Positions 1-64,000 of a DNA stretch of 64,000 nt are shown piece after piece. The stretch spans positions 62,001 to 126,000 of the forward strand of contig JAFCMP010000010.1 in assembly GCA_017506865.1 (NCBI GenBank). The letters are read 5' to 3'. Under the pieces are notes generated by a model. That model worked only from the letters and a program-made list of their open reading frames with translations, was not told where the DNA came from and did not search any database. The translations under genes and the position numbers were made by a program. How positions within the stretch are numbered: the stretch's first letter is position 1; each line of letters begins with the position of its first letter. The DNA is from Tribonema minus (lineage: Eukaryota > Sar > Xanthophyceae > Tribonematales > Tribonemataceae).

Positions 1-195
1 GAGGGTTCACTTCAACATGTTTCTTTGCCAGAGCCAGCCACAGCCACTGGTCAACCACAGCCACTGGTCACTTTGCTGCCACTGTGCATTACCCCCCACT
101 TTCCAGTAAACCGGCGCTGTCATGCGTCAACAACACATTTAACACCATCCGCCCCCCCCCCCGCCCCCGCCTCTCCCCCGTCTTTCACCGACCAG

Positions 196-2035
196 GCGAC
201 CGTCACGGTGCCGCTGCGGCCCGACTCCGCCGCCATCGACGGCACCGTCCTCTCCTTCAGCATGGTGGGCTCCGTCGTCAACGACGCCGCGGCTATGCAG
301 GCGGTGACGGCGACGTCGCGCCGCCTCGCCGCCGCCGCGACCGCCACCGCCGCCGGCGAGTGCGACATCAAGGACGTCGTCGCGGCGTGCAACGCGGCGT
401 TCGGCGTCGCCGTGTGCACGTGCGTGTACTCGAGCGACGGGCAGTGCGCGACGCCCGTGCACGTCGACGCCGCGCTGCACGCGCGCCGCCTGACCGTGAA
501 CCAGTGGCGCGGGCTCATCCCGGGGCGCGACGGCGCGGCGGCGGACGCCGCGGACGCCGCCGCCGCGCAGCGCGGGCGCCGCCTCGCTGTCCCTGAGTCC
601 AACGTCACGTCCCTCTTCGAGATGACGTTCCGCACGGACGGCAGCGGCACGGGGTCCGCCAAGGCGGCGGCGGCGTTCGACACGTTCGCCAAGTGCCGCG
701 AGCAGGTGCGTGCGGACGGTGTGCGTGGAAGCGGCGTTGGTGTTTGGGTGATGTGGCTGCTGCCACGCGCCGGCGGCGTGAGGGGGGAGTGTGTCTATTG
801 TGTGCGCGCGCCGGAGGCGGCAGCGCTGGAGCATGGTGCGATTCGCTGACCGCTGCCACCTATGGCAGCTGCGTGCGCTGCGCCGCTGTGTTATGTTGTG
901 ACTATGGTGCGTGCGCTTATCTGCAGGCTGTTGATCACAACGCCGCCCCTGCGCACGGTGGCACTTTTTAGCCAACATGGTCAAGCGCTATGTGTGTACC
1001 ACTGGCGACCCCACGAATGCGATGCGCGCTGAGTTGAGTGTTGCTGCTCAAAGCACCTCTAACCCTCGCCCCCCCCCATCCCCCCCACACCATGCGCAGG
1101 GTCTAAACACCATGAAGGCGGGCTGCTTCGACAACGTCCAGATGTCTGCCTTCAACTTCTCCCAGGTCATCGCGGCACGCAACGTCAACCCCGACACGTC
1201 CAGCGTGATCCTCGTGCAGGACGAGCAGGCGCTGCTCGCGCAGTCTGTGACCATGCCCGACATGACCTCCACGAGCCAGACGGGACTCAAGAACGTCTGG
1301 TTCATCTTCTTCCTCTTCGTGCTGCTGGTCGGCATCGCCGCGTGCCTGTGCGGCATGCAGCTCAAGCTCAGCCGCAGGAAGACGCTCGCCGCGGAGGCTG
1401 CTGAAGCCGCGAACGAGAACGACATCGGTGAGTGCTGTGAAACGGCTGAGCGTCGTTTGCGGCCCTGACCCCATTGAGGCACGTGGCAACATAACTGCTC
1501 GGCCAGCGCTGAGCTATGCATGTCTGCACTGATTGTGCAACCAACCATCAGCACTGCGGACTCCACATGGCACCGTTCTTCATGCGCAGACATTGCAACA
1601 CCATGTATACCATACATACACGAGTCCTGATGTGAGCGTCGGCGGCTGCAGGCGAACACTCCTTGAGGCAATGCACATCTGACACAAGCGCCTCTCGCCT
1701 CTCGCGCGACCTGAACAGTGCTCATCGACGGCAAGGGCGAGCGCGGCGCCGGCGGCGCCGACGGCGTGCGCCGCCGCCGCAAGAAGAAGGCCAAGCGCCC
1801 CGCGTCGCTCAAGAAGGACAACTCGGAGGACCTCGCGGACGTCTACTCTGGCGACTCGTACGAGGACGAGGACGCCGAGGGGGAGGAGGGGGATGACTTT
1901 GACGGCAGCCGCGCCGGCGTCGCCAACCCCCTGCGCGGCCGCCCCATCACCAAGGTGGACCTAGACTACGACGACGCCGCCGCCGCCGCCGGCGGCGCGG
2001 ACACGGACGACGGGGACTGGCGCCAGAAGTACTAG
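196..2035 (+). CDS. Type I membrane protein, unknown family (5' partial)
   Basis: Three exons are visible: 196-705, 1100-1427 and 1719-2035 (stop TAG). Donors are CAG|GTGCGT and G|GTGAGT, phases 0, 0 and 1, and they join into one frame of 384 residues. The first exon follows a long C-rich tract ending in CAG, so the gene begins left of the window. The visible part has an extracellular-type region with scattered cysteines and sequons (NVT, NFS), one membrane segment at about residues 236-258 (WFIFFLFVLLVGIAACLC), then a cytosolic tail with a basic patch (RRRRKKKAKR) and a long acidic, Gly/Ala-rich end finishing in DWRQKY. The orientation fits type I topology, but the N-terminal signal is not in view. 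I do not recognise the family. Reading frame and splice sites are well supported; function is unknown. Confidence 0.75.
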
Positions 2036-3679
2036 ACTGTCTTTGCTGCCGCCGCAGCCCACCGCTACCGTACCCCCTGCTCTGGGGTTGCTGTGCTCTA
2101 GTGGGTTGGGTTGGGGGGGGGGGGGGGGGGCAGGGGGGGGGGGGGGGGGGGATAATGCTGAGTGGGGGGTTGAGCTCAGTGTTGCTCGAACGTGAGCTGC
2201 GCGCCGCAGGGGGCGGCCGCAGGTCAGCCGACAATGCCGTATGCAGCGGACAGGGTCCCGGGATGGGTTTGTGTGTGTGTGGGGAGGGGGGTGGCGCGTA
2301 GAAAGGCGAGCCGACCTACTGCATGGCTCGCCATGAACTTGGGGCTGGACCTGGGTTGGTCCCAGTTGTGTGCCGCCCGGTCTTTGTCCGATGGCGGTGC
2401 GCTCACGCGCGCAAGCACCCTCTTGCGCCCTCCCCCCCTCCCCCTCTCGCTGCCCCTCTTCCGGTAGCTCCTTGGGATATCTACACCTCCGCACCAAGGC
2501 ACACGAACCGTGGTTCCCATCAGACAGAGAGAGCGAGCGAGTATGCGTGTGTGCAGCCCGAAGATCCTTGGACTTGCGTTCCTACTTGTTGATCACGTGT
2601 TGTGAGATTGTGAATTTGTACATTAGAGGGGACGGGCATGCGCTGCGCACGGCGTGCCGTTGCACCGCATCGCCCGCACCAAGGGACTGAGGGGTAACTT
2701 GTGGGGGCAAGAGTAGACGCGAGGCATCGTACAGCGATCGGTCTCGTGCATTCTGATGGCCACTGCATACCATGTGCCACAATGGATCACGGCCATTATC
2801 CCATTTGCGCTGTTTGGCTCTCATTCCTGCGCTTGGTGTGCGCAAAGCTGGCATATTGCAACTGTTGTTTGTTCCAGCTGTCACGGTGCTCAATTTGCGC
2901 TTGATGCGCGCATTGCTGGCACGGATTTGCGAATGTGACGTTGAAAAAAGATGCAAGGAGAAGCCCAAAGTTCATATTGTCACTCCCCCCATACGTCTTT
3001 CATATAAGGAGAAAATATTGAGCCTCTAGATCATGATGATTACGTAGTTCAATGTCCTTCTCTCCTTCTCCAGTCCCTCTCTCCCTTCTCATGTACATCA
3101 GAAGCAAGTACCAGCATGAGAGGTGCAACAAAGAGGGTATGCCCAGCTCACTTGAAACTGTGCAAACGAAGGAATGTCACCCTATGAAGTGTAACAGCAG
3201 ATGGCTGAGGGTTCTCCCAAATACCATTGCCCCAGCAAGCAGCTGGCAGCACGAAGGCTTCCGCGGCCAAAAGCATGAGGGGCGGTGACTGCCAACTTGC
3301 CACAACAAGGAGGACGGCAAAAGACACAGGTGCATGAAAACATTGAAGTTGCTGCAAACTGCCAGATTGCACAATACGTAGTGCTCAAAGTCTACATGAC
3401 ACCTGATCTACTGCCTGACAGGGCGCAGACCATGCGTGCAAACGCGAGCGAAACGTGCATCATTGCGACATACAGACATGGTTGCGGGCGCAAAAGACGG
3501 TCGGTGCGCATTTGGTCTGCGCACGCAGGCTTGTTTTTGAAATTTATGAGGCCCACGCCCGTCTCTCATTTGCTCTGCAGCCTCAGTCCAGCTGGCCCCC
3601 TGCTACTTGGTCCGTGCACAGGCGCTTCCCCACAGCATCTGCGCGCCGGTCACCACCCCACGGCACTGTCGGACTGCTG
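2036..3679. other. Intergenic region between two convergent genes
   Basis: This stretch separates the 3' ends of the membrane-protein gene and the BuGZ-like gene. It holds G homopolymers at 2113-2130 and 2133-2151, and pyrimidine-rich stretches near 2430-2460 and 3055-3090. No reading frame here has recognisable protein similarity or a convincing pair of splice sites. Confidence 0.6.
2113..2151 (+). repeat. Poly-G tract
   Basis: Two runs of 18 and 19 G separated by CA lie just downstream of a stop codon. Such a tract can form G-quadruplex or R-loop structures and is prone to length error in sequencing. Confidence 0.9.
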
Positions 3680-6454
3680 TCACGCCGTGGGCAGAGCATA
3701 CCGCGGCAGCATGGCGCGCCTTTCCTCCTGCGCAGGGTCAACGAGCAGTGCGCGGTGTCAGACATCACGCAGGCGCACTCGTGGGCACCAACTACAGAAG
3801 ACATGACTGCAAATGTGGGCGGTGACAAAGAGGCAGGCGCTGCGTGCCTTTCGGCCTTAATAGGCATGGAAGCCGTGCGCACAGTGAGTGCGGCCTCAGC
3901 TGGACTCATGCGCAATTGCGAGCCAATGCGCATCTGTTCTGCAGCAGACTAACATTGCATTGGAGCTGGGCACAACTGTGATGCCCGCAGCTCCACATGC
4001 GTGCAAAACACACGCGCATGACGCGATGCGCTCGAGCAAGACGCAAAGAACGCAGTGACGTGCGTGTTCAGGGAGACTCGTCCGCGGTATGACGCGCAAT
4101 GGGTGGAGTGGGTCTCCATCATTGAGGCAGAGTCCAAGTCTTCGCACCGACGGCCTCCGCTCTCAAGCATACGCATGAACAATTCCCGCAAACACGCGAT
4201 TCAATGCGCACGCAACTCTGTGGCTATCACTACACTCAACAAATACGTACCATCGACATCGTCTCATCGTCGTACAGCAGCCGCGGTCCGTCCTTCGTCC
4301 CGCCCGCCGCCGCCGCTGCCGCTGCTGGCGCCGTCGGCGCCACTGCCGCCGCCGCCACCGTCGCCGCCGGCGCCGCCGCCTGCACGGGGGGCGCTGAAGC
4401 AGCGACCTGAGATTCCGCGGGCGCCTGACCCCCAGGGTACCCCGGCTGCGGCGAGGGGCGGAAGCCCCCTGGCGGCGGGCGCGGAAAGTTCTTGGGCGGC
4501 GCGCCGAACTTGGTCGGCAGCCCGAACCCCGGCGGCGGCAGGTCCGTTGGCGGGCCCTGCTGCTCGGGGGGCGCCTGCTGGAACTGCTGCTGCTGCGGAG
4601 GCACCTGCTGCTGCTGCCCGGGGAAGCCCTGCGGCGGCATGAATCCGCCGCCGCCGCCGCCGCCGTCGCCGCCGTTGAAGGACCCGGAAGACGGCGGCAT
4701 CCCCGGCGATGGGGTGCTGTGAGGGGGGCCGGTGAAACTGCCGTCGCGGGACAGGCCACCCGAGGGACCGCCAAACCCGCCCTCGCCGCCTGGAGGAGGC
4801 CCGAACGAGCCGGGGGGTCCGCCGCCGCCCTGGTTAAAGCCCCCAGGTCCCCCTTGTTGCTGAAAGTTGCCCCCCCCAGCCTGCTGGTTGAAGTCACCTC
4901 CGGGTTGACGGTTGAAGTTGTCGGGGCCGCCGCCACCGCCGCCATTGAAGTTGCCCCCCTGGCCGTTGGGCTGGAAGCCGCCGCCGCCGGGGCCATTGAA
5001 GCTGCCATCACCCCCTTGCTGACCTGGTCCCCCGCCGCTGCCGCCGAAACCCCCAGGAGGGCCGTTGAAACCCCCTGGGCCGCCCGGGGGGCCGGGAGGG
5101 GGGAAACCGAGGGGCGGAAAGCCCCCGGGGCCTGGAAACCCCCCAAATCCCGGGGGGGGGGGGAACTGGCCGGGGCCCCCTGGGAACCCCCCTGGAAAGC
5201 CCCCAGGGGGGACCGGAGGAAAGCCGCCGGGGCCGCCAGGGAACTGGAACGGGGGGCCGCCGGGGGGGAACATGCCGGGCGGCGGGAAGTTGAAGTTCAT
5301 GGGCGGCGGCCCGCCGCCAAAGGGCGGGGGCGCGCCGCCGAGGGGCATGCTCGCGGGGGGCAGCTGCTGCTGCTCCTGCTGCTGGTGGTAGTGGCCGTCC
5401 TGCGCCGCGCCTGCCGTGCCGGCGGCCTCCGCGGCCTTGCGCGCCGCGCGCTCCGCGATGGCCTCCGCCGGTATGCCCTCCATGCCGAAGATCTCGTACT
5501 CAGCGGACTCGCGCCCCTCCTTGGCATTTTGCACCCTGGAGAGAAAGAGGCGCACATGGGAAATGGGATGGTTGGTGACGGGGAGCGCAGCGATGCATCG
5601 CGCGCAGGGACGAGCTGGCGAGCTGGCGTACGCTGTTGATCCGTTTGGAGCTGCGGCTGTGTCACTCTCACGCGTCGCCTTGCAGCAGCAATATGAGAAT
5701 ACGCTGTAAGCAATGCGCTAGCAAAGCGTACAGTCCACGGTTTTACTGGGAGGCCTGCATGAGGGGCCACGTTGTTCCCAGATGAACGAGAAGACACCCC
5801 CTGAACGCTTGCAGACATTAGCTTGCTGCTGGTCAGACATCATGATTCCAAAATGATGACGCAGGCGAAACAAACGAATGCCTCAGTCTGATGGGTGCTC
5901 TATGGCGGACGCGATAGGTATCATGCGAAACGCCACATGCAATTTAATGCTATCACCGTGTCATGTGTTCCACTGATGCCCATCAAGCACAGGAAGACCG
6001 CTGTATTACTTCGTGGGGCCCTCTGAATCGTGTTGCACAAGGCAAGGCACGTATAAACGACAGCACCGCAGCTTCAATTGAGAACCGCACTGGACCATGA
6101 CGTTGGCAAGCTGAATGGTACAGCAACAGCAACTAGGCATGCGACTCACACGCCCTTCCCCAGCATGTCAAGGCCCACAAACAAGTGCCCCGACACCGAC
6201 TGTCGGGCGCAGAAACCGCGTGCCATCATCACAACACTGCGTACTCACTGAGTGACGGTCTCCTTGTGGACCTGCTGGCAGTGCACCACCAGCCCGCCCG
6301 CCGTCGTCAGCTTCTTGTTGCACACGAGGCACTTGAAGTGCTTGGCCTTCTGGTGCTGTATCAGGACCTCCTCGTGGTCAAACACCCTGTCGCAGTAGAA
6401 GCACCACGGCTGCTCCTTCTCCTCCTCCACCTTCTGCTTCTTCTTCTTGCCCAT
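3680..6454 (-). CDS. BuGZ/ZNF207 (SUF4)-like two-zinc-finger, GLEBS-motif protein
   Basis: Exons on the minus strand are 6454-6249, 5535-4251 and 3727-3680, giving 512 residues with phases 2 and 0. Residues 1-63 hold two C2H2 fingers (C18, C21, H34, H39; C42, C45, H58, H63) beginning MGKKKKQ and containing [12 protein letters not shown], the BuGZ/ZNF207 signature. It is followed by [11 protein letters not shown], also conserved in that family. A very long Gly/Pro/Gln-rich region fills residues 95 to about 480. The end reads [17 protein letters not shown], a GLEBS-type motif split by the last intron; the final exon adds only 15 residues and the stop. In animals BuGZ binds Bub3 at kinetochores and phase-separates with microtubules; in plants the related SUF4 acts in transcription. 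Which role applies here is not visible. The low-complexity middle means exact length may vary. Confidence 0.9.
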
Positions 6455-8665
6455 GCTTCCGACGGCTGCGGGGGGGGGCGCAAGTGCAAGCGAGTGACGC
6501 GCCCGCCGCTGTTAGACACCTACCTTTCCCGGGCGCAGCCCGCCAGCCGTTTCGCAGGCGTCGCCGTGGTGGTCATTTTGATCAGTTACCATTGAGATGT
6601 GCCGCAGTATTGCACAGGGAGTTGGCGAACAGTTGATGTGCAGTCGAGGACTGTGAGTCTCTGGTTGTACGCAGGCCTTGGCAACTTGTTTTTCTACGTA
6701 AGCAATGACCATAGTAAATCCACAAGCTGACTGCATACTGTTGTACGTCATACATGATGTCAGTGGTTTTAGGTCAACTCTGTCCATAGCTGTAACTGCA
6801 AGGTCAACCGAAAGGCTGTGACTCGAGCAGCATGCTTGACATACATTTCCTGGTGGGCTGTGCGAGTAGGCTGAGTGAAAACGACTTGACACCGACCTGT
6901 GTGCGCTGTTTAAAGGATTAGTCACAAAGACTGTTACGCCTGACGACAGGCAACTGCAAAGATACAGACACAGGGTCTTAGCTGCAGGGTGTCGCGCGCA
7001 GTGGAAACACTGGCAGGGCTGCTCAGGCAAGCCTGCAGCGATGAGATGCGGCAGAGCAAGCAACAAGGGATAAACATCTAGGTCGCTGCCGCCCAAGACA
7101 TGGCTCAAACAAAAGGCAACTGCGGCTAACATTCAAAAGGTTATGGTAGACCGAAGCTTGCTGCATAGGCCGTGTTGGTAGCCTAACGTAGCCGGTGCTT
7201 TCTACGTCTTAGATTGATGTCGCTCAAAAAGCACTGGAAGGAGGGGCATTGCTCACAGCAACAAGCAGAGGCACCAACACCAGCTGCTTTCTGCTTCGGT
7301 TGTGGTGATGGTGATGCGGCAGCGAAAGACGGAGCGCCAACAAGGAGTGCGGAAGGACTGTGTCGACAGGGCCGATATAGACGTCTTGAGCATTGAGTTG
7401 TCAGCTGCCTGCAGCCACGAGCCTGGCCGCCATAACGCTGACGAAGATGCCCTACGAAAAGATTGGGTGCCGGTGCCGGGTTAGAGCAACAATCTTCACC
7501 GACACACTAAGCAGGCACCACAGTGGCACGATGATGGAATAGGCGAGGAAAATAGCTTTGCCTGCTGTTGCACCGCTGAGCATCTGGGGAGCTGCAGCGG
7601 GACTCCGCTTCCAAAAAGTGCCGACCGCCGCGGTCCAGATCAGCGGACAGATCCAAGGCAACTTTTGCAGAGCTGACACCGTACGAGGGGAATGTGTTCA
7701 ACGCTTACCTGCAGTGCCTGCGCTCCTGCTGCCGCTCTCTCTCTTCCACCCGCTTCTTCGCCGCTAAGAAAACTGTGTGAGTACCGCTGGCCTAGGGTTA
7801 GGCAGCAACATCTAGGGTTTCGCTGAGTGAAAGCTGACAACTTTTGAAAGATCTGACCTGGGTAGGACAATGCCATATTGGATGGGCATTGTCATGTTGG
7901 ATGGGATGACATAGACATACTCGCGAACTTGTCGTTGTGGCGCGACAATGGGATGGGGATGGAATCCGATGGATGGTGGGATGGATGACATAGACATGCT
8001 CACAGCCTTGTCTTTGTGAAGGCCCGCAAGTGGACGGCGCAAAGCATCAATGTGTACGGCTACTTGCACAGCACATTTCAAATGCTTTCTCCTAAACAAA
8101 GTACAGCGACAAACCGGCATGCACGTGACCCGTCTGTTTACACAACAGTGATATGAGTGGATGCCGCCGCGATCGACTTTTAAATATCAGCAACACATCC
8201 GAACAGCGCCATGCTCATGCAGACGTTAAGGCAGCGAACGCAATGACCACATTGCCAGGAGCACAGTCTGGCAGTGAACCAGCCACTTGCACACACCCGG
8301 CTCAGCAACAGACCAATAGCTTTCATTCATTCAGCATCTTGCTGTTTCCAATGACGTCTGAACATGCGTGCAAGGTGCGCAATGCTCCATGACAGAGGAC
8401 GCTCTGCCATTGGTGCAGAAAGGGCCCCACTCTAGTCCGGTGTGGCATGATGTACATGATATTTCACACGGAGCCGCGCCACTGCTTACCACACACTCAT
8501 GTACAAGACGATGCCGCACACGGCATGCGCGCACTTTCAGGTGAAGAGACGGTGTAGCAAATCTGAAAGTAAATGAACCGCGGGCACACGCTGTGCCATC
8601 GCCTCGGACAACACACGGCACACACAGCACCACACAGCAACACCTGACGACGGCGCGTGCCGCTG
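6455..8665. other. Spacer between BuGZ-like and TSET genes with weak coding hints
   Basis: Both flanking genes run leftward. The spacer holds an uninterrupted minus-strand frame at 6512-7132 (206 codons, ATG start, hydrophobic beginning MLAAVAFCLSHVLGG) that matches nothing I know. It also holds a diverged tandem stretch at about 7870-7990, where 'ggatgacatagacat' occurs twice. A possible small gene lies at 7507-7776 and is listed separately. I see no confident gene here. Confidence 0.4.
7507..7763 (-). other. Possible exon(s) of an unidentified small gene
   Basis: On the minus strand, 7763-7709 reads AAKKRVEERERQQERRHC between an acceptor-like ttttcttag and a strong CAG|GTAAGC donor. A following frame from 7672 to the stop at 7507 contains ALDLSADLDRGGRHFLEAES and joins in phase. 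The implied intron would be only 36 bp, far shorter than any other in this window, which argues against the model. On the plus strand the same DNA can be read as an exon of about 7580-7775 ending at GT|GTGAGT. I cannot decide between the strands, and neither product is recognised. Confidence 0.22.
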
Positions 8666-11600
8666 TCATTGCTGCGCCGCGAGTGACGCCAGCAGGCGCG
8701 CCAGCAGCGCGTCGCCGTCGCCGAGCCCCTTGCGCAGCAGGAGCGGCGCCGCCGCCGCACCGGGCAGCTCGCTGCAGCAACAGCCGCCCGTCGCATCTAC
8801 CAGCACCTCGCGGCGCTGCCGCGTCGACAGCGCATCCGCTGCCGCCGCAATCGCGTCCTCGTTCACCTCATCCCCTTCTCTGCCGCTGCCGCTGCTGCCG
8901 CCGCCGTCGCCGCCGCCGCCGTATGCGAGCAGCTCCGCAGCGGCGGCGGCGGAGAGCCCCGGCAGGTCCAGCGCGCACGCCGTGTGGCCTGCGCGCATGA
9001 GCAGCACCGCGGCGTTGTCGTGGGCGGAGCGCACGAGCGCGTTCGCGGCGACCGCCGCGGCGTCCGCGCCACGGCCCGCGCCCGCGAGCAGCGCGATGCG
9101 CAGGCACGCCTGGCGCGTTGCGAGAGCAGCGAGGGGAAAGCGGCAGCGTCAGATGTGGCGTGGAGAGGGTGCACACAATGGGGGGGGGAGGGGGGGGGGC
9201 GTCCTTGATGCACTGCTGCAACCGGCACAAGTACGGAGGCGGTGTGCTCATAACTGTCAGCTGTGTGTGCGCATTCGGCAGTCGCCGGACGCTCACAGCA
9301 GCGATGTATGCTCAGCGCTGCTGACACCTCACAAATTCAAGCATTCAGCGCGCCAGCTCAGGCAAAGGTCATGAAACAACCACGCCTGCACTAGTGCAAT
9401 TGCATGTAGATACACACACGGTCCATATGTACATTTCATGAGTACCTGGTCGAGGGGAATGATGCTGCAGCCGCCGCGCGCGCTGCGCATCAGCAGTCCC
9501 CCCTTGAACAACCCCAGCACCGCCAGCGCGCCCACGGGCCGGCACACGGGAACAGGCCGCGAGTGCCCCCGCGGCCACCCGCGCGCAGGCGGCGGCGCAA
9601 GCGCGTCGTTCGCCGCCAGCTTTATGAGCTCCACGTGCGCCGCGCCGCCGCCGCCGCCGCCACTGCTGCCGCCCATGCCGCCACTGATGGTTGCCGCCCA
9701 CACGGACGACGGCGTCGTCGCGAACAGCGAGCCCGCGACCCACGCCAGCGCCTCAACGGGCTCCGCGGGGGCGAGGGTGAAGCCGCCGGCGCGGCGCAGG
9801 CTGTCGCCGCCGCCGCTGCCCCCGCGCGTCAGCGACAGCAGCCGCACCTCGGCACCGCGCGCGACCGCGCAGCGCGTGCCCGCGGCGTCCCACGCAACGC
9901 ACGTGGCCACGAACGACGCGCCCACGGGCTGCGCCGTGCGAGCGCCGCTGCCGCCGCCGCCGCCGCCGCCGGCGTCCCACCGGTAGAAGCGGCACTGCGC
10001 GCCGGGCAGCGCTGCTACCGTCGGCACCAGCGTCAGTCCCGCGAACATCGGCTTGGGCGCCCCCGGCGCCGCCGCCGCGCCCCCCGAAGCCGGCACCGGC
10101 GACAGCGCGGAGGTCATGGCGGGCGACGCGGAGGCGGCGGTGGCAGCGGCGGCGGCGCGCGACGGCGACGCGACGCCGGGCTCGCGCACGTGCAGGCAGA
10201 GCAGCGGGCCGCCGCTGCCGTGCAGCCGCACCGGCAGCGCGCCGTCGGCGAGGTCGACGATGCCGACCTCGCTCACGACATCGCCGCCGCCGCTGCTGCC
10301 GCTGGCGATGCGTCGGATGGACAGTGCGGGGATCTCCGGAACAAACTGCGCGGCCGACCGCGGCGAGAGGCCGCTGCCGCCGGCGGCCTTGGCGCGCTCG
10401 CGCCGCGCCGCCGCCGCGTTGATGTCTACGAGCAGCGCGAAGGCTGCGCCGCTGCCGCCGGCGCCGCTGTCGTGGGTGGCGCCCGCGGCAGTGCTGGCCC
10501 CGATCCAGGCAAAGTCGAGGCACTGGCCGCTTTCCAAGAGCGCGATCTCACCCTCGATGAAGGTCATGATGCGGTACTCGCGTGCCGCGCGCGAGACCGC
10601 CGCGACGTAGCGGCCGCTGCCATCTGGCAGCAGTTTGTCGCCTGCGTGCGGCGCGGTGGCACAGCAGTGAGCGGAGTCGTGGCCGCCTGGGTATAGGCGT
10701 CATGGCGAGTGAGGTGCTTGGTGCGTGTTGACTGGGCAGGCACGTGCTGGCATTCTGCGGCAGTGCGGCTGTCGGTGTTGCGGTGATGCATAGATCCCTG
10801 CGCGCACAACACTGCCAAGCGGCGTCAGCGTGCTTGAGTGCCCGCAACTCGCATGCCTGCGGCACACGGCCGGCATGAAACGCTTGCTGGAGGTGCACAT
10901 GCCGGTACTTCCCTTGCTGATACAGTCGTACACAGTGTCCATGCCGTGGGCGGCATGGCCTTGCGACCTCATTCATCAACACTATCGTTCAGTGCGACGG
11001 CGATGAAGGCGGCAGCAGCCCGCAGCCTTTGCAGTGGCAGTGCTCAGTTAAATGCTGGCCATACATCTCAGAGCGTGCTGCCCTGTTGACACGCCTGCGC
11101 ACTTGGGACCCCCCATCCGCTCTCCCCCTACAGCACACGCACCACTGTCCAATGTTGCGCAAAAACACATACCTGCAGCAGCGAGCGCCGCCGCGGCCGC
11201 GTCCCCGCCGCCGCCGCTGCCGCCGCCGCCGTTGTCATCGCTCAGCCGCCCCGTGGAATCATTGGTGACGCTCCGCGAGCGCAGCGCGCCGCCCGGCGCC
11301 GCCTCCTCCTGAAGCGCGCGCCCCCCGCGGTCCTCCCCCCAGCTCACGACGTACTTAGCCAGCTCGCCGCTGCCGCCGCCGCCGCCGCTGCCGCGCGCGA
11401 GCCCGAGCAGCGTCGTCGGCCCCCACGCCGGGTGCGCGCAGTGCGACGCGGGCACGGCGGCGGCGGCGGCGGCGTCGCCGGCGGCGCCCGCGCGCGACAG
11501 CGCGAGCACGAACGCGCCGACGTTGGAGCCGACGAAGAGCAGGTGGCGCCGCAACGGGTGCGCCGCGAGCGCGTACAGCTTGAGCTTCTCCGGGAGGCCG

Positions 11601-14600
11601 CTCACAAGCGCCGTCAGCGGCAGCGCCGCGACGACGGCGTAGGGGGAGGACTGCGAGGGGTCGTCCGCGGCGTCTGCGCGTGCGCGGAGGCAGCGGCGAG
11701 GTTAGGCAGGGGCAGGGCTGATGGTTCAAAAAGGTGAGCGGTGATGGGGCGAAACAGGGGGCAGGAGTGCCGTGGGTGGTGCGGCCGAAGCCTGATTTGC
11801 AGGGGACGGGAGGGGGGGCCGCAAGGCACGCATTGGAGCGACTGCAGCGGCTCCTGCAGCGGCGGCGCGGACGCATGGATGCGGCAGCAGGGGGTTCAGG
11901 TCGGTGGCCTTGACTTTGAGGCACCTGTGACGAGCGGGCGTGGCAATAGATGCGGACAACTGCGGCACAAAACAGGCACGTAGGGGTAGGCTGCAACCAA
12001 GCACAACGCTGCTACCGCCGCGCAGAAAAGTTGTTGCAAACGCTGGTCCGTGATGGCAGCGTCTCAGCGCGTGTGCTGAACGGGCATAGGACACGGGGGC
12101 GTCATTCATTGTGCACAGGGAACGGGCAACTGTGGCTGCCCTTCAGTGTCAGCAAAGTCGGCCAGGGCAGGAGATGCTGCATCTGAGAGTACTGCAAAGG
12201 GCAGGGCAGTGGCACCACCTGCTGCCGAAAAGTACAAGCTATATGGCACACTGTAGCTGACACGCCGCAGCATGCAGGGCACAGACCGCTCCTCGGGTCC
12301 ATGTGCAAATGAACCGCACGCTTCAGCTACGACAACCGCTTCCTCTGCGCCGCCCACCTGCGCCGTCCAGATCCGCGGCCACGCCGCCGCCGCCGCCGCC
12401 GCCGCCGAGCATCGCCATGATGTGCACGCGCGCGTCACGGCCGCACGCGGCGATCGCGCCCTGCGGCAGCGCCGCATGGTCCACGCACGCGTGCGCGACG
12501 CCGCCCTTGGAGCGCGACACCTTGCCGCGCGCGGCCAGCGGCACGGCGGCGCCGCCGCTGCCGCCGCCGCCGCCGCTGCGCGCCGCCAGATCCCACGACG
12601 ACAGGTGCATCTCGTTCGCCTGGCCGGCGCGCCGCCGCGCCAGCAGCGCCGTGAGCGTGTCGGTCGCGGCGCAGTAGGACAGCGTCGCGCAGTCCTTATC
12701 GTCGCGGCGCTTCTCCAGGGGGACGGCGGCGGCGGCGCCGCCGCTGGCAGGGGCGGACGGGACGTGCGCGCAAAGATGGCACAGGTGAAGGGAAGCAGCG
12801 GCACAAGCAAGGTAGGCAAGTTGTCCACTCATGAGGGACGCACTACTGGCAGCGCAGCGGCGTCATGCGGCGGTGGAGTGGCACTGGCAGCAGCTAATGA
12901 AGGCTCAGCGCGCCACCTAAAGCTGGCTTGGACACGGAACAGCGACACCATCGCCGGGTCTGTGCCGCCGGTGTCATCACATTTGTTCAGACAGCGTTGC
13001 CTTGCCTGATGGCAATAACGTGCAGTTCTTGAATGTCTGGATGGGATGGATCGGGCACCGCTCGAGGCACGCTGTAGCTGCGCACCGTGACGACTCGCAG
13101 AGGCAGGTGCCTGTGCACACACGGAATGCCAGCTATTACCGGACATGCAAGGGACCGCATCGCAACGGCAGAAGCTGCATCTCAGCGCAAAAACTTACAT
13201 CAAAAGCCGATGCCAGCCATCTTCAGCATAACTCAATCTCACACCACGCAACCGAATGAATTCATCTCTCTCACCTCTTGCTGTCCGTTGCCGCCGCGGC
13301 CGGCGCGGCGCCCGAGAGCAGCGCGGCGTGCGGCATGTCCCACAGCAGCAGCGCGGCGTCGTCGCCGCGCGACACGAGCCGCAGCCGCGGCGCGCGCTCC
13401 GCGCGCGGCTCCCACGCGGCGTCCGGGTGCGCGCTGACGAGGTGCGTCACGGCGACGCGGTCCTTGTGCGTGCGCAGCGCGCGCACGCACGCGTCGCGCG
13501 CCCAGTCCCACACGCGTATCGCGCCGTCGCTGCAGCCGATCGCCAGCAGCGCCGCCGAGACGGGCTCGACGCACGTGAAGGAGACCTTGTTGCTGCCAGC
13601 GGCGGCGGCGGCGGCGGCGCTGCTGCCGCTGCTGGTGCCGCCGGCGCCGCCGCTGCCGGCCGCGATGTGCGTGGTCTCGCCGGTGAGCAGGTGGTGCAGC
13701 TGCAGCTCGTGGTCGCCCTGGACGATGAGGCAGCACAGCGCGCTCGCGGCGCCGCCGCCTGGACGCAAGCGGCGACGCAATGCGAGCGGACAATGATGTG
13801 CTGGTCGTGAGCATCAAACGCATACAGGCAGCACGTCATGCGTCCGCGGAGCACGACCAGAAACAGGTATCCACGCCGTCACTGATGTTCAGTCAAGCGT
13901 TGATGGGAGCAATGTCCCCTACAATTCTACAAGAGTGCGCAGGAGCGCGGGCATCAGCAAGCCTTGCCCATGACCACTGGCGGGGCAGGCTTGCACCAGC
14001 CGCGTCAATGAGCCACCGCTGAAGGTGATGGTGCCAGCTGCTGCTGGACATGCGCGCGCAGAGCTGCATGCCGCCGCTGCGCGTCGACCACCGTCGTCGC
14101 TGCCGCCACTGCTGGACTGGCGCCGCTGCTGCAACCGCGCGGGCTGCAGCAGCGGCGGCGGCAGGCATCAGCTGCAGCAGCGCCCGTGCTGCTGACGCGG
14201 ACACCTCTCCATGCATACCTACTCTCCGACACCGTGGCACTCGCCATGCTCTACAGCATCAATACCCATCGTTATGCCCTCAACAACTCGCTGCGCTGTC
14301 CACTTCAACATCCTCACCGTCGCCGCCGCCGTGGCAGCGCGCCGACCACCACAGCGTGTCGGCGTCGTACCAGCGCAGCGCGCGCACGGCGCCGAAGGCG
14401 GGCGCGCCGCCGCCGTCCGCGCCTGCGCCAAAGCCGTTGGGCCGCAGGTGGCGCAGCACGTCGTGGCGCGCGTAGTCCCAGACAACGACGCGGTCGTGCT
14501 CGTCCGCCGTCGCGAGCCACGGCTTGGTGGGGTGCACGTCCAGCACCTTGACCTGCGCGCAACAGGGGGGGGGGGGGCATGTCATGGTCGTACCGCTACG

Positions 14601-15554
14601 CTTGCCAGAGTTGGAGGGATCGCACTTGACGCGTGATGCATGCTGGGTTTTGGTTGCGGGATGTGAGTTGAGATGAGTCGTGCATGGTGGGCGATGATTA
14701 GACTGTGCGCTGCCTCATGTGCCGATCAAGAGCTATGCTTTGAACGCCATCAACAGCACTAAATGTTGGATATGGCAGTTCTCAGGGTAGTAGATGTGCC
14801 TGAGCCAGTCCAATTGAGGCACCTTTTGTGTGGAAATTAAAGTGGGAACATTTGAAGCTACTCCAAAAAGCGCGCAAGCAGGCTTCCAACAAAAATACCA
14901 CAAACAAGCAGGCCTCACGGCGGTGCATATACATATGGTCAGCGTTGAGCAATCTCTTGTTCCCGTCAAAGGCCTCAGCGATGGGAAGTGGCTGTTGGTG
15001 GCAGTACCATTGGCACAGCACAGAGAAGCTGCAATGAGAGCCTGTTGCAAGATCGTGCACATGGCCTCCGTGAACTTTGAGCTGGCGTCCATATATACTG
15101 GCACAGTTACCAAGGTCCTTATAGTACGCCTGAGAGCATCAGAGACGGCGCAGCCCTGTCCAGAAAAGCGCAGGCTTTTGGAAACAAAGGCATTGAACAT
15201 AAACAGGTCTTGCGACGCTGCACAAAAATGTGATCAGGGTTGAGCAATCTACTGTTGCCGTCACAGGCTTCAGCGATGTGGAAATGGAAGTTGGTGCTGG
15301 TACTTGATTAGTACTTAGTAACTACTTACGCATTGGCACAGCACAGAGAGACGTTGCAAAGAGGACCTATTGCAACATCGAACACATGGTCACTGTGCAC
15401 TTTACGCTGACGTGCATCAGTACCAAAATAGCTACCAATGTGCCTGATGCATCACAGGCGGCGCAGCCCAGCAGCACAACTGGCGTACCTTGGCCATGGC
15501 TTTGGCATCAACATCATGAAGGCCGCCTCCATAGAATAAGCATTCCGCCTCCAT
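8666..15554 (-). CDS. TWD40-2/TTRAY2-like subunit of the TSET (TPLATE) complex
   Basis: Supported exons on the minus strand are 14552-14318, 13758-13275, 12743-12358, 11673-11173, 10641-9446 and 9109-8666; all phases agree. A likely first exon is 15554-15489 (ATG start, ends AMAK before GTACGC, phase 0). That gives about 1,103 residues. The N-terminal WD40 propeller reads DVHPTKPWLATADEHDRVVVW, then IGCSDGAIRVWDW and RLVSRGDDAALLLWDM. Later landmarks are KLKLYALAAHPLRRHLLFVGSNVG, SGRYVAAVSR, EALAWVAGSLFATTPSSVW and RPVGALAVLGL, then a helical start (AGHTACALDLPGLS). Order and spacing follow Arabidopsis TWD40-2 (At5g24710) throughout. TSET is an ancient heterohexameric adaptor complex acting in endocytosis at the plasma membrane. 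The C-terminus stops soon after the helical part begins, so it is shorter than the plant protein. Poly-Gly and poly-Ala loops are inserted between blades. Confidence 0.82.
14938..15470 (-). repeat. Diverged tandem duplication next to a donor site
   Basis: Two copies about 295-320 bp apart share 'gttgagcaatct' (14944 and 15239), 'cattggcacagcacagag' (15008 and 15331) and 'gcgcagccc' near their ends. Both lie in the first intron of the TSET-subunit gene. The right-hand copy stops just short of the proposed donor at 15489. Confidence 0.7.
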
Positions 15555-16735
15555 CGCCTGTGCTGCCACGCCAGGGGCGACAAGCAGCTCTCAGTTGCGC
15601 ACAATCGTGAGAAACAACTTGAACATAAACTTCAATGCATTGTTGAAGTTGTATGACGCATCCCGTGGGGTCATCCTAGTAGTAATGAAGTTACCATCGT
15701 CTACTTGTGCATGAGCAAGCATTCTCAGTCACGAATCGTCACAGACCAGGTGAGAAAAATGCCACAATGCGTAGCTACATAGAAGCTCACAGCCTCAGAG
15801 GTTTATTCAACTGCGCTTGGTGCACATGCAGCATGAGAAGCAACAAAACGTGCACTGGCAAAATAGGTCACAATTCACAGCCACCAGCAGACACAGGGAG
15901 AGTTGCAATGACTTCTGAGGTACGATAGGTTGATGCCCATTTCGGTGTTAATGCGCCATGTAGCGCGCCCCCGACGCAACTCTGCAATTTCAGGGTTCAG
16001 ACCACCAGCGCTGCGCACGTAAGCTTGTCCTTGCCCCCTCAGATTTGCCAACGCTAGTGCACTGCGCGGCATGGACGACCAATCTGCAATGCTGGGTCAC
16101 TGCCGCCAGCTGGTTGCGACCACCAACCCATCCCGCTGAAAGCTGGGACATGCCAGAGAAGGGGCTACATCACACCATCATGCGCGGCACACAAGTGCCG
16201 CGAAGAAGCTGGCACATGCTGCTGCCACTGCCACCCGTCCATGGTTGTAAGGAGGGCAGCCAGGCGGCCCGCCAGCCATGCGTGGCAGGCCGCGCTGTGT
16301 GTGTTGTTAGTTTCCCTTGCCTACAGAAGCACGAGTGTCACTGCCAGGTATGCTGAGCAGAGGATGCGCTGCGTTGTGGTGCAGCCAGCAGCGCCTGCTT
16401 GCCTCGGCCCGCAGCAACCAGTGCCGCATCGCGCTGCTGCACCATGGGCGGCGCCGCATTGACGCCAGCTACAGGTGCAGTGGAGCGCATGGCACGCGGC
16501 CTCCTCGCCACCACGGCGAGCATTCGCTGTGTGCGCCGCCGCCACCACCGCTGACGCCGCCGCCGGCGCTCCCGCGGGTGCAGCTGTGGGCAGCACTTAC
16601 CGCCAGCAGGGCGCCGTGGCAATGCGCAGCGCCAGCAATGGCGCTCGTGTTGCTAGCCCCAGCCTCTGCAGCGCCCTCATCTGCTCCTTTTCCGAGTGAC
16701 CATTCATATACTTCCTCCAGAGCCGATGCCCTCAC
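15555..16735. other. Spacer between TSET-subunit and ERCC1 genes
   Basis: This lies upstream of the proposed start of the TSET-subunit gene and downstream of the ERCC1 stop, so it should hold the promoter of the former. Frames near 16317-16735 in both directions are GC-rich and Ala/Pro-rich and look like compositional artefacts. No recognisable gene. Confidence 0.5.
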
Positions 16736-18327
16736 TCAGTCCTCCTCCAGCTCCTCGTCGACATCGAGGTCCACCACCTCCGCCGCAGTCTCATCTGCAT
16801 CGTCCGCCGGCGCCTCACTCAACGCCGCGTCGCCCTCCGCATCCGCCGCCGCCTCCGCAGCGGCGGCGGCGGTGGCGCCGCCGTCGCCGCCAGCGGAAGC
16901 GCTGCCGCGCGCGGAGAAGAACGGCTGGTGCAGCGCGTCGTGCAGCGCGACGACCTTCTTGTCGCCGAGCCCTGGGCACAGCGCCATCTCCTCCATGGAC
17001 GCCTCGCACAGGCCCTGCAGCGAGCCGAACGTTGAGAGGAGCGTCACCACGTCCGTCCTGTTGACGGCGTGCACCGTGCACAGCGCGTCCTGCGCCTTGG
17101 CCAGGTAGTCTGAGTTGACCTGGGGGGCGGGGGGGGGGGGGTGTACGAGGCGGCGGGGGGGCATCAGAACACAGGCGCATAGAACAATTGCTTACAGCGC
17201 CATGAAGAGGACATTGCTCGCCGCCATCTGCTACTGTAGACTGCCCAAACATGACGTGACTGCGCCTTTTCGGTCACATTTGGCTCAAGCTTGAGAGAGC
17301 ATGCACAGGCAATGCCGCTGGCAAATGATGCACTGCTGGGGCGATGAGCTGAATGCCTCTCAGTGCAAAGGAGCGCCAAGGCGCACGGGTGAGCCAGGCG
17401 CATCTGGGGGGCAGCGCTTTCACGCACACGTGCACACCTTCTCCTGGATGCTGGTCGGTGGCTTGTTCTCAAAGGCCTTGAAGGTCTCCAGGTAGCGCGC
17501 CGCCTCCGGCCAGCTCCATGCGAGCAGCAGCGTGAAGTTGCGCGCCACTGCCATCTTGTTCAGCTCCAATAGCAAGTTGACGTTGTCGTCCTGGTCCACC
17601 AGCACCAGCAGCAGCCTCAGCCTGTGTGAAATCACGGCGAGCAAATGACCTTGATGAGGATGGCTGAAACCGCAAACAGACAAGAAGCCGTCAATCTCAT
17701 AGTACAAGCGCGTACAGAGTCTGACCATGGACTTCACCCAACTCCATCCGTTGAAGCTTCGCTACATGACTCAACTATTTCTCGGCCAAGGAAGAATTGA
17801 ACCATCACACTCTACAGGCAAGGGGGGCTTCCCTTGCAGTATTTCTGTCTACCTCAGTCCTTTGAGTGACATTGAAGGTATCAGGTGAATCTATGGAGTA
17901 ATGGCGCAGCACTGGTACCTGCTTGGCTTAGGGAGCCTTCCTCTCGTACTTTCGGCCTCGTATGTCAGCCAAGCATCAGCAAAGCACTTTGCTGCCGTGC
18001 CACTGCGTCTCACCTGAAACTTGTGCGCAGCTCCTCTATGCGTTGCGCTATGTAGGTGGGCTTCAGCTGGTGGTACCTCATGCTCAGAAAGAGGGCACAG
18101 GCGGTGGGGCTGATGACGAAGTCCGGCATGATGCCCGTGGCGAACTCGTACTCCACGTTTCTGATGAGATTCTGAGTGATCATCGGATTCTTCCTTTGCC
18201 TCTCATGCACCAGTATCTTGGTCGCAGAGGGAGCGGAGAGCGCTGCGGGCTTCGCCGGAGGCGGCAGTCCATCGTCCAAGTACCTCGCCCCACCCTCCCC
18301 GCTGTGCTGCCGCTGCTGCCGGGACAT
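16736..18327 (-). CDS. ERCC1: DNA excision repair protein ERCC1 (Rad10)
   Basis: Three minus-strand exons, 18327-18014, 17621-17438 and 17119-16736, join in phases 2 and 0 into 293 residues. The central XPF-like but catalytically inactive nuclease fold covers about residues 45-166 (RNVEYEFATGIMPDFV, TACALFLSMRYHQLKPTYI, LLLAWSWPEAARYLETFKAFE). The tandem helix-hairpin-helix domain covers about 180-233 (AVNRTDVVTLLSTFGSLQGL, LCPGLGDKKVVALHDALHQPF). ERCC1 is the obligate partner of XPF; together they cut 5' of bulky lesions in nucleotide excision repair and process crosslinks in the nucleus. The N-terminus is short and may be preceded by a 5' UTR intron, since ctcag lies just upstream of the ATG. 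Unusual is an Ala/Glu/Asp-rich acidic tail of about 50 residues after the HhH domain, ending EELEED. Confidence 0.93.
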
Positions 18328-18583
18328 CACGTCTGAGGGGAGAAGTCAGTTTCAAGTACTCTGTTGCCGCTGTTTCGATCACTCCACGCGTCTTCAAGGT
18401 TCCAGGACTTGAAGTAGTAGAGAGGAAACGTGTGTGTAGAGGGGTGGTGTCATTGCAGCAACACGGTGCATATGTTCAACTGTGCAACCAGCCGGTAGTA
18501 CTGCAATCTGTGCACTCGCAACTCCCTTGTGCTGGCGCATTGGCAGTTAACACCACAACTGCAGAACTGGACTGGAATCCCTG
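18328..18583. promoter_or_regulatory. Bidirectional intergenic region between ERCC1 and RanBD1 gene
   Basis: Only 256 bp separate the two divergent start codons, so both promoters and 5' UTRs must lie in or overlap this stretch. I see no clear TATA box. The assignment follows from geometry, not from a recognised motif. Confidence 0.55.
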
Positions 18584-21500
18584 ATGAAGCGCGCAGCTGA
18601 CGAGGTGCTACCAAGGGAGGGGGGTGACTCGGGCAATGAGATGGGTGGTGCGCAGGACGATTTGAAGGCAGACGGACACAAAAGAGCTCGCACCGAGGAT
18701 GTGGCAGATCGGAGGTAAGAACGATGCCTCATTGCTTCTGCGGCACCCTCTGCTCTGCTGCTGCTATCGCTGCTGTTCTACCGCTGATGCGCTCTGCCCT
18801 ACCATGTCGCCACAGCATGTGTAGCTTGCTTCAATTGCTTGTGCATTCGACTGACGGCGTCCTCTTGAGCCCGCGTCAGCGCGCCAGCTTCGCTGGTGCT
18901 CAACGTACACAATTGCCAACCGAAACGTTGGCGTGTCACTCAGTGATGTGAATGCTTTCGCCAAACATTGCTCTCAGCAGTGACGAAGCAACAACACCCC
19001 AGCAGCCAGCTGCCAATGGCAGTACATCGACCCCGCAATCAACATCACAAACTGCGTTGCAATCAACGCCGACATCAGCGGCAGCGGCGCCGGCCACAAG
19101 CAATGGCGCCGCCAAATCTGCCGCGCTGTCTCCAGCGGCTACGACAATGCCACCACCACCAGCGCCAGCAGCAGGAAGCAGCCAGAATGCATTCAGCGCG
19201 TTCTCCGCTGGGGGGGCAGGGGGGACACCCGCATTTGGCGGTTTCTCCTCCGCAACAGCAAACCCCTTTCAGGCGGCGCTGAGCACATTCGGAGGGGGCG
19301 GGTTCGGCAGCCCCAGTGGCGCTGTTGGCGGCATCTTTGGGGGCGGCGGCGGCGGGCTGGGCATGGGCATGGGGGGGTTCGGCGCAGGCGCAGCGCAGGG
19401 TACAGGGAGTCCAGTTCAGGTACATACTTACCCCTTGTGCGCGAATAGGCGGCTCGCTTGTTTGAGGGCACGGTCTGCAAGTGTGTGACGCTTGTTTGAA
19501 GCTGTGTTGGTGGCGTGCCTGTCGTCACACGTTCGTCGTATGAGGGGCGCTGCGCCTGTGCCAGCGGACATGACTCATGAGTGATTGACCAGTGGTTTGT
19601 TGTGCCAGACAAGTTCACCTTGGCGATTATCACAGCATCACGAACCAAATCTGCCTCTCTTGTATATCAGAGCTGACCGTATGGTTTAAAGCATGCAGAT
19701 GCAGTTCCTGCGGCTGCTGAGGTTGCTGTGTTTGTGCACGTCTGCCAGGACTGCTGGAGGCAAGAGCACTTTTGAAAGTGTGATCGCAGCGTACTTTACA
19801 CATAAGCGCTGTTCTGACAAGCTGATTGTGTCCCTCATTGTCACCCTCAGAGCGATGGTGAGGGAGACGGAACGGAGCCGGGCTCACCGGAGCAGTCCCT
19901 GTCACAGGAGCCCACTGTCATAAGAGGTGCGCACTGCAACTGGATGAGTGCAGGCTTCACACACATGCACACACACGTGTCGAACCTTCTCATGCTGCTT
20001 GCCACCTTTGCCTGCCGGAGCGCATGGCGCTGTCATGCACGATGAAATGGGAGCTTTCATCCTGGTGGTGAAGCGGGCACTTGCGGTATAGAGCGCATAC
20101 CTCTGATGTTTACATGAGTCTCACCTATGTCCACGAGTCACACAGAAGTATGGCAGTTGGTATTCAAAGACTCGCTTCATCAATCTTCGTGTCCACACGT
20201 GTCGCCTTTCGGCGCGGACGATGCTATCTACAGCAGTCGCGCAGCTCACCACATGCTGCGCGCTAGTCCTGCAGGACTGCTGAGGCGCTGCCGCTTTTGT
20301 TTCAGCCTCTCAGAGTGATCGTCGCACTACCGCAGCATCCAGCACCGCCATTGCCGTACCCTGTCTGTGCGGGGGTGTCCTGAATGTTTGCGTAGCGCAG
20401 TACGGCCTGCAAGAGGCACGCAAGGCGTCACATGGGTGCGCCTGGCCCAGGGCTAGCGCCTAAACTCAGACGGCCTTGGCGCACCTGACTTTTAGTTTCG
20501 AGCCCTGGCAAAACTAGTTTAGCCACGGCGCGACTGGCGCAACTCTTATTAAGGCTTCTAGGCCTTCTACAGTCACTATTGAGGCCCTCCCCTATCGAGC
20601 GCGCATGATCGTGAAGTGCCATCGCCGGCGCGGCTCTCGCTGTCTGCAGTGGCGGGCCTGCAGGACCCCAGGGACGTGCGCAATGGCGAGGAGGGCGAGC
20701 GCACGCTGCTGCAGGTGCGCGCAAAGCTGTTCCGGCTTGAGGCCAAGGCCGCGCCAGGCGGCGGCGGTGGCGGCGGCGGCGGCGGCGGTGGCGGCGGCAG
20801 CAGCGACACGCGGCCGGAGTGGGTTGAAGTTGGCATCGGGCCGGTTCGCGTGCTGCAGGCTCAGGTACTACCGCGCAGCATTTCTTCATTTCTTGCTCGA
20901 CTTGCGCACAGAATGCAGTGCTACTTGCGCACAGAATGCAGTGCTTTGTTGTTGGTTCAGAGTGCGGCAGACAGCAGCATCGCATAGTGTCGTGTTCTTT
21001 TTGCGCTGTAATTGGCATGTCCACTTCCCCAGACGTGCCAGGTGCCTCTCGTTTGAAGCCTCTGCAAAAGTACCAAGTCACAGTTGCAGGCGAGCGAACT
21101 GCATGCCAGTGATTTTCATTTGCCCCGTCAAGATTACGCGCACCTGTCGCGCCGCCTTCGCATCGAGCCGCTTGATTGACATCCCCTCATCATAGTTGAT
21201 GTTTAGCCACAATCGAAGTTCAGTCTCAGTTGAAATTGAGAGCGAACAGCACGTCGCACGTCACCCACAAACGAACAACAGAAGACAACGGCTCGCCCAG
21301 CCGTGCTGCCCTGCGCGGCGGCGCCGCCGCTGACTTCAGCACCTCGCTCTGAACTGCGCCCTCAGGTGCCGCCGGCAGCGGGCGAAGGCGCGGCAGCGGC
21401 GGCGCGCGCCCCGTCGCGTGTCGTCATGCGACGCGAGTCGCACCCCGGCGGCGCGGGCACCAAGGTGCTGCTCAATGTCGCGCTGCGCGGCAAGGTGGAG

Positions 21501-22477
21501 GCCGCGAGCCAGTCGGACAAGGCGGTGCGCCTCACGGCGGTGCTCGCCAAGGGGTCGCCGCCGACGACGTTTCTGTTCAAGGTGAGCGCTGTCGGAGCGC
21601 GCCGCCACTGGGCATTACGTAGTGCATGCACTGCAGCGTGGCGGTTGCAAGCTATGCGACGTTCCTCTTCAAGGTCAGCACGGTCGGACCGCGCCGCCGC
21701 CGGCTCTTACGTATAAGCGAGTGCCCTGCGGCATGGCGCCGCGAGCTGGTTTGTTGGAGCGGGTTGCCTGGTGCCGCCAGCTACTGCAACGCTGAGATCT
21801 CAGGTGTAGGTGCCTGGTAAGTGCGCCTGATGCGGACCTACGACCCTTTTTGGCAGTTGCAGGTCGGCAGCTGCAGTCTCCATTCTAGCAGCTTCTGCCA
21901 GAGCCCTCGCATGGCGCAGTCTGCTGCATTGTGGTGCGGCGCAGTACGTGGCTGCTGGAGCGTTGCTGGCATGCCCTTGAATTTGATTTTCATGAAGACA
22001 TGTCTATAATTTGCTGTCCTTCAAGTCATTTACTTGCACAGCTAGATGGGCTAAACCACTCAGGCAATCGGATTGGACGCTGGAGCATCATCTGATTTCG
22101 TTGTCATGTACAGTAAGTAGTGCATGGCGTGACCCCTGCATGAATACTCTGCAAAGTGTCGCACAAGGCATTTTAAGACCATTTCATTGCCCAGATGAAT
22201 GCTCCGCCAGGTAGTTCGGGTGCTGCATTGCCAATCAACTAAAGCACAAGATATGGTTATCATACGCCCTGCTCTTTTCCTGTCATGATAGCGTGCGTGC
22301 AGCCTTCTGGCATGCTGCTGCTGCACCTTGCTTGGTGCGCGGAGCCCGTCATAATCAAAATGCTGATGTTGTCATGCGCGACAGGTCAAGACGAACGACG
22401 AGGCCGCAGCGCTGCTCAGGTGCATCCGCGAGCAGGTGGAGCAGCACGCGCAGCACGAGAGCGGCAAAGCGGACTGA
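18584..22477 (+). CDS. RanBD1-domain protein, NUP50/Nup2-like
   Basis: Six exons, 18584-18714, 18978-19419, 19851-19926, 20617-20864, 21366-21581 and 22385-22477, join in phase into 401 residues. The start MKRAADEVLP is followed by a basic stretch (GHKRARTED) resembling a nuclear localisation signal. Residues 45-191 are Ser/Ala/Gly-rich with scattered FG-type dipeptides (AFGGFSS, GGGGFGSP, GGIFGGGG). Residues about 230-395 form a Ran-binding domain: NGEEGERTLLQVRAKLFRLEA, EWVEVGIGPVRVLQAQ, RVVMRRESHPGGAGTKVLLN, then a C-terminal helix (NDEAAALLRCIREQVEQ). A poly-Gly insertion interrupts the domain between its first strands. FG-type spacer plus terminal RanBD1 is the plan of NUP50/Nup2, which binds RanGTP and importin-alpha at the pore basket; RanBP3-like function is an alternative. 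The start of exon 2 is a tandem acceptor (cagcag), so one residue is uncertain. Confidence 0.87.
21563..21735 (+). repeat. Tandem copy of a coding exon end, donor site and intron start
   Basis: About 85 bp around the donor of the fifth RanBD1 exon (boundary 21581, ttcaag|gtgagc) is repeated 92 bp downstream (21673, ttcaag|gtcagc). The match continues into the intron (gcgccgccac / gcgccgccgc, tacgta, gcatggcg). The second copy keeps a usable donor and the TFLFK codons. Confidence 0.85.
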
Positions 22478-22676
22478 AGCCGCGGCGCAGCGCCGCGGGC
22501 GACCCGGACACCCTGAGGCACCCCCGCAGGCGCCGCGCATCGTCATTGCTGTCAATGACTGTTTATGCTGCAGCGCGCATGTGACAGCAGGGACGGGGGG
22601 CGCAGATGGGACATGCGCCCCCGACAACTCTGCCTGGCGTAGCGACGCCATCACTCCCCCCAGGAGTGTTGGGGGG

Positions 22677-22710
<34 letters not shown>

Positions 22711-24696
22711 TGCGTGTGATGACCTGACCTCATAGCTGCGATTGTGCCTGAGTCGCTCATCAAGCCGCAAGATGCATGCATAGTGCCTCGCACGTAGGGG
22801 CCTCTCGCCAGCACCAGTGCGTACACATGCCGAGAGGCAGCAGCAGGGCTGGGCAGTGAGGGCCGCACCTTCCACCCAAACGAACGCCCCCTGCTACCGC
22901 CTTTCACTTCCAGCCCGACTCAATGCAGACAGAATAAATAGTCATTGCGGTGGTGCTGCATGACGCCCTTGTTTGCTTGCTGCCCTCGTGACTGAGCTGT
23001 TTAGTGTGCTTCAGAGTCCAGATGTGCTTTGACGCGCACATGAGAATCTGGCGCGGACCAGCCTCCCTTGGGGCTACCAGACTTTACCCAATGGGCATAC
23101 ATCAGTCTTGTTGGACTTGAGGCGATGGCGTAGTACTGTGGGTCATCCATGGACATCAGCCTCTTGAACGAAGTAGGTGGTATCATAGATATGCAGTAAT
23201 CGCAGCATGATGGGACGGTCAGGCCAGGCCCATTCAGTAAATATACTTGAAGCAACTGTACTGTGATATTGCGACGCTGCTGTTCTCAAGAAATCCAGGG
23301 AACTTCAAGGACAAGTGTGCGTCTCATGCAAGCAAGTTGCAACACAGTCAAATAATGACCATTGTGCTGATTCTCATATGCATTGCAACATGCCATGCAT
23401 CATGATGATGAATGCAGCACTCTGGCTGAATGCCTGTATGTCAACGTCGATGTGGCAATCCTGACACTTGTCGGGCACGTACCAGTCACCTCAGAGGGGC
23501 AGAGGCCACGATGTGCCGCATAGCGGTGTGGTCAAAGCATCCATGCCACATTCAGCAGTGTTCACGCTTGATGTCAGCGACGGCGCCATTGCTGCAATGA
23601 TTCCATGCGTGATGCGGGTGATACTTTGCCTTGCTTTTACAACGACAGATTCCACATGCATGCGGGCGAAAGGGCGACTCTGGACAGCACCTTGCATGGC
23701 GGATCGATGTGCGCTTGGTATCAAGACCGCACGGACAAACATCACGTCAAGTCAAGTCATGTGCTACTTCAAGTACAGCGCAAACAAGCAACGAGCAGGT
23801 GCTGTAGCATGCTTCGAAGCAGCATGAGAGTGTCTGACACGACGCGCAAGCCTATGAGCAAGCACAGTCGTGGCATGGCAAAGCACAGCTATGATCTGTC
23901 AGTGAAACGCCATCATCAGCGCATGCCACGTGTCATTACATTTGCTTTGCCATACATCCATGTGTATATGGGGGGCATGCTGCGGTGTGCAAAGGGCGCA
24001 ACAACAGGCATACATGCTTGTGTGCGTGACTGCTGCCGCTGCCGTTGTGACTGCATCTACCCGCTCGGCGCACAGCGAAACGTCTGCGGCACACAGCACA
24101 CTTGTCTCCATGCGTGCCTGACATGGCCGTCAGCATAGTGCGAGGGTGCATGCATGTTTATGCCAGTAAACTGTACCCTGCTTGTGGCTGCCATTACTGG
24201 GGAAGGGGACGGGGGAGAGGAGTGCTGTTGTCATATATCAGACTGAAAGCCCTAGCCGCTACGTGTGCTCTGCAATTGGACTGCTCCTGCGAGCTGCGGT
24301 GGTACTGCCAATGGCAGTGCTCAGCGCCACCGTGGCGCCGTTGTACCTAACTGCTAACCTTAATGGGCAGCTGCGATACTGGCGCTGCTGCCAACAGCAG
24401 TACCGCCGCTGCGAGCACTGGAGCTGAAGCCCGCCAGATGCTCTCCCTCACACCTGGCGCAGCGCTTCTGAGCCTGCAGTGATGCTCCGCAGCCGCACCC
24501 CCCCCCCGCTTTTCCTCTTCCCGCAAATGGCCCCATCCTCTATGTGTGTTGCGCCGCACGCCGCACGCCCGCTGCCCCTCTCCTCCCGTCAGCAAGCCCG
24601 CCTCCAAAATTGCTTCCCAACCCCCGCGCCGCGCCTCGCCTCGCCGCTCGCCCTCCTATCGACGCTGCCGCGCCCCCCGCCTCCGACCCCCTTGAG
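22478..24696. other. Intergenic region between convergent RanBD1 and FtsZ genes
   Basis: This 2.2-kb stretch contains a 30-base G run at 22679-22708 and is less GC-rich than the neighbouring exons. The longest open frame (23605-24138, 177 codons, plus strand) has an irregular composition and no recognisable motif. I see no supported gene. Confidence 0.6.
22679..22708 (+). repeat. Poly-G tract of 30 bases
   Basis: An uninterrupted run of about 30 G lies about 200 bp beyond the RanBD1 stop codon, similar to the G runs after the first gene in the window. Confidence 0.9.
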
Positions 24697-26247
24697 CTAT
24701 CGCCCCAGCAGCACCCGCTTCAGGAACCGGAACACGCCGCGCAGCCGCCCCGTTTTTTGCGGCGGCTCGCGCTTGAACGGGTCGCCGGCGTCCTTGCGCG
24801 CCGCCGCCGGCGCCGCTGCCGCCGCCGCCTGCTCCGCCAGCGAGTACGCGCTCTGGTCGATGGCGGCCGGTATCTGCGTGCGGATGGGCGCGGCGCGGCC
24901 CGCGTCTGAGGCGAGCGGCGGCGGCGGCGGCGCGGCGCCGCCCTCGAGCCCCTCCGCGTGGAAGCCCGTCGCGAGGACGGTGATGTGGAGCTCGCCGGCG
25001 AGCGCGGGGTCGACGAGGGCGCCGAAGATGATGTTGGCGTCGGGGTCCACGTTCCTGTAGATGACCTGCGCGGCCTCGTTGATCTCCGCGAGCGTGAGGT
25101 CCTTGTCGCCGATGATGTTGAAGACGATGCCGCGCGCCTGCTTCACGGGGAAGTCGAGGAGCGGCGAGGAGATGGCGGCGTGCGCAGCGTCGCTCGCGCG
25201 CGTCTTGCCCTTGCCGCGGCCCACGCCCATGAGCGCCGTCCCCGCGTTACTCATGACGGAGCGCACGTCCGCAAAGTCGACGTTGACGAGGCCGGGCTTG
25301 ATGATGATCTCGGAGATGCCGACGACGCCCTGGCGCAGGATGTCGTCCGCGACGAGGAACGCCTCCTGCAGCGGCGTGTTCTCGGGGACGATCTGCAGCA
25401 GCTTGTCGTTGGAGACGACGATGAGCGTGTCGACGCGCGCCTTGAGCTCCGTGATGGCCTCCGTCGCCTGCTGCATGCGCTTGCGCCCCTCGAAGCCGAA
25501 GGGCTTGGTGACGACGCCAACTGTGAGGGACCCCTGCTCCCGCGCTATCTCTGCCATCAGGGGCGCCGCTCCCGACCCCGTGCCGCCCCCCATGCCTGCC
25601 GTTACGAACACCATGTCCGCCCCTTGCACCACAAGGGACAGGTCGGCTCGGCTCTCCTCCGCCGCCTTGCGACCAACTGCCGGATTGCCGCCTGCTCCCA
25701 GCCCCCGCGTAACGTCCTGCCCTATGGCCAGCTTCCCGGGCGCCAGGTTGCGGCTGAGAGCTTGCGCATCCGTGTTGACCGACCAGAACTCCACACCCGC
25801 AATGCCAGATTGCACCATGCGGTTGACGGCGTTCCCTCCTCCTCCCCCTACTCCGATGACCTTGATGATGCAGGGAGTCTCTGAGCCCTCAGCTACCAAG
25901 GAGGCAGTATGGGGCTGAAATGTGGTGGGCACCTCCTCTGGAGGTGTCACGACTGGCAGATCCTCCACGTTGGAGTAGGGGCTGGACTTGGCTGCAGCCA
26001 TGGCGCTGCCAACCGTGGGCCCGCCAGCTGTGACTTTGCTCTCCAAGCCCTTCACGTACGACATGGGCAGGTACTTGGAATCGAAACCTCTGTCATCCCC
26101 GGCGCCACTGCTGCTGCCTCCTTCAGACCTGGATGCACAGCGACTGCGCTGTGCCCTGCTGTTGCTGCTGGGCAGTGCCTGGAAGGCTTGTGCCAGGTGT
26201 CCGAGGTGCACCGCCAGCACGGCAACTGCCACGCATGGTAACCTCAT
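24697..26247 (-). CDS. ftsZ: Plastid division GTPase FtsZ with bipartite targeting sequence
   Basis: One uninterrupted frame of 516 residues. I chose the ATG at 26247 because it starts a signal peptide ([18 protein letters not shown]) ending AQA|FQALP, the Phe motif of complex red-lineage plastids; a Ser/Gly-rich transit-like stretch follows to about residue 120. The core has the FtsZ GTP-binding elements [13 protein letters not shown], the tubulin signature [17 protein letters not shown], and the T7-loop region [11 protein letters not shown]. This is the cyanobacterial/plastid type of FtsZ, not the mitochondrial one. FtsZ polymerises into the ring that constricts the plastid at division. The C-terminus ends in a basic segment (FLKRVLLGR) that could serve as a partner- or membrane-binding tail. 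It is the only clearly intronless gene in the window. It faces the plastid fatty-acid gene across a divergent spacer. Confidence 0.95.
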
Positions 26248-27847
26248 GCTGCCAGATTGCCTCTGACTCTTCTTAGCGGCCCCAGAGGGGCAGACAGCTA
26301 CTGGTGTCGCAGCGCAAAAAGACAGTCTCTTTCTCGTTGCAAATCGAATCCTAGAGGCGCGCGAGCTGAACATGTACTCGCGATCGTACTCGCAGAACAT
26401 CGAGTAATCATTGATGTTGGCACCGTACGTTAGCAAGGCTGTAGCAGCTGATTGCTTGTGGGTGCACGAGACATCAGCACTAGTGAGTCGCCTCCTGTAG
26501 AGTACAAGCACTCACTATGTTAGGATGAACCACCTCCGGAGCTGTTAAAACATCAAAGTCAACTTTCTCAGTCTGGCCTGACAACAAGAAAGCTGGTGCG
26601 CATGTGGTGTTGACTACGCCAGTCTGATTGCACCAACATAATGTTCGATAGAACCCAGGTGGTAACTCAAATAAATCTGATCAGCAACTTAAACATGGTA
26701 ACATGGTGCAGACTGTCACCGAAAGCGAGCGATGCTGACGCCAACAACAGAATGCTTCAATGCTTGAATTGTCACCTAAATCCATCATTCTCCATTTCGG
26801 GCGGCGAAGCCAGAAGCACAGCGAACGACGGAGGGCGCCAGATGCCATTTACAAGCGTAGGACTTCGTCACCAGCATGCTGCACAGATGCCGAGCAGGCA
26901 GCTGCAGTACCAATGCAATGGCGTGAGCGCAGGCCAAGGCAGCACGTGCAGCTCCACAACCGCCATGCAGCCCAGGCAAGTGCCCTGCATCTGCGGCGGC
27001 CGCTGCATGTCCCCTGTGCCTTGCATAGCATGCATTGACTCAGGAGTCTGCTAGGCACATGAGAAATTGTGCCGTATGCCCCCATTTGCAGCTTGTGCTA
27101 CTGCTGGAGTAGAAAAGCTGCTGTTGGCCACAGTACCATGGCGCTTGCACAGGCTTGCTGCACTGCAGGCACGGAGGACCGCTGTCGCTCATCCAGGAGC
27201 TCAGGACGCTTGTCTGATCTCCAACAGCACTGCTGGCCACTCCCATGGCGGCGCCCAGCAGATGCAGCAGTATAAGTACATATAGGCGTCAGCTGCAAGA
27301 CCTCAAAAACATGCCGCAGGTCTGCTCTGCAGGCCCCCGGGCGAGTCAGATGCAGATACCAGGCCATGAGTGCACACGAAGCGTTGCGAGCGTGTGCATT
27401 GCTGCAAAACGCTTAGACAGCATTCCCGCCTATATACGGATGGTGCACTCAAAGCTGTCGAAGCCCGAGCATTGAGCTGTGTCGGCCCGTCAGCACGGGT
27501 GGTGGTGGCCTACAGCACGATGCTTCCAGGATCACACAGCTGATCGCGCAGCTGCTGTAGGCTGCAGCAGCGGCAGCAGCGTGTGTGTGTGTGGGGGCTC
27601 TTTTCTTGTGCACCACAGAGTTGAAGTTGCAGAGGTCTCGGTTTCCGGCCCCTCCTCGCTGGCTGCTGCTGTACTGGCGCTAGCTGGCCCAGTAACGGTA
27701 CCGGAGCGTGCCCAGCCCCCAGGGGCTCCCTGGAGGCGGCAGTAGGGCTCAGTGCCAAGCACCGGCTCAGCTGAACACAACCCCCGAAATCCCCCTTGAC
27801 GACATCGATGCTGTTCTGCCACTTACACACTACATACAGCGACAGCG
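26248..27847. promoter_or_regulatory. Divergent spacer between FtsZ and malonyl-CoA:ACP transacylase genes
   Basis: The start codons of two plastid-targeted genes face away from each other across 1.6 kb, so both promoters lie here. Frames of 60-140 codons occur on both strands but have no recognisable motif or splice support. No TATA-like or other element is clear. Confidence 0.5.
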
Positions 27848-30800
27848 ATGAGGGCCGCAGCGGTAGCACCAGCCATGCTATGTCTAGCCAGCAGGGCTGC
27901 GGGCTTTGCGGTGGTGCGGAGTCTGCACAAGGCTTCACCAGTAATTCAAGGTGCGTTCGTGTGCAGAGTGATCATGTTTCACAGCAACCGAGTCCAGTGC
28001 TGATCATGGCATTGCGCTGCGTCCACAGTTGCAATATCAATAGCCTGCGCTTGTGCAGTCAAATAGCATCTTGCACAGCACCACCCTGCACAGCAGTAAT
28101 GCTATTCAAACGTGCGTGCTGCCTGTGCAACGTACCCCCCCCAAAGCTTCGAGCAACCTGCAAAATGCGTGGTATACTGCGCCTACTGATGTTGCCGACC
28201 TCTCTCATCACCCTGTCGTTGCAGCCGCAAGATTCCGCTCTGCGTTGCGAATGAGCGACGGGGAATTCGATGACTACACCTCCAAGGTGTCCTTCATGTT
28301 CCCGGGACAGGGAGCACAGTACGTGGGCATGGCTGCCAGCATCTGCGACGAGGTGCCAGCGGCGAAGAAGATGTTTGAAACTGCAAAGGAGATCTTGGGC
28401 TACGATCTGCTGGAAAGATGCACCAACGGACCGAAGGAGGTCTTGGACTCAACTGTAAGTGGCCACTCGCCCGCCGCGCTTTGACAGACACATCAACTTC
28501 ACAGGACGTGGTTGCCTCGCAAAGAACGATGGTGATGTAACAGCCACATCGTTGCTGCTGAACTGTGGTCAAATATTTTGAATATGACATACAGGTTGCG
28601 GATCATTGTGCCTGGAAGGCTTCGAGAGCAAATGAATTTCGACCTCTGCATGCACGACTTTCATGAGTGAGATGCAGCAGGCAAAGATGTGCCAAAAGTG
28701 AAACATATTTCTGAACTCTGGTGCTGCAGATAAAAGATGATGAGATTGCTGCTTTGACTGCCCACGAGTGATGTTTCATGCAGATACCAAACATGAACGT
28801 GTTGTACTTTCAGATTTGTGAGGTCAACTGCTCTATCAATGTGAATAGTGTTGCACCAAGCATGGTATGGATGTCAGAGACCCCTACACTCATGACCGCT
28901 ACATGATGCCCCCCGCGAACGCCCCCCCCAGGAGGTGAGCCAGCCGGCCATCTTTGTGTGCTCCATGGCGGCGGTGGAGAAGCTGCGGCAGGAGAAGGGG
29001 GACGCGGCGGTGGACGAGGCCACGTGCGCCATGGGCCTGTCGCTGGGGGAGTACTCTGCGCTGTGCTTTGCGGGCGCGCTGTCCTTTGAGGACGGCGTCA
29101 GGGTCACCAAGGCGCGCGGGGAGGCCATGCAGGTGAGCGCTGCCGTTGCACGATGAGCTCTGCTAGGTAAGCGTTAAGAGTCGTTGAAGTGAGTATTGGT
29201 GGGGCGCACTGTCGTTTGAGGACGGGATCAGGGTCACCGAGGCGCGCGGGGAGGCCATGCAGGTGAGCGCTGCTGCGTAAGCATTGCTAGTCGCTGAGCG
29301 TTGTTGGGGGAGTACTCGGCGCTGTGCTTTGCGGGCGCGCTGTCCTTTGAGGACGGCGTCAAGGTTACCGAGGGGCGCGGGGAGGCCATGCAGGTCCGCG
29401 AGCGCCGCCGCTGCGCGATAAGCATCGCTGAAATGTTAAACGTTGTTGAAGTAGGTATTGGCGGTGCACGGTAACGTCGCTAGGCAAACTCTGAGCGTTG
29501 TTGAAGTGAGTGTTTGGTTGGGGAGGCACGCGCAGCGCGGGGCTAGGCGCAGCGCATTGCTCTCAGCACACAGTGCTCAGCAATGTGCTAAGCGCTGCTG
29601 CCGTGTGGCAGCGTTGTTGCAATGTTGAAGCGGCAGCGTGGGCGTTGGCAGAGAGGGGCCGTATGGGTGAGCGCTGCTCAGTCACTGTGGCATTGCTCAG
29701 ACTTGTGCTGGTTGTGATGCTGAAGCTGCAGCGGGAGCTCTAAACTAAAACGCACGGGGAGGCAGTGCCTGTGTGCGCGACTGAGTGATGGAGGGCAATT
29801 CTCAGCGTTGTGCAGAGCGCTGATCGACAGATGTCCGCTAAGTTTGGCGGGCCATGTTGTCACATTGTCTGACAGTATCAGCATCTTCTCTCACATCGAG
29901 TGATTGATGCTACACCTTCTCCAGCATCAACTGGATGATGCTAAAGATGCGCCACTATGTCGTGGCAGCGAGCTTGTCAGTATTTTCTGAGCACAGCCGG
30001 TGTCGGCGGTTGCTTCTCGCTCGCTTTGATGATGTTGAAGGTGTTTATGGCAGTCTGCGCTTACGAGACGTGGCCGTCTGCGCTTACGAGACGTGGCCGT
30101 CTGCATTCTTCGACAAGCTACTTCAGACTTGGCAGGCAACACTTGCCAGCCTTAAGGACTTTGATAGGCAGTCGCGCGCTGAGCCGAGCAGAGCAGCGTG
30201 TGATTTTGTTGAGTTTCTGCCGTGGGTGATAATTGAGGACAAAGAGCTTGGTGTCAGAGGTGCTGATGCTCAGCGCAGACGCTATCATGAAATTGCCACG
30301 GGCACGCCCACGGCACACATGTCCAAAACAGCTATGCCGTGGACAGTGACGTGATGAACTCTTGAGACCTGGGCTACTGCATTGCAACAGTTGAAGTTGT
30401 TAATTTCGCTGTTGACTTCATAACACACGCCTTGCACACGTTGACTTGGTCTCTACAGTAGTGAAGTGGCTGTGACGACAGTTAATGATGTGTTTCTAGC
30501 GATGAGTAATGAACCATGGCCAACATTGAGACGACTGCTCCGCTGATGAGTGCAAGGTCTTCATTGAACGTATTGTGAATGTTGTTTTTGTTGCAGCTTG
30601 TGATAACATCCTCAATGCTGTTGACGCTACGAGGATTTTTGGGCCATGAACATTCCAACCCAAAAAATGAGATGTGAGCGTCACCGGCCCCTGCACGTTG
30701 TCCGAAAGACGTCTGTTGAAGTACTTCTTGAAGTTGAGATGAGAAACGATTCAGGCGGGAGTGAGCTGCGTGCATACGCACGCGCCGCCTGCGTACTTGC

Positions 30801-32305
30801 CTGCAGTTGGCGACCGCTGCCACGGGCAACCTCGCTCATCTGGCGCCACGTCGGCAACCGACGTTGACGCTCCGACTGCTGCACGCCTCCTCGATAGTCA
30901 GTCACTGCACGTGCCGCTCGGGCACCACGCTCAAACTTCAACCCCCCCCCCACCCCCCCCCCGGCAGCTGGCGAGCGACGCCACGGACGGCGCCATGGTC
31001 AGCGTCATTGGGCTCGACAGCGCGACCGTCAAGGACCTGTGCGCGGCGGCGGCGGAGAAGTCGGGCAAGCCCGTCGCCGTCGCCAACTTCCTGTGCAACG
31101 GCAACTACGCCGTGTCGGGGGCGTCGGCGGCGTGCGACGTCGTGGAGCAGATCGCCAAGCCCGACTTCAAGGCGCGCATGACGGTGCGCCTCGCCGTCGC
31201 GGGCGCGTTCCACACGGAGTTCATGTCGACGGCCGTGGACAAGGTGCGTGGGCACTACTTCATGTAGTACGCACAGCGCAGCGCAGAGGGAGACAATGGT
31301 GGGCCTCTCCTGCAGGCGCCGGCGTACGCGCTGCGCCAGACCAGAACGACAAACAGTAGTACCTACTACTTGAAGTATGAGAATCAAGAGAGATGCACCC
31401 GAGATGTAACGGCCATTCTCAACATGGACAAGGTGCGTGCAGCGCGCTAGTGGGTGCGGCGATGCGCTTCTGGCGGCGGCGCCGCACGCGATGGCGCCTG
31501 TCTGCATGTTGAGCGCTGACGCGTGGCGCGATTGCAGGTGCCTCCAGATTGACACCGGCAAAGTAGGGCTGGGTATCTGCCTGCCTGTTTGTTGCGCTAC
31601 AGCGGGCGGCGCGCGCTGACGGCGACAGCGTGTCCACGAGCACGCGTGCTGCACGGCTACGCCGTTGGCCGTGCCAGCTGGCCCCTGCGCCACGGCGCGG
31701 CTGCAGGCGTCAATGCGGTAGTAGCCAGTGCGCTCTGTTGGGCCTCACGCGAAGTCCGCAGCGTCAGCACTGTCTGCTGTTTGGATGCGCCGTACCCCCT
31801 ATGCGAGTCAGCGCCCCTGCTCACCTACCATGCCTACGTACCCCCGCCTCACCTATACATGCCTCGAACGCTAAAAAGCTTGCACACGGAAGTCTTTTGG
31901 CTCCTGTGGATGTGGTGGCAGTGTTTGACTCGTGGCCAATTCCTGCTGCAGCGGCGACCACGGTCGTTGGTGGAAGGCACTTGTCACCTGGAGCTGTACG
32001 ATCTTTTAATTCGTTTCCATACGTACCCTTCACCGCAGCTCGGCACCGTCCTCGACTCCATCGAGATCGGCAAGCCGCGCATCCCCGTCATCAGCAACGT
32101 CGACGCAAAGCCGCACAGCGACCCCAAGGTCATCAAGGAGCTGCTCAAGAAGCAGGTGACGAACCCGGTGCTGTGGGAGAACACCATGGCGGAGGTGCTG
32201 AAGCGCGGCTACGAGAGGGGCTACGAGTGCGGCCCCGGGAAGGTCGTCGCGGGCATCCTCAAGCGCGTCGACCGCAAGGCCGAGATCACTAACGTTGAAG
32301 TTTAA
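27848..32305 (+). CDS. fabD: Malonyl-CoA:ACP transacylase, plastid-targeted (FabD)
   Basis: Five exons, 27848-27950, 28225-28454, 28932-29132, 30968-31243 and 32039-32305, join in phases 1, 0, 0 and 0 into 358 residues. The first exon encodes a short signal peptide with AAG|FAVVRS at about residue 19, the same plastid Phe motif as FtsZ. The core reads FPGQGAQYVGM, then MGLSLGEYSAL with nucleophile S148, KARGEAMQ with R173, AFHTEFM with H260, and NPVLWENTMAEVLKRG and ECGPGKVVAGILKR near the end. Ser-to-Arg spacing is 25 residues, as in E. coli FabD. The enzyme moves malonyl groups from CoA to acyl carrier protein to feed type II fatty-acid synthesis in the plastid. The third intron (29133-30967) is unusually long and holds two decayed copies of the preceding exon's end. 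Confidence 0.95.
29044..29400 (+). repeat. Three tandem copies of the end of fabD exon 3 with donor site
   Basis: The true exon end and donor (boundary 29132, ATGCAG|GTGAGC) recur at 29262 (ATGCAG|GTGAGC) and 29393 (ATGCAG|GTCCGC), 130 and 131 bp apart. The third copy carries about 85 bases of exon (from the GEYSALCFAGA codons) still open in the original frame; the second is shorter. The segments between them share 'ttgaagt' and 'gtattgg' motifs, so exon end and intron start were duplicated together. Confidence 0.9.
30053..30104 (+). repeat. Short tandem repeat, 23-bp unit, about two copies
   Basis: The unit 'gtctgcgcttacgagacg' plus 'tggcc' occurs at 30053 and 30076, with a partial third start at 30099. 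It lies in the long third intron of fabD. Confidence 0.85.
31926..32020 (+). repeat. Dispersed intronic repeat, copy 1
   Basis: It begins 'tgactcgtggcca', continues through 'gcagcggcgaccacgg' and 'tggtggaaggcac', and ends 'atcttttaattcgtttcc'. It lies in the last intron of fabD, in the sense orientation, ending 18 bp before the acceptor of the final exon. Three more copies are listed at 35401, 55896 and 61299. Confidence 0.85.
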
Positions 32306-33912
32306 GGCTGAGACTTGTTGAGGTTCAGCGGCAGCGTTGAGGTTTAAGAACACACGGACACACGTTGAAGTTCGGCAGGCAGAGGCCGCCGCCTTCATGA
32401 AGCGGATGTGAAGTTGCAAGCCAGAATGCATTGACGTGATGGACAGTGCAGCGGGAGGAGGTGTTGCGAGAGGGCAATGGGAGGGGGAGGGGAGCAGGGG
32501 CAGCATTAAGTTGTTATCAACAACCCACGCGTACGCGATGGCACAGCAACGTCATTTACGGGCTCCGTGCACCGCTCCGGTGCGCGTCTGCAGACGCGCG
32601 CAGACCTGCAAGAGCTGGTGCGCATGTACATGTCATCCACAATTGAACGTTATGCTCTCGTCGATGTGGGTGCCTTGCGTTGTGTGCACTTTGCGCATGC
32701 CCTGTTGTCATTACGCCGATGCTTCTGGTGCGCCTATGCAGGATGTGATGCAACGAGAGTGTTGGTACCCATACCCGGCTCTGATGCCAATGTCATCTGT
32801 GATCATGGTGGATTGCCACATTAGCATGTTTATTAGGCATGATTGCGGCCGCAAAACACACTTGCATCATGAGCAAACGCAGCGGGTTCAGCAACAGTAC
32901 AGCCAGGCCATGCAACGCGCTGCCACCAACAAACAACAAATGTTATTATTGCATATCGATGCACATATGCATGCGGCGCGCCTGTGCGCGCGTGCGGCCC
33001 CACCCAGCCTCCGCAGCGGAGGGGGGCACTCTGTTTGCTCGACACCAAATCGAGACCACCTCGTTCGTTGCGCCTCGCGCCATGGCCCCGGTCACTATCG
33101 GACAACGCATGGCCCGCCTGTGCCCAACGGCAATGGTGCGGCCGGCCCTTGCTCAAACACTCACACATAGAGGTACACAAAATAAACAGAGAGCATCGGA
33201 GCGCAGCGGCCAGTGCGGCAGCAGCTGCAGCACCAGCCGTGCAGCCGATGCCGCGGCGCATGCGGCCCTCTCAGTGCTCTGCAGCCGCGGCGCGGCGCCA
33301 CCAGCAAGGCACATTTGCGGCACCTGCCTGGCAATTATCAACAGCCGAGCGGCGCTGCTGCCTGCTGACGCAGGGGTGCTGCGCCCGGGGCGCTCTCCAT
33401 GCGCACTGTGCGCTACAGCGGTGCCAGCCAGCAGTGCGCTGCGGCTGGCGACATAGATTATTACAACATGTGATTCGCGCCGGAGCAAAGGATATGACCG
33501 CCAGTGCTGCAGCGCCATTCGCTTTGCCCACGAAACGGCTCTCTGCTCACCCCATACAGGGGGAGGGGACGCCTTCCAGCAGCTCACTGTCCCACCCTCC
33601 ATCACCAGTCTGCAACCACCAGCATAACCACCGGCCGCTGCTAATCCTGACAGGGGTCGGGCGCGTGTTGCTCTAGGACCTCGGTTGTTGGCCCATGAGG
33701 GGGCGCTGCGAGTTGCAACTGACATACAAGTACCGACACCAACATCTGTCCAGCACTGCGTCCCCCCTGCCCCCCCCCCCCCCCCCAAACACCTTGCACG
33801 CACACAACCACTTTCTCTGTAGCATGACTGACCCATCCCCTGTGTGTCAAGAGCAAAGTGTCGTTCCCCCTGCAGTTCCTCCCCGCCCCCCCCCCCCCCC
33901 CCCCAGCAACTA
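32306..33912. other. Intergenic region between convergent fabD and GH26 genes
   Basis: It begins with several 'cgttgaagttt'-like motifs just after the fabD stop (32294-32375) and ends with C-runs near 33770-33787 and 33888-33904 before the GH26 stop. Long open frames at 32436-33170 (+) and 33153-33836 (-) show no recognisable protein motif; I treat them as chance frames in GC-rich DNA. Confidence 0.55.
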
Positions 33913-36900
33913 TCAGACGCCGCCGCCCGGCCCCGCGTGCAGCTCGCCGCTCACGCCGGGGTCACCCGTCTCCCCCGCACCCTCACCGCCGCCATCACCA
34001 TCATTGACATCGCCAGCGGCAGCGGCGCCGCCGCCGTTGTCGTCGTTGAACTGCTCGCCGAACCCCCCCACGAGCGGGGGCACGCGCTTGGGGGGCAGGC
34101 TGGCGTCGATACCCGCACGTTGCAGCGCGGCGATCTCGCGCGCGAGCGCCGCCTCATAGCGCGCGACGTCGGCGCTCGGCGCGACGGGCGGCGCGTCGTA
34201 CGCGTCCGCGTTGGTGGGCAGGCGCGTCGCGCCGCGGAACGCGTTGAGGCCGCTCACCCACGCGTCGATCTGACCCTGTTGATGGGGGGCGCGCGGGGGG
34301 GGGGGGGGTGAGAGGTGTTGGAGAGGGAGCTGAAGCTAGTCATTGAGAAGGCAGGGCAACTATGAAATATGCCGCAATGAGGCCGCCGACCCACGCTTCG
34401 ATCTGGCCCTGCGGTGCGGTGGGGGCGTGCGGGGGGGGGGGGGGGGGGGGGGTGAGAGAGCTGTCAGCGAGGGAGAGCTGAAGAACTCCAGGAAGTTGGT
34501 CTACGTGGGTCAGCTGTGGAGAGTGGCAGAGGGGCATGCGCGCTCTTGTGGCGGCATTTTGCCATGGCAGAGGCTACGTGCGCGTTCTGCAACTCTTTCA
34601 TGCTACTATACACGCACAGGCACTCTGAAGTAGCAAAGCACGGGCAAAGTCCCATCCAAGCCGCAAGATCGATCGCTTCAAGGCACGAAACAGTGAGCAC
34701 AGAGCAACGCTGAGCACGCGCGCGTACAGCACGCCTGAGCAGCACCACGCCTCAGCCGCGCACCCGCGTGCCACTAAACAACAAGATATGACGCTTCAAG
34801 GCACGAAAACGAATGCAGAGCAACGCTCAGCACGCGTGCGAATGCACGCTCCGCAGGCCGCCTCAGCCGCGCACCTGCGTGCCATCAAGCAACAAGATAT
34901 GTCGCTTCCAGGCACGAAAACGACCTGCAGAGCAACGCTCAGCACGCGCGCGCATGCACGCTCCGCAGCACGCCTCAGCCGCGCACCTGCGTGCCACTGA
35001 ACGACAAGATGTGTCACTTCCAGGCACGAGAACGAACGCAGAGCAACGCTCAGCACGCGCGCGCATGCACGCTCCGCAGCAGCAGGCCTCAGCCGCGCAC
35101 CTGCGTGTCCAGGTCCCAGTCGAGCGGCGGGCTCTTGTCGGACTGGCGCTCCAGGAACCAGTTGATGGTGGTGACCTTGGTGAACGTGTACGCCAGCGTG
35201 TTCCACGCGTCGCGTATCCACCGCGACTGTGTGTGCAGCAGCGGCAAAGAGCGAGGTCAGATATAAGTCATTGGAATTCATAGTCAGGGTCGTGGATTGA
35301 GGTTAGGATGAGTGGGAGCGGCTGCGGTAAGCGAGTTCCACGCGTCGCGTATCCACCGGGCCTGCGCGCGGCAGCACAAAAGAGCGGGGGCAGACATCAC
35401 ATTGGTGGAGGGCACTTGCGGCTCACCACGCCTTGTCCACCTAGAGCCCTACAATCTTTTCATCCGTTTCCATATTATGATTCGTAAAGGGTCATGGCTT
35501 GAGGTTAGGATGAGTGGGAGGGGCTGTGCCACGCAGACGTTATGATGAGTGCTGCGACGACATCTCCCGCTGCTGATGGCCTGGAGGGTTGGCTCGTAAA
35601 TGCCCCCGGGCCATGTGCATGGAGCAGCAGTGCTCAGCGGTGGCGTGTGCTGCGAGTCGTTGAACGCGGGGTGCAATGCCCACACTGCCTACCGCCGCCC
35701 TCGCAACGTCAACGACTGCCGCGCAAACGACAGGGGGTGCGTGAGCGTCTGTGGCGCGCAACAGTGACGGCAGCGTTACTCGTCGACGACACTGTGTGGT
35801 AGCGATGCGGTCTGTCCCTGTGCGTACGGATTGCGGGGATGGTTCAGCGGGCGTATTCAAGCGTCCTACGCATGAGTCGCGTAGATTGGCAGGCGCCGAC
35901 GCAGGCGCGATGCTGCAGGCCAGCAACGCTCAGCATTGTTGATCCAGAGGCACACACTTCAAAGCTCTCACGATTCTTGATGTTTTGATGGACTGCAGTG
36001 ACGAACCAGAGGCACGTGTTATGCAGTTCTTCTGAGATGTGAAAGAGATTGTCAATGCGCATTGAGGCACTTGAAAATTGTCACAGGATACATGTAGATT
36101 CTGATGGCAATCCTGCCTGGGCTTTTTGCACCCTACACAAAATCGATACAAGTAGTACACAGATGACCCGCAGGCTGTGCACATACTTCAGAGTGAGTTC
36201 AACTTACCTTGTCGCCGCCGTAGCTGGTGCTGCTCATCTCGGCAATGCAGAGCGGCTTGCCGCCGCCCGTGAAGTCGACGATCTGCTTGTACGTGTCCGC
36301 GAGCACGTCGTGGAAGCTCTCAAAGCTGGCGTGCCACTGCGACGTGCCGGCAAAGTTGTACGCCGAGACGCAGATCTGCGCGGCGGCAGGGCAGGCGCGA
36401 TGGTCGTTGCGGCGCATGGAGTGTAAGCGCTGCCGCATGGTGTTTTTGTAGCTGGCGCCAGCATCTGATACGAATGTCGTCACGATGGATCATCAGCATG
36501 GCCTGCACCGCTAGCCGAGATGCTGCGCTGGAACAGTCACCGCGGACGCGCAGAGGCCGCGACGTGCAACTGCTCTGCGCACGTGCTGCCCTGAAGAGTG
36601 TACGTTCTATTTTCTTTCAGCCAAAGGGCTCACTACCACAAAACGCAGTTCCGGCTATGAGTGTACACACACATGCGCCTGACGTGGCCAGCACAGGGGC
36701 AGTCAGATCCTAGGTAGCCTATGCATACATGTGGCAAACGGCATGCAGTGCCATCTGCTACTCGAGCGATGTGCTGGCGCTGCGATGAATGCAACCGCGC
36801 GCCGCTGCGCAGTTGCTGATCACAAGCGCAGCCGTTGCGTGCATGCGTAGACGTTGCGCGATGGACGATCCTTGCAGCAGGGGTAGCAGGTACAGAGGGG

Positions 36901-39900
36901 GTGGTGGGGGGGGGGGGGGGCAGGTGTACATCAACCTTGAAGTTGAACACAAGTTGAAGTTGAACACAAGTTGCTGAGTTCAATTGAGCACTGAAGCACT
37001 TGGTCTCAGTTGAGAAGGTCAGCACGACGTCAGCACCAGCTGAGCCACAACATCAACATATCTTCCTGCTGCAGACCTTCAGCTGTGTACATTAACCATG
37101 CGTACAACAGCACGGCACTCACTTGGTCGACGTAGTCACCGCCCGGGTAGAACGCCGACAGCGGCGTACCGTTGTTGTTGGCGTTCTTGACGTTGTAGCT
37201 CAGCTATAGAGAGGGTAGAGCAGCGAGCGCACGCGTGATGGATGAGAAGGGGCCCTAACATCAGCGACGAGCCGCTGCGTGCCGCGCTTGCGTGCGAAGA
37301 CAAAGTCTCTGAGCACTGACGGCACGACAAACCGCCATGTCACTTGCGGATGTGGCTGTGTGCTTGTGAGACGCGTACAGCGCAGGGATGCGGATGTGGC
37401 TGTGTGCTTGTGAGACGCGTACAGCGCAGGGATGCTAACCCTAACCCTAACCCTAAAGGATAACCCTAACCCTAAGGGATGGCGGTGCGGCTAGGGCCGC
37501 TATGAGCCAGTATCGATTGAGCATCCGACACTTATGCGTCAAAGACGCGAAACAACGTGCGAGGCATGAGACCGATGGCGCCCTTGACTACGCCTGTCGA
37601 CCAACACGTGCCATTTGCTCACAAGTAATGTGTACTTTAGAGGCGCCAATGTTCATGACAAACGCGAGCTGGGCTGGCAGGGGCAGCACCATTATCAATG
37701 CGAACCCTGCGGTCCTTGCACAGTTCATTGACATCTGCTGAAATGGCCTAGACGCGAACGCCAATAGTGCATGTACGTTGTGGCTTCTGTTTGAAAGTCC
37801 AAGATCAGCGGGCCAGTGTCAACTCCCACGCCTAGTGTCAACACCACTCCTGAACAGGGAGAGCCGGCACGCGCTCATGCATGGCAGCTGCCAGACGCCA
37901 CTGGAGGCACGTGCTGCAGCACAGGTAAGAACGCGCAGCAGCACTCGCAGCGCGACTGAACTTCACCCTCAGCGCAGAGCACATGCCATTGTCATGCCTG
38001 CTGCTGCATTGTGAAGAGACTTGGCCGTACCTGGTACTTGGCAGGCATGCCTTGGCTGCGCATCACCGAGACCACGTGTCGAAACGCATTCTTGAACTGG
38101 TCGATGCTGTTGCCGTTCCTGAACACTCCCCACGGGTACCAGTCGCCCTGCGCGCAAGTTGCACACGCGAATGCACAGGCAGTTGTGAATGACTCGCCAT
38201 TGGCACTCAGAGCGCAGTTACCAGCTAATGGCGGCTCATTGAGCTCCCGCGCTTCCATGAACGCAGTTGCTAGCTAATGGTGGCTCATTGAGCTCCCGCG
38301 CTTCCATGAGCCATTTGCGGTCTGCTACAGCTGGTAATGGCGGTTGAGGCGCTGATGCATGCTGTAAACACACAGTTGGAGCTCATGCATGGGGGAAGGG
38401 GGGAGTGTTGGCTTTAGAGGGCCGACTTTAAGCGGGGCAGCACATCACAAACGTCAACGTCCGTGTCGCACAGCTGTTGTCCTCTCTGGGTGCGGTTGGT
38501 GGCAATGCTGGCTGTGCCCTGTAATGTGACCATTACCGCATGCAAGGGACGGAGGAGCACATGCCCCGAGTGTCGCGCATGCCGCGCATGCAAGCGCGAC
38601 GGCGCCACCGAGTGAACCGCGCCACTGCGTAGGCATGCACAGGGCCCCGCTGGGGGGTACCAAAGGCACACAATGCGCTCCACAGGGGGTAGCGGGGGCG
38701 GCGTACGATATGCAATACAGCACCCTGCAATACAAACATGCAGTCGCATAGCGAAGCGTACACCAGCCGGTGAGAGTCTAGAGGCGCCTCCGCAACTCGT
38801 GCAAGCGTGCGGCGCGCGCTGCTTTCCGCGTCACTCACATTGAACTCGTGCAGTATGCGTATGGTGATCTGGCGCCCGTCCTTCTTGGCGTCCTGCAGAT
38901 GAGTGTGGGTGGCAGGCACATTTGTTTATTACTTCATCTTTTTCTCATCTCAGCCCGCAAGCACAAAGCATGTCAGGCTCATTTACAGCCTAACGCAGGG
39001 TTGCGATGATTGCTCATAATGCCAACGTGTCCCTATGCGCATTGTACTGTGGCAACCAGTGCGCTGTTGCGCCCGTTGCTCGTACTTTGCGCATATGGTG
39101 ATGGTGGCCAGAGCTGATTTAGCATTTCGTTCCGCGCAAAGTGTAAGACTGTGCACAGGCTGAACCTTCCAGCGCATGCGCCGACAAAGGTACCAACGAG
39201 TCCCGGCAGAGCACGGACGCATTGTATACGGCCTCATAATACCTACTCTTTGCGCCTCAAACCTCCTGTGCACGACGAAATGATCGCGTCAAAAATCCAG
39301 CAGCACAGTGTCTGCTTACCTGCGCAAAGTTGATGAGCTCCCAGTCGTACTTGCCGCCGGCAATGCTGCCGAGGTTGGCGTAGTACTCGCGGAACTCGAT
39401 GACGAGCTGGACCTTGAAGCCGTCGTTCAGGTAGCCCTTGATCCAGTCCCAGCGCAGGCCTTGCACGGGCTGCGCACAGCGATGCGGCGGCAAAGCGCGG
39501 CGCGATGTGAGCGATGACGCGCCACATCAACTTCAACTTTCATGACCCGGTCGGGGCGGCGATGACAGGCCGCAGCAACTTCAACTTGTCAAGACCCCCA
39601 ACATCGCGCGGGGCGGCAAGGAGCATTTTCTGCATGTCGCGACGCCGGCAGCAAGTGCATAACCTGCCACACACCGCGCACCTGGTACACCAGGATGGAG
39701 TCGATGCTGACTCGGTAGGCGCGCTCGCGGTCGTAGATGCTCATCTTCGGCCCCGGCAGCACGCCCACAACGGTGCTCCGCTGTACGCCGCTGCCGCCGC
39801 TGCCGCCGCCGTTGCCGCCGCCGCCACCGCCGCCGCCGCCGCCATCTGCATTGCTGCCCATTAGGCAGGGGGGGAACTTGCTGTCGCACGAGCGGCCGGA

Positions 39901-42404
39901 CCTCGCGATGGAGCTTGCGCAGCAGGCGTCGGCGCCTCCGGGGCGGGTGGTGCACCCTGCAGCGTTGCACGCGGTAAGGGGGCGAAGTGTCAGCAAGGGG
40001 CATGTATAGGCGGTGAGGTTAGGGGGTCCTTGCTTCCGGAGACATGCTGCTGCGCTGCCCTGGTGTGCCTGAGCCAGTCGGACAGTGGTGGTGTGGCGTG
40101 TGGAGCAAGTGCAATGGTACGCGAGCAAGGTCGACGATGGCTGACTGATGAATGACGCGCAGAAGCGTGCGGCCGGCGGCACAGATGCAACAGCGCTCGG
40201 CGCCATATGCAGGAAGGAGCGCAGCCGAAGGCGGCTCGTGGGCATCCGTGCGCCGTAGACCGTGGCGTGCAGAATGGCTTCGTTCAACTGCGTAGACATC
40301 CTCTGTGCTTGGCGCCCTGTGCTGCTGCTGCTGCTGCGAGTGTGTGCACGCAGTCCTGACGTGTAGCGCAAGACATGCACTGATGCTGTTTTGTGTGCGC
40401 TACCCCGGCAGCGGCACTCACATTCCCCGCCGCAGGTGCCGCACGACTTGGGGCAGCACGTCTTGCCGTCCTGCACGCAACAGCAACAACAGGGGAGACA
40501 GGCCATGAGCATCAGGAACGTGTACACTCAAGCTGGAGCACTGCCAAAGCTTCATCGAGCACAGCTTCAACAACAGAACTGTTCATGCTGGCACGACAGA
40601 CAGGCAGCGGCACTCACACGCGGGCACAGCCGTGCTCAACAAGAAGTCTGCGAGGCCGTCACCATTGCACTGCGGTGCGCGCCCACGGTACAGTCACACG
40701 TGACGGCAGCAACGTTCGGGCCGTGCGAGGCCGCCAACCTTTGCATGCGTAGGTGATACCGCATCTCGCGCACTCTCAGGCGCTGCACGTGCGCGCCAGA
40801 CGCGCATCCGGTTTTGCGCGTGACAGGTCTGGCAGCAGTACACGGCTGCGCCTGCGCGCCCTGTGCGTCAGTGAGCAGGCATTTGCAGCATGCCGCCCGC
40901 GTGCGGCTTACACGACCCCTCCTGCTGTCAGCACCCAACGCAACACCCAACTGGTGAGCCGGCAGGCCGCCATCTGTCGCCCGGGCAAAGCATCGTTGAT
41001 GAACTTTCAGGCGGCGCGCCGCAAGTGCTTGCTCTATGCCCATGTTCATGCTACGCACAACGGCAGTGACGTCAAGCACGCCTGTGGCTTCATCTTCATC
41101 CTGAAAGTGATGCTAAAGTGCATCACCTCATGTTTGATGCCCATCTTGCACTGCGGGTCCCCATCCGCCCCCCCGCCGCCGCCGCCGCTGCTCTTTATGG
41201 AGCACGGCGCCTCATTGCTGTTGCAGCTCCTGTCCTTCTTCGCCACACCCGCTGCGCAGCACTCCCAGTAACCGCCTGTAGGCAGCATGGCTCAGCGAGC
41301 TGCCGAGATCAGCACTGTGCACTTCATGTACAGTGAACATATTTATGGACGTTCTACATGTGTGCCTGCCATTTGGCCCTCGCGTGTGCTAGTACTGTAG
41401 TTGATTCATTGTTCGGGGGGCTTGGGTACGGTCAGTCGCCGCTGCCAACGCACCAGAGGTGTGCCAGGGAGTGATGCAAAGGACGGTGCGCTACCGCGCC
41501 ACCGTAGCTGGTACTTACAGTGCGTATGATGGTGTCATGCTTGCAATGCTTGTGGTCCTACAACTATTAAGGCAGGCCATGACCGATCTGGCCGTGGTGG
41601 TGCTTCTGGAGCACAGATTGCGAACCCACGCAGAGGTACTTGCCTTTCATTTGACGTCATCTATGAACTTGCGGATGTGGTGCAGTAGCACTTATTTTTT
41701 AAAGCTCAGCGGCACTCACATGCGGCAACTCATGAATTCACCACCATCCACAATAGCAGCAGAACGCTGTGCACCAGCAGAACCTTCTCATGCGTCCATC
41801 GCATGAATACAATGTTGCGTGCCCAGGAGGCATGCACGCCCTTGATGACGCACCTGGCTTCCTGTCACAGCCTGCACGACAAAGCCACAAACACAGAAAT
41901 ACAGCATGTGAGAAATCAACGACTCGATTGTCTGCTTCGTAACAGCAAGTCATTCCAGTCGGCGGTTCGTCAACTCGTAGATGACCGGCAGGCCCTCTAG
42001 TCATGCGACTTCGATGCACCACTTACGGGACGCAGAAGGAGTAAACGTTCTCTGTGTCATAGTTGTTTAGCTGTACCTTCTTTTGCGCACTCCTGGCAGT
42101 ATTTCGGGCAGCAAGTTTTGCGATCCTGCGCGACGGGAAGAGTATGCGACGACGAGAAATGAAACGAGAATGCACCACGCGAAAGATGATTATGACCTGT
42201 TTATGGCATCCGTAGCCCTTCATGCTGGCAGCAGCTCCCCGAGCTCTTTGTGCCGAGGTCGCTGTTGTGCTGACAAAACGTGTCAAGTCTCATTAGCCCA
42301 ACATCACTCACCGAAGACGGGATGCCCCTGCTGCAAGACGGGTCCGCGGCTTGCAGCGACACAACGGAGCAGCTCGCCAGCAACAGACCCAGGCAACGCC
42401 TCAT
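33913..42404 (-). CDS. Secreted GH26-type glycosidase (beta-mannanase-like) with cysteine-rich modules
   Basis: Twelve minus-strand exons join in phase into 557 residues: 42404-42312, 42125-42077, 41275-41127, 40470-40422, 39956-39682, 39469-39320, 38892-38839, 38147-38031, 37203-37123, 36375-36208, 35226-35101, 34275-33913. A signal peptide opens the protein (MRRCLGLLLASCSVVSLQA). Two cysteine-rich modules follow (TCCPKYCQEC..WECCAAG; TCCPKSCGTCGG..TTRPGGADACC..GRSC..PPC), then a poly-Gly linker. The catalytic domain spans about residues 165-440: IRILHEFN|GDWYPWG carries the predicted acid/base E271, and KPLCIAEMSS the nucleophile E385; WIRDAWNTLAYTFTKVTTINWF closes the barrel. GH26 enzymes cleave beta-mannans or related glucans; the substrate here is not determined. 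A Gly/Asp-rich tail ends the protein. It probably acts outside the cell on wall or environmental polysaccharide. Confidence 0.87.
34250..34436 (-). repeat. Tandem copy of the acceptor and start of GH26 exon 12
   Basis: The start of exon 12 (boundary 34275, GQIDAWVSGLN) with its flanking acceptor is copied about 135 bp upstream in the intron (34380-34436). That copy still reads CAG|GQIEAWVGGL with an in-frame acceptor. Both copies are preceded on the gene strand by C-rich tracts. Confidence 0.85.
34431..34452 (+). repeat. Poly-G tract of 22 bases
   Basis: Read on the gene strand this is a C run inside the last GH26 intron, next to the copied acceptor. Confidence 0.9.
34674..35113 (-). repeat. 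Minisatellite, about 112-bp unit, four copies, carrying splice donors
   Basis: Units start at 34674, 34792, 34903 and 35015 (shared 'cgcttcaaggcacgaaa' and 'gagcaacgctcagcacgcg'). The array lies in the intron between GH26 exons 11 and 12 and overlaps the real donor (boundary 35101). Copies at 34987 and 34875 keep an identical CACGCAG|GTGCGC; the oldest copy has lost it. Confidence 0.9.
35190..35385 (-). repeat. Tandem copy of the acceptor and start of GH26 exon 11
   Basis: The start of exon 11 (boundary 35226, RWIRDAWN) is repeated at about 35333-35385 with its own cgcgcag acceptor and an open frame reading ARWIRDAWNS. The downstream sequence 'gaggttaggatgagtggg' also occurs twice, at about 35298 and 35496. 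Confidence 0.85.
35401..35472 (+). repeat. Dispersed intronic repeat, copy 2
   Basis: It shares 'attggtggagggcacttgcg', 'gctcacca', 'ctagagccctacaatctttt' and 'cgtttccat' with the other copies and lacks the first third. It lies in the intron between GH26 exons 10 and 11, antisense to the gene. Confidence 0.8.
37346..37433 (+). repeat. Perfect 44-bp tandem duplication beside telomere-like repeats
   Basis: The unit starting 'gcggatgtggctgtgtgctt' occurs at 37346 and 37390 without visible difference. The second copy runs directly into a telomere-like array at 37435. Confidence 0.9.
37435..37478 (-). repeat. Interstitial telomere-like array (CCCTAA)n
   Basis: About six CCCTAA units broken by 'aggat' lie in the intron upstream of GH26 exon 9. 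The repeat implies a TTAGGG-type telomere in this organism. Confidence 0.9.
38211..38309 (+). repeat. Tandem duplication, 49-bp unit
   Basis: 'agctaatggcggctcattga' at 38223 recurs with one difference at 38272, including 'gctcccgcgcttccatga'. It lies in the intron just upstream of GH26 exon 8, on its acceptor side. Confidence 0.85.
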
Positions 42405-43159
42405 ACTGCTCGCCGTGTGAGGTATGTGTCACGCCCAGGAACGAAACCGAAACGAAACTGCCAAATAACGGCGGATCTGCCAGGGGTACGGGCTCGGGGT
42501 CGTGCGTTCGGGGGTCGGTTCTCTGACCATCATCTGTGTAAGCAGAATGGCGTTTCCGAGCAGGCTTAGCATTTGGCACAGCTGCAACGTCAGCAAATAC
42601 TTGGACATCAATATGTAAGGTCAGCATGGAGCCGCGTCGAGAATGGCACTGCAGCCTTTGTCAAGAATGGCAGTCTTTGTCAAGAATGGCATAGGTATGT
42701 ACATACTCAAATCATCATGATGTTCGATGCCTGGCTATGGTCCAAGTGATACCAAATGTGAGCACATAAGGTCAAGTTTGTGGATCCTTTCGCCATCACA
42801 TCATATGCGCAGGGAAGGGCGCTTGCAGAGTGCACATTTAAGCGGCATGTTTGGCATATATGCAAGTACTGAAAGCACAAGCATGAATAGGCAAGCTGCA
42901 TCGTCGCACAAGTCCAGCGCCATTCAGAGGCGGTGGCGGTCATCACAGCGCAGCATCAGGCACAGACATGGGAAACAAAAAAGGTTCAAATGGTGTGGCA
43001 AGAGCAAATTCAAGGCTTTCTGGTGAATCAATTCCATCTGCACAGTATCGCACCTGAATTGCTCATTGATTTCACGGCCGGTGCACCGGTGAAGTTGTAG
43101 CAATGCACACTCTGCCATCAGCGCTCCTTGTAGCGAATTGATCACGCCGCAGGTTCCGT
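42405..43159. other. Spacer upstream of the GH26 gene
   Basis: Two leftward genes flank this 755-bp stretch, so it should hold the GH26 promoter and the 3' end of the small membrane-protein gene. It contains a short 'tgtcaagaatggca' duplication at about 42640-42690. No gene is evident. Confidence 0.5.
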
Positions 43160-45271
43160 TCAGCTGTCTACCGTGATGTGGCGGAGGCCTGTACGTCCCA
43201 CCACACCCCAGTGAAAGTCATGCAGCCATGTGACGCGGTGAGCGGCGTCTGAGGTGCCTCGTTGACGCGCGCACTTCCTGCTGATATGACCAGCCGCAGA
43301 TGCCCATTGTCTTGACCGTTGAGGCCCTTTGCAGCGCACATCCTTGTCCGTTCTCGTGTCCATCGGCCATCCAGACGCTCGCTCGATGGCACTTGAGTCA
43401 GTGATCATCGTCAGGCCTGCGGCACGTCCGTTCCGCCCTCCTGCTCCCTCTCCGTTCTGCACAAGTGTCGTCAGATAAGCGCAGACGCAGCGGTGATGGA
43501 GAGGCACAGCGCACTCGAAGCAATCGGTGCGGACACAAAAACCGCACGTGCTGTCACATGCACTGTATTACCTCGTCACAAGAAACTACAGCCAGCTGGC
43601 GCTGGTGCACGCAGGACGCAAGACTGTTAGCTCTGCGCTCCGCACAGCGTCAGCAGAGGCAAGCGGCCACGTGCATCAGCCCTCTTGATGCTACGAAAAA
43701 CGACATCATCAGTGGGTACAGCTCGCCGCATGCAAGCGACCTCCCATTACACTGCCACAAGGACGAGCACACCGCGCATGTCATCCATCGTGGCGGTGAT
43801 TGCGAGGTGCGAGTGCGTTGCCAAGGCAGGGCGGGGGGGGGGGGTTCAGGTGCGCTCACCTTCGGAGCGCTGCTTCTCCCGCTTTGACGCGCCGCTTCTG
43901 CTGGAGTCCCCTCCCAGATTGGACAGCAGCCGCCGCGTCAGCGAGTGCCACAAGTCTCCCGCCAGCTGCGGCACATCCGGATCCTGCCGCCGTGCAGAAA
44001 ATGAGTGTATGTACGTTGCAAGTGAACATCGGTGGCTGAGGCGTCGTGGCGATGTGCTGGCTCGCTTGGCGTGGCACGCAAGGCGCCCAGAAGGCGCAAG
44101 CACGGTGTGCTCGCCAGTGCCGGCAGTGCTTGCGGAAGGGCGACACGGTGGCTATACGATTTTTGACGGGGGCACGCCGGGTGACGCTGCAAGCATGCAG
44201 AACCATGTGGACCTTGCCAGCCCGCACAGATGGGGTCAGAGGTGATGGTGTTCTGTTCGGTGATGGCGATTGGCGAGAGTGAGTGGATGCGTAGTGCCCT
44301 GGTCATGCAGACATATCGCTGTCACATCTTTGGAAGAGAGTGTGCATGCAAGGCACAGCCTGCGCGGCCCTGGACAGGGCAACTAGGATTATCGTGACAT
44401 GTATCATGACATGCAAAGGGTACACTGTGCTTGCCTGCATCACGGCCTTGGTGAAAAAGACCAGCGGAATGGCAAGGAGGATGATAAGGATGCCGCCGGT
44501 GATCTGCGCCCACGAGGCAGCACAACACAGCAACAGGAGCGTTGTTGACTGTTGCGCATGTGAACAACTGTGCCTTCAAGTGCAAATGCACACCACTTCA
44601 TCAGTGTGTCATTAATGCTAGTCGCATACGTCGCTGCAAACTGAGAAAGTGGCTGCTGTCACTGCAAACGCTTCTATTACTGCAACTGCCTCATTACCGC
44701 CCCTAGTATTCATGCAACAGCCACATTCATGCACGTCTGGAGTGCATGGGCAATGCCATGCGTTGCCAATCCCTACGGGTCAGCACATGCCATTGCACAA
44801 CAATTTGACACAGAATCACAGTGTTGACGCTGGCTTGCAGTGCTGGCAGGCATGGCTTGCGGTTCTAGCCGTACTCGTGCATTGAGGCTATGCAGGCATA
44901 TGCTTGTGGGTTCACCAGCTTGTGTGTGTTCACCAGCTCATGTGTGCCTTGCCAGTGCTAGCCGTACTCGTGGATTGAGGCATGTGCAGGCATAGCTTGT
45001 AGGTTCACCAGCTTATGTGTTCACCAGCGTACATGTGTGCCTTGCAAGCGCATGCTCCAGTTGTATTTTACATGGGGTTGCACTCTGAGAATGGCAGCTC
45101 CACTTGCAAAGCTGAGGTCACAAAACTAGCGCCAATTTGCCAATTTGAGAAGTAGCAGCATGCTGCATGACACATTTGATACTTGACCGATTTGACAAGT
45201 ATGCGACATTGCGGCCACAGTTTACTCACCCACAGGAAGACGGTAAAGTCGTGCTCCTTGCTGGCATGCAT
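43160..45271 (-). CDS. Small single-pass membrane protein, unknown
   Basis: Four minus-strand exons, 45271-45230, 44503-44435, 43983-43860 and 43248-43160, join in phases 0, 0 and 1 into 107 residues. The protein starts MHASKEHDFTVFLW, has one hydrophobic segment at about residues 15-33 (ITGGILIILLAIPLVFF), then a polar, helix-prone region (DPDVPQLAGDLWHSLTRRLL) and a basic patch (SKREKQR), and ends GLRHITVDS. The second intron uses a GC donor (CAG|GCAAGC). Every junction keeps frame, and the hydrophobic exon sits between a good acceptor and donor, so a gene is likely. Further upstream exons cannot be excluded because the first exon is only 14 codons. I do not recognise the family. Confidence 0.5.
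44868..45055 (-). repeat. Tandem duplication, about 95-bp unit
   Basis: 'ctagccgtactcgtg', 'gattgaggc', 'ggttcaccagctt' and 'atgtgtgccttgc' occur in the same order in two consecutive blocks. It lies in the first intron of the small membrane-protein gene. Confidence 0.75.
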
Positions 45272-45770
45272 GTGCCTGAGAGCAATGCCATGGGAAAATG
45301 GAAGTTTGAGGCACGGGCAGGAAACTCAGTAGCAAATGGCGTTTTCGCAAAAGCAGCTTATGTGACATGCTGTCAAGATCTGATTCAGGCAATTCAGATG
45401 AGCTAGCTCAAATTCTGAGATACATCGGTTTTGCGCACCGGTATTCGAAAGCCGCCACTCCATTCAAACACACGGCCCATGATACAGCTGCCAACGCTGT
45501 TCCTGCCGCATGTCGCATCGCACGAGCCGTTTCCGTTTCTCCAAGAGTTGAAGATGCCAGTCCTAACGGAGAACAAAGCAGCTTTTCTCCTGCGGCTATT
45601 GCGCTTTCTTATGGCTTATCTCAGCGATTATCAGCTGCATGAAGCCGCATTGCAGCGTTGTCGTTTTTCAGCAGTTTCACCGCGAAAGTGAAGTCTGAAC
45701 TTGACCTCGAAGTCGAAGTTGAACATCGATCCCTTGCTTGCAAAGCCTTGGCTGCGCAGGACGAGCTGCG
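45272..45770. promoter_or_regulatory. Divergent spacer between small membrane-protein and FAAH genes
   Basis: The two start codons face away from each other across 499 bp, so promoters and 5' UTRs of both genes probably lie here. A 'cgaagtcgaagttgaac' stretch sits about 50 bp before the FAAH start. No core promoter motif is obvious. Confidence 0.45.
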
Positions 45771-48700
45771 ATGACGGGGATGCTGCCACCTGATGCACAG
45801 CGGCTGGCTGCAGCTGCGATCTGCGTCTCGGTGTTTGCTCTCGTTTTGTCGCGGCTCATTTCAGCGCTGAAGGCAAGATCTATCAGGAACAAGTGGGATG
45901 CTGAGTGCACAAGGGCTAAGCAAGAGCGAGACAACAGGACGCACAAGTGTCTGGCTGGCAACGATGGGGGCATGCCGGCAAGCGGCGATGAGAAGATAGC
46001 AGTGATGACTGCCATGCAGTTGAGGGAAGCTATGCACGCAGGGGAGCTGACGTGCGAGGCAGTCACCATGTGCTTCATCCGGCGCAGCCGGAGACTGGGT
46101 CTGCTGCAGGTGCGCATGCATGTCGGCATCCCCATTGGGTTAACCTTGACGTGTTCTTGTTGCAAAATATGCATGCGACTCTGTAAGGCAAGCCACGCAT
46201 GCCCTGTGCTGATTGGCACTCGAAAAGGGGACAGTCGGCATGACATGATGGGATCCGCTTGCCACTGTAACTTGTGCAGTGCGCTGCCTTCAAAATTGTC
46301 TGCTCTGTACGCTTGAGAACCTAACAACAGCCCATCTCACCACATTTTGCGAACGGATCCCAGGACTGTTTTTTGCCTGCATCGATTCGCAGCTATCCAG
46401 CCTGGCACATAACCTTCCGCCCGCCGTCTCATGCTTGCAATTTGTTGCCGTTGCAGCTCAATGCTGTCACGGAAGAGCTTTATGATGAGGCGCTGGAGGC
46501 AGCACAGGCATTGGACAGGAGCGGGCGCCTGCTCACCACAGACCTCGATGACCCAGACTTGCCGCTGCTGGGACTCCCAGTCAGCATCAAGGTGCGCTGC
46601 GTGGCAGTGCTGGCGTACAAGCTTGCAGAATCGTAGCGTGTCATTGATATAAATACGAAGGAATAGAGGGGGGTTATTTTTGCGATGGTTTTTGATCGGT
46701 GTTCAGTGGCGCAATGGTGTTTGATAGTGAGGATCTTGCTGAAAAGCTATCTACTGCCACGTCAGGTGCATCACCTGTATGGCACATCAGCGTGGTGTCG
46801 GGACTCGTCTAACTGAGGAAGCCAGGAATGCTGCAGTTTTTGGGTAGGTTCCGCAGCAACCACAGTGTAGCACACCCAGTTGCAAGAGCATCAGCGTGTT
46901 CTCATCTGAACTCCCCTTTTGATGAGCTCAACAACAGGCTCGGCGCTGAAGTTAGGGTTAGGTTAGGGTTAGGTTATCCGAACCCAACTCTAAGCAGCAG
47001 TCTGCGCCTCCTGACTGTACATCGCATAGTGCCGTGCCCGCTTCCGGCCCCAGTGCAGCAGGCCCCCTCACTGCACATGGCGCAACGCAGCGCGCGTGCC
47101 ATTCTCATTCTCAGCATGTGCCATGTGTTATTTGATGCTTTTTATGTGATGAGCCATGTACCAAAAGTCTCTATGCTGCTGCGCTCCGGCAGCAGCGCGC
47201 TTCATGCTGAGGCACCTGGTTGCATGCACCGCTCTGTCACGCATGACACTTGTGCCCCCGCTGCTGCTGCTGCTGCTGCTGCCGCCGCAGGATTCCATCG
47301 AGCAACGGGGCACCATGTCCACATGCGGCGTTGCCTGCCGATTACGATTGATCTACAAGGTATGTGTGTGATTGCGTTTTGTTGGGTACTGTTGTGTCTG
47401 TCGCGGCGTATCCATCTATCCCCCAGTCTATCCGGGGGTCAAGCAACGTGTGCACATCGCACTGCGCGGGCAACTACACACGCGCGTGCTGCATTGGGCG
47501 TCAGCTGCATCTGAAGCACTTTGAGTCGCTGCAACTCAGGTGCTGCGCAGCAAGCCTGCATTGCAGCAGTGCTCTGTCTGTGCTGTCACCTTCCTTCCGC
47601 ACACCCAGCGCACCGCAACATGCCGCCGCTTGCGGCGTTCCATTGGCACGCAAAAGTCATCGTCACATGTGCCCTGCGTAACACCGACCGCGCGCCGATC
47701 CGCTTCCCTCGCGTGCGACGACAGGAGGACGGCCTGCTGGTGTCGCTCATGCGGACGGCCGGCGCGATACCCTACGTGCGCTCCAACGTGCCGCAGCTGC
47801 TCATGATGAGCGAGACGGACAACAGGTCAGCAGTGCTCAGCGCCTGCCTGCGCCGCGTGACGCGTCCGTGGTGTCGGCGGTGGCGTCTATGCGCAGAGGG
47901 GCGTAGAGGGTTGCTCATCGCCTGCCTGCGTTGCGTAAAACGCCGGTGATGTAGGCGGTGGCGCCCATGTGCAGATGAGCGTGGAGGGTTGAGCGCTGCT
48001 GCTGGTGATGGGTCAGTGCTCAGGCGCTCAGCACGATGAGCGGCGCTGGTGATGTGTCAGCGCGCAGGCGCTGACAATATGCATGATGAGGTTGTGGCTC
48101 GGCTGTCGGGCGCGGCACCCTGCAGCTGTAGATGCTTGCTGTCAGCAGTGAATCTGCGCTATACGCTTCAGTGATGCCATGCCAAGCGGCTCTGTCTGTG
48201 CACCTGACCCTAACCCAAGGCAGCATGCAAAGGCTGCCGTGTTTAATCGATGGCGGTGCGCTCAGCGTGTGTGTTGATGCGCAGTGCATCTGATGCGTTT
48301 TTGCATGCTCCGCTGTGCGGCACCGCACCGCGTAGAGCGGGGGCGCACCAAGCGGGTGCGCGCGCAAAGCATGCCGCACTGTCCATCTCTGCTAGAAATG
48401 TGCAGTTGCGAAGCCAACGGCTGCTGACTCATCATCTCAAGCCACTAAAGCAGTGCACTGTCATCATCGCCCAGTGCCACTCATTGCATCACCGCGTGCT
48501 CAACGGTCGCTGCCGACGCAGGATCTTCGGGCGTACCCTGAACCCTTGGAGTCCCCTGCGAGGGGCAGGGGGGAGCAGCGGGGGCGAGGGGGCCCTCATC
48601 GCCAGCAGAGCGAGCCCCCTGGGGCTCTGCTCGGACATTGGCGGCAGCATCCGCATACCCGCAAACTTCTGCGGCACGGTGGGATTCAAGCCGACGCCGG

Positions 48701-51700
48701 AGGTACCTTGTTGTTATTAGGGTTAGGGTTAGGGTTAGGACAGCGCACCTGATTTTTCTGTTGAAATGTCTACATGAGGTCTTGCTGAGGGCGCAAAAGA
48801 GCCCAGATGGTGGCGAAAAAGCCCAGATGGTTGATGTCAAGCGTGCTCCAGACTTTGCGTTCATCTTGTGACAGCTTGAATGTGTCTTGATGCGCATTGA
48901 CCATCACTCGTAGACGACATGGCCAAATGGCTTTGTACGTCGGCAACAAAGATTGAAGGTCGGCCATGTGGTGATTGTAGGCGCGTGCAGGTGTACTCGT
49001 CGTCGCAGCTGCTGCCGCTTCATGGTCTCCAGCGACTTCAAGCTCGAGCCCCGAAGCCATGTGGCTCCTGCTGCAGAGTGTGCTCACCTGTTCTTTAGCA
49101 CCCACAACGATGTCGTCACACCTTTTATGACTGAATTTTATCCTCTTCATTCACGTCTTAACCCGCTGTCTCTCCCTTGTACAACTGCTTCTCGTCCTGT
49201 TCATGTGCAGCGGATGACCATGAAGGGGCTGGCAATAGCGCGCGCGGGCGGCAAAGTCGGGCAACGCATCATCCGGTGAGCATAGTCCCGACCCCGAGCA
49301 CGCAACGGGCTTGATGCAGCACAGCCGCCAACACGTAGAGCTGCATGTCCAGCGCTCGTGTAGTCTGCAGTAGGCGCCAGATACAAGTATCAATACTTGT
49401 TGCGATTGTCGCGGCTGTCTGCTGCAGACACAGCGCCTGCTCACATGGAACGTCGCACTATCATGCGTGCGTCCTCAAGCCAACACATGTGTTTTTGAAA
49501 TATGTTTGTAAACATTGTGCTCTGCATCACATGTGTCGCCGCCGCCGCGGCCGCCACTGCCCCCGGCACGACGGTGCCGACTCACATTGTGCTTTACCGG
49601 ACTCAAAAATGATTGTGGTAGTGCCATCTCTGTGGCTGAGGTGCACGCTACCGTTGCCCCCGTTGCGACCAGTGCGTACGGCGGCTCAGCAACCGCTGGT
49701 GCGGCGGCTGCGTCGCAATGCACCAGCCGATTGAGCTCTGCTAAGCACAGTGGTCCATCAGTCTCTACGCAAATCTCACTGACTCCGCCGCTGGTGACTC
49801 TCCTGACGTACAACGAATGTCTGTACGTGCATGCGCGCGTGCAGGGCGACGGCCGGCCCCATGGCCAACTGCGTGGCCGACTGCGAGCTGGCGATGCGGT
49901 CCCTGTGCGGCACGCACGTGTCGCAGCAGGTGAGGGCCCTGACTGCAAGAATATATAAAGTTGAAGTTTGCCTGAGTCACTTGCAGTTCACCTGTCGTCG
50001 CCCGTGGTCCATCAGCGTCACTGGCATAGTGTCAATGTCACCGTGCAGCTCATCGTGTTGTGCTGAGTCATTCAAAGCTCCTTGTCGTCAATCATGGTTC
50101 ATCAGCGTCAGTGGCAGACTGTCAAAGTCGCCGTGCAGTTGTCCCGCACCGGCGTCACGCTGACGCACACAACCTGTTCAGCAAGGCAGGGCTGCCATCG
50201 CACCAGCAGCGCCGGCTTCGCGCACAAACCGCAGCCTCCGGCTGCAACCGCACTGTTTCCATGCGCTGCCAGCTCGCTTCAGCTGTCGGTCTTCACGCGT
50301 TGAGAGCACTGTGCTGAGCGCTGTGCTCTGTTCATCACATCTCCTCAGGACTCGTACGTGCCGCCGACGCCGTGGAGCACTGACGTCGCGCGGCGCGGGC
50401 TCGGCAGGCCTCTGCGCATCGGGGTGCTGCATTCGGACCAGTGGTTCAGGCCGTGTACGGTGAGCCGACGCGTGGGCCGCTAGTAGTGCAGTTCTGTATG
50501 AGCAACTCGAGCGTGCAGGGCATCGAGACTGTGCACCATGCTCGTATTGCGGGGGCGCATGCGTGCGCACGCAAAGTGCTGGTGTGTGGCCAGCATGTGT
50601 ATCGATGTGCTTTCATTGGCCAGGATGTGTATGGATGTGCAGAGCTGCATGGACACACGGCCGTCTTCACCACTGCTACTCGTGGTTTCTCAAACGTTCA
50701 CGTGACGCATTCATCATGGACACTCCAGCTGCGCGCTGGCAGTGCTCACCTCACCATTTGCCGCAGCATTGACTTCGGGTGAACATTTATTGTGATGCAA
50801 ACAGGCCATTGAAAGGGGCATCCGCGAGGCGGCGGCTACGTTGCAGGACGCAGGGCACGAAGTGGTACAGTTCAGTGTCCCCGACGAAGCCAGCGGGTGG
50901 GACGTGTGTCGCCAGTACTACGGACAGCTGGTGAGCATTGGCTGTCTTTTGAACTGGCAGAGTACTCTTTCGGATTTCCCCATGCGCACTCACGCTCTGA
51001 GAGCAGGTTCTGGCTTTCAGCGTGTGCTGCACCACATGACGGCAAGCATACCTTGCCTACCCTCAACAGCGGAAACCCCTTTTCTTCTTGAAGACATCAT
51101 GTGCGCTGAGCATCAGCACAGCTTGACAGCAAAATCAGCTGACGCTCAGCACCCTGTGCCTGCTGGCTTTTGTCACGCAGTACATAGCTGTTGCTTGTCC
51201 CAATCGGCTGCACCGTTCATATCTTGTCGCAAGGCCGCGCCACCATCGCTGTCGACTCGCCAGCTCCGACTGATGTGGAAGCGCTCGTGGTTGGGTGGTG
51301 TGCACTCCGTGCACGCCAGCTTCACTGTCCTACCATCGGTCATTGCAACAATCCACCTGCTCCTTTCTCCATTGCCGCATTGGTTGGTGAATGACTATGT
51401 TTGATAGTACACGCTGCGCACCCACGTATGGGTCGCCATGCTCATTCTGCTTCACACATTAGAGCGAGCAGCACCGCATTGCATATGACGACTCGCCTTT
51501 GCTGACTGCACACTCATACGCTTTCACTGTACCAGGGTTCCGAGGGCAACATGGCTGGGTTCGTGGCGGCACTGCAAGGGGAGCGGCTACTCGGGTAAGA
51601 GCACCGTGCTGCCATCGCTGATCTTGCGAAACTTGACTGTTGCTGTACAGCACCTAGAGCCTTGACATGAAGCTGGCTGTGGATCGCCGATTTGTTGCTG

Positions 51701-54602
51701 TCAAGCAGTGCACCAAATCGACATGCGAGGCTGCTAGTTGGCGAGTTCACGTGTCGTGAGTCATGCGCTTTAATGCAGCTACATGCTTCGGAGCTCGGAC
51801 AACTGTCACCTGTCGAGTTGTACACCTTGCCCCTCCCCTGCTCCCCCCCCGCCCCCCCCCCTGTCATTCATTGACGTTGATATTCTGCGCATGACTGCCC
51901 CGCTCTCCCACGTGCCTGCGCCGCGCAGCTGCTACAAGCGCCTGAAGACCATGTCCGACATGCCCAACATCGTGCGGCCCCTGCTAGCTCGCATCCTGGA
52001 CTTGCTCGGCCACCGCCGCCACGCTTCGCTGCTCAAGGTCAGACGCGCCTGCATCCCCTGCACTTCATGCCGCTGGTGTTCAAGTTGCGCATATGCCATT
52101 TGCGCAGTCTGTAAGGCGCGCGCTTGACCGCTCGCACACCTCTACGTGTGCTCGTGGCATGCTGCCTGTTGGCGTGTGCGTCGGGGGATGATGACGGCAG
52201 TGCAGCGGCGCGCGTGACTGCCAGCGCTTCGTGCGTGACGTTCGCCCTGTCCGCCTGAGCGCTGCTGGCAGCCCATGCAGAAACAGCAGCGTAGCATTTC
52301 TTAACTGCGCCCTGCCCCTTGCCTGTGCGTGCGTGCCCTCGGCAGTAACGATCATCCAGCGCACACCGCATCGCGAGTGTCATCTCGAGTGTCACATGCA
52401 ATGATGCAGGTGTCAGCGATGTGATAGCGACGCGCTTCTCAAAACCTCCAGCGCTTGCTGAACCCCCCCCCCCTCTTGCCCCCTCCCCCGTGCGCGCCGC
52501 ACAGGTCACGCGCAGCGGCGGCCTGAACGTCAAGCAGTACTGGGGGCTCGTGGGCGACCACTACGCGCTGCGAAACGCCTATATGCAGGCCATGCAGGAC
52601 GCGCGCCTCGACGCGCTGCTGCTGCCCGCCGCCGCCGTCGCCGCGCTGCCGCACGGCGCGAGCACGGACCTCACGCCCGTGCTCTCGTACATGTTCTTAG
52701 GTGAGCGCCACGCCGCTGCTTCTTCCATGGCCCAGGTGCTCCCCATCCCGAAACATTGAAGTATAGTGGTGGTAGTGAAGCCCCGCTGGCGCACACAGCA
52801 GTCGTAGCAGTGCTCGGCGGTTGCTGCCGCGGCGGCGGCGACCAGGCGTCGCCTGCGGGCTGCTGTGACCGGCGCTGCGGCATGCGGTGCCGTCTGGTGC
52901 AGCAGGAGGGGTCATCGGGCGATGGCGCGTGTGGGCACGCGTGGTGTCGCGGCAAATGAGGCGCTTGCGCGCACCGCGCCCCCTTGCTGATTGGTGTTTG
53001 CGGCAAGAGCAACAGCTACGTCCGCAATCGGTGCCGCACAGCTCAGCACACTCCCTGCCGCGCGCACGCGCCCGTGCGCCTAATTGCGCCCAGCGCGCGC
53101 ACCTGCGTACCTGCAAAGTCGAAGTGCGCGTTTTCATGCACACGCGCAATGCCGCTCATAGCTCGATGCGTGCGCACGCCCACTGCGTCAGCTGCCACCC
53201 CGTCGTTGTCCTTCGTTGAATTCACATCAAATCAATTTATTCACCGATAACCCAATTTTTTTCCGTGTGCGTGCGCAGCCAATCTGCTGCACTGGCCCGC
53301 GGGCGTCGTGCCCGTGACTGCGGTGCGCGAACACGAGCAGTGCTACCACGACGACGCCGCACTGCCCTCAGATCAGCGCTGCATACTCGCCGCCAAGGCA
53401 CGGCAGGCGATGGAAGGGTCTGCCGGGCTGCCGATTGACCTGCAGGTTTGTTGTTGAGCGCTGTGACATTGACAGCGACTGCTGGTGCGGCAGTGCCGAT
53501 GGCGCAGAGTGCAGGGTGCTTCAGACTCTGTGATTGCTTGAGCCTGCAGCACAGACTCTGCCCGTGGCGCCTGCTCGCTGTGGCAGCATGCCAGGCTGTG
53601 CGTCGCGCCGCAAGCTAGAGCTTGTGCTGGTCCAAGCGTCGGCTGCTGTGCGCGCTGCCAGGGCCGCAGCTGCACTGACTAGTGTAGGGCCTCATCTTAT
53701 GGCTGGGGGCTCAATGCGCTTGAAGCCTCACCCGCCCTTGCTCCTCCAAGCTTTTCATGCAAGCAGGCAAAGTCGGGCCATGGCGCATTCACAGAGCGCC
53801 GGGCTCTAATGTCAGCAAATGCGTGTTGAGATAGGACTTGTCGGCACTCGACACTGCCCGGTCAGGCGCCACCAGCTGGAGGGAGGGAACTTGTTTGCAA
53901 GCGCCAGTTCCAGCGCTGCGCGCGCGCCGCACGGCTTGTGCTCTGAATAGCACCTGCACTGCGCGTCGCTTCATGCATCCTGCTGCTGCCATCGCTTAGG
54001 CGCTCCGATGCATTGAGCGTTGGTGTAGTTCTGTTGTCATGTACAATCTCGTGTGTGCCCTGCCTGCCTGGAGGCACTGCATGCAACAGTGTTAAACTCT
54101 CCTAGCGCTGCGCACGGGCGCACACTTTTGTTTGATCAATGGAGCTCATGCTCCGCGACAGCTGCCGGCTGCTGCAGTGCGCCGAAGTGGCAGATCGGGA
54201 TGCGCTGCCGGGGCACCGCCCGCGTTGCGCTGCGCTGCGCACCCCGAGAATTAACGCACGCCACGAGCACTGCCTGCCTGCCTCTTTGATGGTAAAGTGC
54301 TTGGCGCGCTGCGCCGCGGAGCCGTTTCGCAAGCCGGTGCACGTGCCCCTCTGCATGATGCTTTCTCAGGTACACCTCAGCATGCACGTCACCATGCCCC
54401 CCCTGCCCCTCTGCCCCTCCTGCCCCCCCCCCCCCGCCCCCCCGCGCCCCCCTTCCCCCTGCGCGTGCAGATCATGACGCTGCCTTGGCAGGACGAGCTG
54501 TGTTTGTACACGATGGCAGAGCTGGAGCGCGCCGTGGCTGCGAGCAACGTGAAGGGCGGCGCCGCGGAGCGCGCCTTTGTGCCGCCCATGGCTGGTCTGT
54601 AA
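45771..54602 (+). CDS. FAAH: Fatty-acid amide hydrolase-type amidase (FAAH)
   Basis: Fourteen exons join in phase into 624 residues: 45771-46109, 46457-46591, 47291-47359, 47725-47825, 48522-48702, 49211-49275, 49845-49929, 50349-50459, 50805-50930, 51536-51594, 51929-52037, 52505-52700, 53279-53445, 54471-54602. The N-terminus has a membrane segment (AAICVSVFALVLSRLISAL), as in animal FAAH. The amidase-signature triad is K158 (LPVSIK), S233 (GAGGSSGGEGAL) and nucleophile S257 (DIGGSIR). The spacings of 75 and 24 residues equal those of mammalian FAAH, which strongly supports the splice model. Other matches are AIPYVRSNVPQLLM, FGRTLNPW, WPAGVVPVT and IMTLPWQDELCL. The enzyme hydrolyses N-acylethanolamines and related fatty-acid amides at internal membranes. 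Introns 4, 5 and 7 contain tandem duplications or a telomere-like array. Confidence 0.94.
46951..46976 (+). repeat. Telomere-like TTAGGG/TTAGG run
   Basis: Four units of mixed TTAGGG and TTAGG lie in the second FAAH intron. Confidence 0.85.
47836..48080 (+). repeat. Degenerate tandem repeat, about 78-bp unit, at a donor
   Basis: Starting ten bases after the donor at 47825, 'ctcagcgcctgcctgcg', 'ggcggtggcg' and 'gtagagggttg' recur at 47914 and more loosely after 47990. It lies in the fourth FAAH intron. Confidence 0.75.
48717..48739 (+). repeat. Telomere-like (TTAGGG)n run
   Basis: Nearly four perfect TTAGGG units begin 15 bases after the donor of FAAH exon 5 (boundary 48702). Confidence 0.9.
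49988..50150 (+). repeat. Tandem duplication, about 90-bp unit
   Basis: 'tgtcgtc', 'tggtccatcagcgtcactgg', 'gtcaa' and 'gccgtgcag' recur in order from 49993 and 50083. It lies in the seventh FAAH intron, about 60 bp from the donor. Confidence 0.75.
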
Positions 54603-55643
54603 AAAAACTGAAGTGTTTCGCTCTCAACGCACTCCTACCGAGGCTCAGATGCAAGCGGACGGCCCATGGGCACGTGGCATGCGACGCTGCAGCGGTGGCG
54701 ACGGTAGTCCATCGCTGCATTAGGGGTGTCACCAAACTTCAACTTGAAGTTGGTCCACAGCAAGCGCGGTGCTGTGTTTCATAAGCAGAGGGTGGGTGGC
54801 CAGCGAGAGCCGGCTGCCGGTTGTGCATACCCCTGACTGACTCAAGGCAGTCTACCGGCCATGCCATGCTTCAATGCAGTTACGGGACTGCAGACAGGAG
54901 CAGTGAAAAGGAGTCGCACGCCACGATGTGCAGCAATGTGACGCCAAAACGCCCCCACCATCTGCACTTTTCAGAGTTGTGCACCGGTTTTGCGCTGGTG
55001 GCACGTGGCAGCGGCGCTTTCGGGGGTGCCATGCGCCTCTCTTGGACCGATCACCTCGCTGTGCCGCATGAGCATGGTTGCCTCCGTCATTGTTGCAAAC
55101 AAGATTGGATGCTTGCATCTCAATGCGCACTTCAATTCCACTCATGTCTCTGCACCACGTGCTTTTCTGCACTTGCCAGCCAATTGCAGCACCTGTTGAA
55201 TTTGCTACTCATCGACGGCTTGTATGGCGTCTTTGCATCACGCTCACGAGAGAGACTGGTGACACTTAAAAAGTGACTCTTGGAGGGGAAGGGGGGGACA
55301 GGGGCGTGGCACATCACTTGACCGGGGGGAGGGGGGGGGAACGGTGCTCCGAATACCCCCTTTCGCATTCAAGGCGCTTGACGGGCCCAACGCATGATGT
55401 TCATATGCTGCAGCATCCGCTTGATGCGTCACAGCATCATCATCCTGGCGCATAGAAGAAGTTCTGAAAAGCGTTGAGTGCATTGCTCGCGGCCACCACC
55501 TGTCTTTGCACGGCTGACGCTAATCACATGCAGAACATCAAGGCATCCAGGTCACAGCAGCAGCAAGGGCAGCTCGAAGTCGGCATCATTGCGACGCAAT
55601 CATGTGTGGTCATTCGTATGGTGGGCACAAGTACTCGGGAGGG
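54603..55643. other. Intergenic region between convergent FAAH and SH3b genes
   Basis: About 1 kb with G-rich stretches near 55275-55345 and an inverted 'cttcaacttgaag' palindrome near 54735. No supported gene. Confidence 0.5.
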
Positions 55644-58600
55644 CTATGGTGGCGGCATCGCGCCTCCGGCGCCGCCCGCCAACCGCGCGCGTTCAGTGAC
55701 CTGCGCGGCATCAAAAACGCGACATCGTCATCAGAACGGCAAGAAGTAGCGGCTGTCAAGTCGAAGGCACAAGACAGTCGTTGCGCAGTTCGTCCGCAAA
55801 CGCTCTAAGAAGTGAGCGATGGCGACTGGAAGGCTTGGTTCAGGTCACAAACCAGCGTCAAGAGCACCCAGCATTGCATTGCTTGCGCTATCATTGCAGC
55901 AGCGGCGACCACGGTTATTGGTGGAAGGCACTTGCGGCTGACCATCCCTTGTCACTTAGAGCTCAACGATCTTTTGATTCGTTTCTCATTCCAAAAAATG
56001 TTCACAGGACAAATATGCGCGTAGCTGTGCGGGCAGCAGCCTGGCACAACCGCAATCAAAATAGCGAATCGTTGCCAAAACTCCTCAATGTCCATTCAGG
56101 TCACACTCGTCGCCATGCAGCAAGCAACCGGCAGTGGCCATGAAACACACGTGCGGGCGACCGTCGTCGCTGCACGCGTGCCCGCACAAAGCGCGCGCGC
56201 ACGCGGCTTCGAGCGGCACTCACGTCTTGACAGATGAAGGCGCTGCCTCGCCGCTCAAACACCCAGCCCTCGCGCCCCTCGGTGCCCGGCGTGTCAGCGA
56301 GGCGCAGGAAGACGGTCGGCGCGGGGCTGCTGACAATGTCTTCCGCCTTCTGCACGCGCTCGCTAACCTGTGGTGACGCAGCGGTGGCGGATGCGCAGCC
56401 GTTACTTTGCCGTGTTCATGTGCCGGCAGTCCCGTGGGAAGATTGAATGCAAGCGCGAAACTGGGACGCGGAAGGTGATGTTCAAGGACGCGATGGACCC
56501 GCATCGTGCATTGTGGCCTGGGCATCTCTGCCACATTTGTCTGACACTATGTGCCAGCAAGCAGCCTGTGATGGCACACACGTCACTGTGGAGCACTGCC
56601 ATCATAGCCTCCCACGCGCACGCTGCCCTGACTCCTGCTTTTGTGCATAAGGATATGTCGCAGCAGCGCAGCGCCATGTTATTGAGCGGGGGTCTCTTTA
56701 ACTCATGTGCCTGACGTGGCTGCACACAGCGCGTGCCTGAGCGAGAGCTGTTGATTGTTGCTCACGCCGACATTGCACAGCGAGGCTGCACGTGCCTCGA
56801 GGTGCGCCAAACAATTGCATCAGCATGGTGCTTTCGCGCGCTCGCACTTGCGTACCTCCCCATCGCACTGAACTATGTACACGTACTCGCAGCAGAATTG
56901 CATTTGCAGGCGGCAGCGCGCGGTACCTGGAAAACACGCCTGACGGGCATGATGGTGTGGGGAAGGGCGGGCGGGGCATGCAGGTCCGCATTGCTCCTGA
57001 CCACCACGCCATTTTCGTGGACAACCTGGTGATCGTGGGGGGAGGGGAGGGGGGGGGGGGGGGGTAAGTGGCGTTCGGCAGGCGCAGAGGCGGAGGCGTG
57101 CGCAGTGCTCAACGTGTCAGCAGGGACGTTGCACCCCCCCCCAGGCATGGATTGTGGCATGAGAATGAAGTGCGAGAACAGTGCGTATCTCACGACCGAG
57201 GGCAAGCACGTGTGTGGGAAATCGGTGGCGCACGTAGCGCCTGTGCCGTGTACTGCTGGATCTGGACGTAGTACTGCTGATTCTGGACGTAGTGGTGGTA
57301 GAACCAGACGCTTTCTGACGCGAAGTACTCACGCGCGTAAGGCTATGTGGGTTCCTGCAGCCGTCGCGCTTTGCGCAGTCGTCTCCGGCTATGAACTTCA
57401 GCAGGACATCTCCACATTCCACACAAGGGCAGCATAGTAGGTCCCCGCTTCAAAAAGTGCACACTTCGTGGTCATTTGGGATGATGCAGTACCAGAAGAG
57501 GTGCCACAAATGCGCATCACGGATGGGACTCACCACTTCTATATCTACGACTGACCCCATAGGAGTGTCAATATTGCTCCATTTCCCATACGTTGTTGTC
57601 ATCCAGAGCAATCGCGGTGAGGACAACTGCACGGCTGCTTTGAAAGTGCCTGGGAAATTAGTAATGTTCTGAGTCCGCAGTCGAGGCCGACAAAGCCTGC
57701 ATGGTTCACCATCATACTGCAAGGGTGGTGCCAAAAACACACAGCGATCCATCTCCAGGACGCAGCGCAAGCACACACTGCGCGCACTCACAACGTAGGT
57801 GAAGGGGCCCTGCTCCACCCTATCTAGCACGAGCTCCAGCAGCGACAGGCCCGCCTTGGTGGCTCGCACCCACGCCTGATCCTGAGCGCGCTGCGCCGCG
57901 TTGGGGCAACACCACAAGGTAGGCAGGTTTAGCCGCTTGAGAGTGCATATCGTACAGATATGCAGGCACGAAAGCGCGCCGCGGAGCAGCCGCGTGGGGG
58001 CGAGACCGCAATGTAGGTATGGTGAGCCGTTTGAGAGTGCGAATTGTATGGGCGTGGTGGCTCGCAAGCGTCTTCGACATTCGTCTCACGGCGTATGCGC
58101 ACGCAAGTGCAAGTCCCTGGAGAGCAGCAGGAAGTGAAGTACACGCTCGTGCGACCAAGCTCAAGGGTGACTCCCCGTGCATACGGACGATGGCGCTGCT
58201 CAGAGCTCGTGCAAATACACTTCGATGGTGCAGGCGCCGCCGCATTGGTGCAAAGCAAGCTTCGTGCAGGCTCACAGTCACGAATTCACGGCAAGGCGCC
58301 CAAACCCCTTACTCTGACCCTATACGCATCACAAGCTACATGGTGACGTACCTGAACAAAAACGACATCACCGCGTTCATGCAAACCAAGCTTCGCGCAG
58401 GCTCACAGTCACGACTTCACGGCAAGACGCCCGGAGCCCTCATTTTCACCCTATACGCACCACATGCTGCATAGTGACGTACCTGGACAAAAGCGACATC
58501 GCCGCGTTCATGCAAAGCAAACTTCGCACAGCTCACGGCCACGACTTCGCGGCAAGACGCCCGGAGCCTCACTCTCGCCCTATACGCAACACAAGCTGCA

Positions 58601-61600
58601 TGGTGAGCTGCACGTCACCATGTGAAAACGACGTACCTGAACAAAAACGACGTCGCCGAGCCCCTCATAGCGCACGCACACGCGCCGGGTGGCGGCAAAG
58701 GCCGTACCCTGCCGCAGCGCCTCGCCCGGTTTTGCGGTGACGTGGGGGCTGTCGCGCACCAGTATGCCGCTCTCTACTGTCACCCTGGACGGCCGCAGGG
58801 GGAAGGCGCAATGGAGCGGAAGGGGGTAGCGGGGTAAGCACACCGTGGTCAGCGCCAAGCAGTGCACATACTGGGGGGATTGAGGGCAGGGGGGATACAT
58901 CAGATAAATTCAAGCCAAAGATCACCAATGCGCAGGGCACGCCAGGTTCGTTCCTTCGTGATCCTGCTGTACAACTAGCTCTCATCCCGCCAAAACACAC
59001 GGAGCACGGCCAAGGACGGCGTAGACGGTTCTGAAACACAGCGGCGGAGCGTCTGCCCTGCATGATGCGCCTCACACGCCGCGCCACGTCATCTGAACGT
59101 CTAATCCTGCTCTGGATCCGCAAGTGCTGGGCCGTAACTACGCAAATTTTTGTTGCGACTTGAGGTGCGCTGTGGCATTACTCAGTTAGTCCTTGTTGCA
59201 CCAGGTCGCAGTGCTCAGCGCTGGCCGTTTTGGGGCGATGTTGGGCGTGCTTTCGATGCAATTTACCCTACGGGGCTGCGAGCCCCCGCCCCGCAAGAGA
59301 TCAATGCATTAGCTCTGACGCACTGCTGGGCGTCTCAGGCTGCGCAGATGACGACCTTGTCGGTCAGCGCAATGGCGGAGAGTGCAAAGAGCACATCCAT
59401 TGAGCCCAAAAGGGCAGCGCTGCCACGAGCACCACTGCTGAGTCGCTGCACGCGCGCGCGTGCGTACCTGAAAACAAAATGCCCTTGCTCCTCTTCTATG
59501 GTGGTGCCCTCCGGGCAGCCCACTTCTTCAAATGTGAGTTCGGCGGTGGGGTCGTTCCTGTCGTACGCCGCCGGCCTGCCGGGAACGCCTGCACAAGAGC
59601 AGCAGGCAGCAGCGCTCAGGTTGTGCCGTCGCTGCGGGCCGTACGCGCAGCCCCGCTCCTCGAAAATGCATGACATCAGGATAGTGTTGAGGGGCGTGAG
59701 AGATGTGATGACAGTCACTGCCCACTGCTGCCGCCACTTGGGGGGGGAGTGGCGTTCGCCGTTGGAGCAGCCCTGCTCGTATGCTCCTGTGCAAAAGCAG
59801 CAGAGCTCAGTGTATGAGATCATGCACGAAGGCTGGAGACGGCAGCGTGCCTCCTCACGCACGAGTGCAGTGCTGGGGCGCTTGCTGTCGATTGCCGTTC
59901 GTGGCGCTATGAACGCTGTGGTGAGAAAGGAGGCACGCATGGCTGTCGTTGGGCTGCCAGACGCACATCCAGCGCAGCATTTATGGTACATAGCAAAGAC
60001 GGCTCAGCGATGCCGCTGCATGGTTGCGTGCACATTCTTAGGGTTAGGGTTAGGGGGGAGGACTCGACCGCACGGCTATGCACAGAAAGTTATGCATGGC
60101 TGCTTTGTCACACTAAGTTTCTTGAACAACATGGACACTCGCTGCTACAGAAATGAGCGCAAGGGGATGGGGATGGTGCAGAGTGGCTGAGCATGGCTCA
60201 ATTGCCACCTGGATCTGGTCTTGCATACGGTTCAGTGCCATTAAAGAGGTCAACCATTGTAATAATGCACAATGGTGAGGAGCCCAGGGAATAGAATGCA
60301 ACATGAGCTGCTGCATGCACATGCTTCAAAGCACCATGTACGACGAGAGACTCTATTGAGTGTGACAACCCGATGTCATGACAGACGTTACACGATACTC
60401 TCTTGAAACACCACAAGAATCAGACTCCAAGATATCATTCAAACACATGTAGCTTCCACGTTGCTTTGAGGGCAGGAGCCATTTGCGCTTGGCAGTACAT
60501 CAGGGTCATATTTGAGTGACTCTGACGCACCTGGCAGTGCCGGCGGTGGCGGTGGAGGCGGCGGCGGTGGCGGCACTTGATCTGGGTCAGCTGGTTCAAA
60601 TAAAAAACCTCGTCTGCGCTCACAGCGGCGACAGCGACAGCAGCGCATGCAAGTTAGATTGAACGATTGCTGCTGCAGGCATAACCGCAATCAGTTTTGC
60701 AAACAAGGGTCAGATGGTCCTGCTTCTCGATGCGCACTTCACTCCCACTCCTGTCTCTGCGTCGCGTGCTGTTCTGCACTTCACCCACCGCTGTGATGAA
60801 CGGGACCCGCGCACGGAGTCTGCGTATCACGGGCGCGCAAACTGCTGCTGCGCCTGCCATGCATGCGTGCGCTGGCTGTCGCACAACAAGCCATGGGAAC
60901 AGGTCGTAAAGTGCGCCGCTTGCAAATTCCACATTCGGCGCAGCGGCACGCACGTCGACGCACTCCCAGCTTCCAAAATGCATGCCAGAACTGCAGCGGC
61001 GCCTGCGCAACACGCAGTCCGAGCGCTGAGCGTTGAGGGCGGCAGCACCGCTCAACCATGTCTTGCGACCTCGTGGCGGAGTCGGCGATGCTGACGCAGC
61101 GCGCGCGCCCTCACGTCGCGCGCGCTTCGGAATGCCGCAACAGTGGACTTCGCAGGGGCCGCGCAAGTCCGCGCTCGCGGCGGCGCCCGCTGCGCCCCGG
61201 TTGCGCAGCGCTCAGTCGCATAGAGCAGCAGCAGCACGTCTCAGCCGGCGCGCGGACGCACGCACGCACGGCGCTGCACCGCTGACAGGCAACTTATCGA
61301 AAAGAATCAAATGAGCGTAGAGCTCTAGTCGCAAGGTGTGGTGAGCCGTCAAATTGAGTGCCTTCCACCAATAACCGTGGTCGCCGCTGCTGCGGCATTT
61401 GGCCACGAGTCAGATTAATTATTTGTTGAGTTTGTTGCTCTTCTTTCAGGCGCCGATATTCTCGTCTCTGACGTCGATCAATTTGTGAAAACATTCCTCT
61501 AAGCCGACAATGATCAACACCGCAGCGCGCGCGGCCTCACCTGATGTCGATTTTGACGAATGTGACAGTGGAGCCGACAGGCGTGTACATCTGGCTCGCC

Positions 61601-64000
61601 TCCAGCACCGTGCCGTGCGCGTACACGGTGGGCTGCAGCGCCGCGTCGGCGGACGCCTTGGAGTACAGGCGAGCGCCGCTGCGCCGCGCGACGCGGTAGA
61701 AGAACTGCGGCAGCGCGCGCGCACGCCAGGGGAAGGGGGGGGGGGCATATGACACGCGTATGAGGGCAAGAAGAGGAGGGCCAGACACGGTGCATCAGAT
61801 ATATGCTTCATGTTGAGATCGCAGCACGCTGACATGTGCATCGCGGTCCAAGCGCCGCGCTGCAGGGTGGGTGCTGTCAGCGTGGTAGCGGCGTATGGCT
61901 ACGGCGGCGGTGGCATTGCACGCCGCCAAGTGTTGCAGCGCGGTACACACAAGGGGAGCAGCCACACTGCAAGTTGAAGTTCACCTGGCCGACTCGCCGC
62001 TGCGGCGGCGCCACCGGTTTGAGCCACCGTTCATCGCCCAACGCTTCAAACAGCCACCCGCTTCGCCCGCAGCTGTCCCTATCGGCAGAAATCTGCGCGC
62101 ACAGCAGTGCAGGCGACAGTGCTGTCAGCTGAAGTCCGCGCGATTGCGGGACGGCGCACGTACCCACGCGCTGACCCGCATGGGCACCTAATGGGGGCTA
62201 GTGCTGGATCTGCATGGCATTTGCGGTGGCGCTGGCGAGTACGGCATGCTCAAGAAATACGACGCGCCGACGTCAAACGGCCTCGACTGTGTGCCGCGCG
62301 GCACCGGTACCGGCGACCCGGCGAAGGAGAGCAGCAGCGGCAGCGCCGGCGGCAGCGCTGGCGCGCCGCGCGTGTGCGTGCGGACGTGCTCTGAAGTGCA
62401 GCCGCCTGCCGGCGGCAGCCATCGCCGACGGCACATAGACGAGTTGTTGTATGTAGCATTTGGTGCAACTTCGTAGTCCGCGTCCGGTTGAGCACCCGTT
62501 CGCACATGCGCCGCGGGGTTTGGCCGCACTTTGCTTGAAGCTGCCGAATGCTAGGTGAGTGGTGGCACAAGGCGGCGTGCAACTGATCATGGCTGGGCGC
62601 TGCACCAAACGCGGTACTGAGCAATGCAGCATCCTGGACAGCCGCTGGTGCACGGCCAATTGTGAGAACGCGCTGGCAGGCGCAGCGCCTGTAAGCTGCG
62701 TCGCTGCAGTGCAATGCTCGGGAAGCACAAGACAGTACAACCCTGCGTGCAGCCTGACGTGTTCTTGTAAGCACAGCGGCGACACGCGGCGCGGCGGCGT
62801 GCGACACGATGCACAGCAAAATTCAAGAATGAGCTTCGCTCGGTGACTCGCCTTGATATACACAATGCCGTCGCTGACGTCCTCCAGCCGCTCCTCGGAC
62901 TTTAGCAGCTCGCCGAGCGACATCTTGTTGCTGCAGCCGACGAGAGCGACATACACGAACCGGACGTCATTCACGTGCAGAGCACTGCTGTGTGTGGCTA
63001 GGCCACAGCACGGAGCGCGCAGAAAACAGCGCCGTCACAAGGGCACACCCCCGCAACTCGTGACCATCATCTGTTGTTCAGTGGCAAACACGTTTGCTCG
63101 CAAACAAGCTCTCATCATCAGTTTATCCGCGAGGTGCAGCCGCAACATGAGGGGCTTTGCACGTGTGCTGCGCAAACACGCAGGATACAGCGGCATGGCG
63201 CATCACCACCGGGTGCTCACTTTGTTTTCGGCGCGTCCCAAGACGGCTCCTTGCACAGGACGGCCCCTCCCCTGCGCGTGACGCGGTAGTAGAACTCGCC
63301 GACTTCGCGCTTGAAGCACGCATTCTCCACCCAGAAGCACTCCACGACGAGCTGGCTCCCACCCTGTCGCATGCGTGCGAGCGCGGCGGACACAGCGGCG
63401 GCACACGCATCAGCTGATGCTTGCTGCACTGGCACGGATACGCGGCGCGGTTGGCGCAGAAGCAGCGGCCTCGCAGTGGCGGGCTACGCACGACGGGATG
63501 GAGCTGCCCCACTTCAAGTTGTTCACTTCTTCAAGTGCAACAGAGGGCGTCAAGTGTGCTAGGGCTCCGCTCAGTGTTGAACAGTGCGCGCACGGCTCAA
63601 ACGTTGAACCTAGCGCGGGCGCTGCGCGCTTGTTGTCCAAAAATGTCGCTCACAGCAAGCGCCGCGGTGTGAATGCGCCGGGGCGGGCGAGCACACTGCT
63701 CAGCATCAGTGCTCAGTACCAGTGAGCATCAGCTGACCCACGCAGAGGAGGTCCATAACCTGGTCGCAACACTGCAGCGCAAGGGCACCCAAGAGTGCGA
63801 TGGCGCGAACAGCTGCCGAATTTCAAGCAGAGATGCTGCTAACAGAGGCCTTTGTCAGCGCTACAGCGAGCACCGCCAACACGCCGGCAGTCATGCAGCC
63901 GCTGCGATGCTCACCATGGGCAGCGTGATCTTGTCATGGCACACGATGTCGTTGGTCAGTGGGACTATGGCTGTACCGAGCGGCGGCCCGTCGATTGCTG
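55644..64000 (-). CDS. Protein with repeated SH3b-like units (5' partial at window edge)
   Basis: Minus-strand exons join in phase: 64000-63915 (partial), 63363-63221, 62930-62852, 62092-61985, 61704-61541, 60613-60531, 59588-59468, 58784-58637, 57881-57792, 56367-56224, and tentatively 55700-55644 (stop TAG). That gives about 406 visible residues. Units of about 70-90 residues recur: an opening YRV..GG or FRV..SG strand (FYYRVTRRGGAVL, FFYRVARRSGARLY, VFRVTVESGILVRDSP), a variable middle, and a closing [V/T]-aromatic-[V/I]-K/R then GWLFE, RGFLFEP or GWVFERR. This resembles bacterial-type SH3 (SH3b) folds in tandem. A poly-Pro stretch separates units 2 and 3. One intron begins with a GC donor (AAG|GCGAGT, boundary 62852). 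Function is unknown; SH3b repeats often bind peptides or cell-wall material. The last exon (18 residues) is the least certain part. Confidence 0.7.
55896..55988 (+). repeat. Dispersed intronic repeat, copy 3
   Basis: It begins 'gcagcagcggcgaccacggt', continues through 'attggtggaaggcacttgcg' and 'agagctcaacgatctttt', and ends 'gattcgtttctcatt'. It lies in the proposed last intron of the SH3b gene, antisense to it. Confidence 0.85.
58220..58660 (-). repeat. Tandem repeat, about 140-bp unit, carrying copies of an exon end and donor
   Basis: The true donor of an SH3b exon (boundary 58637, GTTCAG|GTACGT) is echoed at 58493 (GTCCAG|GTACGT) and 58352 (GTTCAG|GTACGT). Each copy carries about 20 bases of the exon's end and the same intron start. 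Shared blocks include 'ttcacggcaag', 'cgccc', 'ccctatacgca' and 'cacaagct'. Confidence 0.9.
60038..60056 (+). repeat. Telomere-like TTAGGG run
   Basis: Three TTAGGG units followed by extra G lie in an SH3b-gene intron. Confidence 0.85.
61299..61412 (-). repeat. Dispersed intronic repeat, copy 4
   Basis: Read on the minus strand it begins 'tgactcgtggccaaatgccg', continues 'cagcagcggcgaccacggtt' and 'attggtggaaggcac', and ends 'catttgattctttt'. It is the longest copy, and its first 14 bases match copy 1, which sets the left boundary. It lies in an SH3b-gene intron, sense to the gene. Confidence 0.85.

Follow-up and report, generated by a model that had tools for sequence, protein, structure and literature searches.

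Short tandem duplication is a genome-wide habit of Tribonema minus, and many of the resulting arrays lie across exon-intron borders, with head-to-tail units that hold an exon edge together with its splice site. Analysis of the assembly established the arrays, their position in the predicted gene model, the pattern by which their copies decay and a trend with age. We put at roughly two in three the probability that short duplications arise widely and that those crossing a border are tolerated through exon-proximal splicing, staying visible for longer. The work followed an initial annotation of one stretch of 64,000 nucleotides (the window, to which all positions below refer), which had described introns carrying tandem copies of exon edges and splice sites. 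If about one-eighth of the bases of this genome lie in such repeat clusters, tandem duplication contributes heavily to its intron sequence.

The 84 repeat clusters (65 of them tandem) found in 314 kb sampled from the 158-Mb genome make up 12.5% of the sampled DNA, and 15.6% of the predicted intron sequence lies inside such clusters. Of 25 stretches of 10 kb outside the window, 20 have classed arrays and 13 have junction-crossing ones, which agrees with the earlier proposal that the duplications lengthen introns and multiply splice sites. Units in the alignment census are mostly 60–210 bp; the idea of a characteristic unit length was dropped, as Tandem Repeats Finder (TRF) gives more units of 20–60 bp than longer ones. 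One local shuffle of the 264-kb sample (window included) yielded no pairs at the same threshold, and looser scoring yielded 4.0 pairs per 314 kb at 40 bits in shuffles versus 86 in the real sequence. A more sensitive alignment scheme mixed in low-complexity sequence and merged arrays (25 of 36 border-crossing versus 14.6 expected), and was not used for conclusions. A gene finder trained unsupervised with loose transition costs collapsed to about 2,000 small introns and was replaced; exon positions, and thus borders, are those of our own ab initio HMM, supplemented for FabD by protein alignment. Six two-copy arrays have sharp ends (in stretches L004, L005, L007, L012 and L018, and at 47834 in the window), and their copies abut with 0–5 bp of overlap; the ends of the other two-copy arrays are eroded.

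All eight arrays named in the initial annotation are present in the window, where arrays were recovered by self-alignment and TRF. Six cross a junction and two lie beside a donor, with units of 78–135 bp plus one of 295 bp, close to the recurring lengths of 90–140 bp and near 300 bp given earlier. Their copies are only about 66–86% identical, and the named arrays are therefore unlikely to be assembly errors, a doubt that the annotation had itself raised. Each array below was found by self-alignment, with additional means noted where used. On the forward strand, the exon 5 donor of a RanBD1-like gene (21565–21738, unit 92 bp) is present in two copies (21565–21643 and 21657–21738), each with the exon edge and GT, and the array takes in 17 nt of exon ahead of the donor at 21581/21582; the protein matches Pfam Ran_BP1 at 23.6 bits (cut-off 23.2). 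The FabD exon 3 donor array (29044–29467, forward strand, unit 130/131 bp) contains exon edge and donor three times, as had been claimed, with the real donor at 29132/29133 and copies at 29262 and 29393. The FabD protein joined at the first donor is gapless there against solved malonyl transacylases.

The GH26 gene, on the reverse strand, contains three arrays. The exon 12 acceptor at 34275/34276 and an intronic copy (34240–34483, unit 133 bp) include 31–36 nt of exon, and the exon 11 acceptor at 35226/35227 with its intronic copy (35178–35405, unit 135 bp) includes 32–49 nt; the latter copy outscores the real site, 11.0 versus 7.4. The exon 11 donor at 35100/35101 and three intronic copies (34649–35107, unit 111–118 bp, also detected by TRF) share a unit holding 7 nt of exon. 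Three of the four, including the real donor, read CAG/GTGCG, matching the three intact donors reported, and the fourth reads CGG/GTGCG. The SH3b-like gene, also on the reverse strand, has a donor array (58238–58660, unit 131 bp, completed by reading by eye) with the expected three donors: the real one at 58636/58637 and, recognised by eye, intronic copies at 58482 and 58351 that hold both the exon edge and the donor. The automatic step ended at 58606, and the array is hence scored as intron-only in the counts below. A second array in this gene, absent from the earlier list, has two copies of a 94-bp unit (57887–58064, reverse strand) and touches the acceptor at 57890/57891. The SH3b-like protein has no Pfam matches, and its label is that of the initial annotation.

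The two arrays placed beside a donor were confirmed as such. Intron 1 of the TSET-like (WD40) gene has a 295-bp unit in two copies (14906–15469, reverse strand) that end 19 nt inside the donor at 15488/15489; the 9-nt first exon is a weak HMM call, the protein has WD40-type Pfam matches below their cut-offs, and the TSET label is again the earlier one. In intron 4 of the FAAH/amidase gene, whose protein matches Pfam Amidase, two copies of a 78-bp unit (47834–47991, forward strand) begin 8 nt inside the donor and do not cross the junction. Another intron array of this gene (49972–50138, forward strand, unit 91 bp) lies 42 nt off the donor. A two-copy array with a 92-bp unit (44853–45051, reverse strand) lies in a predicted intron where the gene model is weak.

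Comparison with random placement on the ab initio gene model, a check of the kind proposed by the annotation, showed that junction-crossing is commoner than chance in the 314 kb. Among 49 arrays flanked by intron and exon or by intron on both sides, 36 cross a junction versus 14.2 expected, although the arrays are not independent, as 10 of the 36 come from two stretches (L023 and L024). These counts omit three of the 65 tandem clusters (unit >215 bp) and 19 spaced clusters. The first border test may be biased towards exon calls, since it chose the highest-scoring among several collapsed versions; a test based on the flanks along the native path is free of this bias and agrees with the first. 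Taken by itself, the window has 4 of 9 arrays crossing a junction versus 2.5 expected, an excess short of significance (P=0.21); the nine omit the array with the 295-bp unit, which is over 215 bp, and the exon 12 array of GH26, which apparently falls just under the complexity filter.

The excess stems mostly from older arrays. Below 82% alignment identity, 30 of 35 arrays cross a border versus 12.6 expected, and at or above 82%, 7 of 14 versus 3.7. At a TRF match of at least 80, the count is 4 of 14 versus 3.5, and among the youngest repeats (TRF match ≥90%) none of 17 crosses versus 2.0 expected, a set in which 16 units are <60 bp and which matches the 60–210 bp arrays poorly. By intron-side identity, a measure that leaves out five of the 37 border arrays for want of intron columns, 5 of 13 cross at ≥0.80 (3.8 expected), and the excess persists at ≥0.75 (11 of 23 versus 6.7, P=0.04). 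Recounting the SH3b donor array as border-crossing gives 6 of 13 (P=0.145) and 12 of 23 (P=0.016), respectively. All young-array sets are small, and they show little or no excess; the standing excess of duplications across junctions holds in the 314-kb sample, but a preference for them at birth does not clearly appear. An excess among older arrays is expected because the exon-held copy stays recognisable under selection on the protein. The process had also been called ongoing, for which there is one direct junction-crossing example (70-bp unit, 99.7% identity, stretch L026); most arrays are old.

Duplication might instead be targeted to exon-intron borders, or multiply best there, for example through breaks linked to transcription, splicing or the GC step, and so be favoured from birth. 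The overall count of 36 in 49, the persistence of the excess at an intron-side identity of 0.75 and the GC content of exons (0.677) versus introns (0.549) are in keeping with such targeting. So are the arrays of at least three copies, of which 27 of 30 cross a border versus 8.9 expected; masking the true exon leaves most of these detectable (of 28 such border arrays, 24 are recovered as adjacent pairs and all 28 by any pair). Since no clear excess is seen when arrays are young, in sets that are small and in the youngest case nearly all of short units, we regard targeting as possible but unlikely.

The striking part is the predicted tolerance of splicing. In 28 of 35 arrays (two of the 37 border arrays were skipped), an intronic copy either outscores the real site or falls no more than 0.5 bit short of it, and splicing appears to ignore these copies, which are presumably unused. 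A border-crossing array would thus be a natural experiment in splice-site choice, with equal or stronger copies about a hundred bases away apparently passed over, and each genome would offer many dated cases for testing how the spliceosome chooses among duplicate sites. Copied splice dinucleotides are intact in 69 of 74 cases versus 84% expected from codon positions 1–2 (P=0.016; 0.035 for 69/75), and matched exon dinucleotides less often (121 of 164). In acceptor copies, the three CAG positions are retained in 95–100%, compared with 71–91% for positions 4–10 nt upstream in the intron and 76–89% for the first five exon positions. If duplication were coupled to borders and the splice-site copies actively kept, introns would be ladders of working sites grown outward from the edge of the exon, and an unusually strict spliceosome rule would impose the choice of the exon-proximal one; we consider this doubtful. 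It is improbable that selection keeps the copies as spares or decoys by which splicing is tuned or nonsense-mediated decay is fed. The intact dinucleotides, the retained CAG and the strength of the copies would suit such a role, but the statistics are marginal, the junction positions were chosen by a model that favours strong sites, some flanking positions are equally retained (94% for the base just upstream of CAG, 97% for the sixth exon base), and in their coding part the copies decay as neutral DNA does.

This decay was followed by codon position in 34 of the 37 border-crossing arrays (two without two intact sites and one without a predicted exon were dropped). Real exon edge and copy differ at 8.1, 8.6 and 16.9% of codon positions 1, 2 and 3 (93/1143, 98/1142 and 192/1137, pooled), a 1:1:2 ratio that is the pattern predicted for a non-coding copy next to a constrained exon and that points to no coding constraint on the intronic copies. 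Divergence between copies is 14.3, 15.0 and 21.0%. Identity of the real edge to its copies is 0.87 in the exon part and 0.72 in the intron part, and the exon part is the better matched in 30 of 35 arrays; the copy-versus-copy columns come mostly from two arrays (L013:2853 and L024:320), without which the identity between copies is 0.765 for exon-derived and 0.728 for intron-derived sequence. The codon test needs no RNA to tell dead copies of exons from live ones.

Accordingly, the suggestion that the copies could seed new exons was not borne out. Use of the copied sites would disrupt the reading frame or introduce a stop in 80 of 87 with frame information, some of the 88 copied sites being neighbours inside one copy. 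For the copies to be real alternative or repeated exons encoding protein repeats is very improbable: many copies contain small exons predicted by the HMM, five of 62 arrays are wholly exonic and seven of the 87 sites extend the protein in frame and stop-free, but the codon-position ratio and the 80 disruptive sites disfavour this reading across the set as a whole. An artefact of the single assembly, or of ab initio models that at times fuse genes or invent small exons, is scarcely credible, since copies mostly 65–90% identical are not duplicated reads, five of seven window proteins and eight of ten chosen proteins have a Pfam family above cut-off, and conservation is higher on the exon side than on the intron side, as real exons require.

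In the preferred reading of widespread duplication and unequal survival, the genome would keep making short head-to-tail duplications in introns, at borders and in exons alike. Those within exons would mostly be lost unless in frame, and intronic and border duplications would survive because the spliceosome uses the copy on the real exon and excises the others with the intron; the continuity of the FabD protein over the exon-proximal donor supports this. Each event would lengthen the intron by one unit and leave inside it a copy of exon edge and splice site, and repeated events would stamp additional copies from the exon-held original, an order that we infer. As intronic copies decay without coding constraint and selection on the protein maintains the exon-held copy, border arrays could be recognised for longer and would predominate among the old ones. 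The excess among arrays of three or more copies fits survivorship only if new copies keep coming from the exon side. The chemistry probably involves staggered breaks that are filled in and end-joined, with further copies perhaps made by slippage or unequal exchange.

Related systems are known. A study of human segmental duplications (PMC2812944) describes internal tandem repeats at exon-intron boundaries, with units averaging 30 bp, RNA support and 27 intron modifications among primate-specific paralogs. The T. minus arrays likewise are tandem repeats at such boundaries that alter introns and their splice sites, but the border-crossing ones number 36 in 314 kb of one genome, have units of mostly 60–210 bp, and are mostly old and known from sequence alone. 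A full-text literature search, the sole basis for calling this scale unreported, returned no title on exon-edge arrays of such extent. Tandem duplications described after end joining of Cas9 nickase-induced breaks with protruding ends in mouse embryonic stem cells (PMC5730883) resemble the present arrays in that head-to-tail copies abut with little or no microhomology; those were induced, whereas duplication here is deduced from old sequence. Dual-specific AGGT splice sites described in tandem repeats such as polyubiquitin UBC (PMC10809524) are similarly arrayed within one gene, but there the repeats are coding and the sites used stochastically, while the T. minus copies are intronic and decay as non-coding DNA. 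Introners, characterised as families common to many loci (PMC9860276), also change intron content in bulk; in contrast, the GH26 and FabD arrays, the two tested, match only their own places in the 158-Mb assembly, and shared elements were rejected for both. The dispersed repeats that lie close to two sampled arrays belong to families of their own.

Rogers-type intron gain shares with these arrays a short tandem duplication within genes and a copied splice motif. In the AGGT model, duplication makes a new, unit-long intron, whereas in T. minus existing introns grow. As a class, the arrays do not show the exon on both flanks that such gain would leave (6 of 62 versus 11.0 expected, protein repeats included). 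Possible single cases are L013:1038–1464, L024:8317–9042 and L026:2299–2815.

The analysis covered the window and 25 further 10-kb stretches from arbitrary places in the same assembly (L numbers below), in total 314 kb of 158 Mb. Exon and intron borders are those of predicted models from a small hidden Markov gene finder trained on the sampled sequences, with a consensus of roughly AG/GT[GA]AG for donors and CAG/ for acceptors (slash, exon border); 394 introns with a median length of 312 bp were predicted in the full set. A Pfam family was matched above cut-off by five of seven window proteins (Rad10/ERCC1, acyl transferase (FabD), GH26, amidase and, barely, Ran_BP1) and by eight of ten chosen proteins (protein kinase, RICTOR, FAD/NAD reductase, UPF0029, here fused with PIG-H, EF-hand, MMACHC, kinesin and M3 peptidase). 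The other two of these ten, the L024 protein and an SH3b-like piece, had no Pfam family above cut-off.

Self-alignment of the window and inspection of its sequence located every tandem array described in the initial annotation, each at its reported position. With its exons joined at the first donor copy, the FabD protein shows no gap at that point in alignments with solved malonyl transacylases, and the exon-proximal copy therefore fits as the functional one. Exon-edge copies are visible in the SH3b donor array, yet it was counted as intron-only in the border tally of the window.

Repeat arrays occur genome-wide, beyond the window. Self-alignment of the 314 kb produced 84 repeat clusters, 65 of them tandem, together spanning 39.3 kb and covering 15.6% of predicted intron, 10.5% of exon and 4.8% of intergenic sequence; the first 264 kb, shuffled once, produced zero pairs. 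Units of the 65 tandem clusters measure 61–209 bp, plus three of 295, 329 and 331 bp, and shorter units are also plentiful by Tandem Repeats Finder (TRF). Of the 25 other stretches, 20 contain classed arrays and 13 contain arrays crossing an exon border, for example in kinase and kinesin genes (L013), an MMACHC-like gene (L018), a RICTOR-like gene (L026) and a flavin reductase gene (L004), with five in a single unassigned gene in each of L023 and L024. Passages of earlier reports (PMC2812944, PMC2891723, PMC4974935, PMC3443670) document boundary tandem repeats and introns gained through tandem duplication in human, Drosophila, potato and others; a full-text literature search found no report of a comparable density of exon-edge copies within one genome. 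The youngest border-crossing array seen (L026:6216-7190) has about 14 copies of a 70-bp unit, is 99.7% identical over its best stretch, and reaches 7 nt into a predicted exon.

Sixty-two arrays were classed by the sequence just outside both ends, and 49 were intron/exon or intron/intron. Exon lies on one flank in 36 of the 49, against 14.2 expected from random windows of unit length, although these 36 are not independent, because ten lie in two stretches. In the window alone the difference (4/9 against 2.5) is not significant. TRF, as an independent detector, gave 17/39 against 10.1. The excess depends on age, with 7/14 border-crossing (3.7 expected) at identities of at least 82% and 30/35 (12.6 expected) below. 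Matched on intron-side identity, which leaves out five border arrays with too few intron columns, the counts are 5/13 (3.8 expected), 11/23 (6.7) and 18/30 (8.7) at thresholds of at least 0.80, 0.75 and 0.70; reassigning the SH3b array as border-crossing changes the first two to 6/13 and 12/23. Among TRF repeats, the 17 youngest, with a match of 90% or more, include no border-crossing case (2.0 expected), but 16 of them have units below 60 bp. On these small numbers, the preponderance of border arrays therefore seems to build up over time and not at birth.

We put at about two in three the probability that short tandem duplication is widespread and that border-crossing copies are tolerated by splicing and stay visible longer. 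Duplications would arise by fill-in and end joining of staggered breaks, with further copies added by slippage or unequal exchange. Where two-copy arrays have sharp ends (six cases), the copies adjoin with an overlap of 0–5 bp and thus fit such a process, which yields tandem duplications experimentally according to the relevant passages of PMC5730883. Out-of-frame duplications within exons would be purged by selection, and those within introns or across borders would pass because splicing holds to the exon-proximal site. A low cost of border arrays is suggested by the younger ones, which occur at or slightly above chance frequency (5/11 against 3.2 for units of 60–220 bp, and the 5/13 at intron-side identities of at least 0.80). 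From the moment of duplication, the spliceosome would then need to pick the right one among identical sites.

Arrays of at least three copies are awkward for this reading, since 27 of 30 are border-crossing (8.9 expected). After masking of the true exon, 24 of the 28 border arrays in this class were still detected as adjacent pairs, and all 28 by any pair. The excess would be accounted for if new copies were stamped repeatedly from the conserved exon side, because copies of different age would then share a conserved exon part. In 19 of 26 arrays, copies resemble each other more in their exon-derived than in their intron-derived parts (pooled identity 0.76 versus 0.68, and 0.765 versus 0.728 once two dominating arrays are removed), which lends this only moderate support. 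Because two arrays carry this figure and 24 of 28 arrays were recovered as adjacent pairs after masking, confidence in tolerated border-crossing duplication is slightly reduced.

At codon positions 1, 2 and 3 the copies diverge from the real exon edge by 8.1, 8.6 and 16.9%; a ratio of about 1:1:2 is expected when an unconstrained copy is compared with a constrained exon, and a far larger position-3 share when both are coding exons. Copy-versus-copy divergence is 14.3, 15.0 and 21.0%, at positions 1 and 2 about 1.75 times the edge-versus-copy value and near the doubling required by two free lineages. In 80 of 87 cases, use of the copied site would disrupt the reading frame or lead into a stop codon, and in seven it would do neither; one further site was without frame information. 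Of 74 copies, 69 retain the duplicated GT or AG, somewhat above the 84% expected from codon positions 1 and 2 (P=0.016), and 28 of 35 arrays contain a copy that scores higher than the real site or no more than 0.5 bit below it. This is weak evidence for something extra at splice sites, or may reflect bias, the borders having been chosen by a model that favors strong sites.

Several dispersed families were also observed. An element of about 95 bp, present in either orientation and chiefly within predicted introns, occurs at window positions 55896-55985, 61299-61393, 31926-32017 and 35401-35470, and at least in L003, L009, L012 and L013 (81–94% identity). L023:2575-2724, within a predicted intron, belongs to a family of about 150 bp with 1151 first-look candidates, the best copies among the 40 scored being 84–90% identical; L024:2200-2276 belongs to one of about 77 bp with 160 candidates and up to 95% identity among the 40 scored. 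A long predicted gene with reverse-transcriptase-like sequence recognized by eye (L007:1249-7366) is probably a retroelement. RuBisCO large-subunit fragments at L027:1486-1677 and L028:1225-1647, which we take to be red-type, are located in two contigs, each about 2 Mb long, and are likely plastid DNA transferred to the nucleus. Together with the telomere-like repeats and the FtsZ-like leader described next, they would fit an alga whose secondary plastid is of red origin, perhaps a stramenopile. Short internal stretches of telomere-like CCCTAA/TTAGGG repeats occur at window positions 37435-37480 and 46951-46976. A single-exon gene at 24697-26400, presumably of the FtsZ family, encodes a signal-peptide-like leader before the conserved domain.
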